64,000 bases of DNA, from positions 682,001 to 746,000 of the forward strand of contig NZ_BMFQ01000001.1 in the NCBI RefSeq assembly GCF_014638915.1, in the 5' to 3' direction. The position numbers were made by a program, and so were the translations under genes. This document shows, one piece after another, positions 1 to 64,000 of this stretch (positions within the stretch are counted from its first letter, which is position 1; each line of letters opens with the position of its first letter). The stretch is from Xanthomarina arctica. Its GTDB lineage: Bacteria > Bacteroidota > Bacteroidia > Flavobacteriales > Flavobacteriaceae. The notes beneath the pieces are model-generated. The model made no database searches, was not told the origin of the DNA, and worked only from the letters and a program-made list of their open reading frames with translations.

Positions 1-2112
1 ATTTTAAAGGAAAATAACGAATCCTTAGATGAAGTAAATATTGTAGCAAACAAACCAACCATTAAAAAAGAAGCAGATAAATTGGTGTTTGGAGTAGAAA
101 ATACCGCACTTTCTGAGGGCAGTTTACTCCAAGTTGTAAAAAGTACGCCTGGTGTTTTGGTTCTAGATGGACAAATAACTGTTAAAGGGTATGCTCCTGC
201 AGTTTATATTAATAACAGAAAAGTACAATTATCTTCTGATGAGTTAATGCAACTTTTAGAAGGCTCGCCTGCAAATGCTATAAAATCGGTGGAGGTTATA
301 ACTAACCCTTCAGCTAGCTACGATGCGGAAAGCGGTGTGGTAGTTAATATCATTATGTCTAAAAACTTGGTAACAGGCTATAGAGGCAGTGTTTTTGCAA
401 ATTACACACAAGGGGTATTTCCAAGGTATAATTTAGGAATGACTAATTACTTTAAAAACGAAAAGATTAATCTATTTGTAAATTACAATTATACAGACGA
501 TAAAATTAATAGAGATAATGACGATGGGGTTTATTACTTCGATGCAAATAACCAAGTAGATGAAGTCTGGAAATCTTCAATTAATAGAAATACATGGTCT
601 AGATCTCATAACTTAAATTTTAATATCGATTTTCTTTTAAATGAAAAAAACACACTAAGTGTATCTTCTAATATCTTATGGACACCTTATTTTGAATATA
701 AAATTCATAATAATACCAATGTTTATAATGCCGCTAATGTGTTTCAATCTCGATTTGAGGCAGACAATTTATCTACTGACGATAAATATAATTTAGGATT
801 TGATTTAGATTATGTACATCAGTTCTCAACAGGTAGCTTGGCATTTAACAGTCAATTTACAACATACGATTATAACAGATTTCAAGAATCTTCTAGCAAG
901 TATTATAATCAAAGTAATGTATATATTGGTCCAACAGCTTTCAATACAGATGCCAACCAGAATACACAAATTTTCACAAGTCAATTAGATTACAAACTTT
1001 CTATTAACGAAACTTCTAATTTTGACGCTGGTACCAAATATTCAGGTATTAAAACTGTAAACGATGTCACGCGCTATGATTACGATTTTACTACGAATCA
1101 AGAGATATTAAATACTGCAAATTCTAGTGCATTTAATTATAACGAATCCATTTTTGCAGCCTATGCAAACTATGATAAGGCATGGGAAAAATGGAGCTTA
1201 AAAGCAGGTTTGCGTATGGAGCAAACAAATGTTAAAGGCGTTTCTATAACTAATAACCAAACCGATAAACAAAGCTATTTAGATTGGTTTCCAACAACGA
1301 GTATTACCTATCAAGCTGGAGACGTTCTTAGTTTCTATTCTACTTACAAACGTAGTATTGAAAGACCAAGTTATAAAGATTTAAATCCGTTTACCTTTTT
1401 CTTAAATGATAACATGTTGGTAGTAGGTAATCCAAACTTAAAACCAACTTATAACGATCATTATGTTATAGGGTCTTCCGTAACTTCCTTTTTAACTTTA
1501 GAAGCTTATTATATTACTGAAAAGGATAATATTTTAGAGTTGCCTTTACAGGATAATTTAACCAATCAAATAATTTTTTCACCCGTAAATATTGACAAAT
1601 CTATAGAGTATGGGTTTGATATTATTACATATTTTAATATAACAGAGAGGTGGTTTGTTTATGCTGTAACGTCCTTTTATAACTCTCAAGAAGAAACAAA
1701 TACACCAGATGGTTCTATAGAAGCTGATAAATGGTCTAACTATAGTATATTAAGTAATGACATTTCCTTTTTAAAAGACCGTAGTTTATCTGCAAATATG
1801 ACCTTTATTTATCAATCTGAGATATTACATGGTTTTATGGAAGTTAAGGCTAGATTAGAATCTGAAATATCAATCTCAAAAACCATTTTAAATAAAAAAG
1901 CTATTATTTCTTTAAGCGCTGCAGATTTATTTAATCTGGGAGATTTTGATACTACAACAGATTATCTAAATCAGCGCAGCTATTACAACACAGATTTAGA
2001 TAATAGATACATTAAAGTAGGCTTTAGGTATAAGTTTGGAAATACTAAATTAAAAACTAACGAACGCCAGAAAGAATTAAAAGAAAGAGACCGAATTAAA
2101 GAAAGAGATTAA
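1..2112 (+). CDS. TonB-dependent-receptor-like outer membrane beta-barrel protein (5' end missing)
   Basis: The reading frame is open from base 1, so the gene begins to the left of the window. The first visible residues (DEVNIVANKP, then EADKLVFGVENT) match the start of a plug-like domain, followed by VLDGQITVKGYAPAVYINNRK and SVEVITNPSASYDAESG, typical of the Bacteroidota outer-membrane beta-barrel family that follows a carboxypeptidase-regulatory domain. The rest alternates aromatic beta strands, including YKRSIERPSYKDLNPF and VGNPNLKPTYNDHY, which are hallmarks of that family. It ends in a charged KER-rich tail with no type IX sorting signal. It acts in the outer membrane; the substrate cannot be deduced. 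There is no SusD-like partner downstream, which argues against a glycan SusCD pair. Confidence 0.85.
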   Translation: MLKENNESLDEVNIVANKPTIKKEADKLVFGVENTALSEGSLLQVVKSTPGVLVLDGQITVKGYAPAVYINNRKVQLSSDELMQLLEGSPANAIKSVEVITNPSASYDAESGVVVNIIMSKNLVTGYRGSVFANYTQGVFPRYNLGMTNYFKNEKINLFVNYNYTDDKINRDNDDGVYYFDANNQVDEVWKSSINRNTWSRSHNLNFNIDFLLNEKNTLSVSSNILWTPYFEYKIHNNTNVYNAANVFQSRFEADNLSTDDKYNLGFDLDYVHQFSTGSLAFNSQFTTYDYNRFQESSSKYYNQSNVYIGPTAFNTDANQNTQIFTSQLDYKLSINETSNFDAGTKYSGIKTVNDVTRYDYDFTTNQEILNTANSSAFNYNESIFAAYANYDKAWEKWSLKAGLRMEQTNVKGVSITNNQTDKQSYLDWFPTTSITYQAGDVLSFYSTYKRSIERPSYKDLNPFTFFLNDNMLVVGNPNLKPTYNDHYVIGSSVTSFLTLEAYYITEKDNILELPLQDNLTNQIIFSPVNIDKSIEYGFDIITYFNITERWFVYAVTSFYNSQEETNTPDGSIEADKWSNYSILSNDISFLKDRSLSANMTFIYQSEILHGFMEVKARLESEISISKTILNKKAIISLSAADLFNLGDFDTTTDYLNQRSYYNTDLDNRYIKVGFRYKFGNTKLKTNERQKELKERDRIKERD

Positions 2113-2126
2113 TCTTTTTTAATCCT

Positions 2127-2355
2127 GCCATTCTGCAATAAACAGATTGGTATCTGTTTTGTTATATTTCAGACTGTCAATCCTTTTAGTCTTGCCATTC
2201 TGCAATAAACAAAATGGTATCTGTTTTATTTTATTTCAGACTGTCAATCCTTTTAGTCTTGCCATTCTGCAATAAACAAATTCGTATCTGTTTTGTTATA
2301 TTTCAGACTGTCAATCCTTTTAGTCTTTCCATTCTGCAATAAACAAATTCGTATC
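2127..2355. repeat. 67-bp tandem repeat array, three full copies plus a partial copy inside the neighbouring gene
   Basis: Full copies start at 2127, 2194 and 2261, each 67 bp, beginning GCCATTCTGCAATAAAC. A fourth, partial copy (2328-2355) lies inside the 3' end of the minus-strand beta-propeller gene, so the array appears to have grown from the last 28 bases of that gene plus about 39 bases downstream. Copies differ by a few bases (AGATTGG, AAAATGG, AAATTCG after the shared start). In copy 1, AAACAGAT (2140-2147) and ATCTGTTT (2152-2159) form a perfect 8-bp hairpin followed by T-rich DNA, which may help end transcription of the upstream receptor gene. Confidence 0.9.
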
Positions 2356-3429
2356 ATGTCCACCACCATTATTTCTATTGGAAGAGAATATTAATTTTTT
2401 ACCATCGTTTGAAAACACTGGAAAAGCATCAAACGTATCGCTATGTGTAACACGCTCTAAGTTTTTACCATCTATACCTATTAAATAGAGATTAAAAGGA
2501 AATCCGCGTTCAGATTCAAAGTTTGAGGAGAATAAAATCTTTTCTCCAGAAGGATGAAAAAACGGACTCCAATTAGCACTTCCTAAATCGGTTAATTGTC
2601 GTAAATCGCTACCATCCGCATTACAAATATATAGTTCCATTTCTGTTGGTTGCACTAATCCTTCAGCTAATAAATCTTTATATTCTTTTATTTCTTCTTC
2701 AGTTTCCGGTCTAGAAGAGCGGAAGATAATTTTAGTACCATCAGGCGAAAAGAAGGCGCCACCATCATAACCCAATTCAAACGTAATTTGTTTGACATCG
2801 CTACCATCAAGATTCATGGTGTAAAGCTCAATATCGCCACTTCTATCTGATGTAAATACAATTTTATCACCTTGAGGAGAAACGGTTGGTTCTGCATCAT
2901 AACCAGGTTCATTAGTAAGCTGATTCACAATGTTACCCTCTAAATCGGCTACAAAAATGTCGTAAGTATCATAAATTGGCCAAATGTATTTTCCATTTTT
3001 ACGCAATGGCGCCTCAGGACAATCTTCGCCACCTAAATGTGTAGAAGCGTAAATAATATGTTTGTTATCTGGTAAAAAATAAGCACAAGTGGTTCTACCT
3101 TTTCCATTACTCACCATTGGAGGAATGTTGTCCTTAAATGTTTCATCAGCATTCATTAAAAACATTTGATCACAATTCACATTCCAGTCTTTATAATTAG
3201 ATTGAAAAACCAATTGCTTATCGTCGAAACTCCAATAGGCTTCAGCATTATCACCTCCAAAGGTAATTTGCTTTAAGGATTTAAAATGAGTTTCATCTGC
3301 ATAAATTAAAGTGTCAACCCATTTTGTTGCGCCAGACTTAGCATCTGCACCTTGTTTATTATCGTTTTTACACGATACTATAAGTGTTAAAAATAATAAG
3401 CTATAAAGAAATCTAAAAACCATAGACAT
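2320..3429 (-). CDS. TolB-like beta-propeller lipoprotein (PD40 repeats)
   Basis: 369 residues starting with a short lipoprotein signal peptide (hydrophobic LYSLLFLTLIV, lipobox IVSC at about residues 17-20), so it should be anchored on the periplasmic side. The body carries repeated WD40-like PD40 blades with the pattern SPDGTKIIFRSSR, SPQGDKIVFTSDRSG and SNDGKKLIFSSNR, giving a five- to six-bladed propeller of the kind seen in TolB. It lacks the TolB N-terminal domain and Pal/Tol neighbours, so it is not TolB itself. Start is at 3429 or the Met two codons later. The 3' end merges with the 67-bp repeat array. The gene is divergent from the peptidase gene at 3491. A binding or scaffold role is likely; an enzymatic role is not evident. 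Confidence 0.8.
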   Translation of the reverse strand: MSMVFRFLYSLLFLTLIVSCKNDNKQGADAKSGATKWVDTLIYADETHFKSLKQITFGGDNAEAYWSFDDKQLVFQSNYKDWNVNCDQMFLMNADETFKDNIPPMVSNGKGRTTCAYFLPDNKHIIYASTHLGGEDCPEAPLRKNGKYIWPIYDTYDIFVADLEGNIVNQLTNEPGYDAEPTVSPQGDKIVFTSDRSGDIELYTMNLDGSDVKQITFELGYDGGAFFSPDGTKIIFRSSRPETEEEIKEYKDLLAEGLVQPTEMELYICNADGSDLRQLTDLGSANWSPFFHPSGEKILFSSNFESERGFPFNLYLIGIDGKNLERVTHSDTFDAFPVFSNDGKKLIFSSNRNNGGGHDTNLFIAEWKD

Positions 3430-3462
3430 AGATTAAAGTTTAAATAAATGGCAATTATTGCC

Positions 3463-3470
3463 TAATTTTG
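3463..3470 (+). promoter_or_regulatory. Candidate flavobacterial -7 element (TAATTTTG)
   Basis: TAATTTTG fits the Bacteroidota -7 consensus TANNTTTG and lies 21 bases before the ATG of the M28 peptidase gene. No clear TTG -33 element is seen at the usual distance, so this is supported by one box only. Confidence 0.45.
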
Positions 3471-3490
3471 CCAAAAATAAGATTTATAAT

Positions 3491-4714
3491 ATGAAGAAAA
3501 TATCGTTATTGGTTCTTTTTATATCGTTTTTAGGCTGCAAACAAGAATATAAATATGAAAATAAAATAAAAGAAGATGTTGTATTTCTTGCAGATGATAA
3601 GTTAGAAGGTAGAGAAACGGGTACTAAAGGTGAACAGGAAGCGGCAGCTTATATTGTTGAGCGTTTTACTAAAATAGGTATGCAACCAAAAGGCACAGAC
3701 GGGTTTTATCAGACCTTTAGCTTTAAGCCAAAAACAGATCCACACGGGGAAGTTAAATATGTAAATATGGCTGAAGATTCTACAATAACAGGAACTAACG
3801 TTTTGGCTTTTATAGATAATCATGCTGAAAACACGATTATAATTGGCGCTCATTACGACCATTTAGGTTTTGGAAGTGATGGATCTTTACATAGAGGTGA
3901 TACAGAAATTCATAATGGCGCAGACGATAATGCTAGTGGTGTAGCCATTATGTTAGATTTAGCAAGCAAATTAAAAAATGCAAATACATCTAACAACTAT
4001 TTATTTATGGCTTTTTCTGGTGAAGAAATGGGTTTATTAGGCTCTAATTATTTCACTAAAAATGCCACATTAAATTTAAACAATGCCAATTACATGATTA
4101 ATATGGATATGGTTGGACGCTTAAAACAAGATAGTACTTTGGCTGTTTATGGCGTTGGAACTTCACCACGTTGGAAACAAACCTTATCTGCAACCAATCC
4201 TGGTTTTAAACTTATTGAAAGCGAATCTGGTGTTGGACCAAGTGATCACACATCTTTTTACTTGCAAGATATTCCTGTATTGCACTTTTTTACAGGCCAG
4301 CATGAGGATTATCACAAACCTGGAGATGATTCAGAAAAGTTGAATTATGAAGGAATGGACGCCATCTCAAATTATATTTTTGATATTATAACAGAATTAG
4401 ATGACGATGGTAAACTTTCTTTTAGAAAAACCAAGAATGAAAGTGAAGAGACACCACGTTTTAAAGTAGGATTGGGAGTTATTCCAGATTATTTATTTGA
4501 TGGCGAAGGCATGAGAATTGATGGTATTAGCGAAGAAAAACCAGCGCAAAGAGCAGGTTTAGAAAAAGGCGATATTGTTATTAAACTGGGTGATAGCACC
4601 GTAGTTGATATGATGAGTTATATGAGAGCTTTATCTGCTTTTAAAGAAGGAGATTCAACTCAGGTGGTCGTAAAAAGAAATGAAGTAAACGTTGAGAAAA
4701 ACATTCAATTTTAA
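3491..4714 (+). CDS. M28-family zinc peptidase lipoprotein with C-terminal PDZ domain
   Basis: Start chosen at the ATG at 3491, where a clean lipoprotein signal begins (MKKISLLVLFISFLGC, Cys at 16); an upstream TTG in frame would place residues before the signal. The central domain has M28 metal-site motifs: GAHYDHLG, GADDNASG, SGEEMGLLGS, NMDMVGR and a late histidine in GQHEDYHKPGDD, so a two-zinc aminopeptidase-type site looks intact. The last ~85 residues (GISEEKPAQRAGLEKGDIVIKLGD) are a PDZ domain. It probably works in the periplasm or at the outer membrane on peptides. The dus gene follows after only a few bases, suggesting co-transcription. Confidence 0.9.
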   Translation: MKKISLLVLFISFLGCKQEYKYENKIKEDVVFLADDKLEGRETGTKGEQEAAAYIVERFTKIGMQPKGTDGFYQTFSFKPKTDPHGEVKYVNMAEDSTITGTNVLAFIDNHAENTIIIGAHYDHLGFGSDGSLHRGDTEIHNGADDNASGVAIMLDLASKLKNANTSNNYLFMAFSGEEMGLLGSNYFTKNATLNLNNANYMINMDMVGRLKQDSTLAVYGVGTSPRWKQTLSATNPGFKLIESESGVGPSDHTSFYLQDIPVLHFFTGQHEDYHKPGDDSEKLNYEGMDAISNYIFDIITELDDDGKLSFRKTKNESEETPRFKVGLGVIPDYLFDGEGMRIDGISEEKPAQRAGLEKGDIVIKLGDSTVVDMMSYMRALSAFKEGDSTQVVVKRNEVNVEKNIQF

Positions 4715-4720
4715 GTTTTG

Positions 4721-5710
4721 GTGAAAATAGGTAACATAGAACTTCCAGATTTTCCATTGCTTTTAGCTCCTATGGAAGATGTTAGTGATCCACCTTTTCG
4801 TGCATTGTGCAAGGAACAAGGTGCAGACGTAGTTTACACTGAATTTATTTCAAGTGAAGGTTTGATTCGTGATGCAGCAAAAAGTGTCATGAAACTGGAT
4901 ATCTATGAAAAGGAGCGCCCAGTTGGCATTCAAATTTTTGGAGCCAATCTAGAAAGCATGCTTCAAACCATTGATATTGTTGAAAGGTCGAATCCAGATA
5001 TTATCGATATTAATTTTGGTTGTCCAGTAAAAAAAGTGGTTAGTAAAGGAGCAGGAGCAGGCATTTTAAAAGATGTTTGTTTAATGGAACAGCTTACTGC
5101 CGAAATGGTAAAGCGTACCAATATTCCAATTACCGTTAAAACCCGTTTGGGTTGGGATCACGATTCGATTAGAATTGTTGAGGTTGCCGAAAGATTACAA
5201 GATGTTGGCTGTGCTGCCATTGCTATTCATGGCCGTACCAGAGCCCAAATGTATAAAGGCGAAGCCGATTGGAAACCTATTGCAGATGTAAAAAATAATC
5301 CAAGAATGCACATTCCTGTGTTTGGAAATGGCGATGTGGATACGCCAGAAAAAGCCATGCTCATGCGTGATGTTTATGGTTTGGATGGTTGTATGATTGG
5401 TCGTGCTACTATTGGAAACCCATGGTTTTTTAAGCAAGTGAAGCACTTTTTTAATACAGGGGAGCATTTAGGACCTGTGACACTAGAAGAACGTGTGGAA
5501 GCCGCTAGAAGACATTTACAAATGGCTATAGATTGGAAAGGGGAGACTCTTGGAGTATTTGAAACCAGAAGACATTACACTAATTATTTTAAGAACATTC
5601 CAAACTTCAAGGAATATAGAATGAAAATGGTAACCAGTGATCAATCTAAAGACGTTTTTGAGGCTTTTGATGAGGTTTTAGACGTGTTCTCCGATTATCA
5701 GTTTACTTAA
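4721..5710 (+). CDS. dusB: tRNA-dihydrouridine synthase (DusB type)
   Basis: FMN enzyme that reduces specific uridines in tRNA to dihydrouridine. About 330 residues, the family length. Visible motifs are the N-terminal LAPMEDVSDPPFR, the catalytic cysteine in NFGCPVKKVVSKGAG (Cys about 101), KTRLGWDHDS, HGRTRAQMYKG, the FMN phosphate site VFGNGDVDTP and GCMIGRATIGNPW. No ATG is available: the choice is GTG at 4721 or TTG at 4718, six or three bases after the previous stop, so translation is probably coupled to the peptidase gene. The 3' end overlaps the convergent permease gene by four bases. DusB is the best subgroup assignment by motif but is not proven. Confidence 0.93.
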   Translation: MKIGNIELPDFPLLLAPMEDVSDPPFRALCKEQGADVVYTEFISSEGLIRDAAKSVMKLDIYEKERPVGIQIFGANLESMLQTIDIVERSNPDIIDINFGCPVKKVVSKGAGAGILKDVCLMEQLTAEMVKRTNIPITVKTRLGWDHDSIRIVEVAERLQDVGCAAIAIHGRTRAQMYKGEADWKPIADVKNNPRMHIPVFGNGDVDTPEKAMLMRDVYGLDGCMIGRATIGNPWFFKQVKHFFNTGEHLGPVTLEERVEAARRHLQMAIDWKGETLGVFETRRHYTNYFKNIPNFKEYRMKMVTSDQSKDVFEAFDEVLDVFSDYQFT

Positions 5711-6912
5711 TTTTCTACTAGATTTTTAGTAATCCTTACCGAAGCTATTTTTGAGGCTAAAACGCCTAAAACAGAAATGGTTATGAAAACTATTACTAAG
5801 TTTTCGAATTTTAGAGTGACTGGATAAGGCAAGGATGGCGTAATCATAATTAGAGAAAAAGTACTTTGAAGCCATACAATTATGCAACCAAGTAGTAAAC
5901 CAATTAATCCTCCAACAACCGACATTAAACTTCCTTGAAGAAAGAAGATGTTTCGGATGTTCGGGATAGTTGCACCCAGATTATAAAGGGTTTTTAGAGT
6001 GCTCTTTTTATCTAGAATCATCATAATTATGGAGCCAATCACATTAAATAAAGCAATTATTAATACCAGGGTAAAAATTAAATAAACGGCTAAATTTTCT
6101 GTATTCAGCATTTTATAAAGAGCATCATTTAATTGTGCACTATTTTTTAAATTAATTTTATCTCCCAGAACTGAAGTAATTTCTTTTCTTGCTTGTTCTT
6201 CAGTAGCGTTTTCTTTCAGTTTAAATTCAATAGCCGTTACTTCATTGTCGCTAAAATTAAGCAACGCTCTAGCCATATCAATAGGAGCATAAATGTACTT
6301 ATCGTTTAAATTTTCATTCACATCAAAAACGCCAATATTTACAGCATCAAAGGTGTTGAAGGCTTGTTTTGCGTTCGTTATTTGTCCTTTTCCAGGTTTT
6401 GGAACGTACAGATTCATGCGTTTTCCATAATCTAAAACGCCAAAAGATAGGGTGTTTGCTATTGCCCAACCAGAAACAATCTGGTTAGTTTTTTGAGAGA
6501 GCCAGCTTCCTAAAACTACAACAGAATCGATGGCATTTACAACTTCAAAATTCTCGTCAACACCTTTAATGTAGGCATTTGGATAACTTTTATCTTCAAA
6601 AGTAATAAAGACTCGTTCCTCGATAATCTTAGAATAGGACGCGATACTTTCTAAATTATTTAACTTAGAAAATTCGTCTTCAGAAATTAAAAATGATTTG
6701 CCAGTAGAGGCTTCAGCCTTTAAATCTGGATCGATAATAGAAGTAAACTGAAGGGTGAAATCTTTTAAACCAGCGAAACCTGAAAGCACGATAAATAGAG
6801 AGGCCGCACCTAAAATTACGCCAATAGCAGCAATAATGGTAATAAAATTTATAGCATTGTTAGAGCTTTTAGAAAGCAAATAACGTTTGGCTATGTATAA
6901 CGAAAAATTCAA
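5707..6912 (-). CDS. FtsX/LolE-type ABC transporter permease
   Basis: 401 residues with the MacB/FtsX topology: a first membrane helix near residues 20-45 (FITIIAAIGVILGAASLFIVLSG), a long periplasmic domain, and three C-terminal helices (LIFTLVLIIALFNVIGS; LMSVVGGLIGLLLGCIIVW; the last near residue 375). The opening MNFSLYIAKRYLLSKSSNNAIN is typical of LolC/LolE-like lipoprotein-release permeases. The start is a TTG placed directly after the rbfA stop codon (TAA then TTG), and no better ATG exists, so expression is probably coupled to rbfA. The partner ATPase is not next to it. Role in lipoprotein sorting is inferred from family only. Confidence 0.85.
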   Translation of the reverse strand: MNFSLYIAKRYLLSKSSNNAINFITIIAAIGVILGAASLFIVLSGFAGLKDFTLQFTSIIDPDLKAEASTGKSFLISEDEFSKLNNLESIASYSKIIEERVFITFEDKSYPNAYIKGVDENFEVVNAIDSVVVLGSWLSQKTNQIVSGWAIANTLSFGVLDYGKRMNLYVPKPGKGQITNAKQAFNTFDAVNIGVFDVNENLNDKYIYAPIDMARALLNFSDNEVTAIEFKLKENATEEQARKEITSVLGDKINLKNSAQLNDALYKMLNTENLAVYLIFTLVLIIALFNVIGSIIMMILDKKSTLKTLYNLGATIPNIRNIFFLQGSLMSVVGGLIGLLLGCIIVWLQSTFSLIMITPSLPYPVTLKFENLVIVFITISVLGVLASKIASVRITKNLVEN

Positions 6913-7311
6913 TTAAGATTTTTTACGTTTTCCTAATAGGTCTGGATCGTTAATTGGATTGTCTTCACCTTTTAAAGACTTGTCGATTTTATCGATATAC
7001 TCTAAAGAATCATCAATAAAAAACTGAAGTGCAGGCATACGTCTCAATTGGTGTTTGGTACGTTGAGATAATTCATGTTTAATTAAAGGCGCATTAGATC
7101 TAATCCCTTCAATAAGTTCTTTTCCTTTATCATTTGGAAAAATACTTAAATACACTTTTGCAACAGATAGGTCGACGGTTACTTTTACTTTAGAAACTGA
7201 TATAAGAATACCTCTCATACCACCTTGTGTAGCGGCTCCTTGAAGGACTTCAACTAAATCTCTTTGTAAAACTGAACCTATCTTTTTTTGTCTTTGACTT
7301 TCTTCTTCCAT
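6913..7311 (-). CDS. rbfA: Ribosome-binding factor A
   Basis: 132 residues, KH-like fold protein needed for late maturation of the 30S subunit (16S 5' end). The N-terminus RQKKIGSVLQRDLVEVLQ, the central VSKVKVTVDLSVAKVYLSIFP and the C-terminal LRRMPALQFFIDDSLEYIDKI are the conserved family blocks. The ATG at 7311 gives the usual length. It abuts the downstream permease gene without a gap, an arrangement that suggests one transcript. Confidence 0.95.
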   Translation of the reverse strand: MEEESQRQKKIGSVLQRDLVEVLQGAATQGGMRGILISVSKVKVTVDLSVAKVYLSIFPNDKGKELIEGIRSNAPLIKHELSQRTKHQLRRMPALQFFIDDSLEYIDKIDKSLKGEDNPINDPDLLGKRKKS

Positions 7312-7432
7312 AATAACATTTTTTAAAAGTCATTTAAACCCTATAATCCTTGAATTTAGAATCTTGACATTTATAATAAAAACTCAGAATGAATTTCTAC
7401 CATGCAAAAATAGCGATATTTAAAGATTATCT

Positions 7433-7440
7433 TACTTTTG
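7433..7440 (+). promoter_or_regulatory. Candidate flavobacterial -7 element (TACTTTTG)
   Basis: Matches TANNTTTG, 77 bases before the epimerase ATG. No TTG is present at the -33 distance. Single-box evidence only. Confidence 0.4.
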
Positions 7441-7516
7441 AGGTGAGAATTCGTAACTTACTTTAAAAGGAATAATTAAGATTTCCTTCTACAGGGGAAT
7501 GAAAATATAATTTACA

Positions 7517-7921
7517 ATGAATAAAATAGAACATATAGGCATTGCGGTTAAAAATTTAAAAGAATCCAACGAGCTGTTTGCAAAGTTATTTGGAAAGCCA
7601 CATTATAAAACGGAAGAAGTAGCTAGCGAAGGCGTTAATACCTCTTTTTTTCAAGTAGGAGAGAACAAGATAGAATTGTTGGAAGCAAGCCAACCTAATA
7701 GTCCTATTGCGAAGTTTTTAGAGAAGAAAGGAGAGGGAATTCATCATATAGCTTTCGATGTTACAGATATTGAAGCAGAAATTGCTAGATTAAAAAATGA
7801 AGGATTTATCGTTTTAAACGAGGTTCCAAAAAAAGGAGCAGATAATAAATTGGTGGCTTTTTTACACCCAAAATCGTCAAATGGCGTATTAATTGAACTT
7901 TGCCAAGAGATAAAGAAATAA
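7517..7921 (+). CDS. mce: Methylmalonyl-CoA epimerase
   Basis: 134-residue glyoxalase-fold enzyme interconverting (2R)- and (2S)-methylmalonyl-CoA, a step between propionyl-CoA and succinyl-CoA. Metal-site residues appear as His6 (IEHIGIAV), Glu53 (NKIELLEA), His76/77 (GIHHIAF) and Glu127 (LIELCQ); HPKSSNGVLIEL is the characteristic C-terminal block. Length equals the family norm. The methylmalonyl-CoA mutase genes are not in the window. The tRNA gene follows 47 bases downstream under its own promoter. Confidence 0.93.
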   Translation: MNKIEHIGIAVKNLKESNELFAKLFGKPHYKTEEVASEGVNTSFFQVGENKIELLEASQPNSPIAKFLEKKGEGIHHIAFDVTDIEAEIARLKNEGFIVLNEVPKKGADNKLVAFLHPKSSNGVLIELCQEIKK

Positions 7922-7926
7922 AATGC

Positions 7927-7957
7927 TTGTAGAGTTTTAAAATTAATATTAGATTTG
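7927..7957 (+). promoter_or_regulatory. Flavobacterial promoter of the tRNA gene
   Basis: TTG at 7927-7929, a 20-base spacer, then TAGATTTG at 7950-7957, matching the Bacteroidota consensus TTG-N17-23-TANNTTTG. The mature tRNA starts 11 bases after the -7 box, so transcription would begin about five bases before it. Confidence 0.8.
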
Positions 7958-7968
7958 CACCCGATTTC

Positions 7969-8042
7969 GGTCCCATAGCTCAGTTGGTTAGAGCACCTGA
8001 CTCATAATCAGGTGGTCCTTGGTTCGAGCCCAAGTGGGACCA
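7969..8042 (+). tRNA. tRNA with anticodon CAU (elongator Met, or lysidine-modified Ile2)
   Basis: A complete cloverleaf can be drawn: acceptor GGTCCCA with TGGGACC, D stem GCTC/GAGC, anticodon stem CCTGA/TCAGG around loop CTCATAA, T stem CTTGG/CCAAG with TTCGAGC, discriminator A at 8042. The anticodon is CAT. The paired G1-C72 rules out initiator tRNA. Elongator Met and Ile2 cannot be separated confidently by eye since both can carry the CTCATAA loop. CCA is not encoded (A is followed by CTA), as is usual for the phylum. Confidence 0.95.
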
Positions 8043-8053
8043 CTAGTAAAATC

Positions 8054-8082
8054 AAGCCTTACAGAGATGTAGGGCTTTTTTA
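8054..8082 (+). terminator. Rho-independent terminator of the tRNA
   Basis: Arms AAGCCTTACA (8054-8063) and TGTAGGGCTT (8068-8077) pair over ten positions with one G-T wobble around loop GAGA, followed by a T run. Confidence 0.85.
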
Positions 8083-8580
8083 TTGCTATGAAGTTAAACT
8101 TTGGACGAACAAAAGTGTGTGTTTTGAGTGTTTCTCAATGAAAGATGTAGCTCAAAATTTAAATCTAAAATTTTTTTAATTTTGTCTTGGCACTTATATA
8201 TTAATACTTGTTTTCTAATAAACCTCATCCGTAAATGCGTTCATTATAGTAAATTCATTTTTGTCTTATTCAACAAACGCATTTCGTACTTACTTTCAAT
8301 TATTGTTGTTTCGGGAAAATCTGTTGAGATTAGTAATTTTTCCTATCAGACTATTTTAAATATTCTACAAAGTTTACTCTCAATTGGTCGGAATAGTATG
8401 ATATAGGTCATTTACTCAATAAATAAAACCTATTACATTTACCATAAACTAAAGATAGTCGAATTATGAAGAAACTCGAAATACGTCTTTACCAGAATCT
8501 AGGTCAAGGACTCTATGCAATTACTACTTCAGATAAAGTGGTATATAAAAATTTAAGTAATAACTAATACGTAATAAACA
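8083..8580. other. Long intergenic stretch after the tRNA; no gene recognised
   Basis: About 500 AT-rich bases. The open frames are short (a 92-codon one at 8128-8406 and a 23-codon one at 8466), have odd composition and match no family I know. The only structured element seen is the partly palindromic ATGATATAGGTCAT at 8398-8411. Sequence on the 3' side of a tRNA is a common site of past integration, but no integrase fragment is visible. Confidence 0.5.
8398..8411. promoter_or_regulatory. Degenerate TGAY-N4-GTCA palindrome (possible regulator site)
   Basis: ATGATATAGGTCAT differs at two of 14 positions from the perfect palindrome ATGACCTAGGTCAT at 9570. It lies 169 bases before the lipoprotein gene at 8581. 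The half-site spacing equals that of FNR-type sites. Confidence 0.35.
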
Positions 8581-9459
8581 ATGAAATATTTATATGTCTT
8601 TTTACTTCTTAGTCTTTTTTCTTGCAAAAATGATACTAAGTTAGAACCTCCAATAGTAATTGATGAAGTCGTTCCTACTGACTTGAAAATTTTAAGCGAT
8701 TCCACCATGGTTTTAGACAAAGACATTGAAATAAGCAAAGTGCTCTCTATTAAGTTAAAACAAAAAAGCCTAATAGAAATAGCGGATGAGCGAAATGAAT
8801 TAAAGGAACTCATCATTGAAAAAAAATATTTTAAAGAAGAAGATGAATATACCTTGGACTTCACGTATCCTTTACTTAATGAAAACCTTAAGCCAACTAA
8901 TGTTAATTTTAATGAATACATAAACGATTACTATGTGGACATTATTGGCACAGAGGCTGGGATTCTTGAAGACAAAGCATTAATATGTGACTCCATTAAA
9001 ATAGACCAATTTAGAGAAAAACGCTATATCGATTACAAGATTTTTAATGTAAATGATCAATTGGTTAGCGTACTTTTTTATAAAGAGAATTTTTATTCCG
9101 GCACATTGCATCCTACATATTCTTTTGATTGCATGAATTTCGATTTGAACAGAGGTGTGTTTATGAATTATGAAGATTTCTTTAACGTTGGGTCTGAAGT
9201 AGAATTTACAGATATTTTAAACAAAGAAATTTCCAAACAAGAAAGCAAAGGTGATAAATATTACGACTGCTGGAAGTTATCTAATGATGACTTTTTTGAA
9301 AACAAGAATAATTTTGTTGTCAATGAAACTTACGTAGAATATTATTTTGACGATTGCGTAATGTGTCCATCTTATGCGGGAAGTTATTCCATAAAAATCC
9401 CACTGGTGCAATTGCTCTCTGTACTAAGAAAATACGATTTAAACCCTTTAGTTTTGTAA
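8581..9459 (+). CDS. Lipoprotein with DUF3298/RsiV-like C-terminal domain
   Basis: 292 residues. The signal MKYLYVFLLLSLFSC ends in a lipobox with Cys15. From about residue 95 onward it resembles the DUF4163/DUF3298 region found in RsiV- and PdaC-type envelope proteins: NVNDQLVSVLFYKENFYSGTLHP, then SFDCMNFDLNRGVF, a Tyr/Asp-rich stretch, and YAGSYSIKIPLVQLLSVL. No catalytic residues stand out. Its role is unknown; ligand binding at the envelope is only a family-based guess. It stands alone on the plus strand in the post-tRNA block. Confidence 0.7.
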   Translation: MKYLYVFLLLSLFSCKNDTKLEPPIVIDEVVPTDLKILSDSTMVLDKDIEISKVLSIKLKQKSLIEIADERNELKELIIEKKYFKEEDEYTLDFTYPLLNENLKPTNVNFNEYINDYYVDIIGTEAGILEDKALICDSIKIDQFREKRYIDYKIFNVNDQLVSVLFYKENFYSGTLHPTYSFDCMNFDLNRGVFMNYEDFFNVGSEVEFTDILNKEISKQESKGDKYYDCWKLSNDDFFENKNNFVVNETYVEYYFDDCVMCPSYAGSYSIKIPLVQLLSVLRKYDLNPLVL

Positions 9460-9479
9460 TAACGTGTAATGCATTCATC

Positions 9480-9511
9480 AAAAAATAAACAAAAAATAAA
9501 CAAAAAATAAA
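9480..9511. repeat. Short A-rich tandem repeat, 11-bp unit x3
   Basis: The unit AAAAAATAAAC occurs twice, and a third copy ends AAAA, directly after the lipoprotein gene. Low-complexity; may be slippage-prone. Confidence 0.8.
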
Positions 9512-9569
9512 AAGAAGTTTCAATACTATTATGCCATTAGTGCAGAATTATCAAGTTCTAATCTAAAAT

Positions 9570-9583
9570 ATGACCTAGGTCAT
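9570..9583. promoter_or_regulatory. Perfect 14-bp palindrome ATGACCTAGGTCAT, candidate operator
   Basis: Reads the same on both strands and contains TGAC-N4-GTCA, the spacing of FNR-type half sites. It lies 74 bases before the VIT1-family gene, where a promoter would be expected. Related sites occur at 8398 and 11308 before the neighbouring units. Confidence 0.55.
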
Positions 9584-9657
9584 TCTTAATGAAAGTTAAA
9601 TAACCAATCTTTGTATCTTGATGTTTATTATCAATTAATTAAAATCAACGGTATTTG

Positions 9658-10374
9658 ATGGACGAAAACTCAGAAGAATTGGATGATTATTTAGACAATC
9701 ATTACATACACCGAAGCAATTGGTTAAGAGCGGCAGTTCTTGGAGCAAATGATGGCATTTTATCAACTGCAAGTATCGCTCTTGGTGTTGCTGCAGCAAG
9801 CGATATGAGAGAACCTGTTATTTTAGCAACTTTAGCAGGATTGGTGGCTGGTGCTTTATCAATGGCAGCCGGTGAATACGTTTCGGTAAGCTCTCAAACA
9901 GATGTTGAAAAAGCCGATATTGAAAGAGAGAAAATAGAATTAGAAGAAATGCCAGAAATTGAATTACAACGATTGGCGGAAATTTACGAAAAAAGAGGAC
10001 TAAAAAAAGAAACTGCTTTGATTGTTGCCAAAGAGTTAACAGAGCACAATGTTCTGGCTGCCCACGTAAGAGATGAGTTGGGAATTAATGAAATAAGTCA
10101 AGCAAAACCAATTCAAGCAGCCTTGGCTTCGGGGGCTTCGTTTACTGTGGGTGGCATACTTCCCTTTTTAGCGGTGCTTTTTCTTCCATTAAAAAGTATG
10201 GAATACTCTCTTTACGGCTCTGCTTTATTTTTTCTAATTATTTTAGGTGGCTTATCTGCTAAAACAGGGGGTTCGAGTATTGGAAAAGCAATTATAAGAA
10301 TTACTTTTTGGGGAACAGTCGCAATGGGTTTGACAGCGTTAGTTGGTTATCTGTTTAATGTAAATGTAGGATAA
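9658..10374 (+). CDS. VIT1/CCC1-family transporter
   Basis: 238 residues. The family signature is clear: an N-terminal HRSNWLRAAVLGANDGILSTASIALGVAA, followed by LAGLVAGALSMAAGEYVSVSSQ, an acidic cytosolic loop (DIEREKIELEEMPEIELQ) and three further membrane helices (FTVGGILPFLAVLFLP; YGSALFFLIILGGLSA; FWGTVAMGLTALVGYLF). Family members export Fe2+ or Mn2+ from the cytosol or into a compartment. The start is the ATG at 9658, one codon after an in-frame TTG. The cytochrome b561 gene follows after 74 bases, so the two may share the promoter region that carries the 9570 palindrome. Confidence 0.88.
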   Translation: MDENSEELDDYLDNHYIHRSNWLRAAVLGANDGILSTASIALGVAAASDMREPVILATLAGLVAGALSMAAGEYVSVSSQTDVEKADIEREKIELEEMPEIELQRLAEIYEKRGLKKETALIVAKELTEHNVLAAHVRDELGINEISQAKPIQAALASGASFTVGGILPFLAVLFLPLKSMEYSLYGSALFFLIILGGLSAKTGGSSIGKAIIRITFWGTVAMGLTALVGYLFNVNVG

Positions 10375-10448
10375 GGAATTACACAATAAGAACTAAACCA
10401 AGTATCTACTCATTAAAATATAGTGTTTTATTAGTTAAAATTAAATCT

Positions 10449-11027
10449 ATGGAAATGACAAAATATTCTAAAATATATCGAATAGTTCATTGGGCTATAG
10501 CAGTAACTTTTTTGCTCTTATTAATTACCATTTTTTTGAGATTAACATGGCTTAATAAGTTCAATGTAGCAGCCATTATTCAAAATTACCTCAGTAATAC
10601 TGACCAATCCCTTACTCAAGATCAACTCATTGCTTTAGCAAAAAAAATAAGGCAACCCATGTGGAACTGGCATATTTATTTGGGATATATATTGACTGGA
10701 TTATTCAGTCTACGGTTTATACTTCCTTTTTTTGGAAAAATGAAGTTTCAAAATCCATTTGTTAAAAAATTATCCACAAAGGAAAAATTTCAAAAATGGT
10801 TATATATCATTTTTTATCTTTGTGTCATTATTTCATTAGTTACTGGACTTATTATAGAATTTGGATCAGAAGAATATAAAAAGCCAATGGAAGAAATCCA
10901 TGTACTAGGTATATATTACTTGATTGGATTTATTGTCCTCCACTTTGCTGGTGTCCTTTTTGCAGAATTTACAAACCAAAAAGGTATAATATCAAGGATA
11001 GTAAGTGGATCGAAAAGGGAAAATTAA
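10449..11027 (+). CDS. Cytochrome b561-family membrane protein
   Basis: 192 residues with four membrane helices and histidines placed as heme b ligands: His14 (RIVHWAIA), His75 (WNWHIYLGY), His151 (EEIHVLGIYY) and His165 (IVLHFAGVL). This matches the prokaryotic b561 / Ni-Fe-hydrogenase cytochrome b type. It would carry electrons between the quinone pool and an unknown partner. The insert between helices 1 and 2 is longer than usual. The electron partner is not visible nearby. Confidence 0.85.
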   Translation: MEMTKYSKIYRIVHWAIAVTFLLLLITIFLRLTWLNKFNVAAIIQNYLSNTDQSLTQDQLIALAKKIRQPMWNWHIYLGYILTGLFSLRFILPFFGKMKFQNPFVKKLSTKEKFQKWLYIIFYLCVIISLVTGLIIEFGSEEYKKPMEEIHVLGIYYLIGFIVLHFAGVLFAEFTNQKGIISRIVSGSKREN

Positions 11028-11377
11028 TAAGCAAGGATAGCATGAAATGGCTATATTCAGTTGCATTTTCTGAGAATGCCGTAGAAATTTTATTTCTGCA
11101 TATTCCTGTCTGCCGGTGGTTCTACATGCGGTATTTTTAGATTGGATTTAACCAATTTCCCAGGATATATTCTGGATAAATGCTTCCAAAAACAAGTCAA
11201 TTTCCTTTTCGACCTACATTAGTCATACCTTAAACTTATAGTTGGTTCAGTATTGATTATGAAAAATATCATTATTCAATATTTACTTTATACTAAATGA
11301 GATTTACTGACGGTGGTCATTTTATTAGATCTAATCTATTTGCATCTTTATACCTAAATCATTAAAATACTTATCTC
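11028..11377. other. Intergenic stretch, no gene recognised; holds a TGAC-N4-GTCA site
   Basis: About 350 bases. Only a 32-codon frame starting at 11041 is open and it matches nothing I know. The right end contains the candidate regulator site at 11308-11319 and an AT-rich promoter region for the sigma-like gene. Confidence 0.5.
11308..11319. promoter_or_regulatory. TGAC-GGTG-GTCA site, candidate operator
   Basis: Exact TGAC and GTCA half sites four bases apart, 58 bases before the sigma-like gene. It has the same half sites as the perfect palindrome at 9570 with a different centre. Confidence 0.45.
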
Positions 11378-12148
11378 ATGAAAACAAACGCTTCTTATTA
11401 CCAAAACAAAAGAGAATATCGTTTATTCGTAACTAAAACATATTCCAATCTTATTAAACTAAAAAAGGAAGGTGAGCAAACTTCATTTAATGAATTAGTT
11501 TTGAAGATCATGCCCCAAATAAAAATGTATATAAACGAAAGATTGAATACTGCAATAAAAAAAGGACACTTCTCCAAAGGGAAATATAAAGCAGATGATT
11601 TTATCGATCAATTATTCATTGAAATCTATGATAACATTGAAGATGTTGAGAATGAAAAATATTTTTATCTCTGGTTATTTAAAAAAACCAATGAATTGTT
11701 GGAAGATACGATTGTGGAAGAAGAGTTTGATGAATTATTCTTTAAGAATATTGATGATTATTCTAAACCTGAATGGGATGAAATGCAGGAAAAATATAGT
11801 ACTGATGGTGGCGGAGATTTACTAATGATTGAGGAACTGGATGATATGTCTTACAATCATAACGATTATACCTTAAACCATGTATTTATAGAAGATAATG
11901 AAAAGGCCTTGATCGAAAAAATTGATAAAGATTTAAGTGTTGAGGAAATTGAAAATCATGTAACAATGGTTTTGCATAATTTACCCTTGGCAATGCGTAA
12001 TGTTTTTGAGTTGTTTACAAACCAACATTTAGAATTAAAAGAAATTGCACAAATACGGAATAATACACTAGAAGAAGTTAAACAACTTTTCAACGATGCA
12101 AAAAAAGCTTTACAAGTTAGTTTTTTTTATAGATATCCTATCAAATAA
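11378..12148 (+). CDS. Sigma-70-family RNA polymerase factor with an acidic insertion
   Basis: 256 residues. Residues ~35-110 (SFNELVLKIMPQIKMYINERL ... ADDFIDQLFIEIYDNI) look like a sigma region 2. Residues ~195-250 (VTMVLHNLPLAMRNVFELF, then LELKEIAQIRNNTLEEVKQL) look like region 4 with its helix-turn-helix. Between them is a strongly acidic ~85-residue segment rich in Asp, Glu and Tyr, much longer than the linker of a normal ECF factor. No anti-sigma gene lies beside it. The context (DUF1003 protein, metal transporter, b561) fits a stress-type factor, but the inducing signal is unknown. Confidence 0.65.
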   Translation: MKTNASYYQNKREYRLFVTKTYSNLIKLKKEGEQTSFNELVLKIMPQIKMYINERLNTAIKKGHFSKGKYKADDFIDQLFIEIYDNIEDVENEKYFYLWLFKKTNELLEDTIVEEEFDELFFKNIDDYSKPEWDEMQEKYSTDGGGDLLMIEELDDMSYNHNDYTLNHVFIEDNEKALIEKIDKDLSVEEIENHVTMVLHNLPLAMRNVFELFTNQHLELKEIAQIRNNTLEEVKQLFNDAKKALQVSFFYRYPIK

Positions 12149-12351
12149 TAATCTGTTGTTGTAAATGAAGTATTAAGAATTATTCGGCGAGAGAAATCAA
12201 AAAAGTATTGACATGACAACTAGTAGGGTATTCTGATGGTCACATTAAGATAGAAATCCCTATCATGCTCTTAAAGGTGTTTTTTGATAAATCCTTTTGT
12301 TACTTCAAATGTCTAAAATTGCATGGACGTTTTAAATTATTTATCGTTTTA

Positions 12352-12747
12352 TCAACGATTATCTTTAGTTAGTTTAGAAATCATTTCTTTTAATTCTTTA
12401 ATTTCTTCCATAATGGATGAAATTTCTTTCTCGGCTTTTATATTTACATTAAAATCATTTTCTGCGCGTATTTCAGATCTTTTTGCTTGTAAGTTTTGGC
12501 CTACCATGATTAATGGCATGAGCATAATTTGTATCATATTAGAAACAAATAGCCATAAAACGAAACCAGGAAAAGGATCAAATCGCAAAGGTTGTGGTGC
12601 AAACATGTTCCAGCCTAGCCATAAAACTGTCCAGATAACTATGATAAAGAAAAAGCCTATGGTGCCTATACGTTCGGTTATCCAAATAGCAAATCGTTCG
12701 GAATTTTTGAGTTCGTCTTTGTAAATATGGTTGGTATTTTTAATCAT
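12352..12747 (-). CDS. DUF1003 membrane protein
   Basis: 131 residues: a hydrophilic start, two membrane helices (TIGFFFIIVIWTVLWLGWNM and FVLWLFVSNMIQIMLMPLIMV) and a cytosolic helical tail (EISSIMEEIKELKEMISKL) probably forming a coiled coil. The conserved FDPFPGFVLWLFVSNMIQ block defines the DUF1003 family. Function is not known. It is convergent with the sigma-like gene. Confidence 0.85.
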   Translation of the reverse strand: MIKNTNHIYKDELKNSERFAIWITERIGTIGFFFIIVIWTVLWLGWNMFAPQPLRFDPFPGFVLWLFVSNMIQIMLMPLIMVGQNLQAKRSEIRAENDFNVNIKAEKEISSIMEEIKELKEMISKLTKDNR

Positions 12748-12912
12748 TAATTGTCTGAATTTAAATGTTTTATCAATATATAAAAATTGTGACTATTGTT
12801 GTTTGCTTACTCCAAATTTTACAAATATTGTATGCTTTACATCACTCCATTAAATTCACCTTTTTGATGAATGAATAGATACATATTGAGATATTGACTT
12901 CATTGTTTACAA

Positions 12913-13347
12913 TTACAAATCATTTAAAATTGTATCAAATTCAAAATCAAAGGGATTGTCTTTGATGTAAATGAATAATGCTTTTTTTAGTTTTTTTATG
13001 CCATCTTTAACTCTAAACATTTTTTCTAATAAATGAAGATGAATTTTGCTTTCTTCACTGTTTTGTGAAAAATTATTAGAATCAATTAATTGTACCAATT
13101 CTTTTCTATGAGTTTTAATTTCGCTAATTAAATTATTAGATAATTTAAATAATAAATCATCAATATTTCTATAAATATCTTTGTGACTTAAATCCTTATG
13201 AGTATTGGATGCTATTCGCTCTGAAATAAGGTTATTAAAAAAGTTTAATTCAAGCTCATAAAACTCTAACTCATCAATCCATTCTTTAGAAATACGGTAC
13301 ATATTTATAAGATTGCCTTCAACAAGATTTTTTTCGTTTTTGTTCAT
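12913..13347 (-). CDS. Hypothetical helical protein
   Basis: 144 residues, almost entirely alpha-helical, charged, with no signal peptide or membrane helix. It could form a four-helix bundle of the hemerythrin/ferritin-like size, but no metal-binding His/Glu pattern is seen (only scattered HKD, THRKE and HLHLLEK). I do not recognise the family. It shares strand with the DUF1003 gene 165 bases downstream. A perfect hairpin (13507-13526) lies upstream of it. Confidence 0.6.
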   Translation of the reverse strand: MNKNEKNLVEGNLINMYRISKEWIDELEFYELELNFFNNLISERIASNTHKDLSHKDIYRNIDDLLFKLSNNLISEIKTHRKELVQLIDSNNFSQNSEESKIHLHLLEKMFRVKDGIKKLKKALFIYIKDNPFDFEFDTILNDL

Positions 13348-13685
13348 GATGTATGTTTTAATTTGTTAGCCTGTTCTCAAATAGTAGTTTTTCTAAAGGG
13401 AAAAAAATTTCAATTTTTAAAATATAAGCTTCTATTTTTTATTTAGAAATAGCCTTATTTTTATAACGACTAGGCAGAGTAAATATACTCAAGATATTAA
13501 ACTAAAAGTGCTACCTAAGTAGCACTAAGAAAATTTGTTTTGGGTAATATTATTAATCCACAGGTCAAAAATCAATAACTCAAAAAATTGAAAATTCATA
13601 CATTAGTCAAATCACAAAACCAGTTATAATCAAGATAATAAGGAGTGCAATTCAAGTAAAATTTATAGCTTTCACATTTATAAAA
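13348..13685. other. Intergenic stretch with a conserved hairpin
   Basis: About 340 bases, no gene seen. At 13507-13526 the arms AGTGCTAC and GTAGCACT form a perfect 8-bp inverted repeat around CTAA. The core GCTAC-CTAA-GTAGC is repeated at 15579-15610 with compensating flanking bases. Confidence 0.7.
13507..13526. promoter_or_regulatory. Inverted repeat AGTGCTAC-CTAA-GTAGCACT
   Basis: Perfect 20-bp palindromic element with a four-base centre and no T run beside it, so an operator or RNA structure is more likely than a terminator. It lies 160 bases upstream of the helical-protein start and downstream of the aspartoacylase-like gene. Confidence 0.5.
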
Positions 13686-14660
13686 TCATTCTGTCTTTGT
13701 TGTTATATGAAAAATAGCATCGCCTTGATACACCATTGGAGCATGGTTGATGTTTATAATATAGCCATCATTACTTGCTTTTACAAGATGACTTTTTGAA
13801 CCATAGGGATCTGAAAGTGTAGCAAGGGTTTGATCTTTTGTAACGTAATCGTGGATGTTAATCTTAGTATGCAAAAAGCCAGAATGTTCGGCACGAATCC
13901 AATGATTCTCAGTAACGAAAACACTTTTTTTATTAGGAATAGGTATTTCGAAATTGGTATCTAGCATTTTCAAATGAGATAATACTCTTTTTATTCCATC
14001 TAAAGCTTCTTTACAAATCAATTTATCTAGATTTAGACTTTTCCCACTTTCATTTAAAAGAATGGGAATATTCTTTTTACTACATGTTTCGCGATAAGAT
14101 CCTAAAATTTCACTTACGTATAAAGTAAATGGAGCATTAAAGATTTGAGCCAATTCCTTTGCGGTTTGATTATCTTTTTCTATTCGAATTTGTGCGGCAT
14201 TAAACCGTTCGCCACCACCTGTGTGGAAATCCAAGCACAAATCTGCAAGTGGTAAAATCTCTTTTACAAAATGATGGGCAAACCTGCTGGCCAAAGAGCC
14301 ATTTTCACTTCCTGGAAATTCTCTGTTCAAATCGCGTCCATCCGGGAAATATCTGGATTTATTTATAAAGCCAAAGACATTAACAATAGGGATACAAATA
14401 ATAGTGCCTCTTGCTGGAATATTAATTTTATGGGTTAGAACTTCGCGTACAATTTCCATTCCATTGACTTCATCCCCATGAATTCCCGAAGTAATTAAAA
14501 TGGTTGGACCAGGAATTTTTGAACGCGTTATAAAAACAGGAACTTCTACAGCCGTATCCGTAAACAAATGAGCAATATTTAAATTGAGTTTTTTGCTTTC
14601 GCCTAATTTTATTTTCTCTCCTAATAATTCTAAATCTTCTGAATGAACTTTATCTATCAT
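13686..14660 (-). CDS. Succinylglutamate desuccinylase/aspartoacylase-family zinc hydrolase
   Basis: 324 residues. The M14-like zinc site is visible as GIHGDEVNG (His and Glu ligands, about residues 59-64) and DFHTGGG (third ligand), with the family blocks PIVNVFGFINKSRYFPDGRDLNREFPG and a C-terminal barrel-like domain (AEHSGFLHTKINIHDYVTKDQTLATLSD). It would cleave an amide bond next to an acidic amino acid. Its start codon overlaps the RimK stop (TAATG), so the two are translated together. A role in reversing or trimming glutamate tails added by RimK is a reasonable inference but is not shown by sequence. Confidence 0.85.
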   Translation of the reverse strand: MIDKVHSEDLELLGEKIKLGESKKLNLNIAHLFTDTAVEVPVFITRSKIPGPTILITSGIHGDEVNGMEIVREVLTHKINIPARGTIICIPIVNVFGFINKSRYFPDGRDLNREFPGSENGSLASRFAHHFVKEILPLADLCLDFHTGGGERFNAAQIRIEKDNQTAKELAQIFNAPFTLYVSEILGSYRETCSKKNIPILLNESGKSLNLDKLICKEALDGIKRVLSHLKMLDTNFEIPIPNKKSVFVTENHWIRAEHSGFLHTKINIHDYVTKDQTLATLSDPYGSKSHLVKASNDGYIININHAPMVYQGDAIFHITTKTE

Positions 14661-15535
14661 TATTCTATATTTCTTTCAATAAACTTAATTATACTACCAG
14701 CAATGTCTTTTTTGGTTGCCTGTTCAATACCTTCTAAACCAGGTGATGAATTAACTTCCATAATTAAAGGCCCTCTTTCAGATTGTAATAAATCAACACC
14801 TGAAATACCTAAACCTAATATTTTAGCAGCTTTAATAGCTGTATTTTCTTCTTCCTCTGTTAATTGAATTAAATTGGCAACGCCGCCACGATGTAAATTC
14901 GATCTAAATTCACCTTCTTTTCCTTGTCGTTTCATGGCCCCAACCACTTGACCGTCAACAACAAATACTCTAATGTCTGCTCCTTTTGCTTCTTTAATAA
15001 ATTCCTGTAAAATAACGCGAGCATGTAAGCCATTAAAGGCTTCTATAACAGAAGAAGCGGCATTATGGGTTTCAGCTAGAACAACTCCTAATCCTTGAGT
15101 GCCTTCCAAAAGTTTAATGACTACTGGCGCACCTCCTACATTATTAATAATTTCATCTGTATGTTTAGAATAATTGGTGAAAACGGTTTTAGGAATCCCT
15201 ATGTTTCCTTTAGTTAACAATTGTAAACTTCTTAACTTATCTCTTGATCTAGTAAGCGCTTGAGATTCTAAAGTTGAAAAGACCTTCATCATTTCAAATT
15301 GTCTAATTACAGCGGCGCCATAATAGGTATGAGACGCTCCAATTCTTGGGATAACGGCATCAACATTTTCTAATAACCTTCCTTTATAAAAGATACTAGG
15401 ATGTTTTTTTTCGATAATTAGATCGCAATACAAATAGTCTATTACTTCTACATGGTGTTTTCTTTTTTTAGCGGCCTCAATAAGTCGTTTTGTAGAATAT
15501 AAATTTGCATCACGAGATAGAATTTTAATATTCAT
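14660..15535 (-). CDS. rimK: RimK-type ATP-grasp glutamate ligase
   Basis: 291 residues, close to E. coli RimK. The N-terminal [33 protein letters not shown] and [12 protein letters not shown] are characteristic; ATP-grasp motifs include [32 protein letters not shown] and a metal-binding [11 protein letters not shown]. RimK adds glutamates to the C-terminus of ribosomal protein S6, or makes poly-glutamate. Whether S6 of this organism ends suitably cannot be checked here. It is first in a two-gene operon with the aspartoacylase-like hydrolase and divergent from the MtfA-like gene across a strong inverted repeat. Confidence 0.92.
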
Positions 15536-15578
15536 TTTTTTGGATTTTTATAATACATAAAGTAAGGCATTCTAAATC

Positions 15579-15610
15579 AGTTAAACTGCTACCTAAGTAG
15601 CAGTTTAACT
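15579..15610. promoter_or_regulatory. Perfect 14-bp-arm inverted repeat between divergent genes
   Basis: The arms AGTTAAACTGCTAC (15579-15592) and GTAGCAGTTTAACT (15597-15610) are exact reverse complements around CTAA. It sits 43 bases before the RimK start on one side and 54 bases before the MtfA-like start on the other, with no gene end nearby, so it cannot be an ordinary terminator. An operator shared by both promoters, or an RNA leader structure, is likely. Confidence 0.65.
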
Positions 15611-15664
15611 CTTTATTTATTTTAAATAGTGTATTTTTACTCTATAACAATTCATCCATTTTTA

Positions 15665-16435
15665 ATGCTTTATACTATTATAGCTTTTTCACTTTTAGTT
15701 GTTTTTGCTTTGTATGCTTTTATTTCTACCAAAAAAAAGAAAGCTGCTACCTTTCCTTTAAACTGGCATAAATTATTAATAAAACATGTTCAGTTTTATA
15801 AGGAGCTATCTTCAACTGAACAACTACGCTTTCAAAAGCGTATCATGACATTTTTAAGTGAAGTTTATTTGGATAGTGTTAATCTAGAAATAAACGATTT
15901 AGACAAAATTCTTATTGCCTCCAGCGCTGTGATTCCGGTTTTTAATTTCCCAGAATGGCATTATAAAAATTTGAGTACAGTTTTAATCTATCCAGATCAT
16001 TTTAATGAAGATTTAGGATTTAAGCAAACCGATGAAAAACGACATATTGCAGGCATGGTTGGCAATGGCCAGTTTGAAAAGCAAATGATTCTTTCTCGTA
16101 AAGCCCTGCATGAAGGCTTTGAGCAAAAATCGCATAAACAGAATACCGGAATTCATGAATTTGTGCATTTAATAGATAAACAAGATGGCATCACTGATGG
16201 TGTTCCAGAAGCATTAATAAAAAGACCTTACGTTATTCCTTGGCTTAAAATTATTCATAAAGAAATGGAGGCCATCAACGATAACAAATCTGATATTAGA
16301 AACTATGGAGGTACTAATGAAGCTGAATTTTTAGCAGTCGCCTCAGAATATTTCTTTGAGCAACCAGAATTGATGAAAAAAAAGCATCCAGATTTATACC
16401 AGATGCTTCAAGCATGTTTTCGGACTAAAGAATAA
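15665..16435 (+). CDS. MtfA-like (M90) zinc-dependent peptidase
   Basis: 256 residues from the ATG at 15665; a GTG 36 bases earlier is also in frame but would put polar residues before the membrane helix. An N-terminal helix (MLYTIIAFSLLVVFALYAF) anchors it. The zinc motif HEFVH is at about residues 164-168, followed by LIDKQDG, and a downstream Glu in NEAEFLAVASEYFFE fits the third ligand. E. coli MtfA binds the Mlc repressor and cleaves peptides; here only the peptidase activity can be supported. Confidence 0.85.
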   Translation: MLYTIIAFSLLVVFALYAFISTKKKKAATFPLNWHKLLIKHVQFYKELSSTEQLRFQKRIMTFLSEVYLDSVNLEINDLDKILIASSAVIPVFNFPEWHYKNLSTVLIYPDHFNEDLGFKQTDEKRHIAGMVGNGQFEKQMILSRKALHEGFEQKSHKQNTGIHEFVHLIDKQDGITDGVPEALIKRPYVIPWLKIIHKEMEAINDNKSDIRNYGGTNEAEFLAVASEYFFEQPELMKKKHPDLYQMLQACFRTKE

Positions 16436-16479
16436 GTCTATTATTTTAAGTCAGATTCGTCCAGGAATATGGCATTATC

Positions 16480-17184
16480 TTAATATTTAGTCGATACCAT
16501 ATCCAATAAAAGTTCCAAATCTGATATGATCGTGTTTTTTCTATGTATTTCTAGCATCCCTTCTTTCTTAAATAATTGAATGTGTCTATTAACTACTGCT
16601 CTTGTGGAACCAATAAGATTGGCAATTTCATCATGTGGAAGATCGTTTATGAGTTGCAATTCGTGAGAAGATTCATTTATATTAGATAATAAAAGTTTAG
16701 CAAGTCTTGTAGGAATATCTGATAGCACATTATCTGTAAGATTCGTTTCTAACATGCGCATGTGTCTACCAAGATAAGGTAATAAAGTTTTATTTATTTT
16801 AGGATGAGTTTCTATCCATTTACGCATGACATGTGTTGGAGCTGAAAGGACTTCTACATCATCCAGAGTTTCAAAATTCATGGAATGCTTTAAACCATCG
16901 AGTAAGGAAATTACATCAAAAACATCATTTTGAGTTAACAGAAATACGGTAAATTCTCTTCCGTTTTCAGGATTAATTTGGTACATTTTTAATCTTCCAG
17001 AAATAATAATAAAAAATTGATAAAAGGTATGGTCTCCATGAAAAAACTCTGTGTTTTTCTCCCATTTTTTTAATGCAAAACAGTCCATTAACGAAATCAT
17101 GGTATCCGCATCCAAATTTTGAAAGAGAGGATTTTTAGCTAATTGGCTTAAATAATATTGATAATTAGGATCTTTAATATTCAT
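16480..17184 (-). CDS. Crp/Fnr-family transcriptional regulator
   Basis: 234 residues from the ATG at 17184; a TTG four codons upstream is in frame but less likely. Residues ~20-130 form a cyclic-nucleotide-binding-like barrel (FFIIISGRLKMYQINPENGREFTVFLL). Residues ~165-230 form the winged helix (LPHDEIANLIGSTRAVVNRHIQLF). In the recognition helix the Glu usually following Arg is Ala (TRAVVNR instead of the RETVGR seen in CRP), so its DNA preference probably differs. The cysteine set of oxygen-sensing FNR is absent. It lies 347 bases downstream of glpD on the same strand. The inverted repeat TCATGTT-N7-AACATGA at 17282-17302 lies upstream. Confidence 0.82.
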   Translation of the reverse strand: MNIKDPNYQYYLSQLAKNPLFQNLDADTMISLMDCFALKKWEKNTEFFHGDHTFYQFFIIISGRLKMYQINPENGREFTVFLLTQNDVFDVISLLDGLKHSMNFETLDDVEVLSAPTHVMRKWIETHPKINKTLLPYLGRHMRMLETNLTDNVLSDIPTRLAKLLLSNINESSHELQLINDLPHDEIANLIGSTRAVVNRHIQLFKKEGMLEIHRKNTIISDLELLLDMVSTKY

Positions 17185-17530
17185 TTGTATTAGCAAGCGT
17201 TTTAGTGTAGATTAAAGGTAATGAATTATTTAGATAAAGCACATTGACTTGGTTAGAATGAAGCTGTTTTTACTTGTTTGTTCATGTTTACAAAGAACAT
17301 GACAATCAATGCAGAAATTATTTCCAAAACGCTTTAAAGGAGGCGCTTAATTTTAGTTTTTTTTAAATTATATGAATAAAAGAGTATCCTATTTTTAAAT
17401 AAATAGGCTCCCATTATTTTAACTACAATAACTCGAAATCAGGGAGTCTTTGGTTCTAGATTAAATGAAACACCTATAAAATCAAGGCTTACGGGACGAG
17501 TGGCTATTATATTTGGGTTCAATAAATTGC
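17185..17530. other. Intergenic stretch between glpD and the Crp-like gene
   Basis: No gene seen. It contains the inverted repeat TCATGTT (17282-17288) / AACATGA (17296-17302) with a 7-base spacer, a weak hairpin CCTATTT/AAATAGG (17388-17407), and at 17477-17492 a 16-base string matching the tRNA 3' flank at 8047-8062 in 15 of 16 positions. Confidence 0.6.
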
Positions 17531-19198
17531 TTATTCCTTGTCATAAAAATGTGTTGCATCTTTTAGAAGGAGATTTAGTATTTCTTTTTCTTTTTTAATG
17601 CGAGTAGCATCCCAATTTAAGTACTGAGTACAATCTTTAATTACAGCATTTTTAAATTTTGAAATACTGGAAATATTAAAATACAATCTTCCAGTTCGTC
17701 TTACAAAAAAATCGGATAGGCTATTAACCATTTCAAAGTGAATACCATACCATAATTCCGCTCTTATTAGGCGTAACTCAGCATTTTTATTCGTAAAAGA
17801 CTGCATTTTTTTGAGGATAATATCTGTTTGTTTCCCGTAAGTTGAGGTTAAATACCAAGAAAAATAAGCGTCATTAATTCCTGCTTTCTTAAGTTTTTGC
17901 TGTAATTTTTTCTGATAGGTTTTTACATCTTTAGATGATATTATCTCTTGTGTAGTAAGCGCAATTTTTTCAGTATATGATTCTTTAAATTTTGAGGCTT
18001 GTTTTGTCGTCATCGTTTTTATAACGACATCAATAACGCGATGTGCCATTTTTCTATAACCAGTTAATTTTCCTCCCGCAATAGAAATTAAGCCACTATC
18101 AGAAATAAATATTTCATCTTTTCTAGATAATTCTGAAGGATCTTTTTCGGCTTCATGAATTAATGGTCTCAATCCCGCCCAATTCGATTCTATATCATTT
18201 TCGTGTAAATTAATTTTTGGAAAAGCAGCATTAACGGCCTCTAGCAAATAGTTAATATCAGCTTTAGTGGTGACCACATGTTCTAAATCACCAAAATAAT
18301 CGGTATCTGTGGTCCCTACATAAGTAACGCGACCTCTAGGAATGGCGAAAATCATACGGCCATCAGCTACATCAAAATAAACCGATTGTTTTAAAGGAAA
18401 TTTTTCAAATGGAAAAACAATGTGCACACCTTTCGTTAGATGTAAATGTTTGTTGTTTCTGGAGGCATCTTTTTCACGCAATACATCTACCCAAGGCCCA
18501 GTGGCCGAAACAAAATTTCTAGATGTAATGTTTATAATTTCTTCTGAATTGTGATCAAGACATGCAACACTTTTAATTTTTTTTCTAGTATTGTAGTTAA
18601 AAGTCTGCATTTCGCAATAATTAAGAATCGTAGCTCCAAATTCGGAAGCTTTTTTAAGTAATTCTATAGTAAGTCGTGCATCGTCTGTTCTGTATTCGGA
18701 ATAATATCCACTCCCAAGAATTGTTTTAGCATCCAATAAGGGCTCTTTTTCTAGGGTTTCGGTTTTATTTAGCATTTTCCTCCTGTCGTCACCTTCAACA
18801 CTTGCCAATAAATCGTAAACTTTTAATCCAATGGATGTCATCATTTTCCCGTAAGTACCACCTTCAACAAGAGGCAAAAGCATTTTTTCTGGTATGACTA
18901 AATGTGGTGCTAATTTATGAACAATGGCGCGTTCTCTGCCGGATTCCTTTACTAAACCAATTTCTAATTGTTTTAAATAGCGCAAGCCGCCATGAATTAG
19001 TTTTGTAGATTTATTACTTGTCCCAGAAGCAAAATCATTTTTTTCAATCAAGCAGGTTTTCATGCCACGTGAAGCAGCATCAAGTGCAATTCCTGCTCCT
19101 GTAACTCCTCCACCAATAATAACAAGGTCAAATTTCTGGGTAGTAACTTTTTTAATTTGTTTTGCTCTATTTAAGATAGAAAAAGGTTTGGTTTTCAT
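17531..19198 (-). CDS. glpD: Glycerol-3-phosphate dehydrogenase, FAD-dependent
   Basis: 555 residues. It oxidises glycerol 3-phosphate to dihydroxyacetone phosphate and passes electrons to quinone at the inner membrane. The FAD-binding VIIGGGVTGAGIALDA is at ~27-42, followed by SNKSTKLIHGGLRYL, GVHIVFP, RMIFAIPRGRVTYVGTTDTDY and SIAGGKLTGYRKMA, all conserved in GlpD; a C-terminal helical domain is present. It starts five bases after the glpK stop, so the two form an operon. Together they channel glycerol into central metabolism and fit the lipid-related genes on the other strand. Confidence 0.95.
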   Translation of the reverse strand: MKTKPFSILNRAKQIKKVTTQKFDLVIIGGGVTGAGIALDAASRGMKTCLIEKNDFASGTSNKSTKLIHGGLRYLKQLEIGLVKESGRERAIVHKLAPHLVIPEKMLLPLVEGGTYGKMMTSIGLKVYDLLASVEGDDRRKMLNKTETLEKEPLLDAKTILGSGYYSEYRTDDARLTIELLKKASEFGATILNYCEMQTFNYNTRKKIKSVACLDHNSEEIINITSRNFVSATGPWVDVLREKDASRNNKHLHLTKGVHIVFPFEKFPLKQSVYFDVADGRMIFAIPRGRVTYVGTTDTDYFGDLEHVVTTKADINYLLEAVNAAFPKINLHENDIESNWAGLRPLIHEAEKDPSELSRKDEIFISDSGLISIAGGKLTGYRKMAHRVIDVVIKTMTTKQASKFKESYTEKIALTTQEIISSKDVKTYQKKLQQKLKKAGINDAYFSWYLTSTYGKQTDIILKKMQSFTNKNAELRLIRAELWYGIHFEMVNSLSDFFVRRTGRLYFNISSISKFKNAVIKDCTQYLNWDATRIKKEKEILNLLLKDATHFYDKE

Positions 19199-19203
19199 AT
19201 ATT

Positions 19204-20697
19204 TTATTGGGCATCATTTATTGTTCTGGTTCTTTTTATAGCATCCAACCAACCTGTATATTTTTGTGTTCTAGTTTTTGAATCCATTTTAGGTGAAAAT
19301 ATTCGATCCACTTCACGAATAGTTTCTATATCTTGTTTTGTCCAAATACCAGCTTTTAAACCAGCAAGCATGGCAGCTCCTAAAGCTGTAATTTCTATCA
19401 TTTTTGGTCTATCTACAGGAACATTTAAAAGATCGGATTGAAATTGCATTAGGTAATTATTAGCACTTGCTCCACCATCGACCTTTAACCACGTTAGAGG
19501 TTTCCCGCTATCTTCTTCCATGGCATTTATAACATCTTTTGTTTGATAAGCTAACGATTCTAGAGTTGCTTTTATGATTTCGTTTTTACCAATATCTAGT
19601 GTAATTCCATAGATGGTACCTTTAGCGTTAGCATCCCAATAAGGTGCTCCTAATCCAGCAAAAGCAGGAACCACATATAAATCTTTTAAAGGGGGAATGC
19701 TATTGCAAATGTGTTCGGTTTCTTTTACTTGGTTAATTAATTGCATTTTATCACGTAACCACTGGATGGATGCACCACCAATAAAAATACTGCCTTCTAA
19801 AATATAATTTTTTGGTTGATCTGGTAAGCTACAAGCTAAAGTTGTAATTAAACCGTTTTTTGATGATACAAAATCTTTTCCATTGTTTAAAAGTATGAAA
19901 CAACCTGTTCCGTAGGTGTTTTTTGCAATCCCTTCTGCAGAACCACCTTGCCCAAACAATGCTGCTTGTTGGTCTCCTGCTACACCACAAATAGGAATAT
20001 CTATGTTTTTATATTGTACATGACCAAAACTAGAGGAAGATGTTTTTACTTCTGGTAACATCGATTTTGGAATGTCTAAAGCGGATAATAAAGTATCGTC
20101 CCATTTTAAATCTTTGATGTTATACAACATGGTTCGCGAGGCATTGGTATGATCTGTATAATGATGCTTACCGTTTGTAAACTTATAAATTAACCAACTA
20201 TCGATGGTTCCAAACAGAAGTTTTCCAGCATCTGCTTTTTCCCGCGCACCTTTCACATGATCTAAAATCCATTTTAATTTGGTTCCCGAAAAATAGGCGT
20301 CAATGACCAATCCAGTATGCTCTCGAACATAAGTTCCTAAGCCATCATTTTTTAAAGTCTTACAAATATCTTTTGTTCTATTATCTAACCAAACAATAGC
20401 ATTATAAATAGGTATGCCAGTTTCCTTATCCCAAACCACCGTAGTTTCTCTTTGATTAGTAATACCTATGGTAGCAATATCTTTTGAATGGATTCCAGTC
20501 TCTTTTAAAACAGTTTCAAAGGTTTCTTTTTGATCCTGATAAATTTGGTTTGGGTCATGTTCTACCCAACCCGCTTCTGGATAGTGTTGTGTGAGTTCTT
20601 TTTGAGAAATTCCTTGGATATTACCTTGAGTATCAAAGATGATAGTTCTAGTACTGGTGGTACCTTGATCGAAAGCGATTATATATTTTTTATTCAT
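19204..20697 (-). CDS. glpK: Glycerol kinase
   Basis: 497 residues, the standard length. It phosphorylates glycerol with ATP. Motifs: AFDQGTTSTRTIIFD at the N-terminus, GWVEHDP, TNQRETTVVWDKETG, NAIVWLDNRT, and in the C-terminal half AFAGLGAPYWDANAKGTIYG and WLKVDGGASANNYLMQFQ. First gene of the glpK-glpD operon and divergent from the granule/lipid gene block across 190 bases. No glycerol facilitator gene (glpF) is next to it. Confidence 0.97.
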   Translation of the reverse strand: MNKKYIIAFDQGTTSTRTIIFDTQGNIQGISQKELTQHYPEAGWVEHDPNQIYQDQKETFETVLKETGIHSKDIATIGITNQRETTVVWDKETGIPIYNAIVWLDNRTKDICKTLKNDGLGTYVREHTGLVIDAYFSGTKLKWILDHVKGAREKADAGKLLFGTIDSWLIYKFTNGKHHYTDHTNASRTMLYNIKDLKWDDTLLSALDIPKSMLPEVKTSSSSFGHVQYKNIDIPICGVAGDQQAALFGQGGSAEGIAKNTYGTGCFILLNNGKDFVSSKNGLITTLACSLPDQPKNYILEGSIFIGGASIQWLRDKMQLINQVKETEHICNSIPPLKDLYVVPAFAGLGAPYWDANAKGTIYGITLDIGKNEIIKATLESLAYQTKDVINAMEEDSGKPLTWLKVDGGASANNYLMQFQSDLLNVPVDRPKMIEITALGAAMLAGLKAGIWTKQDIETIREVDRIFSPKMDSKTRTQKYTGWLDAIKRTRTINDAQ

Positions 20698-20887
20698 AGA
20701 TGTGCTTTTGAAAAGATCTAATTCTATGGTGGTTTAAAAGACTAGAACATAAAGAACTGAAAATATTCTTTAAATATTAAACTTTCAAAGGAAACTATTT
20801 TTAAATCCGTCATGAGTATTGTTAGGCTATATGAATGCTTAATTTCAAAAAGATTTGTAATTTGTCTGAGATTTAAATTTTAAGATT

Positions 20888-21427
20888 ATGGCTAAAAAAG
20901 CAGATCAAACGGCATCCTTTATGGTTCGGTTTAACCAGATTATTTTTGAAGAAGATGGAGAATCTAAAGTGCAATGGCGTGGAAAAGTATCTCATGTGCA
21001 AGGAGGAGAGGATAAAAGTTTTTCAGATTTCAAAGATGCAGTCGTTTTTATTCAAGAAAAATTGGGAGATTTAACCATGGAAGCCACGAAGGATAAATCG
21101 CCAGAATTACAGGATTCGCTATTAAAAAAGAGTTTTTCTTTATGGAAAACTATGGCGAAAGAAGGACCCAAAGTACTTATGGATACCATTAAAGATCCTA
21201 GAAAGCAAGTCGCTAACTTACAAGATCAAATAAGTTATTTTGGAGAAGATTTAAAAGATAAAGTACACATCGATCAATGGCGAAATGCCTCGAGGTCCGA
21301 TTTTAATACCATTAAAGAGTCCATCAGTACTTTGGCTGATGAAATAAAAAAACTAAATGCTAAAGTAGATGCTATGGCTAAACCTGTTAAAACTACTAAA
21401 ACAACTCGCACTACTAAAAAGAAGTAA
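20888..21427 (+). CDS. Small protein of the granule block, unknown function
   Basis: 179 residues. The N-terminus (SFMVRFNQIIFEEDGESKVQ, then WRGKVSHVQGGEDKSFSDF) resembles a small uncharacterised module with a WRGxVxHVQxGE signature that I recall from scattered proteins in other phyla. The middle and C-terminal part is helical, ending in a Lys/Thr-rich tail (KTTKTTRTTKKK) similar to those of the phasin-like proteins downstream. No signal peptide or membrane helix. The regulator gene follows after seven bases, so they are co-transcribed. Function unknown; granule association or a regulatory partner role is inference from place and tail only. Confidence 0.6.
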   Translation: MAKKADQTASFMVRFNQIIFEEDGESKVQWRGKVSHVQGGEDKSFSDFKDAVVFIQEKLGDLTMEATKDKSPELQDSLLKKSFSLWKTMAKEGPKVLMDTIKDPRKQVANLQDQISYFGEDLKDKVHIDQWRNASRSDFNTIKESISTLADEIKKLNAKVDAMAKPVKTTKTTRTTKKK

Positions 21428-21434
21428 GCCCTAA

Positions 21435-22235
21435 ATGAGCCATCTTAAAAACAAACTACAAGAATTAAAACGGTTTCAGGAAGAAGCGAGCATTCGTATT
21501 CAAACCTTGGGACAGTTTAATTTGTGGCGCGACAATGAAAAGGTGGATTCTAAACAATGGGGAAGAGATAAATCCATACAATTATTACAGTATTTAATAT
21601 CTAATAGGCAGCGTCATGCACTTCATAAAGAAAAAATTATGGATCATCTTTGGGAAGAAGGTGACGATCGTGATTTTAAAGTTGCCATGCATGGTGTTAA
21701 TAAAGTGCTAGAACCAGAAAGACCTTCAAGAACCGAACCTAGTTTTGTAATTAGACAAGGTGTAAGTTATCAATTAGACTTGGAGAAAATCTGGATAGAT
21801 GTCGAAGCCTTAGAACAATATATTATTATAGGGAATGAAGCTTTAGGTGAAGATCAGGTTATTTCTAAACAAGCCTATAAAGCTGCAATTGCTTTATATC
21901 AAGGCGTGTATTTGCCAAATCGCATTTTTGAAGATTGGTCTTCTGAAGAACGCGAAAAAATTCAAGTTTTTATTTTGGGTGCTTATGTTATTCTTGCAGA
22001 AATGTTGCTGAACGAAAATCCTTTAGAAAGCATCCGTTTAGCACAATGTGCCATTGCCATAGATAAAACATGGGAAGATGCCTATCGTTTGCAAATGCAA
22101 GCCTATATTATTAAAGGTAATAGACCACAAGCCATAAAGGCATATCAAAAATGTGCAGATGTTTTAGATAAAGAATATGGTATCGATCCGCTTCCTGCTA
22201 CTAAAAACCTGCTTCAAGAGATAGAGAATATTTAA
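21435..22235 (+). CDS. SARP/BTAD-type transcriptional regulator
   Basis: 266 residues. Residues ~20-105 form an OmpR-like winged helix (IRIQTLGQFNLWRDN, then LLQYLISNRQRHALHKEKIMDHLWEE, FKVAMHGVNKVLEP). Residues ~120-266 are a bacterial transcriptional activator domain of TPR helices (YQGVYLPNRIFEDWSSEERE, EDAYRLQMQAYIIKGNRPQAIKAYQKC). This is the two-domain layout of actinobacterial SARPs, with no extra sensor or ATPase. Such stand-alone proteins are uncommon in Bacteroidota to my knowledge. It precedes the phasin-like genes and is likely to regulate them or the lipid genes. Confidence 0.8.
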   Translation: MSHLKNKLQELKRFQEEASIRIQTLGQFNLWRDNEKVDSKQWGRDKSIQLLQYLISNRQRHALHKEKIMDHLWEEGDDRDFKVAMHGVNKVLEPERPSRTEPSFVIRQGVSYQLDLEKIWIDVEALEQYIIIGNEALGEDQVISKQAYKAAIALYQGVYLPNRIFEDWSSEEREKIQVFILGAYVILAEMLLNENPLESIRLAQCAIAIDKTWEDAYRLQMQAYIIKGNRPQAIKAYQKCADVLDKEYGIDPLPATKNLLQEIENI

Positions 22236-22242
22236 TAGTATT

Positions 22243-22319
22243 CAGTCTCAGTCTCAGTCTCAGTTTTCATTTTCAACTTCAACTTCAACTTCAACTTCAA
22301 CTTCAACTTCAACTTCAAT
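22243..22319. repeat. Two adjacent hexanucleotide microsatellites
   Basis: CAGTCT repeated three times plus CAGTTT (22243-22266), then TTCAAC repeated seven times plus TTCAAT (22272-22319). They fill the gap between the regulator gene and the promoter of the first phasin-like gene. Copy number could vary by slippage and change spacing of upstream elements. Confidence 0.95.
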
Positions 22320-22324
22320 TCCAT

Positions 22325-22360
22325 TTGTAACTCATTTGTAACTGCCTGATAGTATGTTTG
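22325..22360 (+). promoter_or_regulatory. Promoter region of the first phasin-like gene, with a shared upstream motif
   Basis: TATGTTTG (22353-22360) fits the TANNTTTG -7 box. Upstream, ATTTGTAACT occurs twice in direct repeat. The string ACTCATTTGTAACT plus CTGAT and GTATGTTTG is found again, almost unchanged, before the second phasin-like gene. The TTG to -7 distance (14 or 25 bases) is off the usual 17-23, which suggests that an activator is needed. Confidence 0.65.
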
Positions 22361-22401
22361 CACCATAATTAATAAACAAGACATTTAAACTATATCATAT
22401 T

Positions 22402-22674
22402 ATGGCAACTAAAACTAAAAAAACGCAAACAACGCTTATCGATACTACTGCAAAAACAGTTTTAGGATTAGCTACTAAAGCAAACAATTTAGCTTTAAAT
22501 ACTACTGAAAAAGTAGCGCTAAAATCAATTGATTTAACCGAAAAAGGTTTAGGATTTTCTAGTACTGTAATGAAGAAAGGTTTAAAAGCTTCAGCTAAAA
22601 ATCAAGATTTCGTTTTCAATACCTTAGAAACAGTAAAAGGGAAGGTTGTAAAGTTTCTTCCAAAATTTAAATAA
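22402..22674 (+). CDS. Phasin-like granule protein 1
   Basis: 90 residues, Lys/Thr/Ala-rich, amphipathic helical, no signal peptide. It shares the patterns LALNTTEKVALKSIDL and KNQDFVFNTLETVKGK with the two proteins downstream, showing that the three are paralogous. The composition and QD-hVFDTh-TVKG pattern fit the phasin family, proteins that coat polyhydroxyalkanoate or other storage inclusions. No PHA synthase gene is in the window, so the coated inclusion may be neutral lipid. Assignment is by pattern and context. Confidence 0.6.
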   Translation: MATKTKKTQTTLIDTTAKTVLGLATKANNLALNTTEKVALKSIDLTEKGLGFSSTVMKKGLKASAKNQDFVFNTLETVKGKVVKFLPKFK

Positions 22675-22710
22675 TTTTCCAAAATTAAGGTACGCGTCCT
22701 CAGGTGCAAC

Positions 22711-22739
22711 TCATTTGTAACTCGCTGATTGTATGTTTG
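22711..22739 (+). promoter_or_regulatory. Promoter region of the second phasin-like gene
   Basis: TCATTTGTAACT followed by a -7 box TATGTTTG (22732-22739), 43 bases before the ATG. The 14-base TTG to -7 spacing and the surrounding bases repeat those at 22325-22360, so the two genes should be co-regulated. Confidence 0.65.
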
Positions 22740-22781
22740 TACCAGAATTAAAACAATAATAATACATAACAACAATATATT

Positions 22782-23840
22782 ATGGCAACTACAACAAAAA
22801 AAGCAACTAAGAAAGGTGATAAACCAAGTGTTGCAAAAAAAGTGAATACAAGTTTAATTAATGCATCAATGGCTGCGCTTAGTACAACTGTAGAAAATGG
22901 TGAGAAATGGCAAAAATTAGCTTCTAAATTAATTAAGAAGTCTGAAAAAGTAAGAGAGCAACAAATCAATATGGTTTTTGATACAGCTGAATCTGTAAAA
23001 GGTCAGTTTGCAACTGGAACGGATAGAATGAAAGATTTAGTTGGTTACGATGCTGCATTAGTTGAAAAAGCTAAAAAAATGGCTATTAATAATCCTGTAA
23101 GTAAAAAAATAGTTGGTATTGTAGAAGGTATTACTGAAAAAGCATCTAAAAACCCAATGGTTCAGAAGGCAGAAAAGACTACTGAAGATTTTAAATCTAT
23201 GGGAAAAGCTAAATTTAATGAGTTGAAAGGAGATGTTTTAAAACAAGCTTCAAAAATCGTTAATAAAGCAGAACATAAACTTGAGGACGCTAAAAAAGAG
23301 CTTAAAAAGGATGCAAAAAAAGCAACTAAAAAAGCGGCTAAAACAGATCCTAAGAAAACAACTGAAGCAATCAAAGCTAAAGGGGCAACTAAAGTAAAAG
23401 TGGTAAAAGCTACTACTGCGGCAAAGAAAACTAAAGCAAAAGCAAAAGTTGAAACTAAAGTAGCAAATAAAGTAGTTACCAAAACTCAAGCTAAAAAAGA
23501 AGTAACTAAAAAAGTTGCAAACATTGAAGCAAAAGGTGCGGAAAAAGTAAAAACCGTAAAAGCAGAAGTAAAAGAAACCATTAAGACATCTGCAAAAGAC
23601 GATTTAAAGTTAATTTACGGAGTAGGACCAAAAACCGAAATTACATTTAATAATAACGGAATCAATACCTATACAGATTTAGCAAAAATGGAAGTAGAAC
23701 AGATTGAGGCAATTCTAACAAAAGAAGGAATTACGTTTGGAGCTACAGAAGCTAAAGATTGGAAAAAACAAGCTGAGGTTGCTGTTAAAGATGGTTCTGA
23801 AGGATTGGTTAAATGGGTAGAGAGATATAGAACTGCTTAA
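22782..23840 (+). CDS. Phasin-like protein fused to a histone-H1-like tail and helix-hairpin-helix domain
   Basis: 352 residues in three parts. Residues ~20-140 are phasin-like (NGEKWQKLASKLIKKSEKVREQQ, then INMVFDTAESVKGQ). Residues ~145-275 are a Lys/Ala/Thr-rich low-complexity tract (KKATKKAAKTDPKKTTEAIKA) resembling histone H1 or AlgP tails. The last ~80 residues (DDLKLIYGVGPKTEITFNNN, GINTYTDLAKM, then WKKQAEVAV) form a helix-hairpin-helix domain of the kind annotated as flap-endonuclease-like. The layout recalls PhaF of Pseudomonas, where an H1-like tail ties granules to the nucleoid, but the extra HhH domain is unusual. A DNA-tethering granule protein is inferred. Confidence 0.75.
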   Translation: MATTTKKATKKGDKPSVAKKVNTSLINASMAALSTTVENGEKWQKLASKLIKKSEKVREQQINMVFDTAESVKGQFATGTDRMKDLVGYDAALVEKAKKMAINNPVSKKIVGIVEGITEKASKNPMVQKAEKTTEDFKSMGKAKFNELKGDVLKQASKIVNKAEHKLEDAKKELKKDAKKATKKAAKTDPKKTTEAIKAKGATKVKVVKATTAAKKTKAKAKVETKVANKVVTKTQAKKEVTKKVANIEAKGAEKVKTVKAEVKETIKTSAKDDLKLIYGVGPKTEITFNNNGINTYTDLAKMEVEQIEAILTKEGITFGATEAKDWKKQAEVAVKDGSEGLVKWVERYRTA

Positions 23841-23866
23841 TTAATAACATTAAATATTAATTTATT

Positions 23867-24157
23867 ATGGACACAAAAAAATCAATGCTAGATGCGCCAA
23901 AGAAAATGGTATTTAAAGCACTAGATAAAACAAAAAGCACATTAAAATCTGCAAATGGTTTCGCTCTTAATACAACTGAAGAGGTTGTTACTGAAGGAAT
24001 AATTGTTGCAGAGCAGTGGCAAACTGTTGCTAATAAAGCATTAAATGATGGTTTAAAATTAGCTGCAACACAACAAGACATTGTTTTTGATGCCTTAACA
24101 GGAATGAAAAAACATGTATTACTAAGTAAAAAAAGGTTTACTAAGCTTATAGCATAG
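23867..24157 (+). CDS. Phasin-like granule protein 3
   Basis: 96 residues, helical, with NTTEEVVTEGIIVAEQWQTVANKAL and QQDIVFDALTGMKKH, matching the other two phasin-like proteins. It lies 26 bases after the HhH fusion gene, so it is probably co-transcribed, and a strong terminator follows 33 bases after its stop. It lacks the Lys/Ala tail. Likely a surface protein of the same inclusion. Confidence 0.6.
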   Translation: MDTKKSMLDAPKKMVFKALDKTKSTLKSANGFALNTTEEVVTEGIIVAEQWQTVANKALNDGLKLAATQQDIVFDALTGMKKHVLLSKKRFTKLIA

Positions 24158-24190
24158 TTTAAAGTTTTGATTATTATAGTTGGTTAGTTA

Positions 24191-24221
24191 AACCAAGTTA
24201 CTTTGTAGCTTGGTTTTTTTT
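24191..24221 (+). terminator. Rho-independent terminator of the phasin operon
   Basis: The arms AACCAAGTTAC (24191-24201) and GTAGCTTGGTT (24205-24215) pair over 11 positions with one wobble around TTT, followed by a run of Ts. Confidence 0.9.
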
Positions 24222-24281
24222 GTTTTAGAGATATTAGTTTTAGCCAAAACGTTTTGTATTTTTAGGACAAATATTTTGGTT

Positions 24282-24932
24282 GTGGCAAAGAAAAAGAAAA
24301 TATCAGTTTCAGACATTATAACATTTTATATGGATTACGTGGTTGAACATCAAAGTAAGCCAGAATCGGTTGAAGACTTTTCCTTACTTCACCAATTTGA
24401 TGATGTTATATTCTATGAGCATTTTACCTCGTTTAAAGATTTAGAAAAAACCATCTATAATGTGCTTTTTGAAAATTCGTTAGTTGTTTTAATGCAAAGT
24501 CCGGAATATCATAGTTTCAGTAAAAAAGACAAATTACTGAGTTTGTATTATACCTTTTTTGAAAACCTTTCTCTAAATCGAGAATATGTTGAAGTTTCTT
24601 TAAAAGGTTTTGAAAATCAGCTCAAAGCACTTTCAGTTTTTTCAAAATTAAAGCGCAGTTTTTCTGCTTATATTGAGGAATTAGATTTAGAAACATTCAA
24701 TTTGAATATTGATAGTATTGAAACACTTCAGAAGAAAACCATTAAAGAATCTGCTTGGGTACAATTTTTATTTACAATGAAATTCTGGTTGGATGATACC
24801 TCTGAAGCTTTCGAAAAAACAGATATTTTTATTGAAAAATCTCTAAACACTAGTTTCGAATTACTAGAAACCAAAACATTGCATAATATTATTGATCTAG
24901 CAAAGTTCTTATATAAAGAGAAAGTAAAATAG
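24282..24932 (+). CDS. TetR-like regulator with a degenerate N-terminal HTH
   Basis: About 217 residues from the GTG at 24282 (TTG at 24276 is an alternative). The frame opens inside the preceding terminator, which supports the later start. The N-terminus (ISVSDIITFYMDYVVEHQ ... FDDVIFYEHFTSFKDLEKTIYNVL) keeps the lY-hFxSKxdLe signature that closes the TetR HTH, although the HTH itself is poorly conserved. The rest is an all-helical ligand-binding-like domain. It lies directly before the AarF-family gene. It may respond to an acyl-CoA or lipid ligand, by analogy with other TetR proteins at lipid loci; this is inference. Confidence 0.65.
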   Translation: MAKKKKISVSDIITFYMDYVVEHQSKPESVEDFSLLHQFDDVIFYEHFTSFKDLEKTIYNVLFENSLVVLMQSPEYHSFSKKDKLLSLYYTFFENLSLNREYVEVSLKGFENQLKALSVFSKLKRSFSAYIEELDLETFNLNIDSIETLQKKTIKESAWVQFLFTMKFWLDDTSEAFEKTDIFIEKSLNTSFELLETKTLHNIIDLAKFLYKEKVK

Positions 24933-25003
24933 TAGCGCTGCAAGCCTTAAATTTTCGGGATTAAAAACCTTGTAGCTCTAAAACGAAACATACAAGCTTA
25001 AGT

Positions 25004-25026
25004 TTATCTTGAGCGATAGTCGAAAG
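25004..25026 (+). repeat. Dispersed short repeat TTATCTTGAGCG..GTCGAAAG, copy 1
   Basis: A 23-base string ending just 12 bases before the AarF-family ATG. A second copy is at 56925-56948. Similar TTGAGCG-n-GTCGAA strings are familiar intergenic repeats in flavobacterial genomes. Confidence 0.7.
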
Positions 25027-25037
25027 ACGAACATAAA

Positions 25038-26348
25038 ATGAAAACACTAAAAAACATACCAATTTCTAAAATCCAACGTGCTTCTAAACTCGTGCAAACG
25101 GGAGCAAAAGTGGGAGTGAATTATCTGAAATATTATGGAGATAAAATGGTAAATTCTGAAGCAGATGCCAAAGGTAGATTAGACGAATCCAACGCCACAG
25201 ATATTTATGACAGCTTAAAAGATTTAAAAGGTTCTGCTTTAAAATTAGCACAAATGCTAAGCATGGAAAAAAACATTTTGCCTCAAGCTTATGTTGAAAA
25301 ATTTTCGTTGTCCCAATTTTCTGTACCACCTTTATCAGCTCCTTTGGTAATTAAGACCTTTAAAAAGTCTTTTGGAAAATTCCCAAATGAAATATTTGAT
25401 ACGTTTGATTCCGAAGCTAGAAATGCCGCGAGTATTGGGCAAGTACATCGTGCAAGTTTAGACGGAAAACAGCTGGCTGTAAAAATTCAATATCCAGGAG
25501 TTGCAGATAGTATATTATCAGATTTGGCAATGGTTAAACCCATTGCAATGAAAATGTTTAATATTAAAGGCGAACATTCTGATGTGTATTTTAAAGAGGT
25601 TGAAGGTAAGTTGCTAGAAGAAACTAATTACTTACTCGAAATTGAACAAAGCCAAGAGGTTGTTGCTGCGTGTTCACATATTCCTAATTTGAAATTCCCA
25701 ATATATTATAAAGATTTAAGCTCAAAACAAATTATTACTATGGATTGGATGGATGGCATTCATCTATCTGAATTCTCAAAAATAAATACAAATCAAAAGC
25801 TAGCAAATGACTTAGGACAAGCTTTATGGGATTTTTATATGTATCAAATTCGTGTGCTTAAAAAAGTACATGCAGATCCGCATCCGGGAAATTTTTTAGT
25901 ATCTGAAGAAGGACAATTAATCGCTTTAGATTTTGGATGTATGAAAACCATTCCCGTAGATTTTTATGAACCTTATTTTGAATTGTTCAATAAAGACGTT
26001 TTAGATAATTCGGAATTGTTTCATAATAAATTATTAGAATTAGAAATCTTAAGGAAAGATGATACTAAGGAAGAAATAGAATTTTTCACCCATATGTTTC
26101 ATGATGTTTTAAGCTTTTTTACGCAGCCTTTTCGTGAAGAAACGTTTGATTTTTCAGATCCAAATTATTTTGAGAAAATTGCAGCAATTGGCGAGCGTTA
26201 TTTTAAAAGCACCAGAACAAGTAACATGAATGCAAATAGAGGTTCTCGTCACTTTATCTATATGAATAGAACATTTTTCGGTTTATTCAATTTAATGTTC
26301 GACTTACAAGCCAAAAATATCAAGATAGAAAATTATAATTCCTTTTAA
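25038..26348 (+). CDS. AarF/ABC1/UbiB-family atypical kinase
   Basis: 436 residues. Kinase-like motifs are in order: the KxGQ-type segment, here KGSALKLAQMLS at ~64-75 with Ala where Gly is expected; the alanine-rich loop NAASIGQVHRA at ~129-139; the VAIK-type Lys in AVKIQYPG; catalytic HADPHPGNFLV; and the metal-binding LDFGCMK. Family members (UbiB, COQ8) act on membrane lipids or quinone synthesis as ATPases or kinases; some affect lipid metabolism. It sits between the TetR-like gene and the acyltransferase operon, pointing to a lipid-related job here rather than ubiquinone synthesis, since this phylum makes menaquinone. Confidence 0.88.
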   Translation: MKTLKNIPISKIQRASKLVQTGAKVGVNYLKYYGDKMVNSEADAKGRLDESNATDIYDSLKDLKGSALKLAQMLSMEKNILPQAYVEKFSLSQFSVPPLSAPLVIKTFKKSFGKFPNEIFDTFDSEARNAASIGQVHRASLDGKQLAVKIQYPGVADSILSDLAMVKPIAMKMFNIKGEHSDVYFKEVEGKLLEETNYLLEIEQSQEVVAACSHIPNLKFPIYYKDLSSKQIITMDWMDGIHLSEFSKINTNQKLANDLGQALWDFYMYQIRVLKKVHADPHPGNFLVSEEGQLIALDFGCMKTIPVDFYEPYFELFNKDVLDNSELFHNKLLELEILRKDDTKEEIEFFTHMFHDVLSFFTQPFREETFDFSDPNYFEKIAAIGERYFKSTRTSNMNANRGSRHFIYMNRTFFGLFNLMFDLQAKNIKIENYNSF

Positions 26349-26385
26349 AAAGCAATTTAAATCTAAATTATTTTCAATCAATCCG

Positions 26386-26430
26386 TAGATGCTATGCGTG
26401 CATAGTATCTATAAAAATAGTGTATCTTGC
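26386..26430 (+). promoter_or_regulatory. 26-bp palindrome with adjacent promoter-like box before the lipid operon
   Basis: The arms TAGATGCTATGC (26386-26397) and GCATAGTATCTA (26400-26411) pair over 12 positions with a single G-T mismatch around GT. Eleven bases downstream, TATCTTGC (26423-26430) resembles the -7 box with one base missing from the T run. The palindrome would overlap the -33 region, the classic position for a repressor such as the TetR-like protein encoded upstream. No T run follows, so a terminator is unlikely. Confidence 0.6.
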
Positions 26431-26536
26431 AAAAGGCATGTTATTTATGATGAGTGTTTTGAATAAAATGATTAATTTTTCAAAATAAAGAAGATGGACA
26501 CCTAGTTTTAGTAGAATAGCTTAACACAACTAATTA

Positions 26537-28378
26537 ATGGCAAAGAAAATAGATTTAAAGGACATAGTTCAAGATGCATTCGATGCTTCAATCCAACAGA
26601 TTTCAGGCTATGACGCTGCATTTTTATATGCAGAATCACCAACAAGCCCAATGCATGTTGCTACTTTGAACATTGTAGAAGGTTCTTTAAAATATGAAGA
26701 CTTTAAAGAAATAGTAGCATCCAAACTTCATTTAATTCCAAAATTCAGACAACGCTTACTAAGTGTGCCAATGAATCTGGATTATCCTTATTGGGTAGAC
26801 GACCCTAATTTTGATTTAGACTTACATTTAAATCGCATGAAATTACCAGATCCTTCAAATTGGAAGACTCTAAGAGATTTAACATCCTCATTATTTAGCT
26901 CTCCTTTAGATTTAAGAAGACCTTTATGGTCTGTTCATTTTATTGAAGGTATAGACGAAATTGCACAAGTACCAAAAGGCTCTGTAGCAATCGTTACTAA
27001 AGTACATCATGTTATGATCGATGGTAGCTCTGGAGTTGGTCTTCTTGGCGTTTTGTATGATAGTGATGCAGATGGAAAGAAGAAAAAACGTACCAAACCA
27101 AAGCCATTCAATCCAGAACCCTTACCAGATGAGCTTAGCTTATTGTTGAAAAGCGGGTATGGTTTTTTAAAAAATCCGTTTAAAATTCCGAAGACAGTAA
27201 CCGAAACAGTTTATAGTTTTATAAAAAGTAAAGCGGCTAGCAAATTGAGTATTCAAAAGGAGTTTAGTTCAACAAAATTCCCTGTCCCAATTACCATTTT
27301 TAACGGATCAATTTCTGCAAAAAGAACTTGGGGAACAGCTATTTTATCCTTCGATCGAATTAACTCTCTTCGGAAGGTTATGGGTGGAAGTATTAACGAC
27401 ATGATTCTTGTAATTTGTGCAGGAGCTATTCGTCGTTATTTGATAGAAAGAGAAAAATTGCCATTACATCCTCTAGTGGCTAATGTGCCCATTTCAATTC
27501 GAAATGAAAATAGTTCGGATATGAATAATCAAATTGCTAATATGATGATTCAGTTAGCAACACATATCGAAGACCCATTAGAGCGTCTAGAATATATCCA
27601 AGAGCAAACCATGCTAGGGAAGTCGAGACACAATACTTTAGGTGCAAAAACTTTGGCTAAAATGGCAGATGTTGTGCCTTTTGGTTTAGCAAATTTAGCG
27701 GCTGGTTTATATAGTAAATACAATATTAAAGATTTACACAGACCACCTTTTAACGTCACCATAACCAATGTGCCTGGACCAAGAGGACTTTTGTATTTAA
27801 ACGGTCATAAGGTGGTTTCTATATTTGGTTTAACACCTGTTGTAGATGGTTTTGGACTAATAATCGCTGCTTTTAGTTACAATGGTCAGGTAAGCATTAC
27901 TACAACTTCAGATGCCAAAACAATGCCAGATGCCGATGTGTTTTCAAGATATATTAGAGAATCTGCAAATGAATTAGAAGACCTAATTAAAAATTTAGGA
28001 AAAAGTAAAACATCAAGTAAAGAAGTCAAAAAAGTTAAAAGTAAAAGCACGCCATTTTTTACAGCTTTAAAAAAGTATTTAAAAGATAATCCTAAAGATG
28101 TGAAAGCATATAAAGGCGTATATCAAATGCAAGTAGGTTTGGGAGATACTACAAATGGCTGGGAAATAGATCTTACCAAAAGTGTTGCAACAGTTAAGAA
28201 ATTGAAAAACTTAGATCCAAAATTGTTAGTTGAAATAGAAGACGAAAACCTTTTTGCCTTGTACAAAGGCAAGTTGATTTTAGAAGAATTAAAAATACAA
28301 GGACGAATTAAAATAACAGGAAGTGCGGCAAGTAAAACAAAATTTATGAATTTACTTACGGCATTTTTAGAACGATAA
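26537..28378 (+). CDS. Wax ester synthase/diacylglycerol acyltransferase fused to an SCP2-like domain
   Basis: 613 residues; ordinary WS/DGATs are about 450-490. Residues ~20-490 are the WS/DGAT enzyme: SPTSPMHVATLNIVEG, the active-site HHVMIDG at 157-163, PLDLRRPLWSVHFIEG, NDMILVICAGAIRRYL and the C-terminal NVPGPRG. It transfers fatty acyl groups from acyl-CoA to diacylglycerol or fatty alcohol. Residues ~510-613 resemble an SCP2 sterol-carrier domain (WEIDLTKSVATVKKL, LFALYKGKLILEELKIQGRI), which could bind and hand over lipid substrate. It is the first gene of a tight run with the lipase-like genes; the next gene begins two bases after its stop. Confidence 0.9.
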   Translation: MAKKIDLKDIVQDAFDASIQQISGYDAAFLYAESPTSPMHVATLNIVEGSLKYEDFKEIVASKLHLIPKFRQRLLSVPMNLDYPYWVDDPNFDLDLHLNRMKLPDPSNWKTLRDLTSSLFSSPLDLRRPLWSVHFIEGIDEIAQVPKGSVAIVTKVHHVMIDGSSGVGLLGVLYDSDADGKKKKRTKPKPFNPEPLPDELSLLLKSGYGFLKNPFKIPKTVTETVYSFIKSKAASKLSIQKEFSSTKFPVPITIFNGSISAKRTWGTAILSFDRINSLRKVMGGSINDMILVICAGAIRRYLIEREKLPLHPLVANVPISIRNENSSDMNNQIANMMIQLATHIEDPLERLEYIQEQTMLGKSRHNTLGAKTLAKMADVVPFGLANLAAGLYSKYNIKDLHRPPFNVTITNVPGPRGLLYLNGHKVVSIFGLTPVVDGFGLIIAAFSYNGQVSITTTSDAKTMPDADVFSRYIRESANELEDLIKNLGKSKTSSKEVKKVKSKSTPFFTALKKYLKDNPKDVKAYKGVYQMQVGLGDTTNGWEIDLTKSVATVKKLKNLDPKLLVEIEDENLFALYKGKLILEELKIQGRIKITGSAASKTKFMNLLTAFLER

Positions 28379-28380
28379 TA

Positions 28381-29310
28381 ATGCATTATAACACACATAT
28401 TTTAAAATCTACAGATGGCGAATCCATTTGTTATTATAAATGGGAAGCTAACCCAGAGAAACCTTTTAAGGGCTTAGTTCAAATAGCACATGGACTTGGA
28501 GAGCATGCTGGTAGGTATGATAGTATGGCACATCTTTTTCAGGAAGAAGGTTATTCGGTTTATGCCAACGATCATCGTGCCCATGGTAAAACTGCCGAAA
28601 TAAAACATTTATTTGGGTATTATGATGGTAACGAATATTTTGATGATTGCGTAGAAGACATGCATATGCTATCTGCGCTAATGAAGTCTGAACACCCAAA
28701 GTCTAAATTTATCTTATTTGGACATAGCATGGGATCCCTTTTTAGTAGAAAATATGTGACTAAATACGGAGAAGAATTAGATGCTTTAATCTTATCTGGA
28801 ACAGCAAGTTTTATAAAAGGTTTAGGAAATATTGGTTTAGTTACTGCAACAACAGTCACAGCTTTTCGTGGAAGAGCAAGAGGAAATGAATTTTTGAAAT
28901 CTTTCTTTTTTGGTGAATTCAATAAAAAATTTAAACCAAATAGAACAAAATTCGACTGGATTAGTAGCGATGAAAAGCAAGTGGATCTTTATGCTGAAGA
29001 CCCTTACCGAATTGAAGATTTTTCACTTGGGGTTTTTTTAGATATTATTAAAAACTCTAAAAAGTTAAATAAACCTGAAGCATTTGCAGCCACTCCACAA
29101 GATTTACCAATTCTCATGTTCTCTGGAGATAAAGATCCGGTTGGCGAAATGGGTAAAGGTGTTAGACGCGTTGCAAAACAATATGAAAAGCAAGGAATAA
29201 GTGATTTTACCTTTAATTTATATGAAGGTGGAAGACACGAAATGTTAAACGAAATCAATTCTGAATCTGTTAAGCAAGAGATTATAGGTTGGTTAAATGA
29301 ACGCACATAA
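28381..29310 (+). CDS. Alpha/beta hydrolase, monoacylglycerol-lipase type
   Basis: 309 residues. The family start HGLGEHAGRYDSMAHLF, DHRAHGKT and the nucleophile elbow GHSMGS (Ser at about 117) are those of the monoglyceride-lipase/lysophospholipase group. The catalytic Asp is in MFSGDKDPVG and the His in YEGGRHEML. It would hydrolyse monoacylglycerol or lysolipid in the cytosol (no signal peptide). It is packed two bases after the WS/DGAT gene and 15 before the next hydrolase, so synthesis and breakdown of neutral lipid seem encoded together. Confidence 0.9.
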   Translation: MHYNTHILKSTDGESICYYKWEANPEKPFKGLVQIAHGLGEHAGRYDSMAHLFQEEGYSVYANDHRAHGKTAEIKHLFGYYDGNEYFDDCVEDMHMLSALMKSEHPKSKFILFGHSMGSLFSRKYVTKYGEELDALILSGTASFIKGLGNIGLVTATTVTAFRGRARGNEFLKSFFFGEFNKKFKPNRTKFDWISSDEKQVDLYAEDPYRIEDFSLGVFLDIIKNSKKLNKPEAFAATPQDLPILMFSGDKDPVGEMGKGVRRVAKQYEKQGISDFTFNLYEGGRHEMLNEINSESVKQEIIGWLNERT

Positions 29311-29325
29311 GTTTAAAAATCAATA

Positions 29326-30507
29326 ATGGAAGAGACCCAAATTTTATATCGAATTTTCACGCGTTTAGCAGTTGCTTTAGGTGTTTTAAATGGCCTATCG
29401 TTAAAAGAAGCAAAAAAATTGCTGCTTCAGCAAATTAAAGAACACCCATTTGAAAACGAGATTAAAGTACTCATTAATGCCATTAAAGAAGATGAACATG
29501 AAAGTATTGAGCAACTCTTAGATAAAACCATATTAGTCTGTGAAGAATTAGGTTCCAATCGTAATTATATAACCTTAGAAATTATTTTAGAGCATATAGC
29601 GTCAACCATTTCTAATGATGAAAATCAGGAGGAATATAAATACACAAATTCTATTGTTGAGCGATTCAAAAAAGAAATCACTCTTATCAACAAAAAAATC
29701 CCACTACCACCATTATTTAATATGGTTATGGAAACAAGATCCTTGTTAGAATGGTCTTCAATTTATTGTATTTATCCGTTTATTCCAAAACGTATTAAGG
29801 GAGAAGGAAAACCAGTTTTATTAATTCCCCCATATTTAGGAGATGATTTTTCGACATCATTTGTTAGAAAATATCTACAATCTCTAGGATTTACAACTTA
29901 TAAATGGGAATTAGGATTCAATATGGTAAAAGCACACTATATCCCAAGATTAGAAGAGAAGCTACACGATATTTATCAAAAGCACAACGAGAAAGTAAGT
30001 ATTGTTGGCTGGAGTGGTGGAGGCATATTTGCTAAAATAATGGCGAATAGACATCCAAATCAAGTCGAGCAAATTTTAACTATTGGGTCTCCAATTTGGG
30101 GCGTTATGGATATGAAAACACCTGTTTATGGGTTGCTTGAATTCTTTAGGGGAAAATCTTTAAAGGAACGCAATGAACGCTTTTTAGCAGAATTAGAACC
30201 TATTCCAAAAGTTCCTGTAACCTGCATTTACACAAAAACAGATGGCTTAGTACCTTGGAAACATTGTATGGAAGCTGAAACTTTTAGAAAGGATATAAAA
30301 AATATAGAAGTATTTGGTAGTCATTCCGGAATGGGAGCCAATGCGAGTGTCTTATTGGTTACAGCCAATATGCTAAGTGCTAATATACAAGGCAAAAAAA
30401 TAAGAGATGTTGGATCAAATATTGAACGCTATTTGTATCCTAATTTTTGGAATAAAGCCCGAAAGGCTTTCAAAATAAAAAAGCCAATTGTACAAGTCAT
30501 AAAATAA
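29326..30507 (+). CDS. Second alpha/beta hydrolase of the lipid operon
   Basis: 393 residues. A helical N-terminal part of ~110 residues precedes the hydrolase fold. LLIPPYLGDDFSTSFVRKYL is followed by the nucleophile elbow GWSGGG, the acid residue region CIYTKTDGLVPW and a catalytic His in GSHSGMG. It resembles lipase/esterase proteins with PGAP1-like cores and has no signal peptide. The substrate is unknown; acylglycerol or wax ester fits its position between the monoacylglycerol-lipase gene and the acyltransferase fusion gene (6-base gap). Confidence 0.8.
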   Translation: MEETQILYRIFTRLAVALGVLNGLSLKEAKKLLLQQIKEHPFENEIKVLINAIKEDEHESIEQLLDKTILVCEELGSNRNYITLEIILEHIASTISNDENQEEYKYTNSIVERFKKEITLINKKIPLPPLFNMVMETRSLLEWSSIYCIYPFIPKRIKGEGKPVLLIPPYLGDDFSTSFVRKYLQSLGFTTYKWELGFNMVKAHYIPRLEEKLHDIYQKHNEKVSIVGWSGGGIFAKIMANRHPNQVEQILTIGSPIWGVMDMKTPVYGLLEFFRGKSLKERNERFLAELEPIPKVPVTCIYTKTDGLVPWKHCMEAETFRKDIKNIEVFGSHSGMGANASVLLVTANMLSANIQGKKIRDVGSNIERYLYPNFWNKARKAFKIKKPIVQVIK

Positions 30508-30513
30508 TAAACT

Positions 30514-33500
30514 ATGGATCATATTATTGACCATCATAAATTTCAGCAAGCTTTAAAACAAATTGCAATCGAGCAAGATATGGATCTCGCCGATGTGAAA
30601 AAACAAGGTGCAAATTGTATTAAGGAGTTGTATGCACAACAACATCCTATGGCAAAATTAGTCTCTGTAAAAGGTTTCGATTATATTCTGTCTAGAGCGT
30701 ATAATGATAAAATTGATGTTGATCCAAAAGGTATAAAAAAGCTCATGAAACTCATGCAGAAAAACTCTGTAGCGTTTATCATGACTCATAAAACATATTT
30801 AGATACCTTAGTTTTGATTTCAACATTGGCTCGCTATGGTATGCCAATTCCGTATTCTTTTGGAGGTAGTAATTTGGCCTTTCCCGGTTTAAAACAATTA
30901 GGAAATAATGCAGGCTTAATTTTTATTCGTCGCAGCTTTAAAGACGATTTAATTTATAAAGCAGCTCTACGTCATTATATTTCTACAATCATTGATAAAG
31001 GAGATCATTTAACATGGAATATTGAAGGCACGCGTTCTAGAACTGGAAAAATAATTTATCCTCAAATGGGGATTTTAAAATATATTAAAGAAGGCGAATT
31101 ACAGAGTGCAAGATCTATAAAATACGTTCCTGTTTCTATTGTTTACGATTTAATTCCTGATGTCAAAGAAATGACAGAAGAGGGTAAAGGACAAGCTAAA
31201 AAATCAGAAGGTGTAAAAGAAGCTGTTAGTTATATTAAAAAACTAGGCAGCGATTATGGGCGTGTGGCTATTCGTTTTGGAGATCCAGTTGAGTTAGATG
31301 CAGATCAACAAGCTATCATTCCAGATATGGAAGAAGATAGTTATACCGATAAGCATACACTGCCTCGTTTTGCTTTCGAACTCATACATAAAGCTAATGC
31401 CATAACACCAGTGACAACTGTTTCATTGGTATGTCATACTTTGTTAAACGATTTTGCTTTAACCAAAAAAGAAATAGAATTTAAGGTCAATAAGTTAATG
31501 ACCTACATTGATCAAAAACAAGAAGATGTTCTTATTGATCGTGGTAAAAAGATAGGTGTTACCATACAAACTGCTTTAAATTTATTAAAGGGAGCCAGAA
31601 TAGTTCAAAAAAGTAGAGCAGGCCAACGTGCCCAATACAGTTTGGTTTCTACCGAGTATTTACCAGCTACTTATTATGCTAATATGGCGTCAGGTCATTT
31701 ATATCATCAAGCTTTTATAGAAATGGCATTGGTGAAAATTAAGGATGATCATTCCAAAAATAGAATTACCAATTTCTGGGAAGAAATAATGAGGCTCCGG
31801 AACTTATTTAAGTTTGAATTTTTCTATACGAATAAACCTAAATTTAGTAGTGAAATTGAAACAGAATTATTCCGATTTGACAAAAACTGGAGAACTATTT
31901 TAGCAGATCCAAAAGGAGATATTTCTGCCTTATTGAAAAAACAAGATTTATTTGTTTCAAGAGCTATTCTATTATCCTATTTGGAAGCTGATAAAATAGT
32001 TTGCCACACACTAAATAGTTGGGATACGGATGATGAGTTTACAGATGCCGAATTCATTGATTTGGCCATGTTTAAAGGTAAAGAATTGCATTGGCAGTCT
32101 AAGATAAATCGTTTAGATAGCGTCTCGAAACCATTTTTAATTAATGCACTTCGGTTTGCTAAAAACGCGAATCTAATTCCTGTAGAAAGAATTTTGGATT
32201 ACGATGGATTAGAAACCTGGAAAAATCAATTAGACGACTTATCTGAACGCTTATTTTATTTAAAACAAATAGAAGCGATTCAAGATAAAAAAGGGATGAA
32301 ATCCCAACCTATTGAAGAAGGTGTTGTTCCAGATTCTGGTACGGATGAAATTCATGAAGAGGAAGTTATAGAAGAAGGGCCACATATTACGGCATTTTTT
32401 GACATGGATAGAACGTTAATCAACGATTTCTCTGCAAAAAAATTCATGACAACGCGCCTTTTCAGTGGAAAAACAACAACAAAAGAGTATCTAACGCAAT
32501 TTGCTACCGCTTTAATATTTGCATCAGGGAATAGAGATTTTGAAGTGCTAACCAAAATAGCAGCACTTGGTGTAAAAGGAATATCAGAATCGGCATTTTC
32601 CGAATTAGGAGATCAAGTTTTTACCGATTATCTCGAAGAAACCATTTATCCAGAATCTCGTGAGTTAATTAAAAATCACTTAGCAAAAGGGCATAAAGTG
32701 GTCATAATTTCAGCAGCTACCACATATCAAATTGAACCTATCGCAAAAGCATTAGGGATAAAAGATATATATGCTACCGAAATGGAATTGCGTAACGGTA
32801 AATTTACAGGTCGCGTTTCCGAAATGTGTTGGGGAGAAGGTAAAGCCAGAGCAGCACGTAAGTTTGCTAAAAAGAATCATACAGACTTATCAAAAAGTTA
32901 CTTTTATACAGACAGCATCGAGGATTATCCACTCTTAAAAATTGTTGGAAAACCAGTAGCTGTAAATCCAGATCAGAAATTATCTCAAATAGCATTCGAA
33001 AATAATTGGCCAATTTTAAGATTTGAAGAACCTGTTGGAAAGCCTGTAGTTAATGGTTTTAGAACGGCGTTGGCAGCCGCTAGTATTTATCCTTCTGCAT
33101 TAAAAGGCATAATTAGAGGAGCAATGACGTTGTCTAGACAAGAGGCTGCAAATACAACCTTTTCAAGTATTGGAGATTTAGGTTCTAAAATGGCAGGTTT
33201 AGAAATTGCTATAAAAGGAAAGCATAATTTAGAAGAAATGAGACCAGCAGTTTTTTGTTTTAACCACCAAAGTGCCGCGGATTTCTTTATTATAATGAAA
33301 TTAATTCGTCACGATTTTACTGGAATTGCTAAAAAAGAATTGGAAAGAACACCTATAGGTCCAATTTTTACAGCTTTAGGCGCTATTTATGTAGATCGTG
33401 CCAATAAAGAAAAAGCTATTGAAGCCATGCAACCAGCAGTCGAAGCTCTAAAAAATGGAATTTCGGTAGCCATAGCCCCAGAAGGTACAAGAAGTGGAAG

Positions 33501-33744
33501 TAAAACTCTAGGAACCTTTAAAAAAGGCGCTTTTCATTTAGCCATGCAAGCTGGAGTTCCAATAATTCCAATTGTAATCAAAAATGCATATCTGGCCATG
33601 CCTAAAGGATCAAGTATGTTTAAGCCAACCCACATTGAGGTTGTAGTTTTAGATCCTGTAGATACATCGCTTTGGAAATTAAAAAACATCAACAAACATA
33701 TTGAAGAGGTTCGGAACTTATATTTAAATGAATTAGAAAATTAA
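30514..33744 (+). CDS. Three-domain GPAT-HAD-AGPAT fusion for phosphatidate/diacylglycerol synthesis
   Basis: 1076 residues. Domain 1 (~1-450) is a PlsB/GPAT-like glycerol-3-phosphate acyltransferase with HKTYLD (His92-Asp97), FIRRSF, EGTRSRTGK (~171-179) and a helical C-terminal region. Domain 2 (~620-840) is a HAD-IB phosphatase with DMDRTL (Asp630) and TDSIEDYPLL. Domain 3 (~880-1076) is a PlsC-like acyltransferase with NHQSAAD (His918-Asp923), YVDRANKEKA and PEGTRSGSKT. One chain could thus turn G3P into lysophosphatidate, phosphatidate and perhaps diacylglycerol, the substrate of the WS/DGAT encoded upstream. HAD-PlsC fusions are known in mycobacteria; the added N-terminal GPAT is unusual. 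gpsA follows and supplies G3P. Confidence 0.9.
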   Translation: MDHIIDHHKFQQALKQIAIEQDMDLADVKKQGANCIKELYAQQHPMAKLVSVKGFDYILSRAYNDKIDVDPKGIKKLMKLMQKNSVAFIMTHKTYLDTLVLISTLARYGMPIPYSFGGSNLAFPGLKQLGNNAGLIFIRRSFKDDLIYKAALRHYISTIIDKGDHLTWNIEGTRSRTGKIIYPQMGILKYIKEGELQSARSIKYVPVSIVYDLIPDVKEMTEEGKGQAKKSEGVKEAVSYIKKLGSDYGRVAIRFGDPVELDADQQAIIPDMEEDSYTDKHTLPRFAFELIHKANAITPVTTVSLVCHTLLNDFALTKKEIEFKVNKLMTYIDQKQEDVLIDRGKKIGVTIQTALNLLKGARIVQKSRAGQRAQYSLVSTEYLPATYYANMASGHLYHQAFIEMALVKIKDDHSKNRITNFWEEIMRLRNLFKFEFFYTNKPKFSSEIETELFRFDKNWRTILADPKGDISALLKKQDLFVSRAILLSYLEADKIVCHTLNSWDTDDEFTDAEFIDLAMFKGKELHWQSKINRLDSVSKPFLINALRFAKNANLIPVERILDYDGLETWKNQLDDLSERLFYLKQIEAIQDKKGMKSQPIEEGVVPDSGTDEIHEEEVIEEGPHITAFFDMDRTLINDFSAKKFMTTRLFSGKTTTKEYLTQFATALIFASGNRDFEVLTKIAALGVKGISESAFSELGDQVFTDYLEETIYPESRELIKNHLAKGHKVVIISAATTYQIEPIAKALGIKDIYATEMELRNGKFTGRVSEMCWGEGKARAARKFAKKNHTDLSKSYFYTDSIEDYPLLKIVGKPVAVNPDQKLSQIAFENNWPILRFEEPVGKPVVNGFRTALAAASIYPSALKGIIRGAMTLSRQEAANTTFSSIGDLGSKMAGLEIAIKGKHNLEEMRPAVFCFNHQSAADFFIIMKLIRHDFTGIAKKELERTPIGPIFTALGAIYVDRANKEKAIEAMQPAVEALKNGISVAIAPEGTRSGSKTLGTFKKGAFHLAMQAGVPIIPIVIKNAYLAMPKGSSMFKPTHIEVVVLDPVDTSLWKLKNINKHIEEVRNLYLNELEN

Positions 33745-33836
33745 TCCTATGAAACATTCATAACCAAATTTTGAAATTCAAAAAACTGATTATATGAATG
33801 TGACATGTGACTATTGAAAACAATAAAATCAAACAC

Positions 33837-34838
33837 ATGAAACTTAACGTTGGAATTTTAGGTGCTGGATCTTGGGGAACGACTGTTGCGTCCTTAACTG
33901 CAAAAAACAATGATTCTATTTTATGGGCAAGAAATGAAAAAACTGTTCAAGAAATAAATGAAGAACATACAAATAAAAAATATCTTCCTGGGGCCAAGTT
34001 AAATAAGAATTTAAAAGCATCGAGTTCTATTGAAGAAACAGTCAAGAATGCAGACGTTATAGTTGTGGGAATTCCTTCCCAAAATTTCAGGGAAGTGTTG
34101 CGTGCAGCAAAACCTCATATTAGGCCTTGGGTGCCAATTGTAAGTTTATCTAAAGGACTTGAGTTGGACACCAAAATGCGAATGACCCAAATTATAGAAC
34201 AAGAACTTCCAGGCCATCCAGCTGGAGTATTAACAGGTCCAAATTTAGCTAAAGAAATACATGCTGGTCAGGCTGCAGCAGCGGTTATAGCTATGGTAGA
34301 TAAAACTATTGCTAAACAATTGCAAAAAGTATTTAGTACTGGATTATTTAGGGTATATACTAATAATGATGTTATTGGATGTGAGCTTGGTGGCGCTTTA
34401 AAAAATATTATGGCAATTGCCACTGGAATGGGAGATGGCGCAAATGCTGGAGATAACACGAGAGCGGCTTTGATAACTAGAGGTTTATCAGAATTGACTA
34501 GATTAGGAACAGCTATGGGAGGAAGACGTCGAACGTTTTCTGGACTCGCAGGAATGGGAGATTTAGTAGCAACCTGTTCGAGTTCTAAAAGTAGAAATCA
34601 TCATGTGGGTTTTCAAATAGGACAAGGGAAAAATTTAGAACAGATTATTGAAGAAATGGATGAGGTTGCTGAAGGAGTTAAAACGGCAAAAGTGGTTATG
34701 GAATTAGCAAACGATTATAAGGTTGATATGCCAATTTCTAGGGAGGTATATAAAGTGCTTTACGAAGGTAATACGGTTTATGATGCTTTTAGAGGTTTAA
34801 TTAAAATGGAAAGTGGTTCCGAAAAAGAACCAGGATAG
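33837..34838 (+). CDS. gpsA: NAD(P)-dependent glycerol-3-phosphate dehydrogenase
   Basis: 333 residues from the ATG at 33837; a GTG 30 bases earlier is in frame but adds polar residues before the Rossmann fold. NAD(P)-binding GILGAGSWGT is at ~6-15, followed by GPNLAKEIHAG, the catalytic-lysine block GGALKNIMAIATGMGDG, RGLSELTRLG and FSGLAGMGDLVATC. It makes sn-glycerol 3-phosphate from DHAP for lipid synthesis. It is 92 bases after the acyltransferase fusion, with ACATTCATA and TATGAATGT as long-range inverted arms in the gap. Its place at the end of this operon fits supply of backbone to the GPAT domain. Confidence 0.95.
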   Translation: MKLNVGILGAGSWGTTVASLTAKNNDSILWARNEKTVQEINEEHTNKKYLPGAKLNKNLKASSSIEETVKNADVIVVGIPSQNFREVLRAAKPHIRPWVPIVSLSKGLELDTKMRMTQIIEQELPGHPAGVLTGPNLAKEIHAGQAAAAVIAMVDKTIAKQLQKVFSTGLFRVYTNNDVIGCELGGALKNIMAIATGMGDGANAGDNTRAALITRGLSELTRLGTAMGGRRRTFSGLAGMGDLVATCSSSKSRNHHVGFQIGQGKNLEQIIEEMDEVAEGVKTAKVVMELANDYKVDMPISREVYKVLYEGNTVYDAFRGLIKMESGSEKEPG

Positions 34839-34938
34839 ATTTTAATTTTTCACATTGGAAGTTCTAAGTTTCCCCATAATTGCAATTTTATTTCATTGAA
34901 TAAAAATATTATAAACTACACAACAAACAAAAAAACAA

Positions 34939-36159
34939 ATGACAATTGGAGTAGGCGGTTCTACCGCAAGTATTGAACTAGATAAGATTCAAAACATGAC
35001 AAAAGATGTTCAGCCCATAACTAAGGCAGAATATCAATTACGCATTAAAAAAGCGGTTGTTTTAATGAAAGAGCAAAATTGTAAAGCGATTTATTTAAAC
35101 GCAGGTACAAACTTGTATTATTTTACAGGAACAAAATGGAACCCTTCGGAAAGAATGGTTGGAGCGCTACTTTTTGAAGATGAAAGCATCGAATATATCG
35201 TCCCAAAATTTGAAGATGGCACGTTTAAAAAATTCATGCAAATTGAAGGTCATTTGAATTGCTGGGAAGAGCATGAAAGTCCTTATGAATTATTGGGGAC
35301 TGTTTTAAAAAATAAAAAAATAACAACTGGTACCATCGCCTTAGATGAATCGACTGCTTATTTTGCAATTGATGGAATTACCAAAGCAAATACATCTTAT
35401 AACTTTATTAATGCCCAACTGTTAACAGCTGGTTGTCGTATGCAAAAGTCGGCAAATGAAATTGCTATCATTCAACAAGCTAAAGAAATAACCATGGTTG
35501 TTCAAAGAGCTGTTGCGCGTATTTTGCATCCGGGGATAGAAGTAGACACTGTAGTTGATTTTATTCATCAGGCTCATATAAAAGCTGGGGTTGGATCTGG
35601 GTCTTACTTTTGTATTGTTCTTTTTGGGGATGATTCTCAATATCCACATGGCGTTACTAAACCTCAAAATTTAATAGAAAACGATATTGTTTTAATTGAC
35701 ACTGGTTGTCGTTTAGAAGGCTATTTATCGGACATTACTAGAACATACGTTTACGGAACACCCACAGAAGCTCATAGAAAAATATGGAATTTAGAAAAAG
35801 CCACTCAAAAGGCGGCTTTCGATGCGGCACAAATAAATGCCACTTGTGGATCTGTAGATGATGCCGCAAGAAAGGTTCTTGCTGAAGCAGGATTAAGTGG
35901 CGATTACGAAATTCCAGGTCTACCACATCGTGTAGGTCACGGTACAGGGTTGGATATTCACGAATATCCATATTTGGTTAGAGGGAATCAAACACGCATT
36001 CTTGAAGGAATGGTTATTAGTAATGAGCCTATGATTTGTATCCCGGGACAATTTGGAATTCGCCATGAAGATCATTTTTATATGACAGCAAATGGTCCAA
36101 AATGGTTTACAACGCCAATGGAGAGTATTGATAACCCCTTTGGAATTGCAGTCTCTTAA
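34939..36159 (+). CDS. M24B-family Xaa-Pro aminopeptidase
   Basis: 406 residues. The pita-bread metalloenzyme fold is shown by the five metal ligands: Asp in LIDTGC, Asp in LSDITRTY, His in GHGTGLDIHEYP, Glu in SNEPMIC and Glu in IRHEDHF. The N-terminal creatinase-like domain (KAIYLNAGTNLYYFTGTKW) is intact. It removes N-terminal residues before proline, probably in the cytosol. It stands alone after gpsA with a 100-base gap. A weak hairpin, AAACAG/CTGTTT plus Ts, follows at ~36192-36230. Confidence 0.9.
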   Translation: MTIGVGGSTASIELDKIQNMTKDVQPITKAEYQLRIKKAVVLMKEQNCKAIYLNAGTNLYYFTGTKWNPSERMVGALLFEDESIEYIVPKFEDGTFKKFMQIEGHLNCWEEHESPYELLGTVLKNKKITTGTIALDESTAYFAIDGITKANTSYNFINAQLLTAGCRMQKSANEIAIIQQAKEITMVVQRAVARILHPGIEVDTVVDFIHQAHIKAGVGSGSYFCIVLFGDDSQYPHGVTKPQNLIENDIVLIDTGCRLEGYLSDITRTYVYGTPTEAHRKIWNLEKATQKAAFDAAQINATCGSVDDAARKVLAEAGLSGDYEIPGLPHRVGHGTGLDIHEYPYLVRGNQTRILEGMVISNEPMICIPGQFGIRHEDHFYMTANGPKWFTTPMESIDNPFGIAVS

Positions 36160-36233
36160 GAGAATTATAAAAATCAATAATTAGATGAATTAAACAGTGG
36201 TAAATTAGATTTTGCTGCTGTTTTTTTTGCTTT

Positions 36234-37205
36234 TTAATTTTGAGAAATATTATTATCTTTTAGAATCTGATTGAATTTATCTTCTTGACCAAGCTTTTTC
36301 ATTTCTGAAAAAATGTAATTAATTATTTTTTCAGCATCAGCTCTATAAGGCGATTTTTGTTCAATATATAAATTATATGCAATGCACATATTTTCCAAAC
36401 CTTTCTCGTAATCTTGTAAATTTATCGCATAAACAGTGCCAAATCCGTAGAAAACTTCAGGGTTGTTTTTGTCAATTTGAGATAATTTTTTATATGCCTT
36501 AATAGCTTTTTTATATTCTTTTTTATACTGATAAGCTACAGCAATATTCTGTAAAGGCATTAGTCCGTTTGGATCTATTTTTAATGATTTCTCATAGGCA
36601 TCTATTGCTTCATCAAATTTGTTTAACCTTCTATAGTTTACACCTAAATTATCCCAGGCAAATGAAAATTCAGGATCTTCATTTACTGCTTTCTGAAAAT
36701 TTTTAACGGCTTCTTCATAAAAACCATTCTTTGCTGCTGTAATACCTCTGTCATAAAAGGCACCAGCTATGTCATTCTCCGATATAGATTTAGCATTTTG
36801 TTTTTCGTCAGTTGACATTTTTTCTTTTAATGATGCGCAAAGATCCATCATATATCTTTCTAATTCATAATAGAATTGTTTGTACTCTTCTGAATCCTCA
36901 TTGACATTAAGCGAAATGTTTATTTCTTTTTTCCCATCTATTACCTCTACATCTTCTTTCAGCTCTTCTATATCCATTAATTTTGAACCCAATTGATAGG
37001 ATCCTGTAACGTCGTCGATACATTTATGGATTTCAAGAGCTATATCTGTTTTAGGCTTATTGTAGATTTGAATAGAATCTATACAATTACAACCACTTTC
37101 TGCTAATTCTTTTAAGAGTGTTTCTTTGCTGGATTCCTCGATATCTTGAGAAATACCTAATGAATAAATACAAGTGAAAATAGTTAGTAGGATTATTTTT
37201 TTCAT
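36234..37205 (-). CDS. Exported TPR-repeat protein
   Basis: 323 residues. A signal peptide (MKKIILLTIFTCIYSLGISQ) with a Cys not in a lipobox position suggests periplasmic export. Residues ~35-130 are a helical, acidic region with paired cysteines (SGCNCIDSIQ, EIHKCIDDV). Residues ~145-290 hold three to four TPRs (AAKNGFYEEAVKNFQKAVNEDPE, then KFDEAIDAYEKSLKIDPN, EYKKAIKAYKKLSQIDKNN). A protein-interaction role is likely; partners are unknown. First of three neighbouring exported-protein genes on this strand. Confidence 0.85.
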   Translation of the reverse strand: MKKIILLTIFTCIYSLGISQDIEESSKETLLKELAESGCNCIDSIQIYNKPKTDIALEIHKCIDDVTGSYQLGSKLMDIEELKEDVEVIDGKKEINISLNVNEDSEEYKQFYYELERYMMDLCASLKEKMSTDEKQNAKSISENDIAGAFYDRGITAAKNGFYEEAVKNFQKAVNEDPEFSFAWDNLGVNYRRLNKFDEAIDAYEKSLKIDPNGLMPLQNIAVAYQYKKEYKKAIKAYKKLSQIDKNNPEVFYGFGTVYAINLQDYEKGLENMCIAYNLYIEQKSPYRADAEKIINYIFSEMKKLGQEDKFNQILKDNNISQN

Positions 37206-37280
37206 AGCTATTTTATTGGTTTGTGGTTCTTAGTAAAGACAATATGTTTTTACTCTAAGATGGTATGGTTTTCCATCTCA

Positions 37281-38006
37281 TTACATATATTTTTTAATTA
37301 AATCGACAGCTTTTTTTTGACCTCTTTCTTTGGCTAAATCATATGCATTTTTCTTTTCTTTATTTTTTAAATCCACATCTGCTCCGTTGTCAATTAGAAG
37401 CTGTATAATATCTAAATATCCCATTTTGGCCGCTTCTCCCAAAGAGAAATCTCCATCGTTGTCTTTATTGTTGATATTAGCACCATTTTCTATAAGATAT
37501 TCTACTATTTCATAATGACCTTTAGAGGCGGCATGTTCTAGAGTTGTAGCTCCATCCATTGCTTTTACATCAATTTCTGCACCATTTTGGGTTAGAAATT
37601 CTACTATTTCAAGGTGACCATTTCTTGCGGCTACTCTAATAGGAGTAAAATCACGATATCCTTTAAAATTGACATCAGCTCCATTCTCCACTAAAAGTTT
37701 CACTATTTCCAAATACCCTTCTTGACAAGGAAATTCAATAGAAGTAGAGTTTCCAGGACTGACCTTATTTACTTGGTTTACATTTGCACCATTTTTAATT
37801 AATAATTCTGAAATATCAAAATTATCATCAGCTGTGGACCTCCATAATGGAAATAGTCCATTTTTACTATATTCATTAACATTTTCTCCATTATCTATGA
37901 GTGATTTCACTTTTTCGATATCACCCTTTTCGACAGCTTTATATAATTTTTGCGAATAACTAATTGATGTAAATCCAATAAATAAAATAATTAGGGCTTT
38001 TTTCAT
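37281..38006 (-). CDS. Exported ankyrin-repeat protein
   Basis: 241 residues. A signal peptide (MKKALIILFIGFTSISYSQ) is followed by six to seven ankyrin repeats of ~33 residues that fill the whole mature chain (NGHLEIVEFLTQNGAEIDVKA, then GHYEIVEYLIENGANINNKD, GYLDIIQLLIDNGADVDLKN). No catalytic domain. It should bind protein partners in the periplasm or outside the cell. It lies upstream of the TPR gene by 75 bases on the same strand. Confidence 0.88.
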   Translation of the reverse strand: MKKALIILFIGFTSISYSQKLYKAVEKGDIEKVKSLIDNGENVNEYSKNGLFPLWRSTADDNFDISELLIKNGANVNQVNKVSPGNSTSIEFPCQEGYLEIVKLLVENGADVNFKGYRDFTPIRVAARNGHLEIVEFLTQNGAEIDVKAMDGATTLEHAASKGHYEIVEYLIENGANINNKDNDGDFSLGEAAKMGYLDIIQLLIDNGADVDLKNKEKKNAYDLAKERGQKKAVDLIKKYM

Positions 38007-38204
38007 TTTGATTGATTTAAGAGTTGTTTATAGGTACTAAGTGTTAATTGGGTTAGCATTAAATTAAATGTCTAATCACATATATAATTCTAATCAATTG
38101 TTTCTAAATCATTACTAGTCTCTTTATTTTTTTAAAATTTGAGTATGGAATAATTAAAAAAAATAATATTCTCATTTTGGTTCGCCATGCATTGTGTGAC
38201 ACAG

Positions 38205-39038
38205 TTATTTTTTATCTTTCTCGTTTTTATAAATTTTCTCCCAAACCTTTTTTTTCATTATAAATAGTGACTCGTTTTCTAAATCGAATATGGATACGTC
38301 ATTTTTACTAATTACAATATGCTGCTTCCATTCAACATAATTTTTATAAAGTAAAAGCGTACAAATATCAGTAGATGAAATATAATCGGTCAAAATATGA
38401 GAATGCATGGTCGATACTGTAGGGTTTTCCTTGTTGTCTGAAGTATAAGAAAATTGTAACATGGAGTTATGAATTTTCTCTTTCTTAATGAATTCATTTT
38501 TTTTGTTGTAACTCAATTTGTAATCATTGCCAATTAAAACAACACCTGAAGTTTGTGGACCAGTTAAAACAAATACATTACTTTCTTTGTTAGTAATTAC
38601 AGGAATGAAATTCAAAGCAGTATTTTCATAAAAACTAAAAAACTCGTCCTCATTCGAAAATGCTCTATCAGTTGCATCTTGTCTAATAGAAATCAGATTT
38701 TTTTCTAAATTAGTTGCATTATGATTTAAGGTATCGATTTTTATTGGTATAGGTTTTGGAAAACTATCAAATTCATATCGTACCAAAATTTTGTTAGAGT
38801 TAAAACGACTGAAAAAAATGGTGTTTATTTTATTTTCAGTTGTTTCGTATGATAGGTAACCTCCAACAGAATCTTTCTTGGTTGTAAATCTCTCTAACAT
38901 ATCGTCAGTCCCGTACCAAGACCCTTTTTCTAATCGAAAAAGTAATTTTCCTTCATTCAATATTTTTTCAGTTTCCTTATTTTGAGAAAAGACAAGTGAA
39001 CTTGAGACTAGTAATAAGATTAGAATTATTTTTTGCAT
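38205..39038 (-). CDS. Exported protein of unknown function
   Basis: 277 residues with a signal peptide (MQKIILILLLVSSSLVFSQN) and a mainly beta-rich mature chain (GYLSYETTENKINTIFFSRFN; SNVFVLTGPQTSGVVLIGNDYKLSYN). No motif or family recognised. It sits upstream of the ankyrin and TPR genes on the same strand but is separated from them by ~200 AT-rich bases, so co-transcription is uncertain. Confidence 0.7.
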   Translation of the reverse strand: MQKIILILLLVSSSLVFSQNKETEKILNEGKLLFRLEKGSWYGTDDMLERFTTKKDSVGGYLSYETTENKINTIFFSRFNSNKILVRYEFDSFPKPIPIKIDTLNHNATNLEKNLISIRQDATDRAFSNEDEFFSFYENTALNFIPVITNKESNVFVLTGPQTSGVVLIGNDYKLSYNKKNEFIKKEKIHNSMLQFSYTSDNKENPTVSTMHSHILTDYISSTDICTLLLYKNYVEWKQHIVISKNDVSIFDLENESLFIMKKKVWEKIYKNEKDKK

Positions 39039-39106
39039 TTGGGGTTGTTTTAAATGAGATTAATTAATGTTGTAGGGCGTTTTTAATTTTGTTTATATCT
39101 CAAGGT

Positions 39107-39250
39107 TTATTCCTTCGCCTTTTTAATAATCGCTTTAAGTCTTTCTTTTCGTAAATCCTTTTCTGCTTTCTGCTTATTAATTTTTCTGTTGAGGAGTTTG
39201 GTGTGTTTGGCTTTGTTTTTGGTGTTTTTTTGTCCTTTTGGCTTTGGCAT
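39107..39250 (-). CDS. Small lysine-rich protein (47 residues)
   Basis: An open frame from the ATG at 39250 to the TAA at 39107 encodes MPKPKGQKNTKNKAKHTKLL followed by a strongly basic helical stretch ending KAIIKKAKE. About 40 percent of residues are Lys or Arg. The start has the A-rich upstream sequence usual here, and the chain reads as one coherent basic helix. It may bind RNA or the ribosome; that is a guess from composition. It is divergent from tamB. Confidence 0.6.
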   Translation of the reverse strand: MPKPKGQKNTKNKAKHTKLLNRKINKQKAEKDLRKERLKAIIKKAKE

Positions 39251-39428
39251 GTTTCTTAGAATTAAAAATTTAAAAATAGAACATTTTACAGCTCAACAAT
39301 AATTATTTTTATCAGTTATTTAAAAAATGATAATAAAAAGTAGAAATTTAATTAAATTTCAAGCTAACATTTTAAGCATTCAAGATATTAATAAATGTTT
39401 TAAAGTTCATTCACAGTTATTAATATAA

Positions 39429-39436
39429 TAAATTTG
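39429..39436 (+). promoter_or_regulatory. Candidate -7 element of tamB (TAAATTTG)
   Basis: Matches TANNTTTG, 19 bases before the TTG start of tamB; a very short leader would result. No TTG is seen at the -33 distance. Confidence 0.5.
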
Positions 39437-39454
39437 TAACTCATAAAAAACTGC

Positions 39455-42400
39455 TTGGAAGAAAACGAACATAAGGACATACAAAAACCAGCTCCAAAAA
39501 AAAAGAAACGGTTTAGATTCTTAAAAATAATCGGTCGCATTATTTTAGGAGTCCTCCTTCTCTTATTTCTGCTCATTCTTTTTATAAGAAGTCCTTGGGG
39601 TCAAGATATTATTGTAACGAAGGCTGTCACTTTTTTATCTGATAAAACGAAAACCAAAGTCGAAGTTGAAAAACTGTTTGTCACTTTTGATGGCGACATT
39701 CAACTTAATGGTCTTTATCTAGAAGATACTAAAGGAGACACTCTTATTTACTCGAAAAAACTGGAAGCTAATATGCCATTATGGTCTTTAATTAGAGGCA
39801 ATGGTATTGGTGTTGATGGACTTGACTGGGACGGTGTTCGTGCCAATATTATTAGAAAAGATAGTGTTTCTGGTTTCAATTTTCAGTTTATAATCGACGC
39901 TTTTGCAACGCAAGATACGACCAAAGTTGAGGTAGATACTTCTGCCGCTCCCTTAAAAATTATTTTAGGAAATTTGAATTTTCAGGACTTTGATGTCGTG
40001 TTTAAAGATGATGTTTCAGGAATTGATAGTCGTTTTAAAATTGGTCAACTTGAAGCAGATATGGATAAAACAGATCTGGAAAACATGATTTTTGAAGCTT
40101 CCAATCTAGAATTGGCAAATAGCAATATTAAATTCGTGCAGACAATAGTTCCTAAAACTCCAGATTCTGAAACTACAACCTTGCCAACCCTAACTGTTGA
40201 TAATTTTAAGCTTACAAATGTTATAGCTTATTATCAAAGTGATTCAGAAAGAATGGTTACCAAAGTGGATATTAAAACCTTGTATGCAGACATTCCAAAT
40301 ATAGATTTGGCAAATAATATATTTGAAATCGATGAATTTAGTCTTGAAAATTCATCCATAGAGCTTCGAACAGAAACGGAAGACAATGCGATTACCGAAA
40401 AAGTTGACGAAGCTTCAGATAAAATTGAGCAGGACATTAAAATCTTTGAATGGCCAGAATTGCAGTTGGCAATTGGAGAAATTGATTTAGAGAATAACAA
40501 TTTCAGTTATTTTGTAAATAATGAAAAGGGTAAAAAAGGGGTTTTTAATTCCAATGCCATAGTTTTAACCAATATCACGTTGAAAGCTGAAGATATTACT
40601 CTTAAAGATAAAATAGCCGCATTGCAACTTGACAATGCATCTTTTAAAGACATTTCAGGCATAGATTTAAAATCCCTCCATTTTTCATTTAATGCTACAG
40701 ATAAAAAACTTAAAATTTCTAATTTAAAAACGGCATTGAATAATAACTTCCTTCAAGGGAATTTACAATTGGATTTTCTATCACTAGCCAAACTTATTCA
40801 AAATCCAAAACAGTCTAAAGTTGCTTTAAATTTACCATCTTTTAAAATATCACTTAAAGATGTATTTTTAATTCAACCAGAATTAAAAGACAACCAATAT
40901 CTTAAAACTTTAAGCAAAAATCGTATTTCTGGAGATCTAAAAGCAAGTGGTAATCTGTCTGACATCAATCTTTCAAAAATGATTGTTACTTGGAAAGACA
41001 CTAGAATTTCTGCAAAAGGAAACATTCATAACGTGACAATTCCAGATTCCTTGGCATTTAATATTCCAGAATTTTCGGCTACCACGAAAAAGTCGGATAT
41101 TGTTTTATTTGTAAAGGAAGAAGATTTAGGAGTGAGTTTACCTGAAGATGTCCAATTGGCTGGAAGTTTTAAAGGAAATCTAAATGATATTTCTACTACT
41201 GCAAAATTAACTACATCTCAAGGGCTTGCAACCATTGAAGGACAATTTAAAAACGGTGAAATTCTAGAATTCGATGCAGACCTTTCTATAACCGATTATA
41301 AATTGAACGAACTTCTAAAAAACGAACAATTAGGAGCGTTGAATTTCAATTTAAAAGCCAATGGAAAAGGTGATAATATAAATAATCTGGATGCAAAAAT
41401 TGAAGCTTCTGTTACTAGTTTTAAATACAATAATTACGATGTTACAGATTTAAAACTTGTTGGAGAAATTGTAAACGGTGCTGGGAATATAAGCTCAAAT
41501 TATAAGGACAATAACTTAAACATGACTCTAGATGCCAACGTTGTTTTGGACTCCATCTCTCCAGAAGCACATGTAAATATCGATATTATTGGTGCCGATT
41601 TACAAGCCTTAGGCCTCATGAAACGCGATATCAAAACACGCTTAAAATTGAATGTTGATTTTAAAGGCAATCAAACAGATTTTGATGCGACTGCCAATGT
41701 AGAAGATGGCATTGTGGTTTACGATAATAAATCCTATTTGTTAGGAAGCGTGAAAGCCATGGCACATATTAAAAAGGACACAACATCCGTTTCCTTAAAT
41801 AATAAAATGATTGATTTGGTATTACAGTCTAATGCCGATCCACAAACGTGGACAGCTTCTTTAAAAAGACATATGCTAAGCTACTTTTATCGCGAAACAG
41901 AAGTTCCAGACAGTAGTTTGGCTAAACCTGTAAACTTAAAATTACGTGGAAAAATAAGTCAAGCGCCAATTTTAAATGAAGTCTTTTTGGTAAACGTTAA
42001 AGATCTTGATACTATAAATATAGCTGTCGATTTTGAAGAATCCGCTAGAAAATTAAAAGCTAATATTCAGGTTCCGCATATAAATTATAACGATATCGTT
42101 TTGGATAGCTTGGCTTTTGCAATGAATACTGATCAGGATAAATTTAACTTTAATCTTGGGTTTAATAGTATAAAGGCAGATCCTATACTTATCCCAAAAA
42201 CTGTTATTACAGGCAATCAAGAAAATAATGAATTGTCTCTCGACTTCTTTGCCTATTATAAAAATGAAACATTGATTAAAGTTTTAAGTAAAATTAGTGG
42301 ATCAAGCAATAATTTGCGTTTTCATGTAATTCCTGAGGGTCTTATTTTTAATAAATCTTTTTGGACTATTCCAGAATCTAACGAAGTGCTTATTTCAAAT

Positions 42401-44572
42401 ACAAAAATGATTTTTAATGATTTTCTTATTAGTAAAGAGAATCAGTCCATTGAAATTACGGATAAGTTATCAGAAATAACCAAAGACCATATAGCCATAG
42501 ATTTTAATGGTTTTAAGCTAAGTGAATTTTTAAGCTATTTAAATCCAGAAAATAAATTAGCTACAGGAAACCTAAATGGAAATTTTATATTTGAAGAACC
42601 CTATAAAGACACTGGAATTGTAGCAGATTTAAATATTTCGGAATTTGGTTTCATGGATGTGAACTTAGGGACTTTGGCTATAGATGCTAAATCTCTAGAA
42701 AATAATAGCTACGATTTTAATGCTAGCATGAAAGGTGGCGAAATTGATTTAGACCTTAATGGAGATTATATAGCGAGTCAAGCTGGAGCAAACTTGGATT
42801 TTGATTTAGAGATCAATCAATTCAACATGAAAGCTTTAACTGGATTTTCTCAAGGTGAAATAACTGAAACAGATGGAAGTTTTTCCGGGAGTTTCAAATT
42901 AAATGGTACTACTAAAGAGCCCAAATATGAAGGGAAACTAAATTTTAGAGATGCTAATTTTAAAGTGGCCATGTTTAATGCGGCATTTAGCTTAAACAAT
43001 GAGACTTTAAGTATTGACAATTCAGGATTGTCCATGGATAATTTTACCATTCAAGATGAAAACCAAAACACTTTTGTTATGTCTGGAGAAGTTGGAACCG
43101 AGTCTTTTATCAATCCAACATTTAATTTGCAAGTAACCGCAAATAATTTTCAAGTATTGAACGCCACAAAAGACGACAACGATTTTCTTTACGGAAAAGC
43201 AAGTTTTGATGGGAAGGCTAAAATAACGGGCGATTTGCAAATTCCAAAAGTGGATATGGATCTTTCAGTAACTTCAGATACTGATATTACTTATATTTTA
43301 CCTTCTTCAACCGTAAATATAGAAGAACGAGATGGAGTAGTCGTATTTGTTAATCGCGAAAATCCAGATGCTATTTTAACCAGAAGTAAAGAAAAAACAG
43401 CAACCATAATAGGTTTGGATGTTAAAGCGCTTTTAAAAATTAGTAAAGAAGCTTCAGTAACGATTATTATTAATGAAGAAACTGGCGATAATTTTAAGGT
43501 TTCCGGGGAAGGAGATTTTAATTTTGCAATGAAACCAAACGGAAGCATCAGTCTGTCTGGTGTATACGATGTTTTAAGTGGACATTATGAATTGAATTTA
43601 TACAATATTGTAAATCGAAAATTTAGTTTGGTACCAGGCAGTCGCATTACATGGTCTGGAGATCCGTTTGATGCGAAATTAGATGTTAAAGCCATATATG
43701 AAGTAGAGGCTTCAGCTTCTGCATTAATGGCTCCTGTTTATTCAGGGAGCGATCCTGCTATTAAAGGGAAGTTTAGACAAAAATTACCTTTTTATGTGTA
43801 TCTAAATATTGATGGACAACTTTTAGAACCTAAAATAAGCTTTAATCTAGACATGCCAGAAAACGACCAAGGTGCCATTGGAGGTCAGGTATATGGTAGA
43901 GTGCAACAAATTAATAATCAAGAGGACGAATTGAACAGACAGGTGTTTTCACTTTTGGTTCTTAATAGATTTTATCCAGATTCCGGTAGTGACGGAAGTA
44001 CAGGTGGCGTGGCCTCTATTGCTAGAGATAACTTGAATGATGCGGTTGCAGATCAATTAAATATGTTTTCAGATAAATTATTAGGAAAAACAGGGTTCGA
44101 ACTTGATTTTGGTTTAAATAGTTTTACAGATTACCAAGGAAGCTCGCCACAAGATCGAACACAATTAGATATTGCCGCGCAGAAAAAATTATTTAACGAT
44201 CGGGTCATTGTTCGAGTTGGTAGCGAAGTAGATATTGAAGGTAGTGGCTCTTCTGGCGAAGAAACTCCCATTATTGGAAATGTAAGTGTTGAATATTTAT
44301 TAACCGAAACTGGTAGATATAGACTACAAGGTTTTAGTAGAAATGAATTTGAAAATGTTATCGATGGTCAAATTGTTGTAAGCGGTATTGCATTGATTTT
44401 TACTCAAGAATTCAATAAATATAGCGAATTGTGGGCAGCGTTGTTTAAAAAGGAAACGGAACAAGAAAAGAAATTAGAAGAGGAAAAGGAAGCGGCAAAA
44501 AAAGCAGCTGAACAAAAACAGAAGGAAAAAGAAGCTGCTACAAATAAAAGCATGGAACAAAAAAAGAATTGA
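39455..44572 (+). CDS. tamB: TamB-family translocation and assembly module protein
   Basis: 1705 residues, anchored by an N-terminal helix (IIGRIILGVLLLLFLLILFI, ~25-45) after a basic KKKKRFRF stretch. The body is a long beta-helical taco-like repeat (AsmA/DUF490 style). The C-terminal TamB domain is clear (VFSLLVLNRFYPDSG, then LNDAVADQLNMFSDKLLG, FELDFGLNSF), ending in a Glu/Lys/Ala coiled tail. It starts with TTG, and no better ATG is upstream. It spans the periplasm, moving phospholipids or helping outer-membrane protein assembly, together with the BamA-like protein encoded 73 bases downstream. Confidence 0.92.
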   Translation: MEENEHKDIQKPAPKKKKRFRFLKIIGRIILGVLLLLFLLILFIRSPWGQDIIVTKAVTFLSDKTKTKVEVEKLFVTFDGDIQLNGLYLEDTKGDTLIYSKKLEANMPLWSLIRGNGIGVDGLDWDGVRANIIRKDSVSGFNFQFIIDAFATQDTTKVEVDTSAAPLKIILGNLNFQDFDVVFKDDVSGIDSRFKIGQLEADMDKTDLENMIFEASNLELANSNIKFVQTIVPKTPDSETTTLPTLTVDNFKLTNVIAYYQSDSERMVTKVDIKTLYADIPNIDLANNIFEIDEFSLENSSIELRTETEDNAITEKVDEASDKIEQDIKIFEWPELQLAIGEIDLENNNFSYFVNNEKGKKGVFNSNAIVLTNITLKAEDITLKDKIAALQLDNASFKDISGIDLKSLHFSFNATDKKLKISNLKTALNNNFLQGNLQLDFLSLAKLIQNPKQSKVALNLPSFKISLKDVFLIQPELKDNQYLKTLSKNRISGDLKASGNLSDINLSKMIVTWKDTRISAKGNIHNVTIPDSLAFNIPEFSATTKKSDIVLFVKEEDLGVSLPEDVQLAGSFKGNLNDISTTAKLTTSQGLATIEGQFKNGEILEFDADLSITDYKLNELLKNEQLGALNFNLKANGKGDNINNLDAKIEASVTSFKYNNYDVTDLKLVGEIVNGAGNISSNYKDNNLNMTLDANVVLDSISPEAHVNIDIIGADLQALGLMKRDIKTRLKLNVDFKGNQTDFDATANVEDGIVVYDNKSYLLGSVKAMAHIKKDTTSVSLNNKMIDLVLQSNADPQTWTASLKRHMLSYFYRETEVPDSSLAKPVNLKLRGKISQAPILNEVFLVNVKDLDTINIAVDFEESARKLKANIQVPHINYNDIVLDSLAFAMNTDQDKFNFNLGFNSIKADPILIPKTVITGNQENNELSLDFFAYYKNETLIKVLSKISGSSNNLRFHVIPEGLIFNKSFWTIPESNEVLISNTKMIFNDFLISKENQSIEITDKLSEITKDHIAIDFNGFKLSEFLSYLNPENKLATGNLNGNFIFEEPYKDTGIVADLNISEFGFMDVNLGTLAIDAKSLENNSYDFNASMKGGEIDLDLNGDYIASQAGANLDFDLEINQFNMKALTGFSQGEITETDGSFSGSFKLNGTTKEPKYEGKLNFRDANFKVAMFNAAFSLNNETLSIDNSGLSMDNFTIQDENQNTFVMSGEVGTESFINPTFNLQVTANNFQVLNATKDDNDFLYGKASFDGKAKITGDLQIPKVDMDLSVTSDTDITYILPSSTVNIEERDGVVVFVNRENPDAILTRSKEKTATIIGLDVKALLKISKEASVTIIINEETGDNFKVSGEGDFNFAMKPNGSISLSGVYDVLSGHYELNLYNIVNRKFSLVPGSRITWSGDPFDAKLDVKAIYEVEASASALMAPVYSGSDPAIKGKFRQKLPFYVYLNIDGQLLEPKISFNLDMPENDQGAIGGQVYGRVQQINNQEDELNRQVFSLLVLNRFYPDSGSDGSTGGVASIARDNLNDAVADQLNMFSDKLLGKTGFELDFGLNSFTDYQGSSPQDRTQLDIAAQKKLFNDRVIVRVGSEVDIEGSGSSGEETPIIGNVSVEYLLTETGRYRLQGFSRNEFENVIDGQIVVSGIALIFTQEFNKYSELWAALFKKETEQEKKLEEEKEAAKKAAEQKQKEKEAATNKSMEQKKN

Positions 44573-44645
44573 TTATTGTAAACGCCTAGTTTTAATAAAC
44601 AAAAATCTGAATAGTATTAAAGTCACATTAAATAAACAGGATAAA

Positions 44646-46928
44646 TTGAAACATAAAGTAGCATCCATCTTTTTTTATCTTTTCCTTATAGGAAGCTTTT
44701 ACTCATGCAGTATTGTGAAATACATTCCAGAAGATGAAAGTCTATATACAGGAGCCTCGCTTATCATAGAATCCGATTCAATAATTAAAAATAAAGACAA
44801 ACTTAAGGCGGAATTGGAATCGGTCTTGTCGCCAGAACCTAATTCCAAGTTTTTGGGCATGCAACTTGGGCTTTATTACCATTATAAAAACCAACAAGAA
44901 AAACCTGGGTTTATTAATCGCTGGATAAATAAGAAAATTGGAGAGGAACCTGTTTATCTATCTAATGTTGAACCTAACGATGTAGAAGACTTATTACTAA
45001 ATCGTCTTGAGAATCGTGGTTTTTTCTATAGTAGTGCTTATTCAGATATTGAAAAAACAGAAGAAAAGGCATCTATAAAATACACCGTAAAAGTACCAGA
45101 GCCATATCGAATGGCAAGTTATCAATTAGATTCTATGCCTTTGCCAATTTATTCTGATGTGCAAAAATTGGTTAAAGAAACACCTTTTAAAGAAGGGATG
45201 CGCTTCGATTTAACCAATATGAAAATAGAGCGTAATAGATTGGATAAATCCCTCAAGAAAAGGGGCTATTATAATTTTAACGAAAGTTTTTTCCTTTTTG
45301 AAGCTGATACAAATAGATATGATAATAAAAATTTTGATTTGTTTTTAAAACTAAAAAAGGGAGCACCTAAAAAAAGTCTAATCCCTTACAAAATATCGAA
45401 AATAAACATCTATCCAAATTATGAAGTTTCAGATTCGACAGGTGCAACCACAACACGATATGAAAATAAAAATTACATTCAAAAAGAAGTTTTCTTTAAG
45501 CCTAAATATTTAGATCCTTTTATTGTTATAAATGAAGGAGATTATTACAACCCAGAAGATTCTAGAAATACGGCTAGACGTCTTTCTACCATTGGAGCTT
45601 ATAAATATGTCAACATTCAATATAAAGAAATAGACACGCTAGCAACTGATAATTTAGGGCTTTTGGAAGCTAACATCTTCTTATCTCCATTAAATAAAAG
45701 AGCCGTTAGAGCAGAACTTCAACTGGTAACTAAATCTAATAATTTCACGGGCCCAGCGCTGGCACTATCCTTTAGTAATCGAAATTTATTTGGGGGAGGC
45801 GAAATATTCAATATTAGCCCAAGTGTGGGTTACGAAGCTCAAATTGGAGGAGATAATACCTCTGGAGATAGCAGTTTGGAATTGGGCCTTGAAAACGAAC
45901 TAATTTTTCCACGGGTTTTGTTTCCAATTAAATTTAATAACGAATTTTTTAAGTATTCCATTCCTAAAACAAAAATCTCATTAAGTCTCGATTATCTTGA
46001 TAGAACAGATTTGTATACTCTCTTATCGGGCTCCGCTTTATTTGGTTATTTTTGGGACGCTAATAGATTTGTTACTCACGAAATAAACCCTATATCCGTA
46101 AGCTATACCAAACTATCGAATACTACTCCGGAGTTTGATGTAATTTTAGAAAATGATCCCTTTTTGGCACAAAGTTTTGAGCAACAGTTTATTTTTGGAT
46201 TGACTTATTCTTTTACCTATAACGAAATGGTGGATGTTCAAAAAAAGAATCAATTCTATATTAATTTTACATTCGATATAGCGGGAAATGGCATTAGTTT
46301 ATTTGGTAAAGATCAGGGGCCAGACCTTCCTAAAACCTTTTTAGGGTTAGCATATGCGCAATACGCAAAGGCAAATCTTGATTTACATTATCATTTTAAT
46401 TTTGGGAAAGAACAAGTTATTGCGGCCCGTCTTTTTGGTGGTTATGGCCTAGCTTATGGTAATTCTGAAGTGGTTCCTTTTGTAAAACAATATTATTCTG
46501 GTGGTCCTTATAGTGTTCGTGCATTTAATATTAGGTCTTTAGGTCCAGGAACTTTTAATTCAGATATGGACACTTCCCTAAATAGTAATGATTATTTTGA
46601 TAAAACCGGTAACATAAAATTGGAAGCCAATCTGGAATACAGATTTCCAATAGTGTCATTTTTTAAAGGTGCCGTTTTCGTCGATGCTGGAAATATCTGG
46701 AACTCTGTAGAAAATCCTGTTTATTATGGGGCAGATAAATTTACTAGCGATTTTATGAGTGAACTAGGTATGGGAGCTGGCGTAGGATTAAGAGTCGATA
46801 TTCAAAGCTTTGTAATTCGTTTCGATTTGGCAGCGCCATTTCATAATCCGGCCTTGCCAAAAGGAGAGCGTTATAATTTTGATGTTGCTAATCCAATATT
46901 GAATTTTGCCATAGGGTATCCTTTTTAA
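44646..46928 (+). CDS. BamA/TamA-family outer membrane protein (TamL-like lipoprotein)
   Basis: 760 residues, starting with TTG and a lipoprotein signal (FYLFLIGSFYSC, Cys at ~21), then POTRA-like domains (~30-330) and a C-terminal BamA-type 16-strand barrel with GLRVDIQSFVIRFDLAAPF and ending ILNFAIGYPF, a terminal Phe as expected for barrel insertion. The VPFVKQYYSGGPYSVRAFNI block corresponds to the lid-lock VRGF-like motif. The lipid anchor distinguishes this Bacteroidota type (often called TamL) from proteobacterial TamA. It pairs with the upstream tamB. Confidence 0.9.
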   Translation: MKHKVASIFFYLFLIGSFYSCSIVKYIPEDESLYTGASLIIESDSIIKNKDKLKAELESVLSPEPNSKFLGMQLGLYYHYKNQQEKPGFINRWINKKIGEEPVYLSNVEPNDVEDLLLNRLENRGFFYSSAYSDIEKTEEKASIKYTVKVPEPYRMASYQLDSMPLPIYSDVQKLVKETPFKEGMRFDLTNMKIERNRLDKSLKKRGYYNFNESFFLFEADTNRYDNKNFDLFLKLKKGAPKKSLIPYKISKINIYPNYEVSDSTGATTTRYENKNYIQKEVFFKPKYLDPFIVINEGDYYNPEDSRNTARRLSTIGAYKYVNIQYKEIDTLATDNLGLLEANIFLSPLNKRAVRAELQLVTKSNNFTGPALALSFSNRNLFGGGEIFNISPSVGYEAQIGGDNTSGDSSLELGLENELIFPRVLFPIKFNNEFFKYSIPKTKISLSLDYLDRTDLYTLLSGSALFGYFWDANRFVTHEINPISVSYTKLSNTTPEFDVILENDPFLAQSFEQQFIFGLTYSFTYNEMVDVQKKNQFYINFTFDIAGNGISLFGKDQGPDLPKTFLGLAYAQYAKANLDLHYHFNFGKEQVIAARLFGGYGLAYGNSEVVPFVKQYYSGGPYSVRAFNIRSLGPGTFNSDMDTSLNSNDYFDKTGNIKLEANLEYRFPIVSFFKGAVFVDAGNIWNSVENPVYYGADKFTSDFMSELGMGAGVGLRVDIQSFVIRFDLAAPFHNPALPKGERYNFDVANPILNFAIGYPF

Positions 46929-47294
46929 TCCTTTAATAATAATTAGTTATAATATGACTGTCAGGTTGAGATATTTCACTTCAGGAGAGAAAGCGTATTA
47001 AAATTAACTAATTTTATAAATGGAAGGAAAGGTTTAATATAATTGTTCTATTTTAACCTTAGTGTTAAAGATCTGAACCATAAATCTTTTACGAAATAAC
47101 ATGATAACTATTATTTAATGGATATAAACGAATATATGTGTTAAATTGAAACAAAAAAACATATATTTGAAATCGTAAAAAGCGACTAATATATCGTGAA
47201 CAAAATACATTTAATCGATGTTTTTTACCTTTCATGGATATTTTTTGTCGTTTTTATTTTGTTAAGTCGCTTTTTTTTATACTTTTACAACCAA
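46929..47294. other. Intergenic stretch with a -7 promoter box
   Basis: About 365 AT-rich bases; no gene seen. TATATTTG at 47162-47169 fits the -7 consensus and would drive the small PID-CTERM gene, leaving a leader of ~120 bases that contains an in-frame GTG extension (47196) with a second hydrophobic stretch; I consider the ATG at 47295 the real start. Confidence 0.5.
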
Positions 47295-47483
47295 ATGAAG
47301 ATACAAAATAAAAAAATAGTTGCCTCAATCTTGTTTTTATTAATAAGTTTTGTTTGTGTTGCTCAAGATATGCCACAGCCACCGGCACCACCCCCACCCC
47401 CAGGGCTTCCTATAGACGGAGGGCTTTTAGCAGGGTTGTTTGTTGGTCTTGTATTAGGCGTGAAAAAATTATTAAAGCGTTAA
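47295..47483 (+). CDS. Tiny PID-CTERM-type sorted protein
   Basis: 62 residues: a signal peptide (KIVASILFLLISFVCVAQ), a proline-rich link (DMPQPPAPPPPPGL), the signature PIDGG, a membrane helix (LLAGLFVGLVLGV) and a basic end KKLLKR. This tripartite tail (motif, helix, basic cluster) is that of the PID-CTERM sorting signal in Bacteroidota. Here almost nothing lies between the signal peptide and the sorting tail, so the mature product would be a short peptide. It overlaps the convergent ribE by four bases. Confidence 0.75.
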   Translation: MKIQNKKIVASILFLLISFVCVAQDMPQPPAPPPPPGLPIDGGLLAGLFVGLVLGVKKLLKR

Positions 47484-48067
47484 TTTAATGTTATTAATCG
47501 GGATACGTATTTCCCAATGACATCAAATTCAAGATTTACTTCAGTACCTATTTTAAAGTCTTTAAAATTTGTGTGCTCGAAAGTGTAAGGTATAATTGCT
47601 ACGCTAAACATATCTTTCTTAGAGTTAACAACAGTTAAACTCACTCCGTTAACCGTTACAGAACCTTTTTCAATAGTAATGTTATTTAAACCAGAATCGT
47701 ATTGGAAAGTAAATTTCCAACTACCTTCTTCATTTATTATATTTTTACAAACTGCTGTTTGATCTACGTGGCCTTGAACAATATGACCATCTAACCTGTC
47801 GCCAAGTCTCATAGCGCGTTCCAGATTTACAAAATGGTTTATTTTTAGCTGTTTTAAATTAGTTTTATTTAAAGTTTCCTCAATAGCCGTTACGGTATAT
47901 TCATCTCCAGCAATATGTACTACAGTTAAACATACGCCATTATGTGCTACGCTTTGGTCTATCTTTAACTCATTAGTAAAAGAAGACTTAACGGTTATAT
48001 GAAGATTTTGAAGCTCTTTTTTTAAATCTTTTACTACTCCTATACTTTCAATGATTCCAGTAAACAT
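47480..48067 (-). CDS. ribE: Riboflavin synthase, alpha chain
   Basis: 195 residues made of two homologous lumazine-binding barrels: MFTGIIESIGVV with NGVCLTVV, and LDGHIVQGHVDQTA with VNGVSLTVV. It converts two 6,7-dimethyl-8-ribityllumazine molecules to riboflavin. The length and the MFTGII start are those of the family. Divergent from pdxA with 62 bases between, so two cofactor-synthesis genes share a promoter region. No FMN riboswitch is visible in that short gap. Confidence 0.96.
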   Translation of the reverse strand: MFTGIIESIGVVKDLKKELQNLHITVKSSFTNELKIDQSVAHNGVCLTVVHIAGDEYTVTAIEETLNKTNLKQLKINHFVNLERAMRLGDRLDGHIVQGHVDQTAVCKNIINEEGSWKFTFQYDSGLNNITIEKGSVTVNGVSLTVVNSKKDMFSVAIIPYTFEHTNFKDFKIGTEVNLEFDVIGKYVSRLITLN

Positions 48068-48085
48068 AATTGTCGAATATTTGGT

Positions 48086-48093
48086 TAAATTTG
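48086..48093 (+). promoter_or_regulatory. Candidate -7 element of pdxA (TAAATTTG)
   Basis: Fits TANNTTTG, 36 bases before the pdxA ATG. The nearest TTG upstream is only 13 bases away, shorter than usual. Confidence 0.5.
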
Positions 48094-48129
48094 CATGTGT
48101 AAAATTACAAACAAAAGTTATCTTATTAA

Positions 48130-49176
48130 ATGAAGAACGAAGAAAATATAATTGTAGGAATATCTATAGGAGACTTAAACGGTATTGGTGGCGAAGTAGT
48201 TTTAAAAACTTTCGAAGACATTAGAATGCTTGAATTCTGTACCCCAGTAATATTTGCATCTGTTAAAACCATTACTTTTTTAAATAAGCATTTTGATCTT
48301 AATTTAAATTTTAATGGCATAAACAGTTTCGACCAAATAATAGTAGGGAAACTTAATGTTTTTAATGTTTGGAACGATAAATTTAATATCGAATTTGGAA
48401 AAGACGACCCTAAAATGGGGGAATATGCCATTAAATCTTTAGAGGCTGCAACCAAAGCTTTAAAAGAAGACAAAATTGATGTATTAGTAACTGCACCAAT
48501 TAACAAACACAACATTCAATCAGATTCATTTAATTTCCCTGGCCACACAGATTATTTAGCAAAAGAGCTACAAGGAACTAGTTTAATGTTTATGGTATCC
48601 GATGATTTAAGAGTAGGTTTACTAACAGACCACGTTCCAGTTAAAGATATTTCAAGTCATATTACCAAAAAATTGATTAAAGATAAATTAGATATCATTT
48701 ACGAATCTCTTGAAAAGGATTTTAAAATAAGAATGCCTAAGGTTGCTGTTTTAGGAATTAATCCGCACACTGGAGATAATGGCGTTATTGGAAAAGAAGA
48801 TGACGAAGTTTTAAGACCAACTTTAAGCGAAATAAAAGATAAAGGTAGATTAGTATTTGGACCTTATGCAGCTGATAGCTTTTTTGGCTCAAAAAATTAT
48901 AAAAATTTTGATGCTATAATTGCAGCGTATCACGATCAAGGTTTAATTCCGTTTAAAACTCTAGCTTTTGGAAAAGGAGTTAATTTTACTGCTGGTTTAA
49001 ATAAAATTAGAACCTCCCCAGATCATGGAACAGCTTTTGAAATTGCAGGAAAAGGAGAGGCAGACGAAAGTTCTTTTAAAGAAGCTGTATTTATGGCTAT
49101 TCAAATTTTTAAGAATAGAAATGAATACCATGAGTTAACTGAAAATATCCTTAAAACCAGGCAAAAAAAGATATAA
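48130..49176 (+). CDS. pdxA: 4-hydroxythreonine-4-phosphate dehydrogenase
   Basis: 348 residues. NAD-dependent oxidation of 4-phosphohydroxythreonine in the DXP-dependent route to pyridoxal phosphate. Family motifs: GISIGDLNGIGGEV, TAPINKHN, FPGHTDYLA, GINPHTGDNGVIG and AYHDQGLIPFKTLAFGKGVN, with metal-binding His residues in the last and in GHTDYL. The usual GD(P)xG reads GDLNGIG, as often seen in Bacteroidota. Confidence 0.95.
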   Translation: MKNEENIIVGISIGDLNGIGGEVVLKTFEDIRMLEFCTPVIFASVKTITFLNKHFDLNLNFNGINSFDQIIVGKLNVFNVWNDKFNIEFGKDDPKMGEYAIKSLEAATKALKEDKIDVLVTAPINKHNIQSDSFNFPGHTDYLAKELQGTSLMFMVSDDLRVGLLTDHVPVKDISSHITKKLIKDKLDIIYESLEKDFKIRMPKVAVLGINPHTGDNGVIGKEDDEVLRPTLSEIKDKGRLVFGPYAADSFFGSKNYKNFDAIIAAYHDQGLIPFKTLAFGKGVNFTAGLNKIRTSPDHGTAFEIAGKGEADESSFKEAVFMAIQIFKNRNEYHELTENILKTRQKKI

Positions 49177-49195
49177 ACAAAAAAATGTTTATAAG

Positions 49196-49228
49196 TTGTT
49201 TTATCTAAATAATTATTTGTTATATTTG
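49196..49228 (+). promoter_or_regulatory. Flavobacterial promoter of the DUF177-rpmF operon
   Basis: TTG at 49196-49198, a 22-base spacer and TATATTTG at 49221-49228, a full match to TTG-N17-23-TANNTTTG, 15 bases before the first possible ATG. Confidence 0.75.
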
Positions 49229-49242
49229 CAGGCTCAAATTAG

Positions 49243-49791
49243 ATGTCAATAATGAAGCAATTGAAAGAGTTTACAATTCCATTTGTAGGACTAAAACAAG
49301 GAAAGCATCATTTTGAATACCAAATTGATAATGCGTTCTTTGAACATTTTGAGTATGAGGATTTTAACGATTCATCTGTAAAGGTTGATGTTATATTCAA
49401 TAAAAAGGAAACTCTCTTGGAATTAAATTTCAAGATTTCTGGATTTTTGAATATTAATTGCGACATAACAAATGAAGCTTACAATCAGGAAATTTCAAAC
49501 GAATTTAACCTAATAGTTAAATTTGGTGAAGAATTTAACGATGAAGAAATTGATATATTAATTTTACCTCATGGAGAATATGAAATTAATATTCAACAAT
49601 ACATTTATGAGTATATCGTTCTTTCAATACCAACAAAAAGGATTCATCCTGGTGTAGAAGACGGAACGTTAGACTCAGAAATACTCAAAAAATTAGAAGA
49701 ATTAAGCCCAAAGCTTAAAGAAAATAAAGAAGACGAAGAGGAAACAGATCCTCGTTGGAATACATTAAAGAAACTATTAACGGATAAATAA
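49243..49791 (+). CDS. DUF177 (YceD-like) protein
   Basis: 182 residues from 49243, or 179 from the ATG at 49252 (KQLKEFTIPFVGLK). DUF177 proteins sit beside rpmF in most bacteria and are linked to 23S rRNA or large-subunit maturation. Conserved features seen: FKISGFLNINCDITNEAY, where the second cysteine of the usual pair is missing; an acidic VKFGEEFNDEEIDILILPHGEYEIN; and the C-terminal DPRWNTLKKL. rpmF starts nine bases later. Confidence 0.88.
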   Translation: MSIMKQLKEFTIPFVGLKQGKHHFEYQIDNAFFEHFEYEDFNDSSVKVDVIFNKKETLLELNFKISGFLNINCDITNEAYNQEISNEFNLIVKFGEEFNDEEIDILILPHGEYEINIQQYIYEYIVLSIPTKRIHPGVEDGTLDSEILKKLEELSPKLKENKEDEEETDPRWNTLKKLLTDK

Positions 49792-49800
49792 ATATAGAAA

Positions 49801-50004
49801 ATGGCACATCCTAAGAGAAAAATCTCGAAACAAAGAAGAGACAAAAGAAGAACACATTATAAAGCAATAGCACCGCAAATTGCTACGTGTCCTACAACAG
49901 GAGAAGCACACTTATACCACAGAGCTCATTGGCATGAAGGTAAATTGTACTATAGAGGACAAGTTCTTATAGACAACTCTGAAGTAGAAGAGAATTTGGC
50001 ATAA
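49801..50004 (+). CDS. rpmF: 50S ribosomal protein L32
   Basis: 67 residues. The start [20 protein letters not shown] and the [15 protein letters not shown] block are diagnostic. Only one of the zinc-binding cysteines found in the C+ form is kept, so this is the zinc-free type. A strong terminator follows 22 bases later. Confidence 0.98.
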
Positions 50005-50025
50005 ATACTATGCACGCATATAATA

Positions 50026-50053
50026 AAACGCTCACTTGTGAGCGTTTTTTTTG
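50026..50053 (+). terminator. Rho-independent terminator after rpmF
   Basis: The arms AAACGCTCAC (50026-50035) and GTGAGCGTTT (50038-50047) are perfect reverse complements, followed by T6. Confidence 0.93.
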
Positions 50054-50184
50054 TTTTAAATTTTTATAGAAGTCAAAAACGACTTAATTTGCATTAAATT
50101 AGACCAAATATGTATTCTTTTTATACATTTCATGATTATTTGATTGATTTTTAAATAATTTAGGTCAAATTAACTATATAAATT

Positions 50185-51180
50185 ATGAGTAAAATCTCAG
50201 CGGCAATAACAGCTGTAGGTGGATATGTGCCAGATTATGTGTTAACCAATAAAATGTTAGAAGACATGGTTGATACAAATGATGAATGGATTACTTCACG
50301 AACTGGAATTAAAGAAAGAAGAATTCTTAAGGGAGAAGGTAAAGGCACGTCTTACTTAGCTATTAAAGCAGCCCAAGACCTAATTGATAAAACCGGATTA
50401 AACCCCGAAGATATCGAGTTGGTTATTGTAGCTACGGCTACACCAGACATGAAGGCGGCATCCACTTCTGCTTACACGGCTACGCAAATAGGAGCCGTTA
50501 ATGCGTTTTCATTCGATTTGGAGGCAGCATGTTCAAGTTTTTTATACGGTATGTCCGTTGCAGCTAGATACATCGAATCTGGAAAGTATAAAAAAGTACT
50601 TTTAATTGGCGCAGACAAAAACTCGTCTATGATTAATTATGAGGATAGAGCTACCTGTATAATTTTTGGAGATGGAGCAGGCGCTGTGCTTTTTGAACCG
50701 ACCGAGGAAGCATTAGGATTACAAGACGAATATTTAAGAAGCGATGGTAGTGGTAGGGAATTTTTGCAAGCTACTTATGGCGGGTCTTCTTATCCATCAA
50801 CTCCTGAAGCCATTAAAGATAAGAAACATTACATTTTTCAAGAAGGGAAAACAGTGTTTAAAAATGCCGTTTTTAACATGGCAGATGTAGCTGTTAAAAT
50901 ATTAGAAAGAAATAATTTAGCAGTAAACGATATTTCTTGGCTGGTTGCTCATCAAGCAAACAAACGCATTATTGATGCTACAGCCAATAGAATAGGATTA
51001 GAGGACGAGAAAGTAATGATCAATATTGAAAAATATGGAAATACCACATCAGCAACTCTTCCTTTATTATTATACGATTACGAATCTAAACTTAAAAAAG
51101 GCGATAAATTAGTTTTCGCGGCTTTTGGAGGCGGCTTTACTTGGGGCTCTATTTATTTGAAATGGGCTTACAACTCCTAA
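50185..51180 (+). CDS. fabH: Beta-ketoacyl-ACP synthase III
   Basis: 331 residues. It condenses acetyl- or branched acyl-CoA with malonyl-ACP to start fatty-acid synthesis. The catalytic triad is visible: Cys116 (LEAACSSFLYG), His256 (VAHQANKR) and Asn286 (YGNTTSATLP). It starts with ATG after a 131-base gap from the rpmF terminator region. accB and accC follow, so initiation and malonyl-CoA supply are encoded together. Confidence 0.96.
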   Translation: MSKISAAITAVGGYVPDYVLTNKMLEDMVDTNDEWITSRTGIKERRILKGEGKGTSYLAIKAAQDLIDKTGLNPEDIELVIVATATPDMKAASTSAYTATQIGAVNAFSFDLEAACSSFLYGMSVAARYIESGKYKKVLLIGADKNSSMINYEDRATCIIFGDGAGAVLFEPTEEALGLQDEYLRSDGSGREFLQATYGGSSYPSTPEAIKDKKHYIFQEGKTVFKNAVFNMADVAVKILERNNLAVNDISWLVAHQANKRIIDATANRIGLEDEKVMINIEKYGNTTSATLPLLLYDYESKLKKGDKLVFAAFGGGFTWGSIYLKWAYNS

Positions 51181-51214
51181 CTAACTACTAAATAAATTTT
51201 AAAAATCTAAAATT

Positions 51215-51697
51215 ATGGATTTAAAAGACATTCAAAACTTAATTAAATTTGTTGCTAAATCTGGAGCAAGTGAGGTTAAATTGGAAACAGAAGATGTGAA
51301 AATCACAATTAAGACAGGAAGTGGCGATAAGCCGGAAACTACAACTTATGTGCAACAAATTCCTGTTAATGCACCAGTTGCACAAGCTTCGGCTCCTGTA
51401 GCTCAAGCAAACACTGCCGAAACTACGGCTGCTGCTTCTACTGCTGAAGATTCAAAATACATAACTATAAAGTCTCCAATTATCGGAACCTTATATCGTA
51501 AACCTTCGCCAGACAAACCAGTTTTTGTTGAAGTAGGTCAAACAATAAAAGAAGGAGATGTACTTTGTGTTATTGAAGCTATGAAACTATTTAATGAAAT
51601 AGAATCTGAAGTTTCTGGAAAAATAGTAAAAGTTTTAGTTGACGACTCTTCACCAGTTGAATTCGACCAACCATTATTTTTAGTTGATCCATCATAA
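51215..51697 (+). CDS. accB: Biotin carboxyl carrier protein of acetyl-CoA carboxylase
   Basis: 160 residues. The N-terminus is a small helix-strand region, then an Ala/Pro/Gln-rich linker (residues ~48-80), then the biotinyl domain with the biotin-accepting Lys124 in IEAMKLFNEIESEVSG. It carries carboxyl groups between AccC and AccAD. 34 bases after fabH and 91 before accC. Confidence 0.97.
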   Translation: MDLKDIQNLIKFVAKSGASEVKLETEDVKITIKTGSGDKPETTTYVQQIPVNAPVAQASAPVAQANTAETTAAASTAEDSKYITIKSPIIGTLYRKPSPDKPVFVEVGQTIKEGDVLCVIEAMKLFNEIESEVSGKIVKVLVDDSSPVEFDQPLFLVDPS

Positions 51698-51700
51698 TCT

Positions 51701-51728
51701 AAAGTTTAAAGTTTAAAATTTAAAGTTC
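51701..51728. repeat. 7-bp tandem repeat between accB and accC
   Basis: AAAGTTT twice, then AAAATTT and AAAGTTC, in the 91-base gap. Simple-sequence DNA; no other signal seen there. Confidence 0.7.
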
Positions 51729-51788
51729 CAAGTTTCTTAAACTAGAACTATAAACCAATAAACCAAAAAACTTATAAACTCAATAGAT

Positions 51789-53141
51789 ATGTTTAAAAAA
51801 ATATTAATTGCCAATAGAGGCGAAATAGCACTGCGTGTTATTAGAACCTGTAAAGAAATGGGCATAAAAACGGTAGCAGTCTATTCTACAGCAGATGCTG
51901 AAAGCTTACATGTTAAGTTTGCAGACGAAGCCGTGTGTATTGGACCTCCACCAAGTAGTTTGTCTTACTTAAAAATGTCGAATATTATTGCCGCTGCAGA
52001 AATTACTAATGCAGATGCCATACATCCAGGTTACGGGTTCTTATCAGAAAACGCTAAATTTTCTAAAATTTGTGAAGAACATAAAATAAAATTCATTGGA
52101 GCTTCTGCAGAAATGATCAACCGAATGGGAGACAAAGCAAATGCAAAAGCAACTATGATTGAAGCTGGGGTACCTTGTGTTCCTGGTAGCGAAGGTGTTA
52201 TTGAAACTTTCGAAGAGTGTCAAAAAGTAGCTAAAGAAACTGGTTACCCAGTCATGCTTAAAGCATCTGCAGGTGGCGGTGGAAAAGGAATGCGTGCTGT
52301 ATGGAAACCTGAAGATTTAAAAGAAGCTTGGGATTCTGCCAGACAAGAATCTAGAGCAGCCTTTGGTAATGACGATATGTATATGGAAAAGCTTATTGAA
52401 GAGCCAAGACATATCGAAATCCAAATTGTTGGAGATTCTACCGGAAGAGCATGTCATCTTTCTGAAAGAGATTGTTCTATTCAAAGAAGACATCAAAAAT
52501 TAACTGAAGAAGTGCCATCTCCATTTATGACAACTGCTTTGCGTAAAAAAATGGGTGATGCAGCTGTAAAAGCGGCAGAATACATTAAATACGAAGGTGC
52601 TGGAACAGTAGAATTTCTTGTAGATAAACATAGAAACTTCTTTTTTATGGAAATGAATACACGTATTCAAGTAGAACATCCAATTACGGAACAAGTAATT
52701 GATTTCGATTTAATTCGTGAACAAATTCTAGTTGCGGCTGGTGTGCCAATTTCAGGAAAAAATTACACCCCAAACTTACACTCTATTGAATGTAGAATAA
52801 ATGCCGAAGATCCGTTTAACGATTTTCGTCCATCTCCAGGAAGAATAACCACTTTACATGCTCCGGGCGGACACGGTGTACGTTTAGATACGCATGTTTA
52901 TGCTGGATATGTTATTCCTCCTCACTACGATTCTATGATTGCCAAGTTAATTACAACGGCTCAAACTCGTGAAGAAGCTATCAATAAAATGAAACGTGCT
53001 TTAGATGAATTCGTGATTGAAGGTATTAAAACTACCATACCTTTTCATAGACAGTTAATGGATCATCCAGATTATTTAGCAGGGAACTATACCACGAAGT
53101 TTATGGAAGATTTTGTGATACAAAAACCAACAGAAGACTAA
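51789..53141 (+). CDS. accC: Biotin carboxylase subunit of acetyl-CoA carboxylase
   Basis: 450 residues, the standard size. ATP-grasp enzyme that carboxylates biotin on AccB. The N-terminus [30 protein letters not shown], the glycine-rich [29 protein letters not shown] and the C-terminal SPGRIT block are all present. The last gene of the fabH-accB-accC run, ended by a perfect terminator hairpin. Confidence 0.97.
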
Positions 53142-53145
53142 ATTT

Positions 53146-53178
53146 AAAACTCCGAATAGCTATTCGGAGTTTTTTTAT
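53146..53178 (+). terminator. Rho-independent terminator after accC
   Basis: The arms AAAACTCCGAATAG (53146-53159) and CTATTCGGAGTTTT (53160-53173) are exact reverse complements, followed by T's. Its ACTCCG/CGGAGT core recurs in the terminator at 56855. Confidence 0.93.
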
Positions 53179-53238
53179 TTAAAAACCATAGCTATTCAGC
53201 CTTCATAACCATTTCGGAGAAGGAAGCCAGCGAAGGTT

Positions 53239-53751
53239 TTATAGAGTTTCGTGAAACGAAGTAATAATTTGTGGTACTTCTTGAATTTTAAAAGTTAGAT
53301 CATAGGTTGTAGTACCGTCCTTATTGGTAGAAACTTTAAAATCACCTTTCTTTATCGGATAATATCCAGTTTCGCCTCTACAGAAGCAAATTCTACCGTA
53401 AACCATCTTTGCCTCAAGAAGTCCTTCATTATTTAAGTTTATTTCTTTTTTAGATGCATCTATTTCAGCATAAATTATTTCAGAATAACCGCCATCCGCG
53501 GTGTAGGGAATCTCGTTGCGTTTGTATTCAAATTTAATAACAATGTTTTTTCCTTCAGTTAGCTCAGGATAAAGTGCGCCAATCCCATCTTTTTTTATGT
53601 TTAAAGTTTTTTTATGAAATACTTCAAATGTACAAACCCCATCTTCAGGACAATTTGTATTTGTAACATGAGGACTATTAGTCGAGGAAACTTTACTTGA
53701 ACTACAGGCTGAAATTATAAGTAACAACCCAAAAATTATTATGTTTTTCAT
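53239..53751 (-). CDS. Lipoprotein of unknown function
   Basis: 170 residues from the ATG at 53751; a longer frame with an upstream start would add ten residues before the signal peptide. The signal MKNIIIFGLLLIISAC ends with Cys16. The mature part is beta-rich with Cys pairs (NCPEDGVCTFEVF; GRICFCRGETGYYPIKKGDF) that could form disulfides. No known catalytic motif. It lies between the accC terminator and the divergent secreted metallopeptidase gene. Confidence 0.75.
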   Translation of the reverse strand: MKNIIIFGLLLIISACSSSKVSSTNSPHVTNTNCPEDGVCTFEVFHKKTLNIKKDGIGALYPELTEGKNIVIKFEYKRNEIPYTADGGYSEIIYAEIDASKKEINLNNEGLLEAKMVYGRICFCRGETGYYPIKKGDFKVSTNKDGTTTYDLTFKIQEVPQIITSFHETL

Positions 53752-53859
53752 AGTAAGTGTCTTTAAACAAAGGTAATACAATTAAAATCATTTATTAATT
53801 CATCAAATTATAAAAAAATTAGCTTAAATTTAAAACCATTAACTAACTTAAAATAAACT

Positions 53860-56829
53860 ATGAAAAAAATTTACTTTAGAAGAGCAATCCTCCTTTGTAC
53901 AGTTTTACTGTTTTCAACTCTTGGATTTTCGCAAAATAAAAGTTCTTTTTGGAGCCAAGATAGCTCTAAAAAAACAGCAAAAGAAGAGCAGGTTTTTACT
54001 AAGACTATGCCTCAAAATGCCACTATTTTAAATTTAGATCTAGAAGGGCTAACCCAAGCATTATCTAATGTGCCTAAAAGGGAAAACGTTAGTCGTCATT
54101 CTGAGGTTGTTGTTAGTTTTCCAAATTCTGAAGGTGTTTTAGAATCATTTAGAATAAAAGAAGCTTCGGTAATGACACCAGAATTTCAGGCCCAATTTCC
54201 AAACATTAGATCTTTTGTAGGACAAGGTATTGAAAACCCTTCTTCAATAATTAGATTTAGTTTATCTCCTGAAAAGGGGTTAAGTAGTATGGTGTTATCT
54301 GAAGGGAAACCAGTCTTTATAGAACCTTATTCTTCAGATTTAAGAACCTATATTTCTTTTGTAAACTCAAAAGAGGATTCTCGTAGTGGAGATTTTGAAT
54401 GTCAGACAGAGTCTATTGAATCAGACTACAATCTTTCAGACGAAGAATTTCAAGCTTTAAGAAATGCAAACGACGGGCAATTAAGAACCTATAGATTAGC
54501 TTTAGCTTGTACCGTAGAATATTCTCTTTTTCAAGGAGGAACATTAAATAATGTTATAGCAGCTATGAATGCAAGTATGACTCGTGTAAATGGTGTTTAC
54601 GAAAGAGACATGTCGCTTACTATGGTCATGGTAGATAATACAAGTATTATTTTCTTGGGACCAAATGTAAGTTCAGATCCTTATACCAACAATAGTGGAG
54701 GAGCAATGTTATCCCAAAACCAAACCACTTGCGATACCAATATTGGATCTGCTAACTACGATATTGGTCACGTATTCAGTACCGGTGGAGGTGGAGTAGC
54801 CTATTTAAATTCTCCTTGTACAGGTCTTAAAGCCGGTGGTGTTACAGGTTCAAGTGCTCCTACTGGAGATGCATTCGATATTGATTATGTAGCTCACGAA
54901 ATGGGACATCAATATGGCGGAAACCATACACAAAACAATAATTGTAATCGTTCAGCAGTTTCTGTAGAGCCTGGTAGTGCATCAACCATTATGGGTTATG
55001 CAGGAATTTGTGCACCAAACGTTCAAAATAATAGTGATGCGTACTTTAATGGAGATAATTTAAAAGAAATGTGGGTGAATATTTCCATTGGAAATAGTAC
55101 ATGTAGTGAGAATACTGCTACAGGAAACAGTGCTCCAACGGCAAATGCTGGGATGGATTATAGCATTCCAAAATCTACAGCCTTTGTTTTAAGAGGCGAG
55201 GCAACAGATGCAAATGCTACGGATGCTTTAACTTACTGCTGGGAGCAAAGTGATGCAACTCCTGCAACTATGCCTCCAGTTTCAACATCAGCTGCTGGAC
55301 CAGCTTTTAGATCCTTAACGCCAACAACTTCTCCAGATAGATACATGCCTGCTTTTAGCACGGTACTTTCAGGTTCTTTAGCTTCTACTTGGGAAGTTGT
55401 TCCATCTGTAGCTAGAACAATGGATTTTTTACTAACGGTTAGAGATAATGCTACTGTGGGTGGAAATACTGCTTCAGATAACGTGATAGTTACTGTTGAA
55501 AATGTTACACCTTTTACCGTGTCTACACCTCCAACTTGGGGGCAAAATACAACTCAAACTGTAAATTGGGCTTTAGGACAATCTAATGTGGCACCAATAA
55601 ACTGCCAAACTGTAAACATCTTGTTTGCTGCTAATGGTGTTGATTTCGATACTACTTTAGCTTCTGGTGTTCCTAATACGGGTACAGCATCAATTACAGT
55701 TCCTGACATTGCTAACTCAAATAATGCCAAAATTTTAGTTGAAGCAGCAGATAATATTTTTTATGCTGTTTCCAATGCCTTTGCTTTAAATGGAAACTCA
55801 GATTTTAATATTAGTAATACCTCAGGAGATCAATCTGCTTGTAATATAGATTCTGTTATGTATGAATTTAATTTTGTTACCTCCAATGGTTTTTCTGAAA
55901 ATACGACGTTTTCAGCAACTGGAGCTCCAGCTGGAGCAAATGTAACTTTTACTCCAACAGAACTTAGTAACGATGGAACTTTTACCATGTTAGTAGAAAA
56001 TTTATTACCTGCAGCAACTGGAGATTACACCATTACTGTTTCTGGAACTGCGACTTCTTTCACAAGAACAACTACGGTTAATTTGTCTATAACAGATGGG
56101 GTTTGTGCTTCAACAGGTAGTATGGCTTATGCTACAAGTACAACAGGTGTTATATTTAATACTATAAGCAATTTAAATACAGGAAAAACAATGCCTTATA
56201 GCGATTATACGGATATGTCAACTGATGTTAATCGAGATAGTGCTTACGATTTAACAGTAAATGCAAATAGTGATGGTAATTATCAAATTATAACCTATGC
56301 ATGGATAGATTGGAATCAAAACTGTAGCTTTAATGATGAAGGAGAACAATACGACTTAGGGACATCTGTAAATATAAACAATCAGCCTACAGTAAATTCA
56401 CCATTATCTATTACGGTTCCTGTTGGTGCTGCTCTTGGTAGTACAACCATGCGTATTTCAACTAAATATACATCTCCAAATGCTAATGACTTCCCAACTT
56501 CATGTGAAACTGGTTTTGATGGCGAAGTAGAAGATTATACCGTAAATGTTTTAGCCCAATTAAGTGTTGGTGAATATCAATTAGAGAATTTAAGTATTTA
56601 CCCTAACCCTAATCAAGGAGAGTTTACAATTAAATTAAATTCAACAAATAGCGACCATATAAATGTTCAAGTATTTGATATTAGAGGACGTTCGATTTTG
56701 AATAAATCTTATAACAGTACAGGAGCGTTTAATCAAACAATTAATTTAAATAATGCCCAAGCTGGTATTTATTTATTGAATATTAATGATGGTTCTAAAA
56801 CCGTTATCAAAAAGATAATTGTAGAATAA
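53860..56829 (+). CDS. Secreted reprolysin-like metallopeptidase with type IX sorting domain
   Basis: 989 residues: a signal peptide (RAILLCTVLLFSTLGFSQ), a propeptide-like region to ~195, then a metzincin domain with HEMGHQYGGNH (His346, Glu347, His350, His356) followed by a Met-turn candidate STIMGYAG. After it come Ig/PKD-like beta domains, a GEVEDYTVNV domain near 890-900, and a C-terminal sorting domain (LSIYPNPNQGEFTIKL ... GIYLLNINDGSKTVIKKIIV) of the T9SS type A kind. The enzyme should cross the outer membrane by type IX secretion and be released or surface-bound. It degrades extracellular protein, a typical flavobacterial trait. A terminator follows. Confidence 0.93.
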   Translation: MKKIYFRRAILLCTVLLFSTLGFSQNKSSFWSQDSSKKTAKEEQVFTKTMPQNATILNLDLEGLTQALSNVPKRENVSRHSEVVVSFPNSEGVLESFRIKEASVMTPEFQAQFPNIRSFVGQGIENPSSIIRFSLSPEKGLSSMVLSEGKPVFIEPYSSDLRTYISFVNSKEDSRSGDFECQTESIESDYNLSDEEFQALRNANDGQLRTYRLALACTVEYSLFQGGTLNNVIAAMNASMTRVNGVYERDMSLTMVMVDNTSIIFLGPNVSSDPYTNNSGGAMLSQNQTTCDTNIGSANYDIGHVFSTGGGGVAYLNSPCTGLKAGGVTGSSAPTGDAFDIDYVAHEMGHQYGGNHTQNNNCNRSAVSVEPGSASTIMGYAGICAPNVQNNSDAYFNGDNLKEMWVNISIGNSTCSENTATGNSAPTANAGMDYSIPKSTAFVLRGEATDANATDALTYCWEQSDATPATMPPVSTSAAGPAFRSLTPTTSPDRYMPAFSTVLSGSLASTWEVVPSVARTMDFLLTVRDNATVGGNTASDNVIVTVENVTPFTVSTPPTWGQNTTQTVNWALGQSNVAPINCQTVNILFAANGVDFDTTLASGVPNTGTASITVPDIANSNNAKILVEAADNIFYAVSNAFALNGNSDFNISNTSGDQSACNIDSVMYEFNFVTSNGFSENTTFSATGAPAGANVTFTPTELSNDGTFTMLVENLLPAATGDYTITVSGTATSFTRTTTVNLSITDGVCASTGSMAYATSTTGVIFNTISNLNTGKTMPYSDYTDMSTDVNRDSAYDLTVNANSDGNYQIITYAWIDWNQNCSFNDEGEQYDLGTSVNINNQPTVNSPLSITVPVGAALGSTTMRISTKYTSPNANDFPTSCETGFDGEVEDYTVNVLAQLSVGEYQLENLSIYPNPNQGEFTIKLNSTNSDHINVQVFDIRGRSILNKSYNSTGAFNQTINLNNAQAGIYLLNINDGSKTVIKKIIVE

Positions 56830-56854
56830 CAACTCTTTTAAAATACAATTTAAG

Positions 56855-56883
56855 AACTCCGATTTTTTAATCGGAGTTTTTTT
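56855..56883 (+). terminator. Rho-independent terminator after the metallopeptidase gene
   Basis: The arms AACTCCGATT (56855-56864) and AATCGGAGTT (56869-56878) around TTTT, followed by a T run. Confidence 0.92.
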
Positions 56884-56924
56884 ATGGTGTTACTTTTGCC
56901 CCAAAGCAAAAGTCAGACTAGTAA

Positions 56925-56948
56925 TTTATCTTGAGCGTTGTCGAAAGG
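56925..56948 (+). repeat. Dispersed short repeat, copy 2
   Basis: TTTATCTTGAGCG-TTGTCGAAAGG matches the copy at 25004-25026 except around the centre. It lies in the gap after the metallopeptidase terminator. Confidence 0.7.
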
Positions 56949-57019
56949 TTATATCTTTTATTTTTTGCAAAAAAATAAAAGGATGCCATTACTATCCTTA
57001 ACACGAAAACACTATTTTT

Positions 57020-57068
57020 ACGAACAACGAACAACGAACAACTAACAACTAACAACGAACAACGAACA
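57020..57068. repeat. 7-bp tandem repeat (ACGAACA/ACTAACA) x7
   Basis: Seven head-to-tail heptamers: three ACGAACA, two ACTAACA, two ACGAACA, ending three bases before the GTG start of the FAD oxidase gene. The array takes the place of a ribosome-binding and promoter-proximal region. Confidence 0.92.
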
Positions 57069-57071
57069 AAA

Positions 57072-58187
57072 GTGAATCTCTCCTATTGGGAAATAAAATC
57101 TTGGCTAACCAACATCGATTATACCATTGTTGGTAGTGGCATTGTTGGGCTAAATTGTGCGTTACAATTAAAACAACGTTTTCCAAAAGCCACAATTTTA
57201 ATTTTAGAAAAAGGCATGTTACCGCAAGGGGCAAGTACTAAAAATGCAGGATTTGCTTGTTTTGGGAGTTTGAGTGAAATTCTAGACGATTTAAAATCTC
57301 GTTCCGAAGAAGAAGTTGTTAGCCTTATAAAAAAGCGATTAGTTGGCTTACTTCTTTTAAGACAAACGTTATCCGATCAAGCTATTTATTATCAGCAATT
57401 AGGAGGTTACGAGCTATTTACTAAAGAAGATTCCCAACTTTTTGATGTTTGTTTATCGAAAAGAGAAACAGTAAATAAATTATTAAAACCGCTATTTAAA
57501 GATGCTGTTTTTCGGACAAAAAAGAATGAATTCAACTTTAATAACATTCAAGAAACCTATGTGTTCAATCCGTTTGAAGGACAAATAGATACTGGAAAAA
57601 TGATGGAAGCCTTACTTCTAAAAGTCCAATCCAAAGGCATAAAGATTTTGAATAATATTTTAGTTGAAAGTTATGAAGATGCTTCAAATGGCGTTCAAGT
57701 AAAAACCAATCAATTAGAATTTAAAACTGAGAATCTCATTTTTACAACCAATGGTTTTGCTTCCCAACATATACCAGAAAAGGTGAAACCAGCAAGAGCA
57801 CAGGTTCTTATTACAAAACCAATTAAAAACCTTCACATTCAAGGTACATTTCATTTAGATAAAGGCTATTATTATTTTAGAAATATAGATAATAGAATCC
57901 TTTTTGGAGGTGGAAGAAATCTTGATTTTACAGTAGAAGAAACAACCGAATTAGGGCAAACAGAACGCATTCAGAATAAATTAAAAGAACTTCTAACAAC
58001 CGTAATTTTACCCAAAACAGATTTTGAAATAGATTATAGTTGGTCTGGTATTATGGGTGTTGGCGAAAGTAAAAAACCCATTGTAAAACAACTGTCAGAT
58101 CACGTGTATTGTGGCGTGAGATTAGGTGGTATGGGAATTGCTATTGGTAGTTTGGTAGGAAAAGATATAGTAGATTTAATAGAATAA
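57072..58187 (+). CDS. FAD-dependent oxidoreductase (DAO/glycine-oxidase family)
   Basis: 371 residues. The Rossmann motif TIVGSGIVGLNCALQL is at ~18-33, then LILEKGMLPQGASTKNAGFACFGS (the FAD-binding second motif), and a C-terminal WSGIMGVGESKKPIVKQ and RLGGMGIAIGSLVGKDIV. It should oxidise an amino or imino acid; the substrate cannot be deduced. It starts with GTG just after the heptamer array. mtgA begins two bases after its stop. Confidence 0.85.
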   Translation: MNLSYWEIKSWLTNIDYTIVGSGIVGLNCALQLKQRFPKATILILEKGMLPQGASTKNAGFACFGSLSEILDDLKSRSEEEVVSLIKKRLVGLLLLRQTLSDQAIYYQQLGGYELFTKEDSQLFDVCLSKRETVNKLLKPLFKDAVFRTKKNEFNFNNIQETYVFNPFEGQIDTGKMMEALLLKVQSKGIKILNNILVESYEDASNGVQVKTNQLEFKTENLIFTTNGFASQHIPEKVKPARAQVLITKPIKNLHIQGTFHLDKGYYYFRNIDNRILFGGGRNLDFTVEETTELGQTERIQNKLKELLTTVILPKTDFEIDYSWSGIMGVGESKKPIVKQLSDHVYCGVRLGGMGIAIGSLVGKDIVDLIE

Positions 58188-58188
58188 A

Positions 58189-58887
58189 ATGATTAAAAAA
58201 TTCTTCAAATTTATATTTAAAATAATTATTTGGCTATTTGTAATTTCAATTGCCATGGTCTTTTTGTATAAATGGGTTCCTGTTCCTGCAACTCCTTTAA
58301 TGCTAATAAGAAATGTTGAGAACTTTCAAAACGATAAACCCTATGTTTGGAAACATGATTGGGTTTCCATTGATAAAATTTCTAAAAACCTGCAACTAGC
58401 CGTTATTTGCAGCGAAGACCAGAATTTTTTAAAGCACAACGGATTTGATGTGGAAGCTATAGAAAAGGCTTATAAAAATAATAAGAAAGGAAAAGGTGTA
58501 AAAGGAGCGAGTGGCATCAGTCAGCAAACAGCTAAAAATGTGTTTTTATGGCCACAAAGAAGTTGGCTTCGAAAAGGTTTTGAAGTTTATTTCACCTTTT
58601 TAATTGAAACTATTTGGGGTAAAGAGCGCATTATAGAAGTCTATTTAAATAGCATTGAAATGGGACCTGGAATTTATGGTGCAGAAGCTGCTGCCAACTA
58701 TTGGTATAAAAAACCTGCAGCAAAATTATCGCAATACGAAGCGGCATCTATTGCGGCTATTTTACCTAATCCTTTAAAATATAAAGCCTCTCCTGCTACC
58801 ACTTATATAGAAAAAAGAAAAGCCTGGATTGTGAGACAAATGGGTTATTTTGGAAAGCTAGATTATAAGAAAGTAGATGGTAAATAA
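58189..58887 (+). CDS. mtgA: Monofunctional peptidoglycan glycosyltransferase
   Basis: 232 residues with one N-terminal membrane helix (FIFKIIIWLFVISIAMVFLY) and a GT51 domain: the catalytic Glu in CSEDQNFLKHNGFD, GASGISQQTAKNVFLW, KERIIEVYLNSIEMGPGIYG and AAILPNPLKY. It polymerises lipid II into glycan strands at the inner membrane and lacks a transpeptidase domain, as expected. Confidence 0.95.
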   Translation: MIKKFFKFIFKIIIWLFVISIAMVFLYKWVPVPATPLMLIRNVENFQNDKPYVWKHDWVSIDKISKNLQLAVICSEDQNFLKHNGFDVEAIEKAYKNNKKGKGVKGASGISQQTAKNVFLWPQRSWLRKGFEVYFTFLIETIWGKERIIEVYLNSIEMGPGIYGAEAAANYWYKKPAAKLSQYEAASIAAILPNPLKYKASPATTYIEKRKAWIVRQMGYFGKLDYKKVDGK

Positions 58888-58931
58888 GTAATTTCCTGAA
58901 AGGTTTAAAAAACCTTATAGGTATTTTTAAT

Positions 58932-59381
58932 ATGAATATAAAGCAACAATTATTTCTGCATTGCAAACAATTCTGTGACAACCGACTTGAGGTTGTTAAG
59001 AAATCTATTGAGGAAATTCAAGAATCTCTAACTTCAGAAACTAAGAGTTCTGCTGGAGATAAGCATGAAACAGGAAGAGCCATGCTTCATTTAGAACGTG
59101 AGAAATCTGGAAATCAACTAGCTGAAATTCAAAAACTCCAAGAAACACTTTCAAAAATAGATATTTCAAATTTTTCAAAAACAGTTTGTCTGGGAAGCCT
59201 AGTTTTTACAACGCAAGCCAACTATTTTATTGCTATAAGTTCAGGAGAAATAGTTCTTGATAAACAAGTTTTTTATGCCATTTCACCAAACACACCTATC
59301 GGAAAATTATTATTAGGCAAGGAGGTTGGTGATAAAGTGATTTTTAGAAATGAAGAGATTAAGATTGTTAAGGTTTTATAA
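58932..59381 (+). CDS. GreA/GreB C-terminal-domain-like protein
   Basis: 149 residues. A helical N-terminal half (VVKKSIEEIQESLTSETKSS, then GRAMLHLEREKSGNQLAEIQKLQ) likely forms a coiled coil, and the C-terminal half (VCLGSLVFTTQANYFIAISS, then ISPNTPIGKLLLGKEVGDKVIF) matches the FKBP-like Gre tail. In many flavobacterial genomes such proteins carry a 3-oxoacyl-ACP synthase label, which the sequence does not support. RNA polymerase binding is plausible. The last 14 bases overlap the convergent ABC ATPase gene. Confidence 0.7.
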   Translation: MNIKQQLFLHCKQFCDNRLEVVKKSIEEIQESLTSETKSSAGDKHETGRAMLHLEREKSGNQLAEIQKLQETLSKIDISNFSKTVCLGSLVFTTQANYFIAISSGEIVLDKQVFYAISPNTPIGKLLLGKEVGDKVIFRNEEIKIVKVL

Positions 59382-60279
59382 CCAAACTCACTTTTTTATT
59401 TTCTTCTATGCAATCCTTATTTTCGAAAAAGATTGTAGCTCCTTCTAAATTTGCCTCAATCAAAAAATAAGGTCCTTTAAAATAGCATTTTTTTACTGTT
59501 GCTTTTAACTTTGAATGTTCAACAACTTGGATTTGATGTGCATATATAATCTGGTCATCAATCATATTAAATTCTCCAAAGAACGATGCAATTAAAGGGG
59601 TTTCAGGATTTTCGAATAAATATTTTGGTGTATGGTTTGCTACTATTTTATGGTTGTCTAAAACAATCATAGTATCGGAATAGGGTAAAACATCCTCTTT
59701 ATCATGAGAAGCTACAATGCAGGTAATATGATGGTCTTTCAAATAATTAAAAAGATTACGTCTTAAACTCTGTTTTTTAAAATTATCGATATGACTAAAA
59801 GGTTCATCAAGTAAAAGGATTTCAGGTTCATTGGCTAATGCTCGTGCTAAAGCCACACGTTGCTTTTGTCCACCACTTAATAATTTCACTTTAATATTTG
59901 CAAATTCTGTGAGTTCTACAATGTCAAGAAGTTCTTTGATTCGTGCTTGTTTTTCTTCAGGATAGAAGTTAGAAAGATGTTTCCCAATATTTTCGGCAAC
60001 GGTAATAAAAGGCATTAAATCGAATTCTTGAGCAACATATTTCATGAAATCATAACCTACAACTAGATTGTGTTTTGGTCCAAGAATTTCTGTGTCTTTC
60101 CAAAAAATCTGACCTTCATTCAAATCCATTTCGCCATAAAGTAATTTCAATAAAGTGCTTTTTCCAGATCCACTTTCACCAATTATAGAAAGATGTTCGC
60201 CAGAGTTCACTTCAAAATTAATATTTTGAAGTATGGGATTCTTTAAATACCCAAAAGAGATGTCTTTTACTTGTAACAT
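59368..60279 (-). CDS. ABC transporter ATP-binding protein
   Basis: 303 residues from the ATG at 60279 (LQVKDISFGYL); five more codons upstream are in frame. Walker A GESGSGKST, Q-loop VAQEFDLMPF, signature LSGGQKQRVALARAL, Walker B ILLLDEPFS and H-loop ASHDKED are all intact. A C-terminal ~70-residue extension (VEHSKLKATVKKCYFKGPYFLIEANLEG) resembles a TOBE domain, as in importers of the PotA/FbpC type. No permease or binding protein gene is adjacent, so the substrate is unknown. Confidence 0.9.
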   Translation of the reverse strand: MLQVKDISFGYLKNPILQNINFEVNSGEHLSIIGESGSGKSTLLKLLYGEMDLNEGQIFWKDTEILGPKHNLVVGYDFMKYVAQEFDLMPFITVAENIGKHLSNFYPEEKQARIKELLDIVELTEFANIKVKLLSGGQKQRVALARALANEPEILLLDEPFSHIDNFKKQSLRRNLFNYLKDHHITCIVASHDKEDVLPYSDTMIVLDNHKIVANHTPKYLFENPETPLIASFFGEFNMIDDQIIYAHQIQVVEHSKLKATVKKCYFKGPYFLIEANLEGATIFFENKDCIEENKKVSLVIKP

Positions 60280-60293
60280 GTTGCAAAATAACA

Positions 60294-60328
60294 CAAAAAA
60301 AAAGTCGTTTGAAATTTCAAACGACTTT
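60294..60328 (-). terminator. Rho-independent terminator of the prolyl oligopeptidase gene
   Basis: A perfect 28-bp palindrome (arms AAAGTCGTTTGAAA and TTTCAAACGACTTT, 60301-60328). On the minus strand it is followed by T7-T8, so it ends transcription coming from the gene at 60369-62504. Confidence 0.92.
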
Positions 60329-60368
60329 AAATTTATATGATTATGGTTTATTCTTTATACAGGATTAT

Positions 60369-62504
60369 TTATTTTTTTGGAAGGGTTTTAAAGCCCATGT
60401 TATAAAGTGTAAACCCAAAAATATCGGCATTTTGCTCAATGGTTTTACTAACAGGAGTTCCAGCTCCATGGCCAGCATCTGTTTCTATACGAATAAGTGT
60501 TGGGTTATTTCCTGTTTGTTTGCTCTGTAATTCGGCAGCAAATTTAAAACTATGTGCTGGAACTACGCGGTCGTCATGATCGCCAGTAGTAATCAATGTA
60601 GCTGGATATGCTACACCTTCTTTAATATTATGTAAAGGCGAATAGTTTTTTAAATAAGTAAACATGTCTTTATCGTCTTCAGATGTTCCATAATCATAAG
60701 CCCAACCAGCTCCAGATGTAAACGTGTGGTAACGTAACATATCTAAAACGCCAACCGCCGGTAAAGCTACTTGAAATAGGTCTGGGCGTTGTGTCATGGC
60801 AGCTCCCACTAAAAGGCCTCCATTGGATCCTCCTTTAATGGCTAAATATTTTGAAGACGTGTATTTGTTATCGATGAGGTATTGACTTGCAGCAATAAAA
60901 TCGTCGAACACATTTTGCTTTTGCATTTTAATACCCGCATCGTGCCATTTTTTTCCATATTCTCCGCCACCACGTAAATTAGGAACGGCATAAATACCTC
61001 CTTGTTCCATCCAAACCACATTTGCAATACTGAAAGCAGGCGTTAGGCTAATATTAAATCCGCCATAACCGTAAAGAATGGTTGGGTTTTTCCCGTTTAA
61101 TTCTAAACCTTTTTTATGCGTAATAATCATGGGAACTTTCGTGCCATCTTTAGAGGTGAAAAACACTTGATTGCTTTCATATTCATTCGGATTAAAATCA
61201 ATCTCCGGTTTACTATACAGTTTTGAAGTTCCAGATTCTATTTGGTAATTGTAAATATTCCCAGGCGTTATGTAATTGGTAAATGAATAATATAATTCAG
61301 TTTCATCTTTTTTAGCCGAAAACCCTCCAGCAGAACCAACCCCAGGAAGTTCTACTTCTCGAACCAATGTACCATTGTAATTGTATTGTTGAACTTTTGA
61401 AACAGCATCTACCATATAAACAGCAAATAAATAATCACCTGCTTTGGAGGCCGATAAAACATGTTCCGTTTCAGGAATAACATCTACCCAATTTTCTGGT
61501 GTCGGATTTGAAGCCGATACTTTAACCACACGTTTATTTGGTGCATCTAGATTGGTTAACAAGTAAAGCGTTTCTCCATTATTAGTAATTACTCCAGTAT
61601 CGCTATCTGTATTTCCTAAAATCTCAACAAATGGTGAATTTGCGTTATTCAAGTCTTTTACATAAAGTTTATTTCCTGATGTAGAGACTTTCGGGTTTAT
61701 GAATAAAAAGTTGTCATCTTCACTAACATTTCCTGTAATATACCTGTGTTTTTCTTCGGCTGTTCCGCCATAAATAAGTAGATCGTCCTTTTGAGGCGTT
61801 CCTAATTTATGATAGAAAACTTTATGCTGATCTGTTTTTGCAGATAGTTCGCTCCCTTCAGGTTTGTCGTAGCTAGAGTAGTAGAAACCTTCGTTTTTAT
61901 ACCAAGAAACACCACTAAATTTTATGTCCACCAAAGTATCTTCAAGAATGTCTTTAGTTTCTGTATCGATAAGGATGACTTTTCTCCAATCGCTACCTCC
62001 TTCAGAAATAGCATAAGCTAACATCTTACTGTTTTTTGAGAAATACAAACCACCTAACGAAGTGGTTCCATCTTTACTAAAGGTATTTGGATCTAGAAAA
62101 ACCTCTTCTTCCGTAGCATCTTTTTTCTTTCTATAAACAACCGATTGGTTTTGAAGTCCATTGTTTTTAAAATAGTAGTTATAATCTCCTTCGGTTGAAG
62201 GTGCTCCAATTTTTTCGAAATTCCAGATAGTTTCTAAACGGTTTTTTAAGCTGTCTCTATAAGGAATGGTTTCCAAATAACTTTGGGTTAATTCGTTTTC
62301 AGCTGTTACCCAAGCAGCAGTTTCAGGACTTCTATCGTCTTCCAACCATCTGTAAGGATCTTTAACTTCTGTTCCAAAATAGGTGGTTACGGTATCTACG
62401 GTTTTGGTTTTAGGATAGCTCAATTGTGTTTCTGGGTTTTTAGTATTTGTGTCGCAACTTAAAATAACGGTGGCGCATAAACAGGATATAATAATTTTTT
62501 TCAT
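60369..62504 (-). CDS. Prolyl oligopeptidase (S9A) lipoprotein
   Basis: 711 residues. The signal IIISCLCATVILSC ends in a lipobox Cys (~17). The N-terminal block DPYRWLEDDRSPETAAWV and a seven-bladed propeller are followed by the hydrolase domain with the nucleophile in KGGSNGGLLVG (Ser near 560), Asp in TGDHDDRVVPAHS and His in DAGHGAG. It cleaves proline-containing peptides, here on the envelope side. Complete and at normal length. A terminator lies after it. Confidence 0.95.
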   Translation of the reverse strand: MKKIIISCLCATVILSCDTNTKNPETQLSYPKTKTVDTVTTYFGTEVKDPYRWLEDDRSPETAAWVTAENELTQSYLETIPYRDSLKNRLETIWNFEKIGAPSTEGDYNYYFKNNGLQNQSVVYRKKKDATEEEVFLDPNTFSKDGTTSLGGLYFSKNSKMLAYAISEGGSDWRKVILIDTETKDILEDTLVDIKFSGVSWYKNEGFYYSSYDKPEGSELSAKTDQHKVFYHKLGTPQKDDLLIYGGTAEEKHRYITGNVSEDDNFLFINPKVSTSGNKLYVKDLNNANSPFVEILGNTDSDTGVITNNGETLYLLTNLDAPNKRVVKVSASNPTPENWVDVIPETEHVLSASKAGDYLFAVYMVDAVSKVQQYNYNGTLVREVELPGVGSAGGFSAKKDETELYYSFTNYITPGNIYNYQIESGTSKLYSKPEIDFNPNEYESNQVFFTSKDGTKVPMIITHKKGLELNGKNPTILYGYGGFNISLTPAFSIANVVWMEQGGIYAVPNLRGGGEYGKKWHDAGIKMQKQNVFDDFIAASQYLIDNKYTSSKYLAIKGGSNGGLLVGAAMTQRPDLFQVALPAVGVLDMLRYHTFTSGAGWAYDYGTSEDDKDMFTYLKNYSPLHNIKEGVAYPATLITTGDHDDRVVPAHSFKFAAELQSKQTGNNPTLIRIETDAGHGAGTPVSKTIEQNADIFGFTLYNMGFKTLPKK

Positions 62505-62603
62505 TAGGATTCTAGATAGATGGCTTTGATAAAAGTATAAGCTTCAAAAATAAACAAAAGCCTTTACTCTAATTGCTAAGGCTTTGTTAATTAATAAAAT
62601 GCA

Positions 62604-62637
62604 AAAAGACCGTTTTCGAAAGGGAAAACGGTCTTTT
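62604..62637 (-). terminator. Terminator after the aldehyde dehydrogenase gene
   Basis: The arms AAAAGACCGTTTTC (62604-62617) and GAAAACGGTCTTTT (62624-62637) pair perfectly around six bases, with T's on the minus-strand exit. A weaker AAAGCCTT/AAGGCTTT hairpin (62557-62585) lies just beyond. Confidence 0.9.
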
Positions 62638-62658
62638 AAAATTAACACTAATATTGTT

Positions 62659-64000
62659 TTATAAATCGAATTTAATCCCTTGTGCTAAAGGTAATTCGTC
62701 TGAATAATTTACTGTATTTGTTTGTCTTCTCATGTATACTTTCCAAGCATCAGATCCAGACTCACGTCCACCACCTGTTTCTTTTTCACCACCAAAAGCA
62801 CCACCAATTTCAGCACCAGAAGTACCAATATTTACGTTGGCAATTCCACAATCAGAACCAGAAAAAGACAGGAACTTTTCAGCTTCTTTCATTTCATTAG
62901 TCATAATTGCTGAAGATAATCCTTGAGCAACGCCATTTTGTACGGCTATAGCATTTTCAACTTCTCCTGAATATTTCATTAAATATAAAATAGGAGCAAA
63001 AGTTTCGTGTTGTACAATTTTGTAATGGTTTTCAGCTTCAATAATTGCTGGTTTTACGTAGCAACCGCTTTCAAAACCTTCACCTTCTAAAACGCCACCT
63101 TCTACTAATACGTTTCCACCTTCAGCTTTTGCTTTTTCAATAGCCGCTAAATACGTGTTTACAGAATCTTTGTCAATAAGTGGCCCAACATGTTTTGTTT
63201 CATCTAAAGGGTTTCCTATTTTTATTTGACCATAAGCGCCAACAATGGCATCTCTTACTTTATCGTAAACAGATTCATGAATAATCAATCTTCTAGTTGA
63301 AGTACATCTTTGTCCACAAGTACCAACAGCACCAAATACAGCTCCAGGAACTACTACTTTTAAGTCGGCAGTTGGTGTAATAATAATAGCATTGTTACCA
63401 CCTAACTCTAATAAAGATTTTCCAAAACGTTCAGCAACTGTAACTCCTACTATTCTTCCCATACGAGTAGAACCTGTAGCAGATACTAAAGGTATTCTAG
63501 TGTCTTTAGTCATCATTTCACCTACTTTGTAATCTCCATTAATGATACAAGAAATCCCTTCTGGTAAGTTGTTTTCTTTTAAAATTCCAGCAATAATATT
63601 TTGACAGGCTATAGAGCATAATGGTGCTTTTTCTGAAGCTTTCCACACGCAAACATCACCACAAATCCATGCTAAAGCTGTATTCCATGCCCAAACAGCC
63701 ACTGGAAAGTTAAATGCTGAAATAATACCGACTACACCAATAGAGTGCCATTGCTCACGCATTACGTGACTTGGACGTTCAGATGGTATTGTTTGTCCGT
63801 TTAATTGTCTAGATAATCCAACAGCAAAATCACAGATATCAATCATTTCTTGAACTTCTCCGTAACCTTCTTGTAAAGATTTCCCCATTTCATAAGAAAC
63901 TAATTTTCCTAATGGTTCTTTTAATTCTCTTAATTTGTTTCCAAACTGACGAACAATTTCACCACGTTGAGGTGCTGGCATCGTTCTCCAAGATAAGAAA
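62659..64000 (-). CDS. Aldehyde dehydrogenase, ALDH7/antiquitin type (5' end missing)
   Basis: The frame runs off the right edge (residues FLSWRT precede the first internal Met at 63981), so the start is outside the window; at least 447 residues are seen of ~515. Features: [45 protein letters not shown] (general-base Glu), [13 protein letters not shown] (nucleophile Cys), [13 protein letters not shown] and [20 protein letters not shown], the last diagnostic of ALDH7 enzymes. Such enzymes oxidise alpha-aminoadipate semialdehyde in lysine breakdown and detoxify lipid aldehydes. Confidence 0.92.

Follow-up and report, generated by a model that had tools for sequence, protein, structure and literature searches.

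In actinobacteria, genes for triacylglycerol (TAG) synthesis have been described as a cluster of Rv2482c (GPAT), Rv2483c (plsC), Rv2484c (TAG synthase) and Rv2485c (LipQ) in the accessible text of PMC10699116, which also assigns TadA/HBHA a role in the droplets of Rhodococcus and Mycobacterium. For Bacteroidota, the accessible text of Galvan et al. 2023 (PMC10351704) reports SCP2-fused WS/DGAT proteins, with AGPAT or hydrolase genes nearby, in the marine genera concerned here, and calls neutral-lipid accumulation and storage in the phylum unexplored; that text is silent, for Bacteroidota, on coat genes and regulators, on any co-occurrence test, and on promoter boxes or a link to polyhydroxyalkanoate (PHA).

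Here we analyse a stretch of 64,000 nucleotides of Xanthomarina arctica DNA (the window). As in the actinobacterial cluster type, which brings together GPAT, AGPAT, TAG synthase and carboxylesterase genes, GPAT, HAD-AGPAT, WS/DGAT and hydrolase are adjacent in the window. In a Mycobacterium paragordonae record, about 7.3 kb spans WS/DGAT and hydrolase genes on one strand, HAD-IB and acyltransferase genes on the other and an alcohol dehydrogenase between them; the fusion protein of the window matches this record as two separate segments, at 31% identity over 94%. Unlike the actinobacterial cluster, the locus has GPAT, HAD and AGPAT in one protein, these enzyme genes all on one strand, an SCP2 domain on the WS/DGAT (WSD) and linked coat, SARP, TetR and ABC1 genes. 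An earlier note on this DNA had considered such a storage locus not known in Bacteroidota. That statement now needs narrowing: the SCP2-fused WS/DGAT was published in 2023 (PMC10351704, as far as its accessible text goes), and in the literature on Bacteroidota TAG and wax ester, where that paper was the only one found to bear directly on the locus, we found no earlier report of the coat/regulator module, the PHA link or the boxes, which we take to be new here.

The enzyme block

An ORF check of the window found all the reading frames named in the earlier note intact, and family profile scores bore out the gene families assigned to them. The two genes on the minus strand, glpD (17531..19198; FAD-dependent glycerol-3-phosphate dehydrogenase, Pfam DAO and DAO_C) and glpK (19204..20697; glycerol kinase, TIGR01311, 683 bits), are loose neighbours; the other genes and the SARP-type boxes described below lie on the plus strand. 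The ABC1/AarF/UbiB-type atypical kinase (25038..26348; PF03109, 1.8e-54), whose part in lipid storage is presumed, belongs to a set in which the A-rich loop, HADPHPGN and DFG were matched in 28 of 28 proteins.

WSD (26537..28378) is a wax ester synthase/diacylglycerol acyltransferase that scores 398 bits against the TIGR02946 cut-off of 310, carries both WS/DGAT Pfam domains (PF03007 and PF06974) and ends in a C-terminal SCP2 domain (PF02036, 2.4e-7). The active-site motif HHxxxDG is present in all 63 full-length WSD sequences, that of the window included. The next gene, abh1 (28381..29310; PF12146, 3.7e-48), encodes a monoacylglycerol-lipase-like hydrolase with 5o7g as closest solved structure (9.7e-38) and a match to the Mycobacterium tuberculosis monoglyceride lipase (2.8e-17); its GHSMG motif is missing from six Saprospiraceae proteins. 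The serine alpha/beta hydrolase abh2 (29326..30507) has GWSGGG in 57 of 57 sequences and invariant S230, D306 and H333 in 39 alignment rows; it is possibly the first lipase. The idea that abh2 is a PHA synthase in disguise was rejected: its match to true PhaC is confined to the surroundings of the nucleophile (40 columns, 36% probability), which is Ser rather than Cys. The following gene (30514..33744) unites GPAT_C, a HAD-IB phosphatase-like domain and AGPAT (PF19277, PF12710 and PF01553) in a single protein of 1076 aa. DxDxT occurs in 52 of 52 fusion sequences, a count taken beyond the HAD stretch too. No dedicated phosphatidate phosphatase was shown. Last comes gpsA (33807..34838, with an alternative ATG at 33837; NF009098, 498.7 bits), the NAD(P)H glycerol-3-phosphate dehydrogenase gene.

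The earlier note had seen a candidate for every step to TAG or wax ester. The TAG part is supported, but the wax-ester route is incomplete in the locus because no fatty-acyl-CoA reductase is encoded there. A genome search for such reductases with PF07993 gave matches in 12 of 12 carriers, but it is uninformative since the family matches all 14 control genomes too. WS/DGAT family enzymes make both TAG and wax ester, and the fatty alcohol could be supplied by genes outside the locus; wax ester as main product in place of TAG would be hard to square with a locus that holds a glycerol-3-phosphate route and lacks the reductase. We regard that product as unlikely, and sequence does not support wax ester formation from the locus itself. 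TAG remains the preferred product in what follows.

Order and co-occurrence

Of the 50 loci that extend more than 6.5 kb beyond WSD, 49 keep the order WSD-abh1-abh2-GPAT/HAD/AGPAT-gpsA by tblastn positions, and 47 do so when scored by extended ORF ends. As to the reach of the block beyond Bacteroidota, one genome scan covered close relatives only. The exception with room, a Saprospiraceae locus (L052), has WSD and abh2 only. The earlier note had proposed that relatives be searched for its gene order, and conservation of the enzyme block across many genera does not refute its reading. Its locus membership held for the enzyme block and was not supported for glpK and glpD as core members: of the order-A loci with 3.8 kb or more upstream, 9 of 24 have the pair next to the block, as does 1 of 21 order-B loci. 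These orders are the two arrangements in which the coat block Pha1-SARP-Pha2/3/4 adjoins the enzyme block (48 of 65 loci). In 48 of the 65, Pha1 and WSD share one examined stretch, so that Pha1 has the linkage to a granule-forming enzyme expected of a phasin in the functional sense. No coat block was seen on the stretch around WSD in 12 Saprospiraceae-type loci; one genome of this type (L123) has a Pha1-SARP-Pha3-Pha4 block on a different contig, and another (G341) gave no Pha2/4-type match.

Within 299 genomes of the family, WSD, Pha1 and the full-length GPAT fusion share the same nine, the argument for Pha1 leaving out weak matches in G517 and G721. Conserved order together with confinement of three genes to the same nine genomes is more than chance. 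Among the matches listed, no genome other than the nine with WSD gives the fusion E 0 (the G124 match ends at residue 855), and matches in other family genomes span only the AGPAT or the HAD part; the fusion is thus not the housekeeping route. In a Polaribacter-centred genus of 97 genomes, WSD occurs in 20 and Pha1 in 19, all of which have WSD.

Other WS/DGAT proteins of the phylum were judged by length and neighbours. PF03007 is present in 21 of the 395 genomes of the phylum sample (G000 included), at 24 places listed, and 12 of the 23 places outside G000 were examined with their surroundings. Eleven WSD matches (434-519 aa) had no neighbour from the window families; in the twelfth region (L131) the WSD match was not recovered. 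On the question of a mobile origin, a plasmid collection gave no match to Pha1 and two to the GPAT fusion, both actinobacterial.

Candidate coat proteins

The earlier note had counted three phasin-like proteins; we count four coat candidates, Pha1 to Pha4. Pha1 (20888..21427), with a conserved N-terminal domain and amphipathic helices, matches no curated family over cut-off and is a separate type. The others share one module of about 90 aa, which is found in the short Pha2 (22402..22674) and Pha4 (23867..24157) and the N-terminus of Pha3 (22782..23840), where it is followed by a Lys/Ala-rich stretch and a helix-hairpin-helix (HHH) domain found by profile matches. None of the four reaches the Pfam phasin cut-off (PF05597): Pha1 scores 15.8 bits against a gathering cut-off of 28.8, and Pha2, Pha3 and Pha4 of the window are not listed. 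At E 0.01 PF05597 matches 1 of 44 Pha1 and 0 of 50 Pha2/4 members. Among 33 Pha3 members the same threshold gave HHH_5 in 22, apolipoprotein in 15, phasin in six (best E 2.8e-5) and HC2 histone-like in four. The amphipathicity of the C-terminal part of Pha1 (median z 5.5, 47 orthologues) stands clear of the gpsA control (3.0), which the values for Pha2-4 (3.3-3.9) do not.

From its domains Pha3 is a possible nucleoid tether. Like TadA/HBHA and the MLDS droplet proteins of Rhodococcus and Mycobacterium, compared here by description, it joins a lipid-surface-type module to a Lys/Ala-rich DNA-binding-like part; unlike them it has an additional HHH domain.

Plant plastoglobules also bring together an ABC1 kinase, an acyltransferase and coat proteins, and the fusion to SCP2 hints at a bulky lipid as substrate. 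The locus could on those grounds encode a plastoglobule-like body in which WSD esterifies acceptors such as prenyl alcohols or carotenoids, with quinone or lipid exchange at the surface under the control of the ABC1 kinase. The GPAT/AGPAT fusion, gpsA and the monoacylglycerol-lipase-like gene point instead to glycerides, and we consider such a body very unlikely beside a TAG droplet.

Regulators and promoter boxes

The SARP-like regulator (21435..22235) has a BTAD domain above cut-off (PF03704, E 4e-15), and a putative OmpR-like DNA-binding domain before it (Trans_reg_C, E 8e-4) scores 19.9 bits, below the cut-off of 26.2. According to the accessible text of PMC5930380, SARP targets are heptamer direct repeats with 4-nt spacers. 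Boxes of this type, two TGYAACY heptamers with a 4-nt spacer plus TAnnTTTG, lie 76 nt before Pha2 (22326..22360) and 77 nt before Pha3 (22705..22739). There are 92 copies in 65 loci and none in each of 10 shuffles; downstream of SARP, 45 of 46 loci have at least one direct repeat and 43 at least two.

The TetR-type regulator (24282..24932, GTG start assumed) matches TetR_C_23 (PF17931, E 2.5e-38). A palindrome, CTATGC-NN-GCATAG (26391..26406), lies 146 nt before WSD and is the candidate TetR operator. It was found in none of 21 order-B loci, where the commonest other palindrome before WSD occurs in six.

These boxes also bear on the idea of a lipid-remodelling or acyl-recycling operon that makes no real droplets. 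HAD-AGPAT and GPAT domains serve phospholipid synthesis too, and the locus has two hydrolases, but the fusion's confinement among the matches listed and the linked coat genes with boxes of their own leave this reading with only a slim chance against TAG storage.

Relatives in class III PHA operons

Three genomes from a different Bacteroidota family (L121, L142 and L143) encode relatives of SARP and of the Pha1 N-terminal domain inside class III PHA operons. Across 254 alignment columns, the SARP of the window and the regulator heading the operon in L121 are 40% identical; the Pha1 N-terminal domain, the only part of Pha1 that the relatives share, has 49% identity to a PHA-operon protein across 63 aa. 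The repeat is shared as well, TGTAACY-N4-TGTAACY preceding the Pha1 relative. Unlike the locus, these operons have a PhaE-PhaC-PhaB-PhaA core where the locus has WSD and the glycerolipid enzymes. With relatives in true class III PHA operons, the proposed coat role of Pha1 no longer rests on composition only, and the relatives and repeats together favour granule-coat proteins, as the earlier note had read them.

The earlier note had also named a PHA synthase elsewhere in the genome, with these phasins on PHA granules, as something that would speak against its reading. By PF07167 there is none in the genome of the window itself (0 of 1) or in 49 carriers, and a class III synthase exceeds the cut-off in none of 35 genomes, which leaves the note's reading unrefuted. 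Many carriers are MAGs with completeness not given, so absence from a single carrier is weaker than absence from the window's own genome. On these absences we reject PHA granules at the locus. A PHA granule locus whose synthase was lost or displaced, with phasins on PHA and another job for WSD, could cite the class III operon relatives and the weak phasin matches of six Pha3 members, yet it is already largely refuted and scarcely credible given these absences and the co-occurrence of coat gene and WSD without a synthase. The core coated here is most likely TAG.

Discussion

Gene content, order, co-occurrence, catalytic motifs and conserved boxes make this very probably a chromosomal locus for storage of neutral lipid, mainly TAG. 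GpsA or GlpK would supply glycerol-3-phosphate. The fusion would turn this into phosphatidic acid through its GPAT and AGPAT domains, and diacylglycerol would then come from its HAD domain or from a phosphatase encoded elsewhere. WSD would add the third acyl chain and, through its SCP2 domain, handle lipid at the surface of the droplet. Pha1-4 would form the droplet coat, and Pha3 may tie the droplet to the nucleoid through its Lys/Ala-rich stretch and HHH domain. Mobilisation of the fat would fall to abh2 as lipase and abh1 as monoacylglycerol lipase. SARP is predicted to activate the coat genes via the direct repeats, and TetR probably acts on storage genes and other lipid genes by way of the palindrome.

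The kinship with PHA operons raises a broader proposal, for and against which we see matters as evenly balanced: that Bacteroidota have a granule chassis independent of its core, made of SARP, heptamer box and Pha1-type coats, which serves PHA in one family and neutral lipid in Flavobacteriaceae. In this view the stored polymer would have changed but coat and control stayed, and one promoter type would switch on granules of either kind. If true, the kinship of the PHA and TAG coat modules would directly test the core specificity of bacterial granule coats. The locus points to cultured genera (Polaribacter, Lacinutrix, Winogradskyella, Dokdonia and Ulvibacter) and to defined genes and promoters. 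If the storage reading is right, a patchy yet wide set of marine flavobacteria would hold fat reserves, which would be relevant to bloom-and-bust carbon cycling.

Gene content and conservation of the proposed storage locus

The genes named in the earlier note proved to be intact open reading frames with correct coordinates and the families stated, save for some corrections; three phasin-like proteins had been claimed and we found four coat candidates (Pha1 to Pha4). Pha1 (20888-21427) is of a separate type and matched no curated family above cut-off. A joint Pha2/Pha4 profile also detected the N-terminal part of Pha3 and gave matches in 10 of the 11 genomes searched: each of the nine flavobacterial genomes had three to four, one Saprospiraceae genome had two and the second Saprospiraceae genome had none. 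Beyond this shared module Pha3 continues with a stretch rich in Lys and Ala and with a helix-hairpin-helix domain, and the 33 Pha3 members matched HHH_5 (22), apolipoprotein (15), phasin (6) and histone-like HC2 (4) at E 0.01.

Among the enzymes, WSD belongs to the WS/DGAT family and carries SCP2 at its C-terminus, abh1 resembles monoacylglycerol lipases and the Ser-Asp-His set of abh2 is invariant across 39 alignment rows. GPAT, a HAD-IB domain and AGPAT are united in one protein of 1076 aa, the HAD domain of which is the sole candidate for the phosphatidate phosphatase step. This enzyme set corresponds to that of the actinobacterial triacylglycerol cluster, as far as the latter is described in parts of PMC10699116 and one actinobacterial record. 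WS/DGAT enzymes fused to SCP2 were reported from these genera by Galvan et al. in 2023 (PMC10351704), who regarded the accumulation of neutral lipids in Bacteroidota as unexplored. A gene encoding a Crp/Fnr-type regulator (16480-17196) adjoins glpD and may be an additional input to glycerol use.

One genome scan gave 65 loci with WSD relatives, every record being named as Bacteroidota; the scan reaches close relatives only and hence is silent on other phyla. The coat block precedes the enzyme block in 27 of the 65 (order A) and follows it in 21 (order B), and a single change in the WSD tree (54 rows) separates the two orders with support of 100/99. All order A loci contain Pha1 to Pha4, the SARP and TetR regulators, the ABC1 kinase and WSD. 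In order B TetR was seen in 8 of 21 loci and ABC1 in 3, low counts owing to most stretches stopping there. Pha1 was missing from the available stretch in 17 of the 65 loci: 12 from Saprospiraceae or a Bacteroidetes MAG and five flavobacterial loci on contigs that end early. In one Saprospiraceae genome Pha1-SARP-Pha3-Pha4 lies on another contig (L123).

The earlier note named a gene order not conserved in relatives as one possible refutation. The enzyme block WSD-abh1-abh2-GPAT fusion-gpsA was kept in 49 of the 50 loci that extend over 6.5 kb beyond WSD by tblastn positions and in 47 by extended open reading frame ends, L032 and L054 deviating only by the latter measure. The sole exception, L052 (Saprospiraceae), has WSD and abh2 only, and abh1 is also missing from L059 and L065, which are shorter and of Saprospiraceae type. 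Across 45 loci the distances between pairs correlate for five genes of the module (r 0.78-0.94). A MAG named Winogradskyella (L044) falls in the order B clade and three other Winogradskyella loci have order A, suggesting transfer or misnaming. In Polaribacter filamentus (L045, 1-10000) three photolyase-type genes lie upstream of the storage locus.

Gene content and order, co-occurrence, motifs and boxes are the observed parts of the proposed storage mechanism. Among 299 genomes of the family, PF03007, Pha1 and (at E 0) the GPAT fusion were each found in nine, the same nine genomes, which span eight genera; within the genus of the window two further species were without WSD, Pha1 and the fusion in this search. 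The GPAT fusion search gave matches in 272 of the 299 genomes altogether, and among the matches listed the extras cover the AGPAT or HAD part only, so the housekeeping acyltransferases are distinct from the fusion. In the Polaribacter-centred genus (97 genomes) WSD was present in 20, one of them split across two frames, and Pha1 in 19, all with WSD; G765 has WSD without Pha1. The split WS/DGAT (G775, C1:2759699-2760498) has a whole Pha1 nearby and is possibly a decaying copy.

Boxes upstream of the coat genes and a candidate TetR palindrome

In the window TGYAACY-N4-TGYAACY, followed about ten bases on by TAnnTTTG, which we take to be the Bacteroidota -7 element, lies 76 nt ahead of Pha2 and again 77 nt ahead of Pha3. 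With one mismatch allowed the window alone gave two boxes versus 0.31 expected, and at least two were found in 3 of 100 shuffles. The expression TGYAAC-N5-TGYAAC-N6..16-TAnnTT[TG]G found 92 copies in 1.18 Mb of loci, all on the coat gene strand and none on the opposite strand, versus none in each of ten dinucleotide shuffles; 91 of these lie at most 450 nt upstream of Pha2 or Pha3. Among the 46 loci in which SARP is followed by 1.5 kb or more, 45 have at least one box within 2.2 kb and 43 at least two, the outliers being L070 and L016 (one each) and L074 (none). In 25 of the 27 order A loci and 8 of the 21 order B loci (33 altogether), both Pha2 and Pha3, as named here, are preceded by a box. 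The 464 kb searched of the Xanthomarina genome contained the two window boxes and no further copy. By eye, three paired-heptamer repeats lie upstream of Pha3 in L123. The published SARP target, as given in part of PMC5930380, consists of heptamers with 4-nt spacers. Directly 5' of the first box (22240-22325) are short tandem arrays of two hexamers, first TCTCAG and next TTCAAC; these repeats are fewer or absent in the relatives compared.

The palindrome TATGC-NN-GCATA, a predicted TetR binding site, occurs in 32 copies in the loci versus 0-4 in shuffles: 13 before WSD, 10 before TetR, seven between glpK and Pha1 and two elsewhere. At least one copy is present in 23 of the 27 order A loci and none in the 21 order B loci; in the window alone, allowing up to two mismatches, three copies versus 1.28 expected is not significant. 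Further sites were located close to fabH, in an etfB/pdhB-like gap, and ahead of genes for a thioesterase and a TonB-type receptor; fabH, etfB and TonB are our presumptive assignments from translations. The first (50007-50022) is where an rpmF-like gene ends, ahead of a fabH-accB-accC-like run, as is a copy at 21341 of L010; an operator role of this window copy is unsure because a terminator-like hairpin comes next. The second (L069, 565-580) is close to where the EtfB-like gene and a divergent gene of the transketolase type (PDH E1 beta-like) start. The last two are C1:852062 and C1:887091 of the Xanthomarina genome (L150 and L152); the former lies 55 nt ahead of the thioesterase gene (4HBT), the latter some 95 nt ahead of the receptor gene.

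Relatives of the coat and control genes in PHA operons

The earlier note held that a PHA synthase elsewhere in the genome, with these phasins on PHA granules, would speak against neutral lipid storage. PF07167 (PHA synthase) gave no match in the Xanthomarina genome and none in 49 carriers, many of them MAGs (50 of the 65 loci chosen, minus L011). The class III model reached its cut-off in none of 35 genomes; weak matches in 19 gave at most 27 bits versus a cut-off of 365.

In a phylum sample of 395 genomes the Pha1 profile matched six: that of Xanthomarina, three of one other Bacteroidota family (labeled f19) and two weakly. All three f19 genomes have the order SARP-Pha1-130 aa-PhaE-PhaC-PhaB-161 aa-PhaA, and a divergent WS/DGAT is also present. 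In the L121 operon PhaC scored 489.7 bits on TIGR01836 (cut-off 365); PhaE, PhaB and PhaA were assigned by best match, under their NCBIfam cut-offs. The window and f19 SARP proteins are 40% identical across 254 columns, and the Pha1 proteins 49% over 63 aa, confined to the N-terminal domain. By eye, paired heptamers precede Pha1 in all three operons (L121, L142 and L143), the whole box expression fitting L121 only. A literature search, mostly outside subscription journals, found no published description of the boxes, of the coat/SARP module or of its link to PHA. For the proposed storage mechanism we infer the substrate, the droplets and the regulation, and, judged by sequence, coat and control genes of this locus have relatives in the class III PHA operons of f19.
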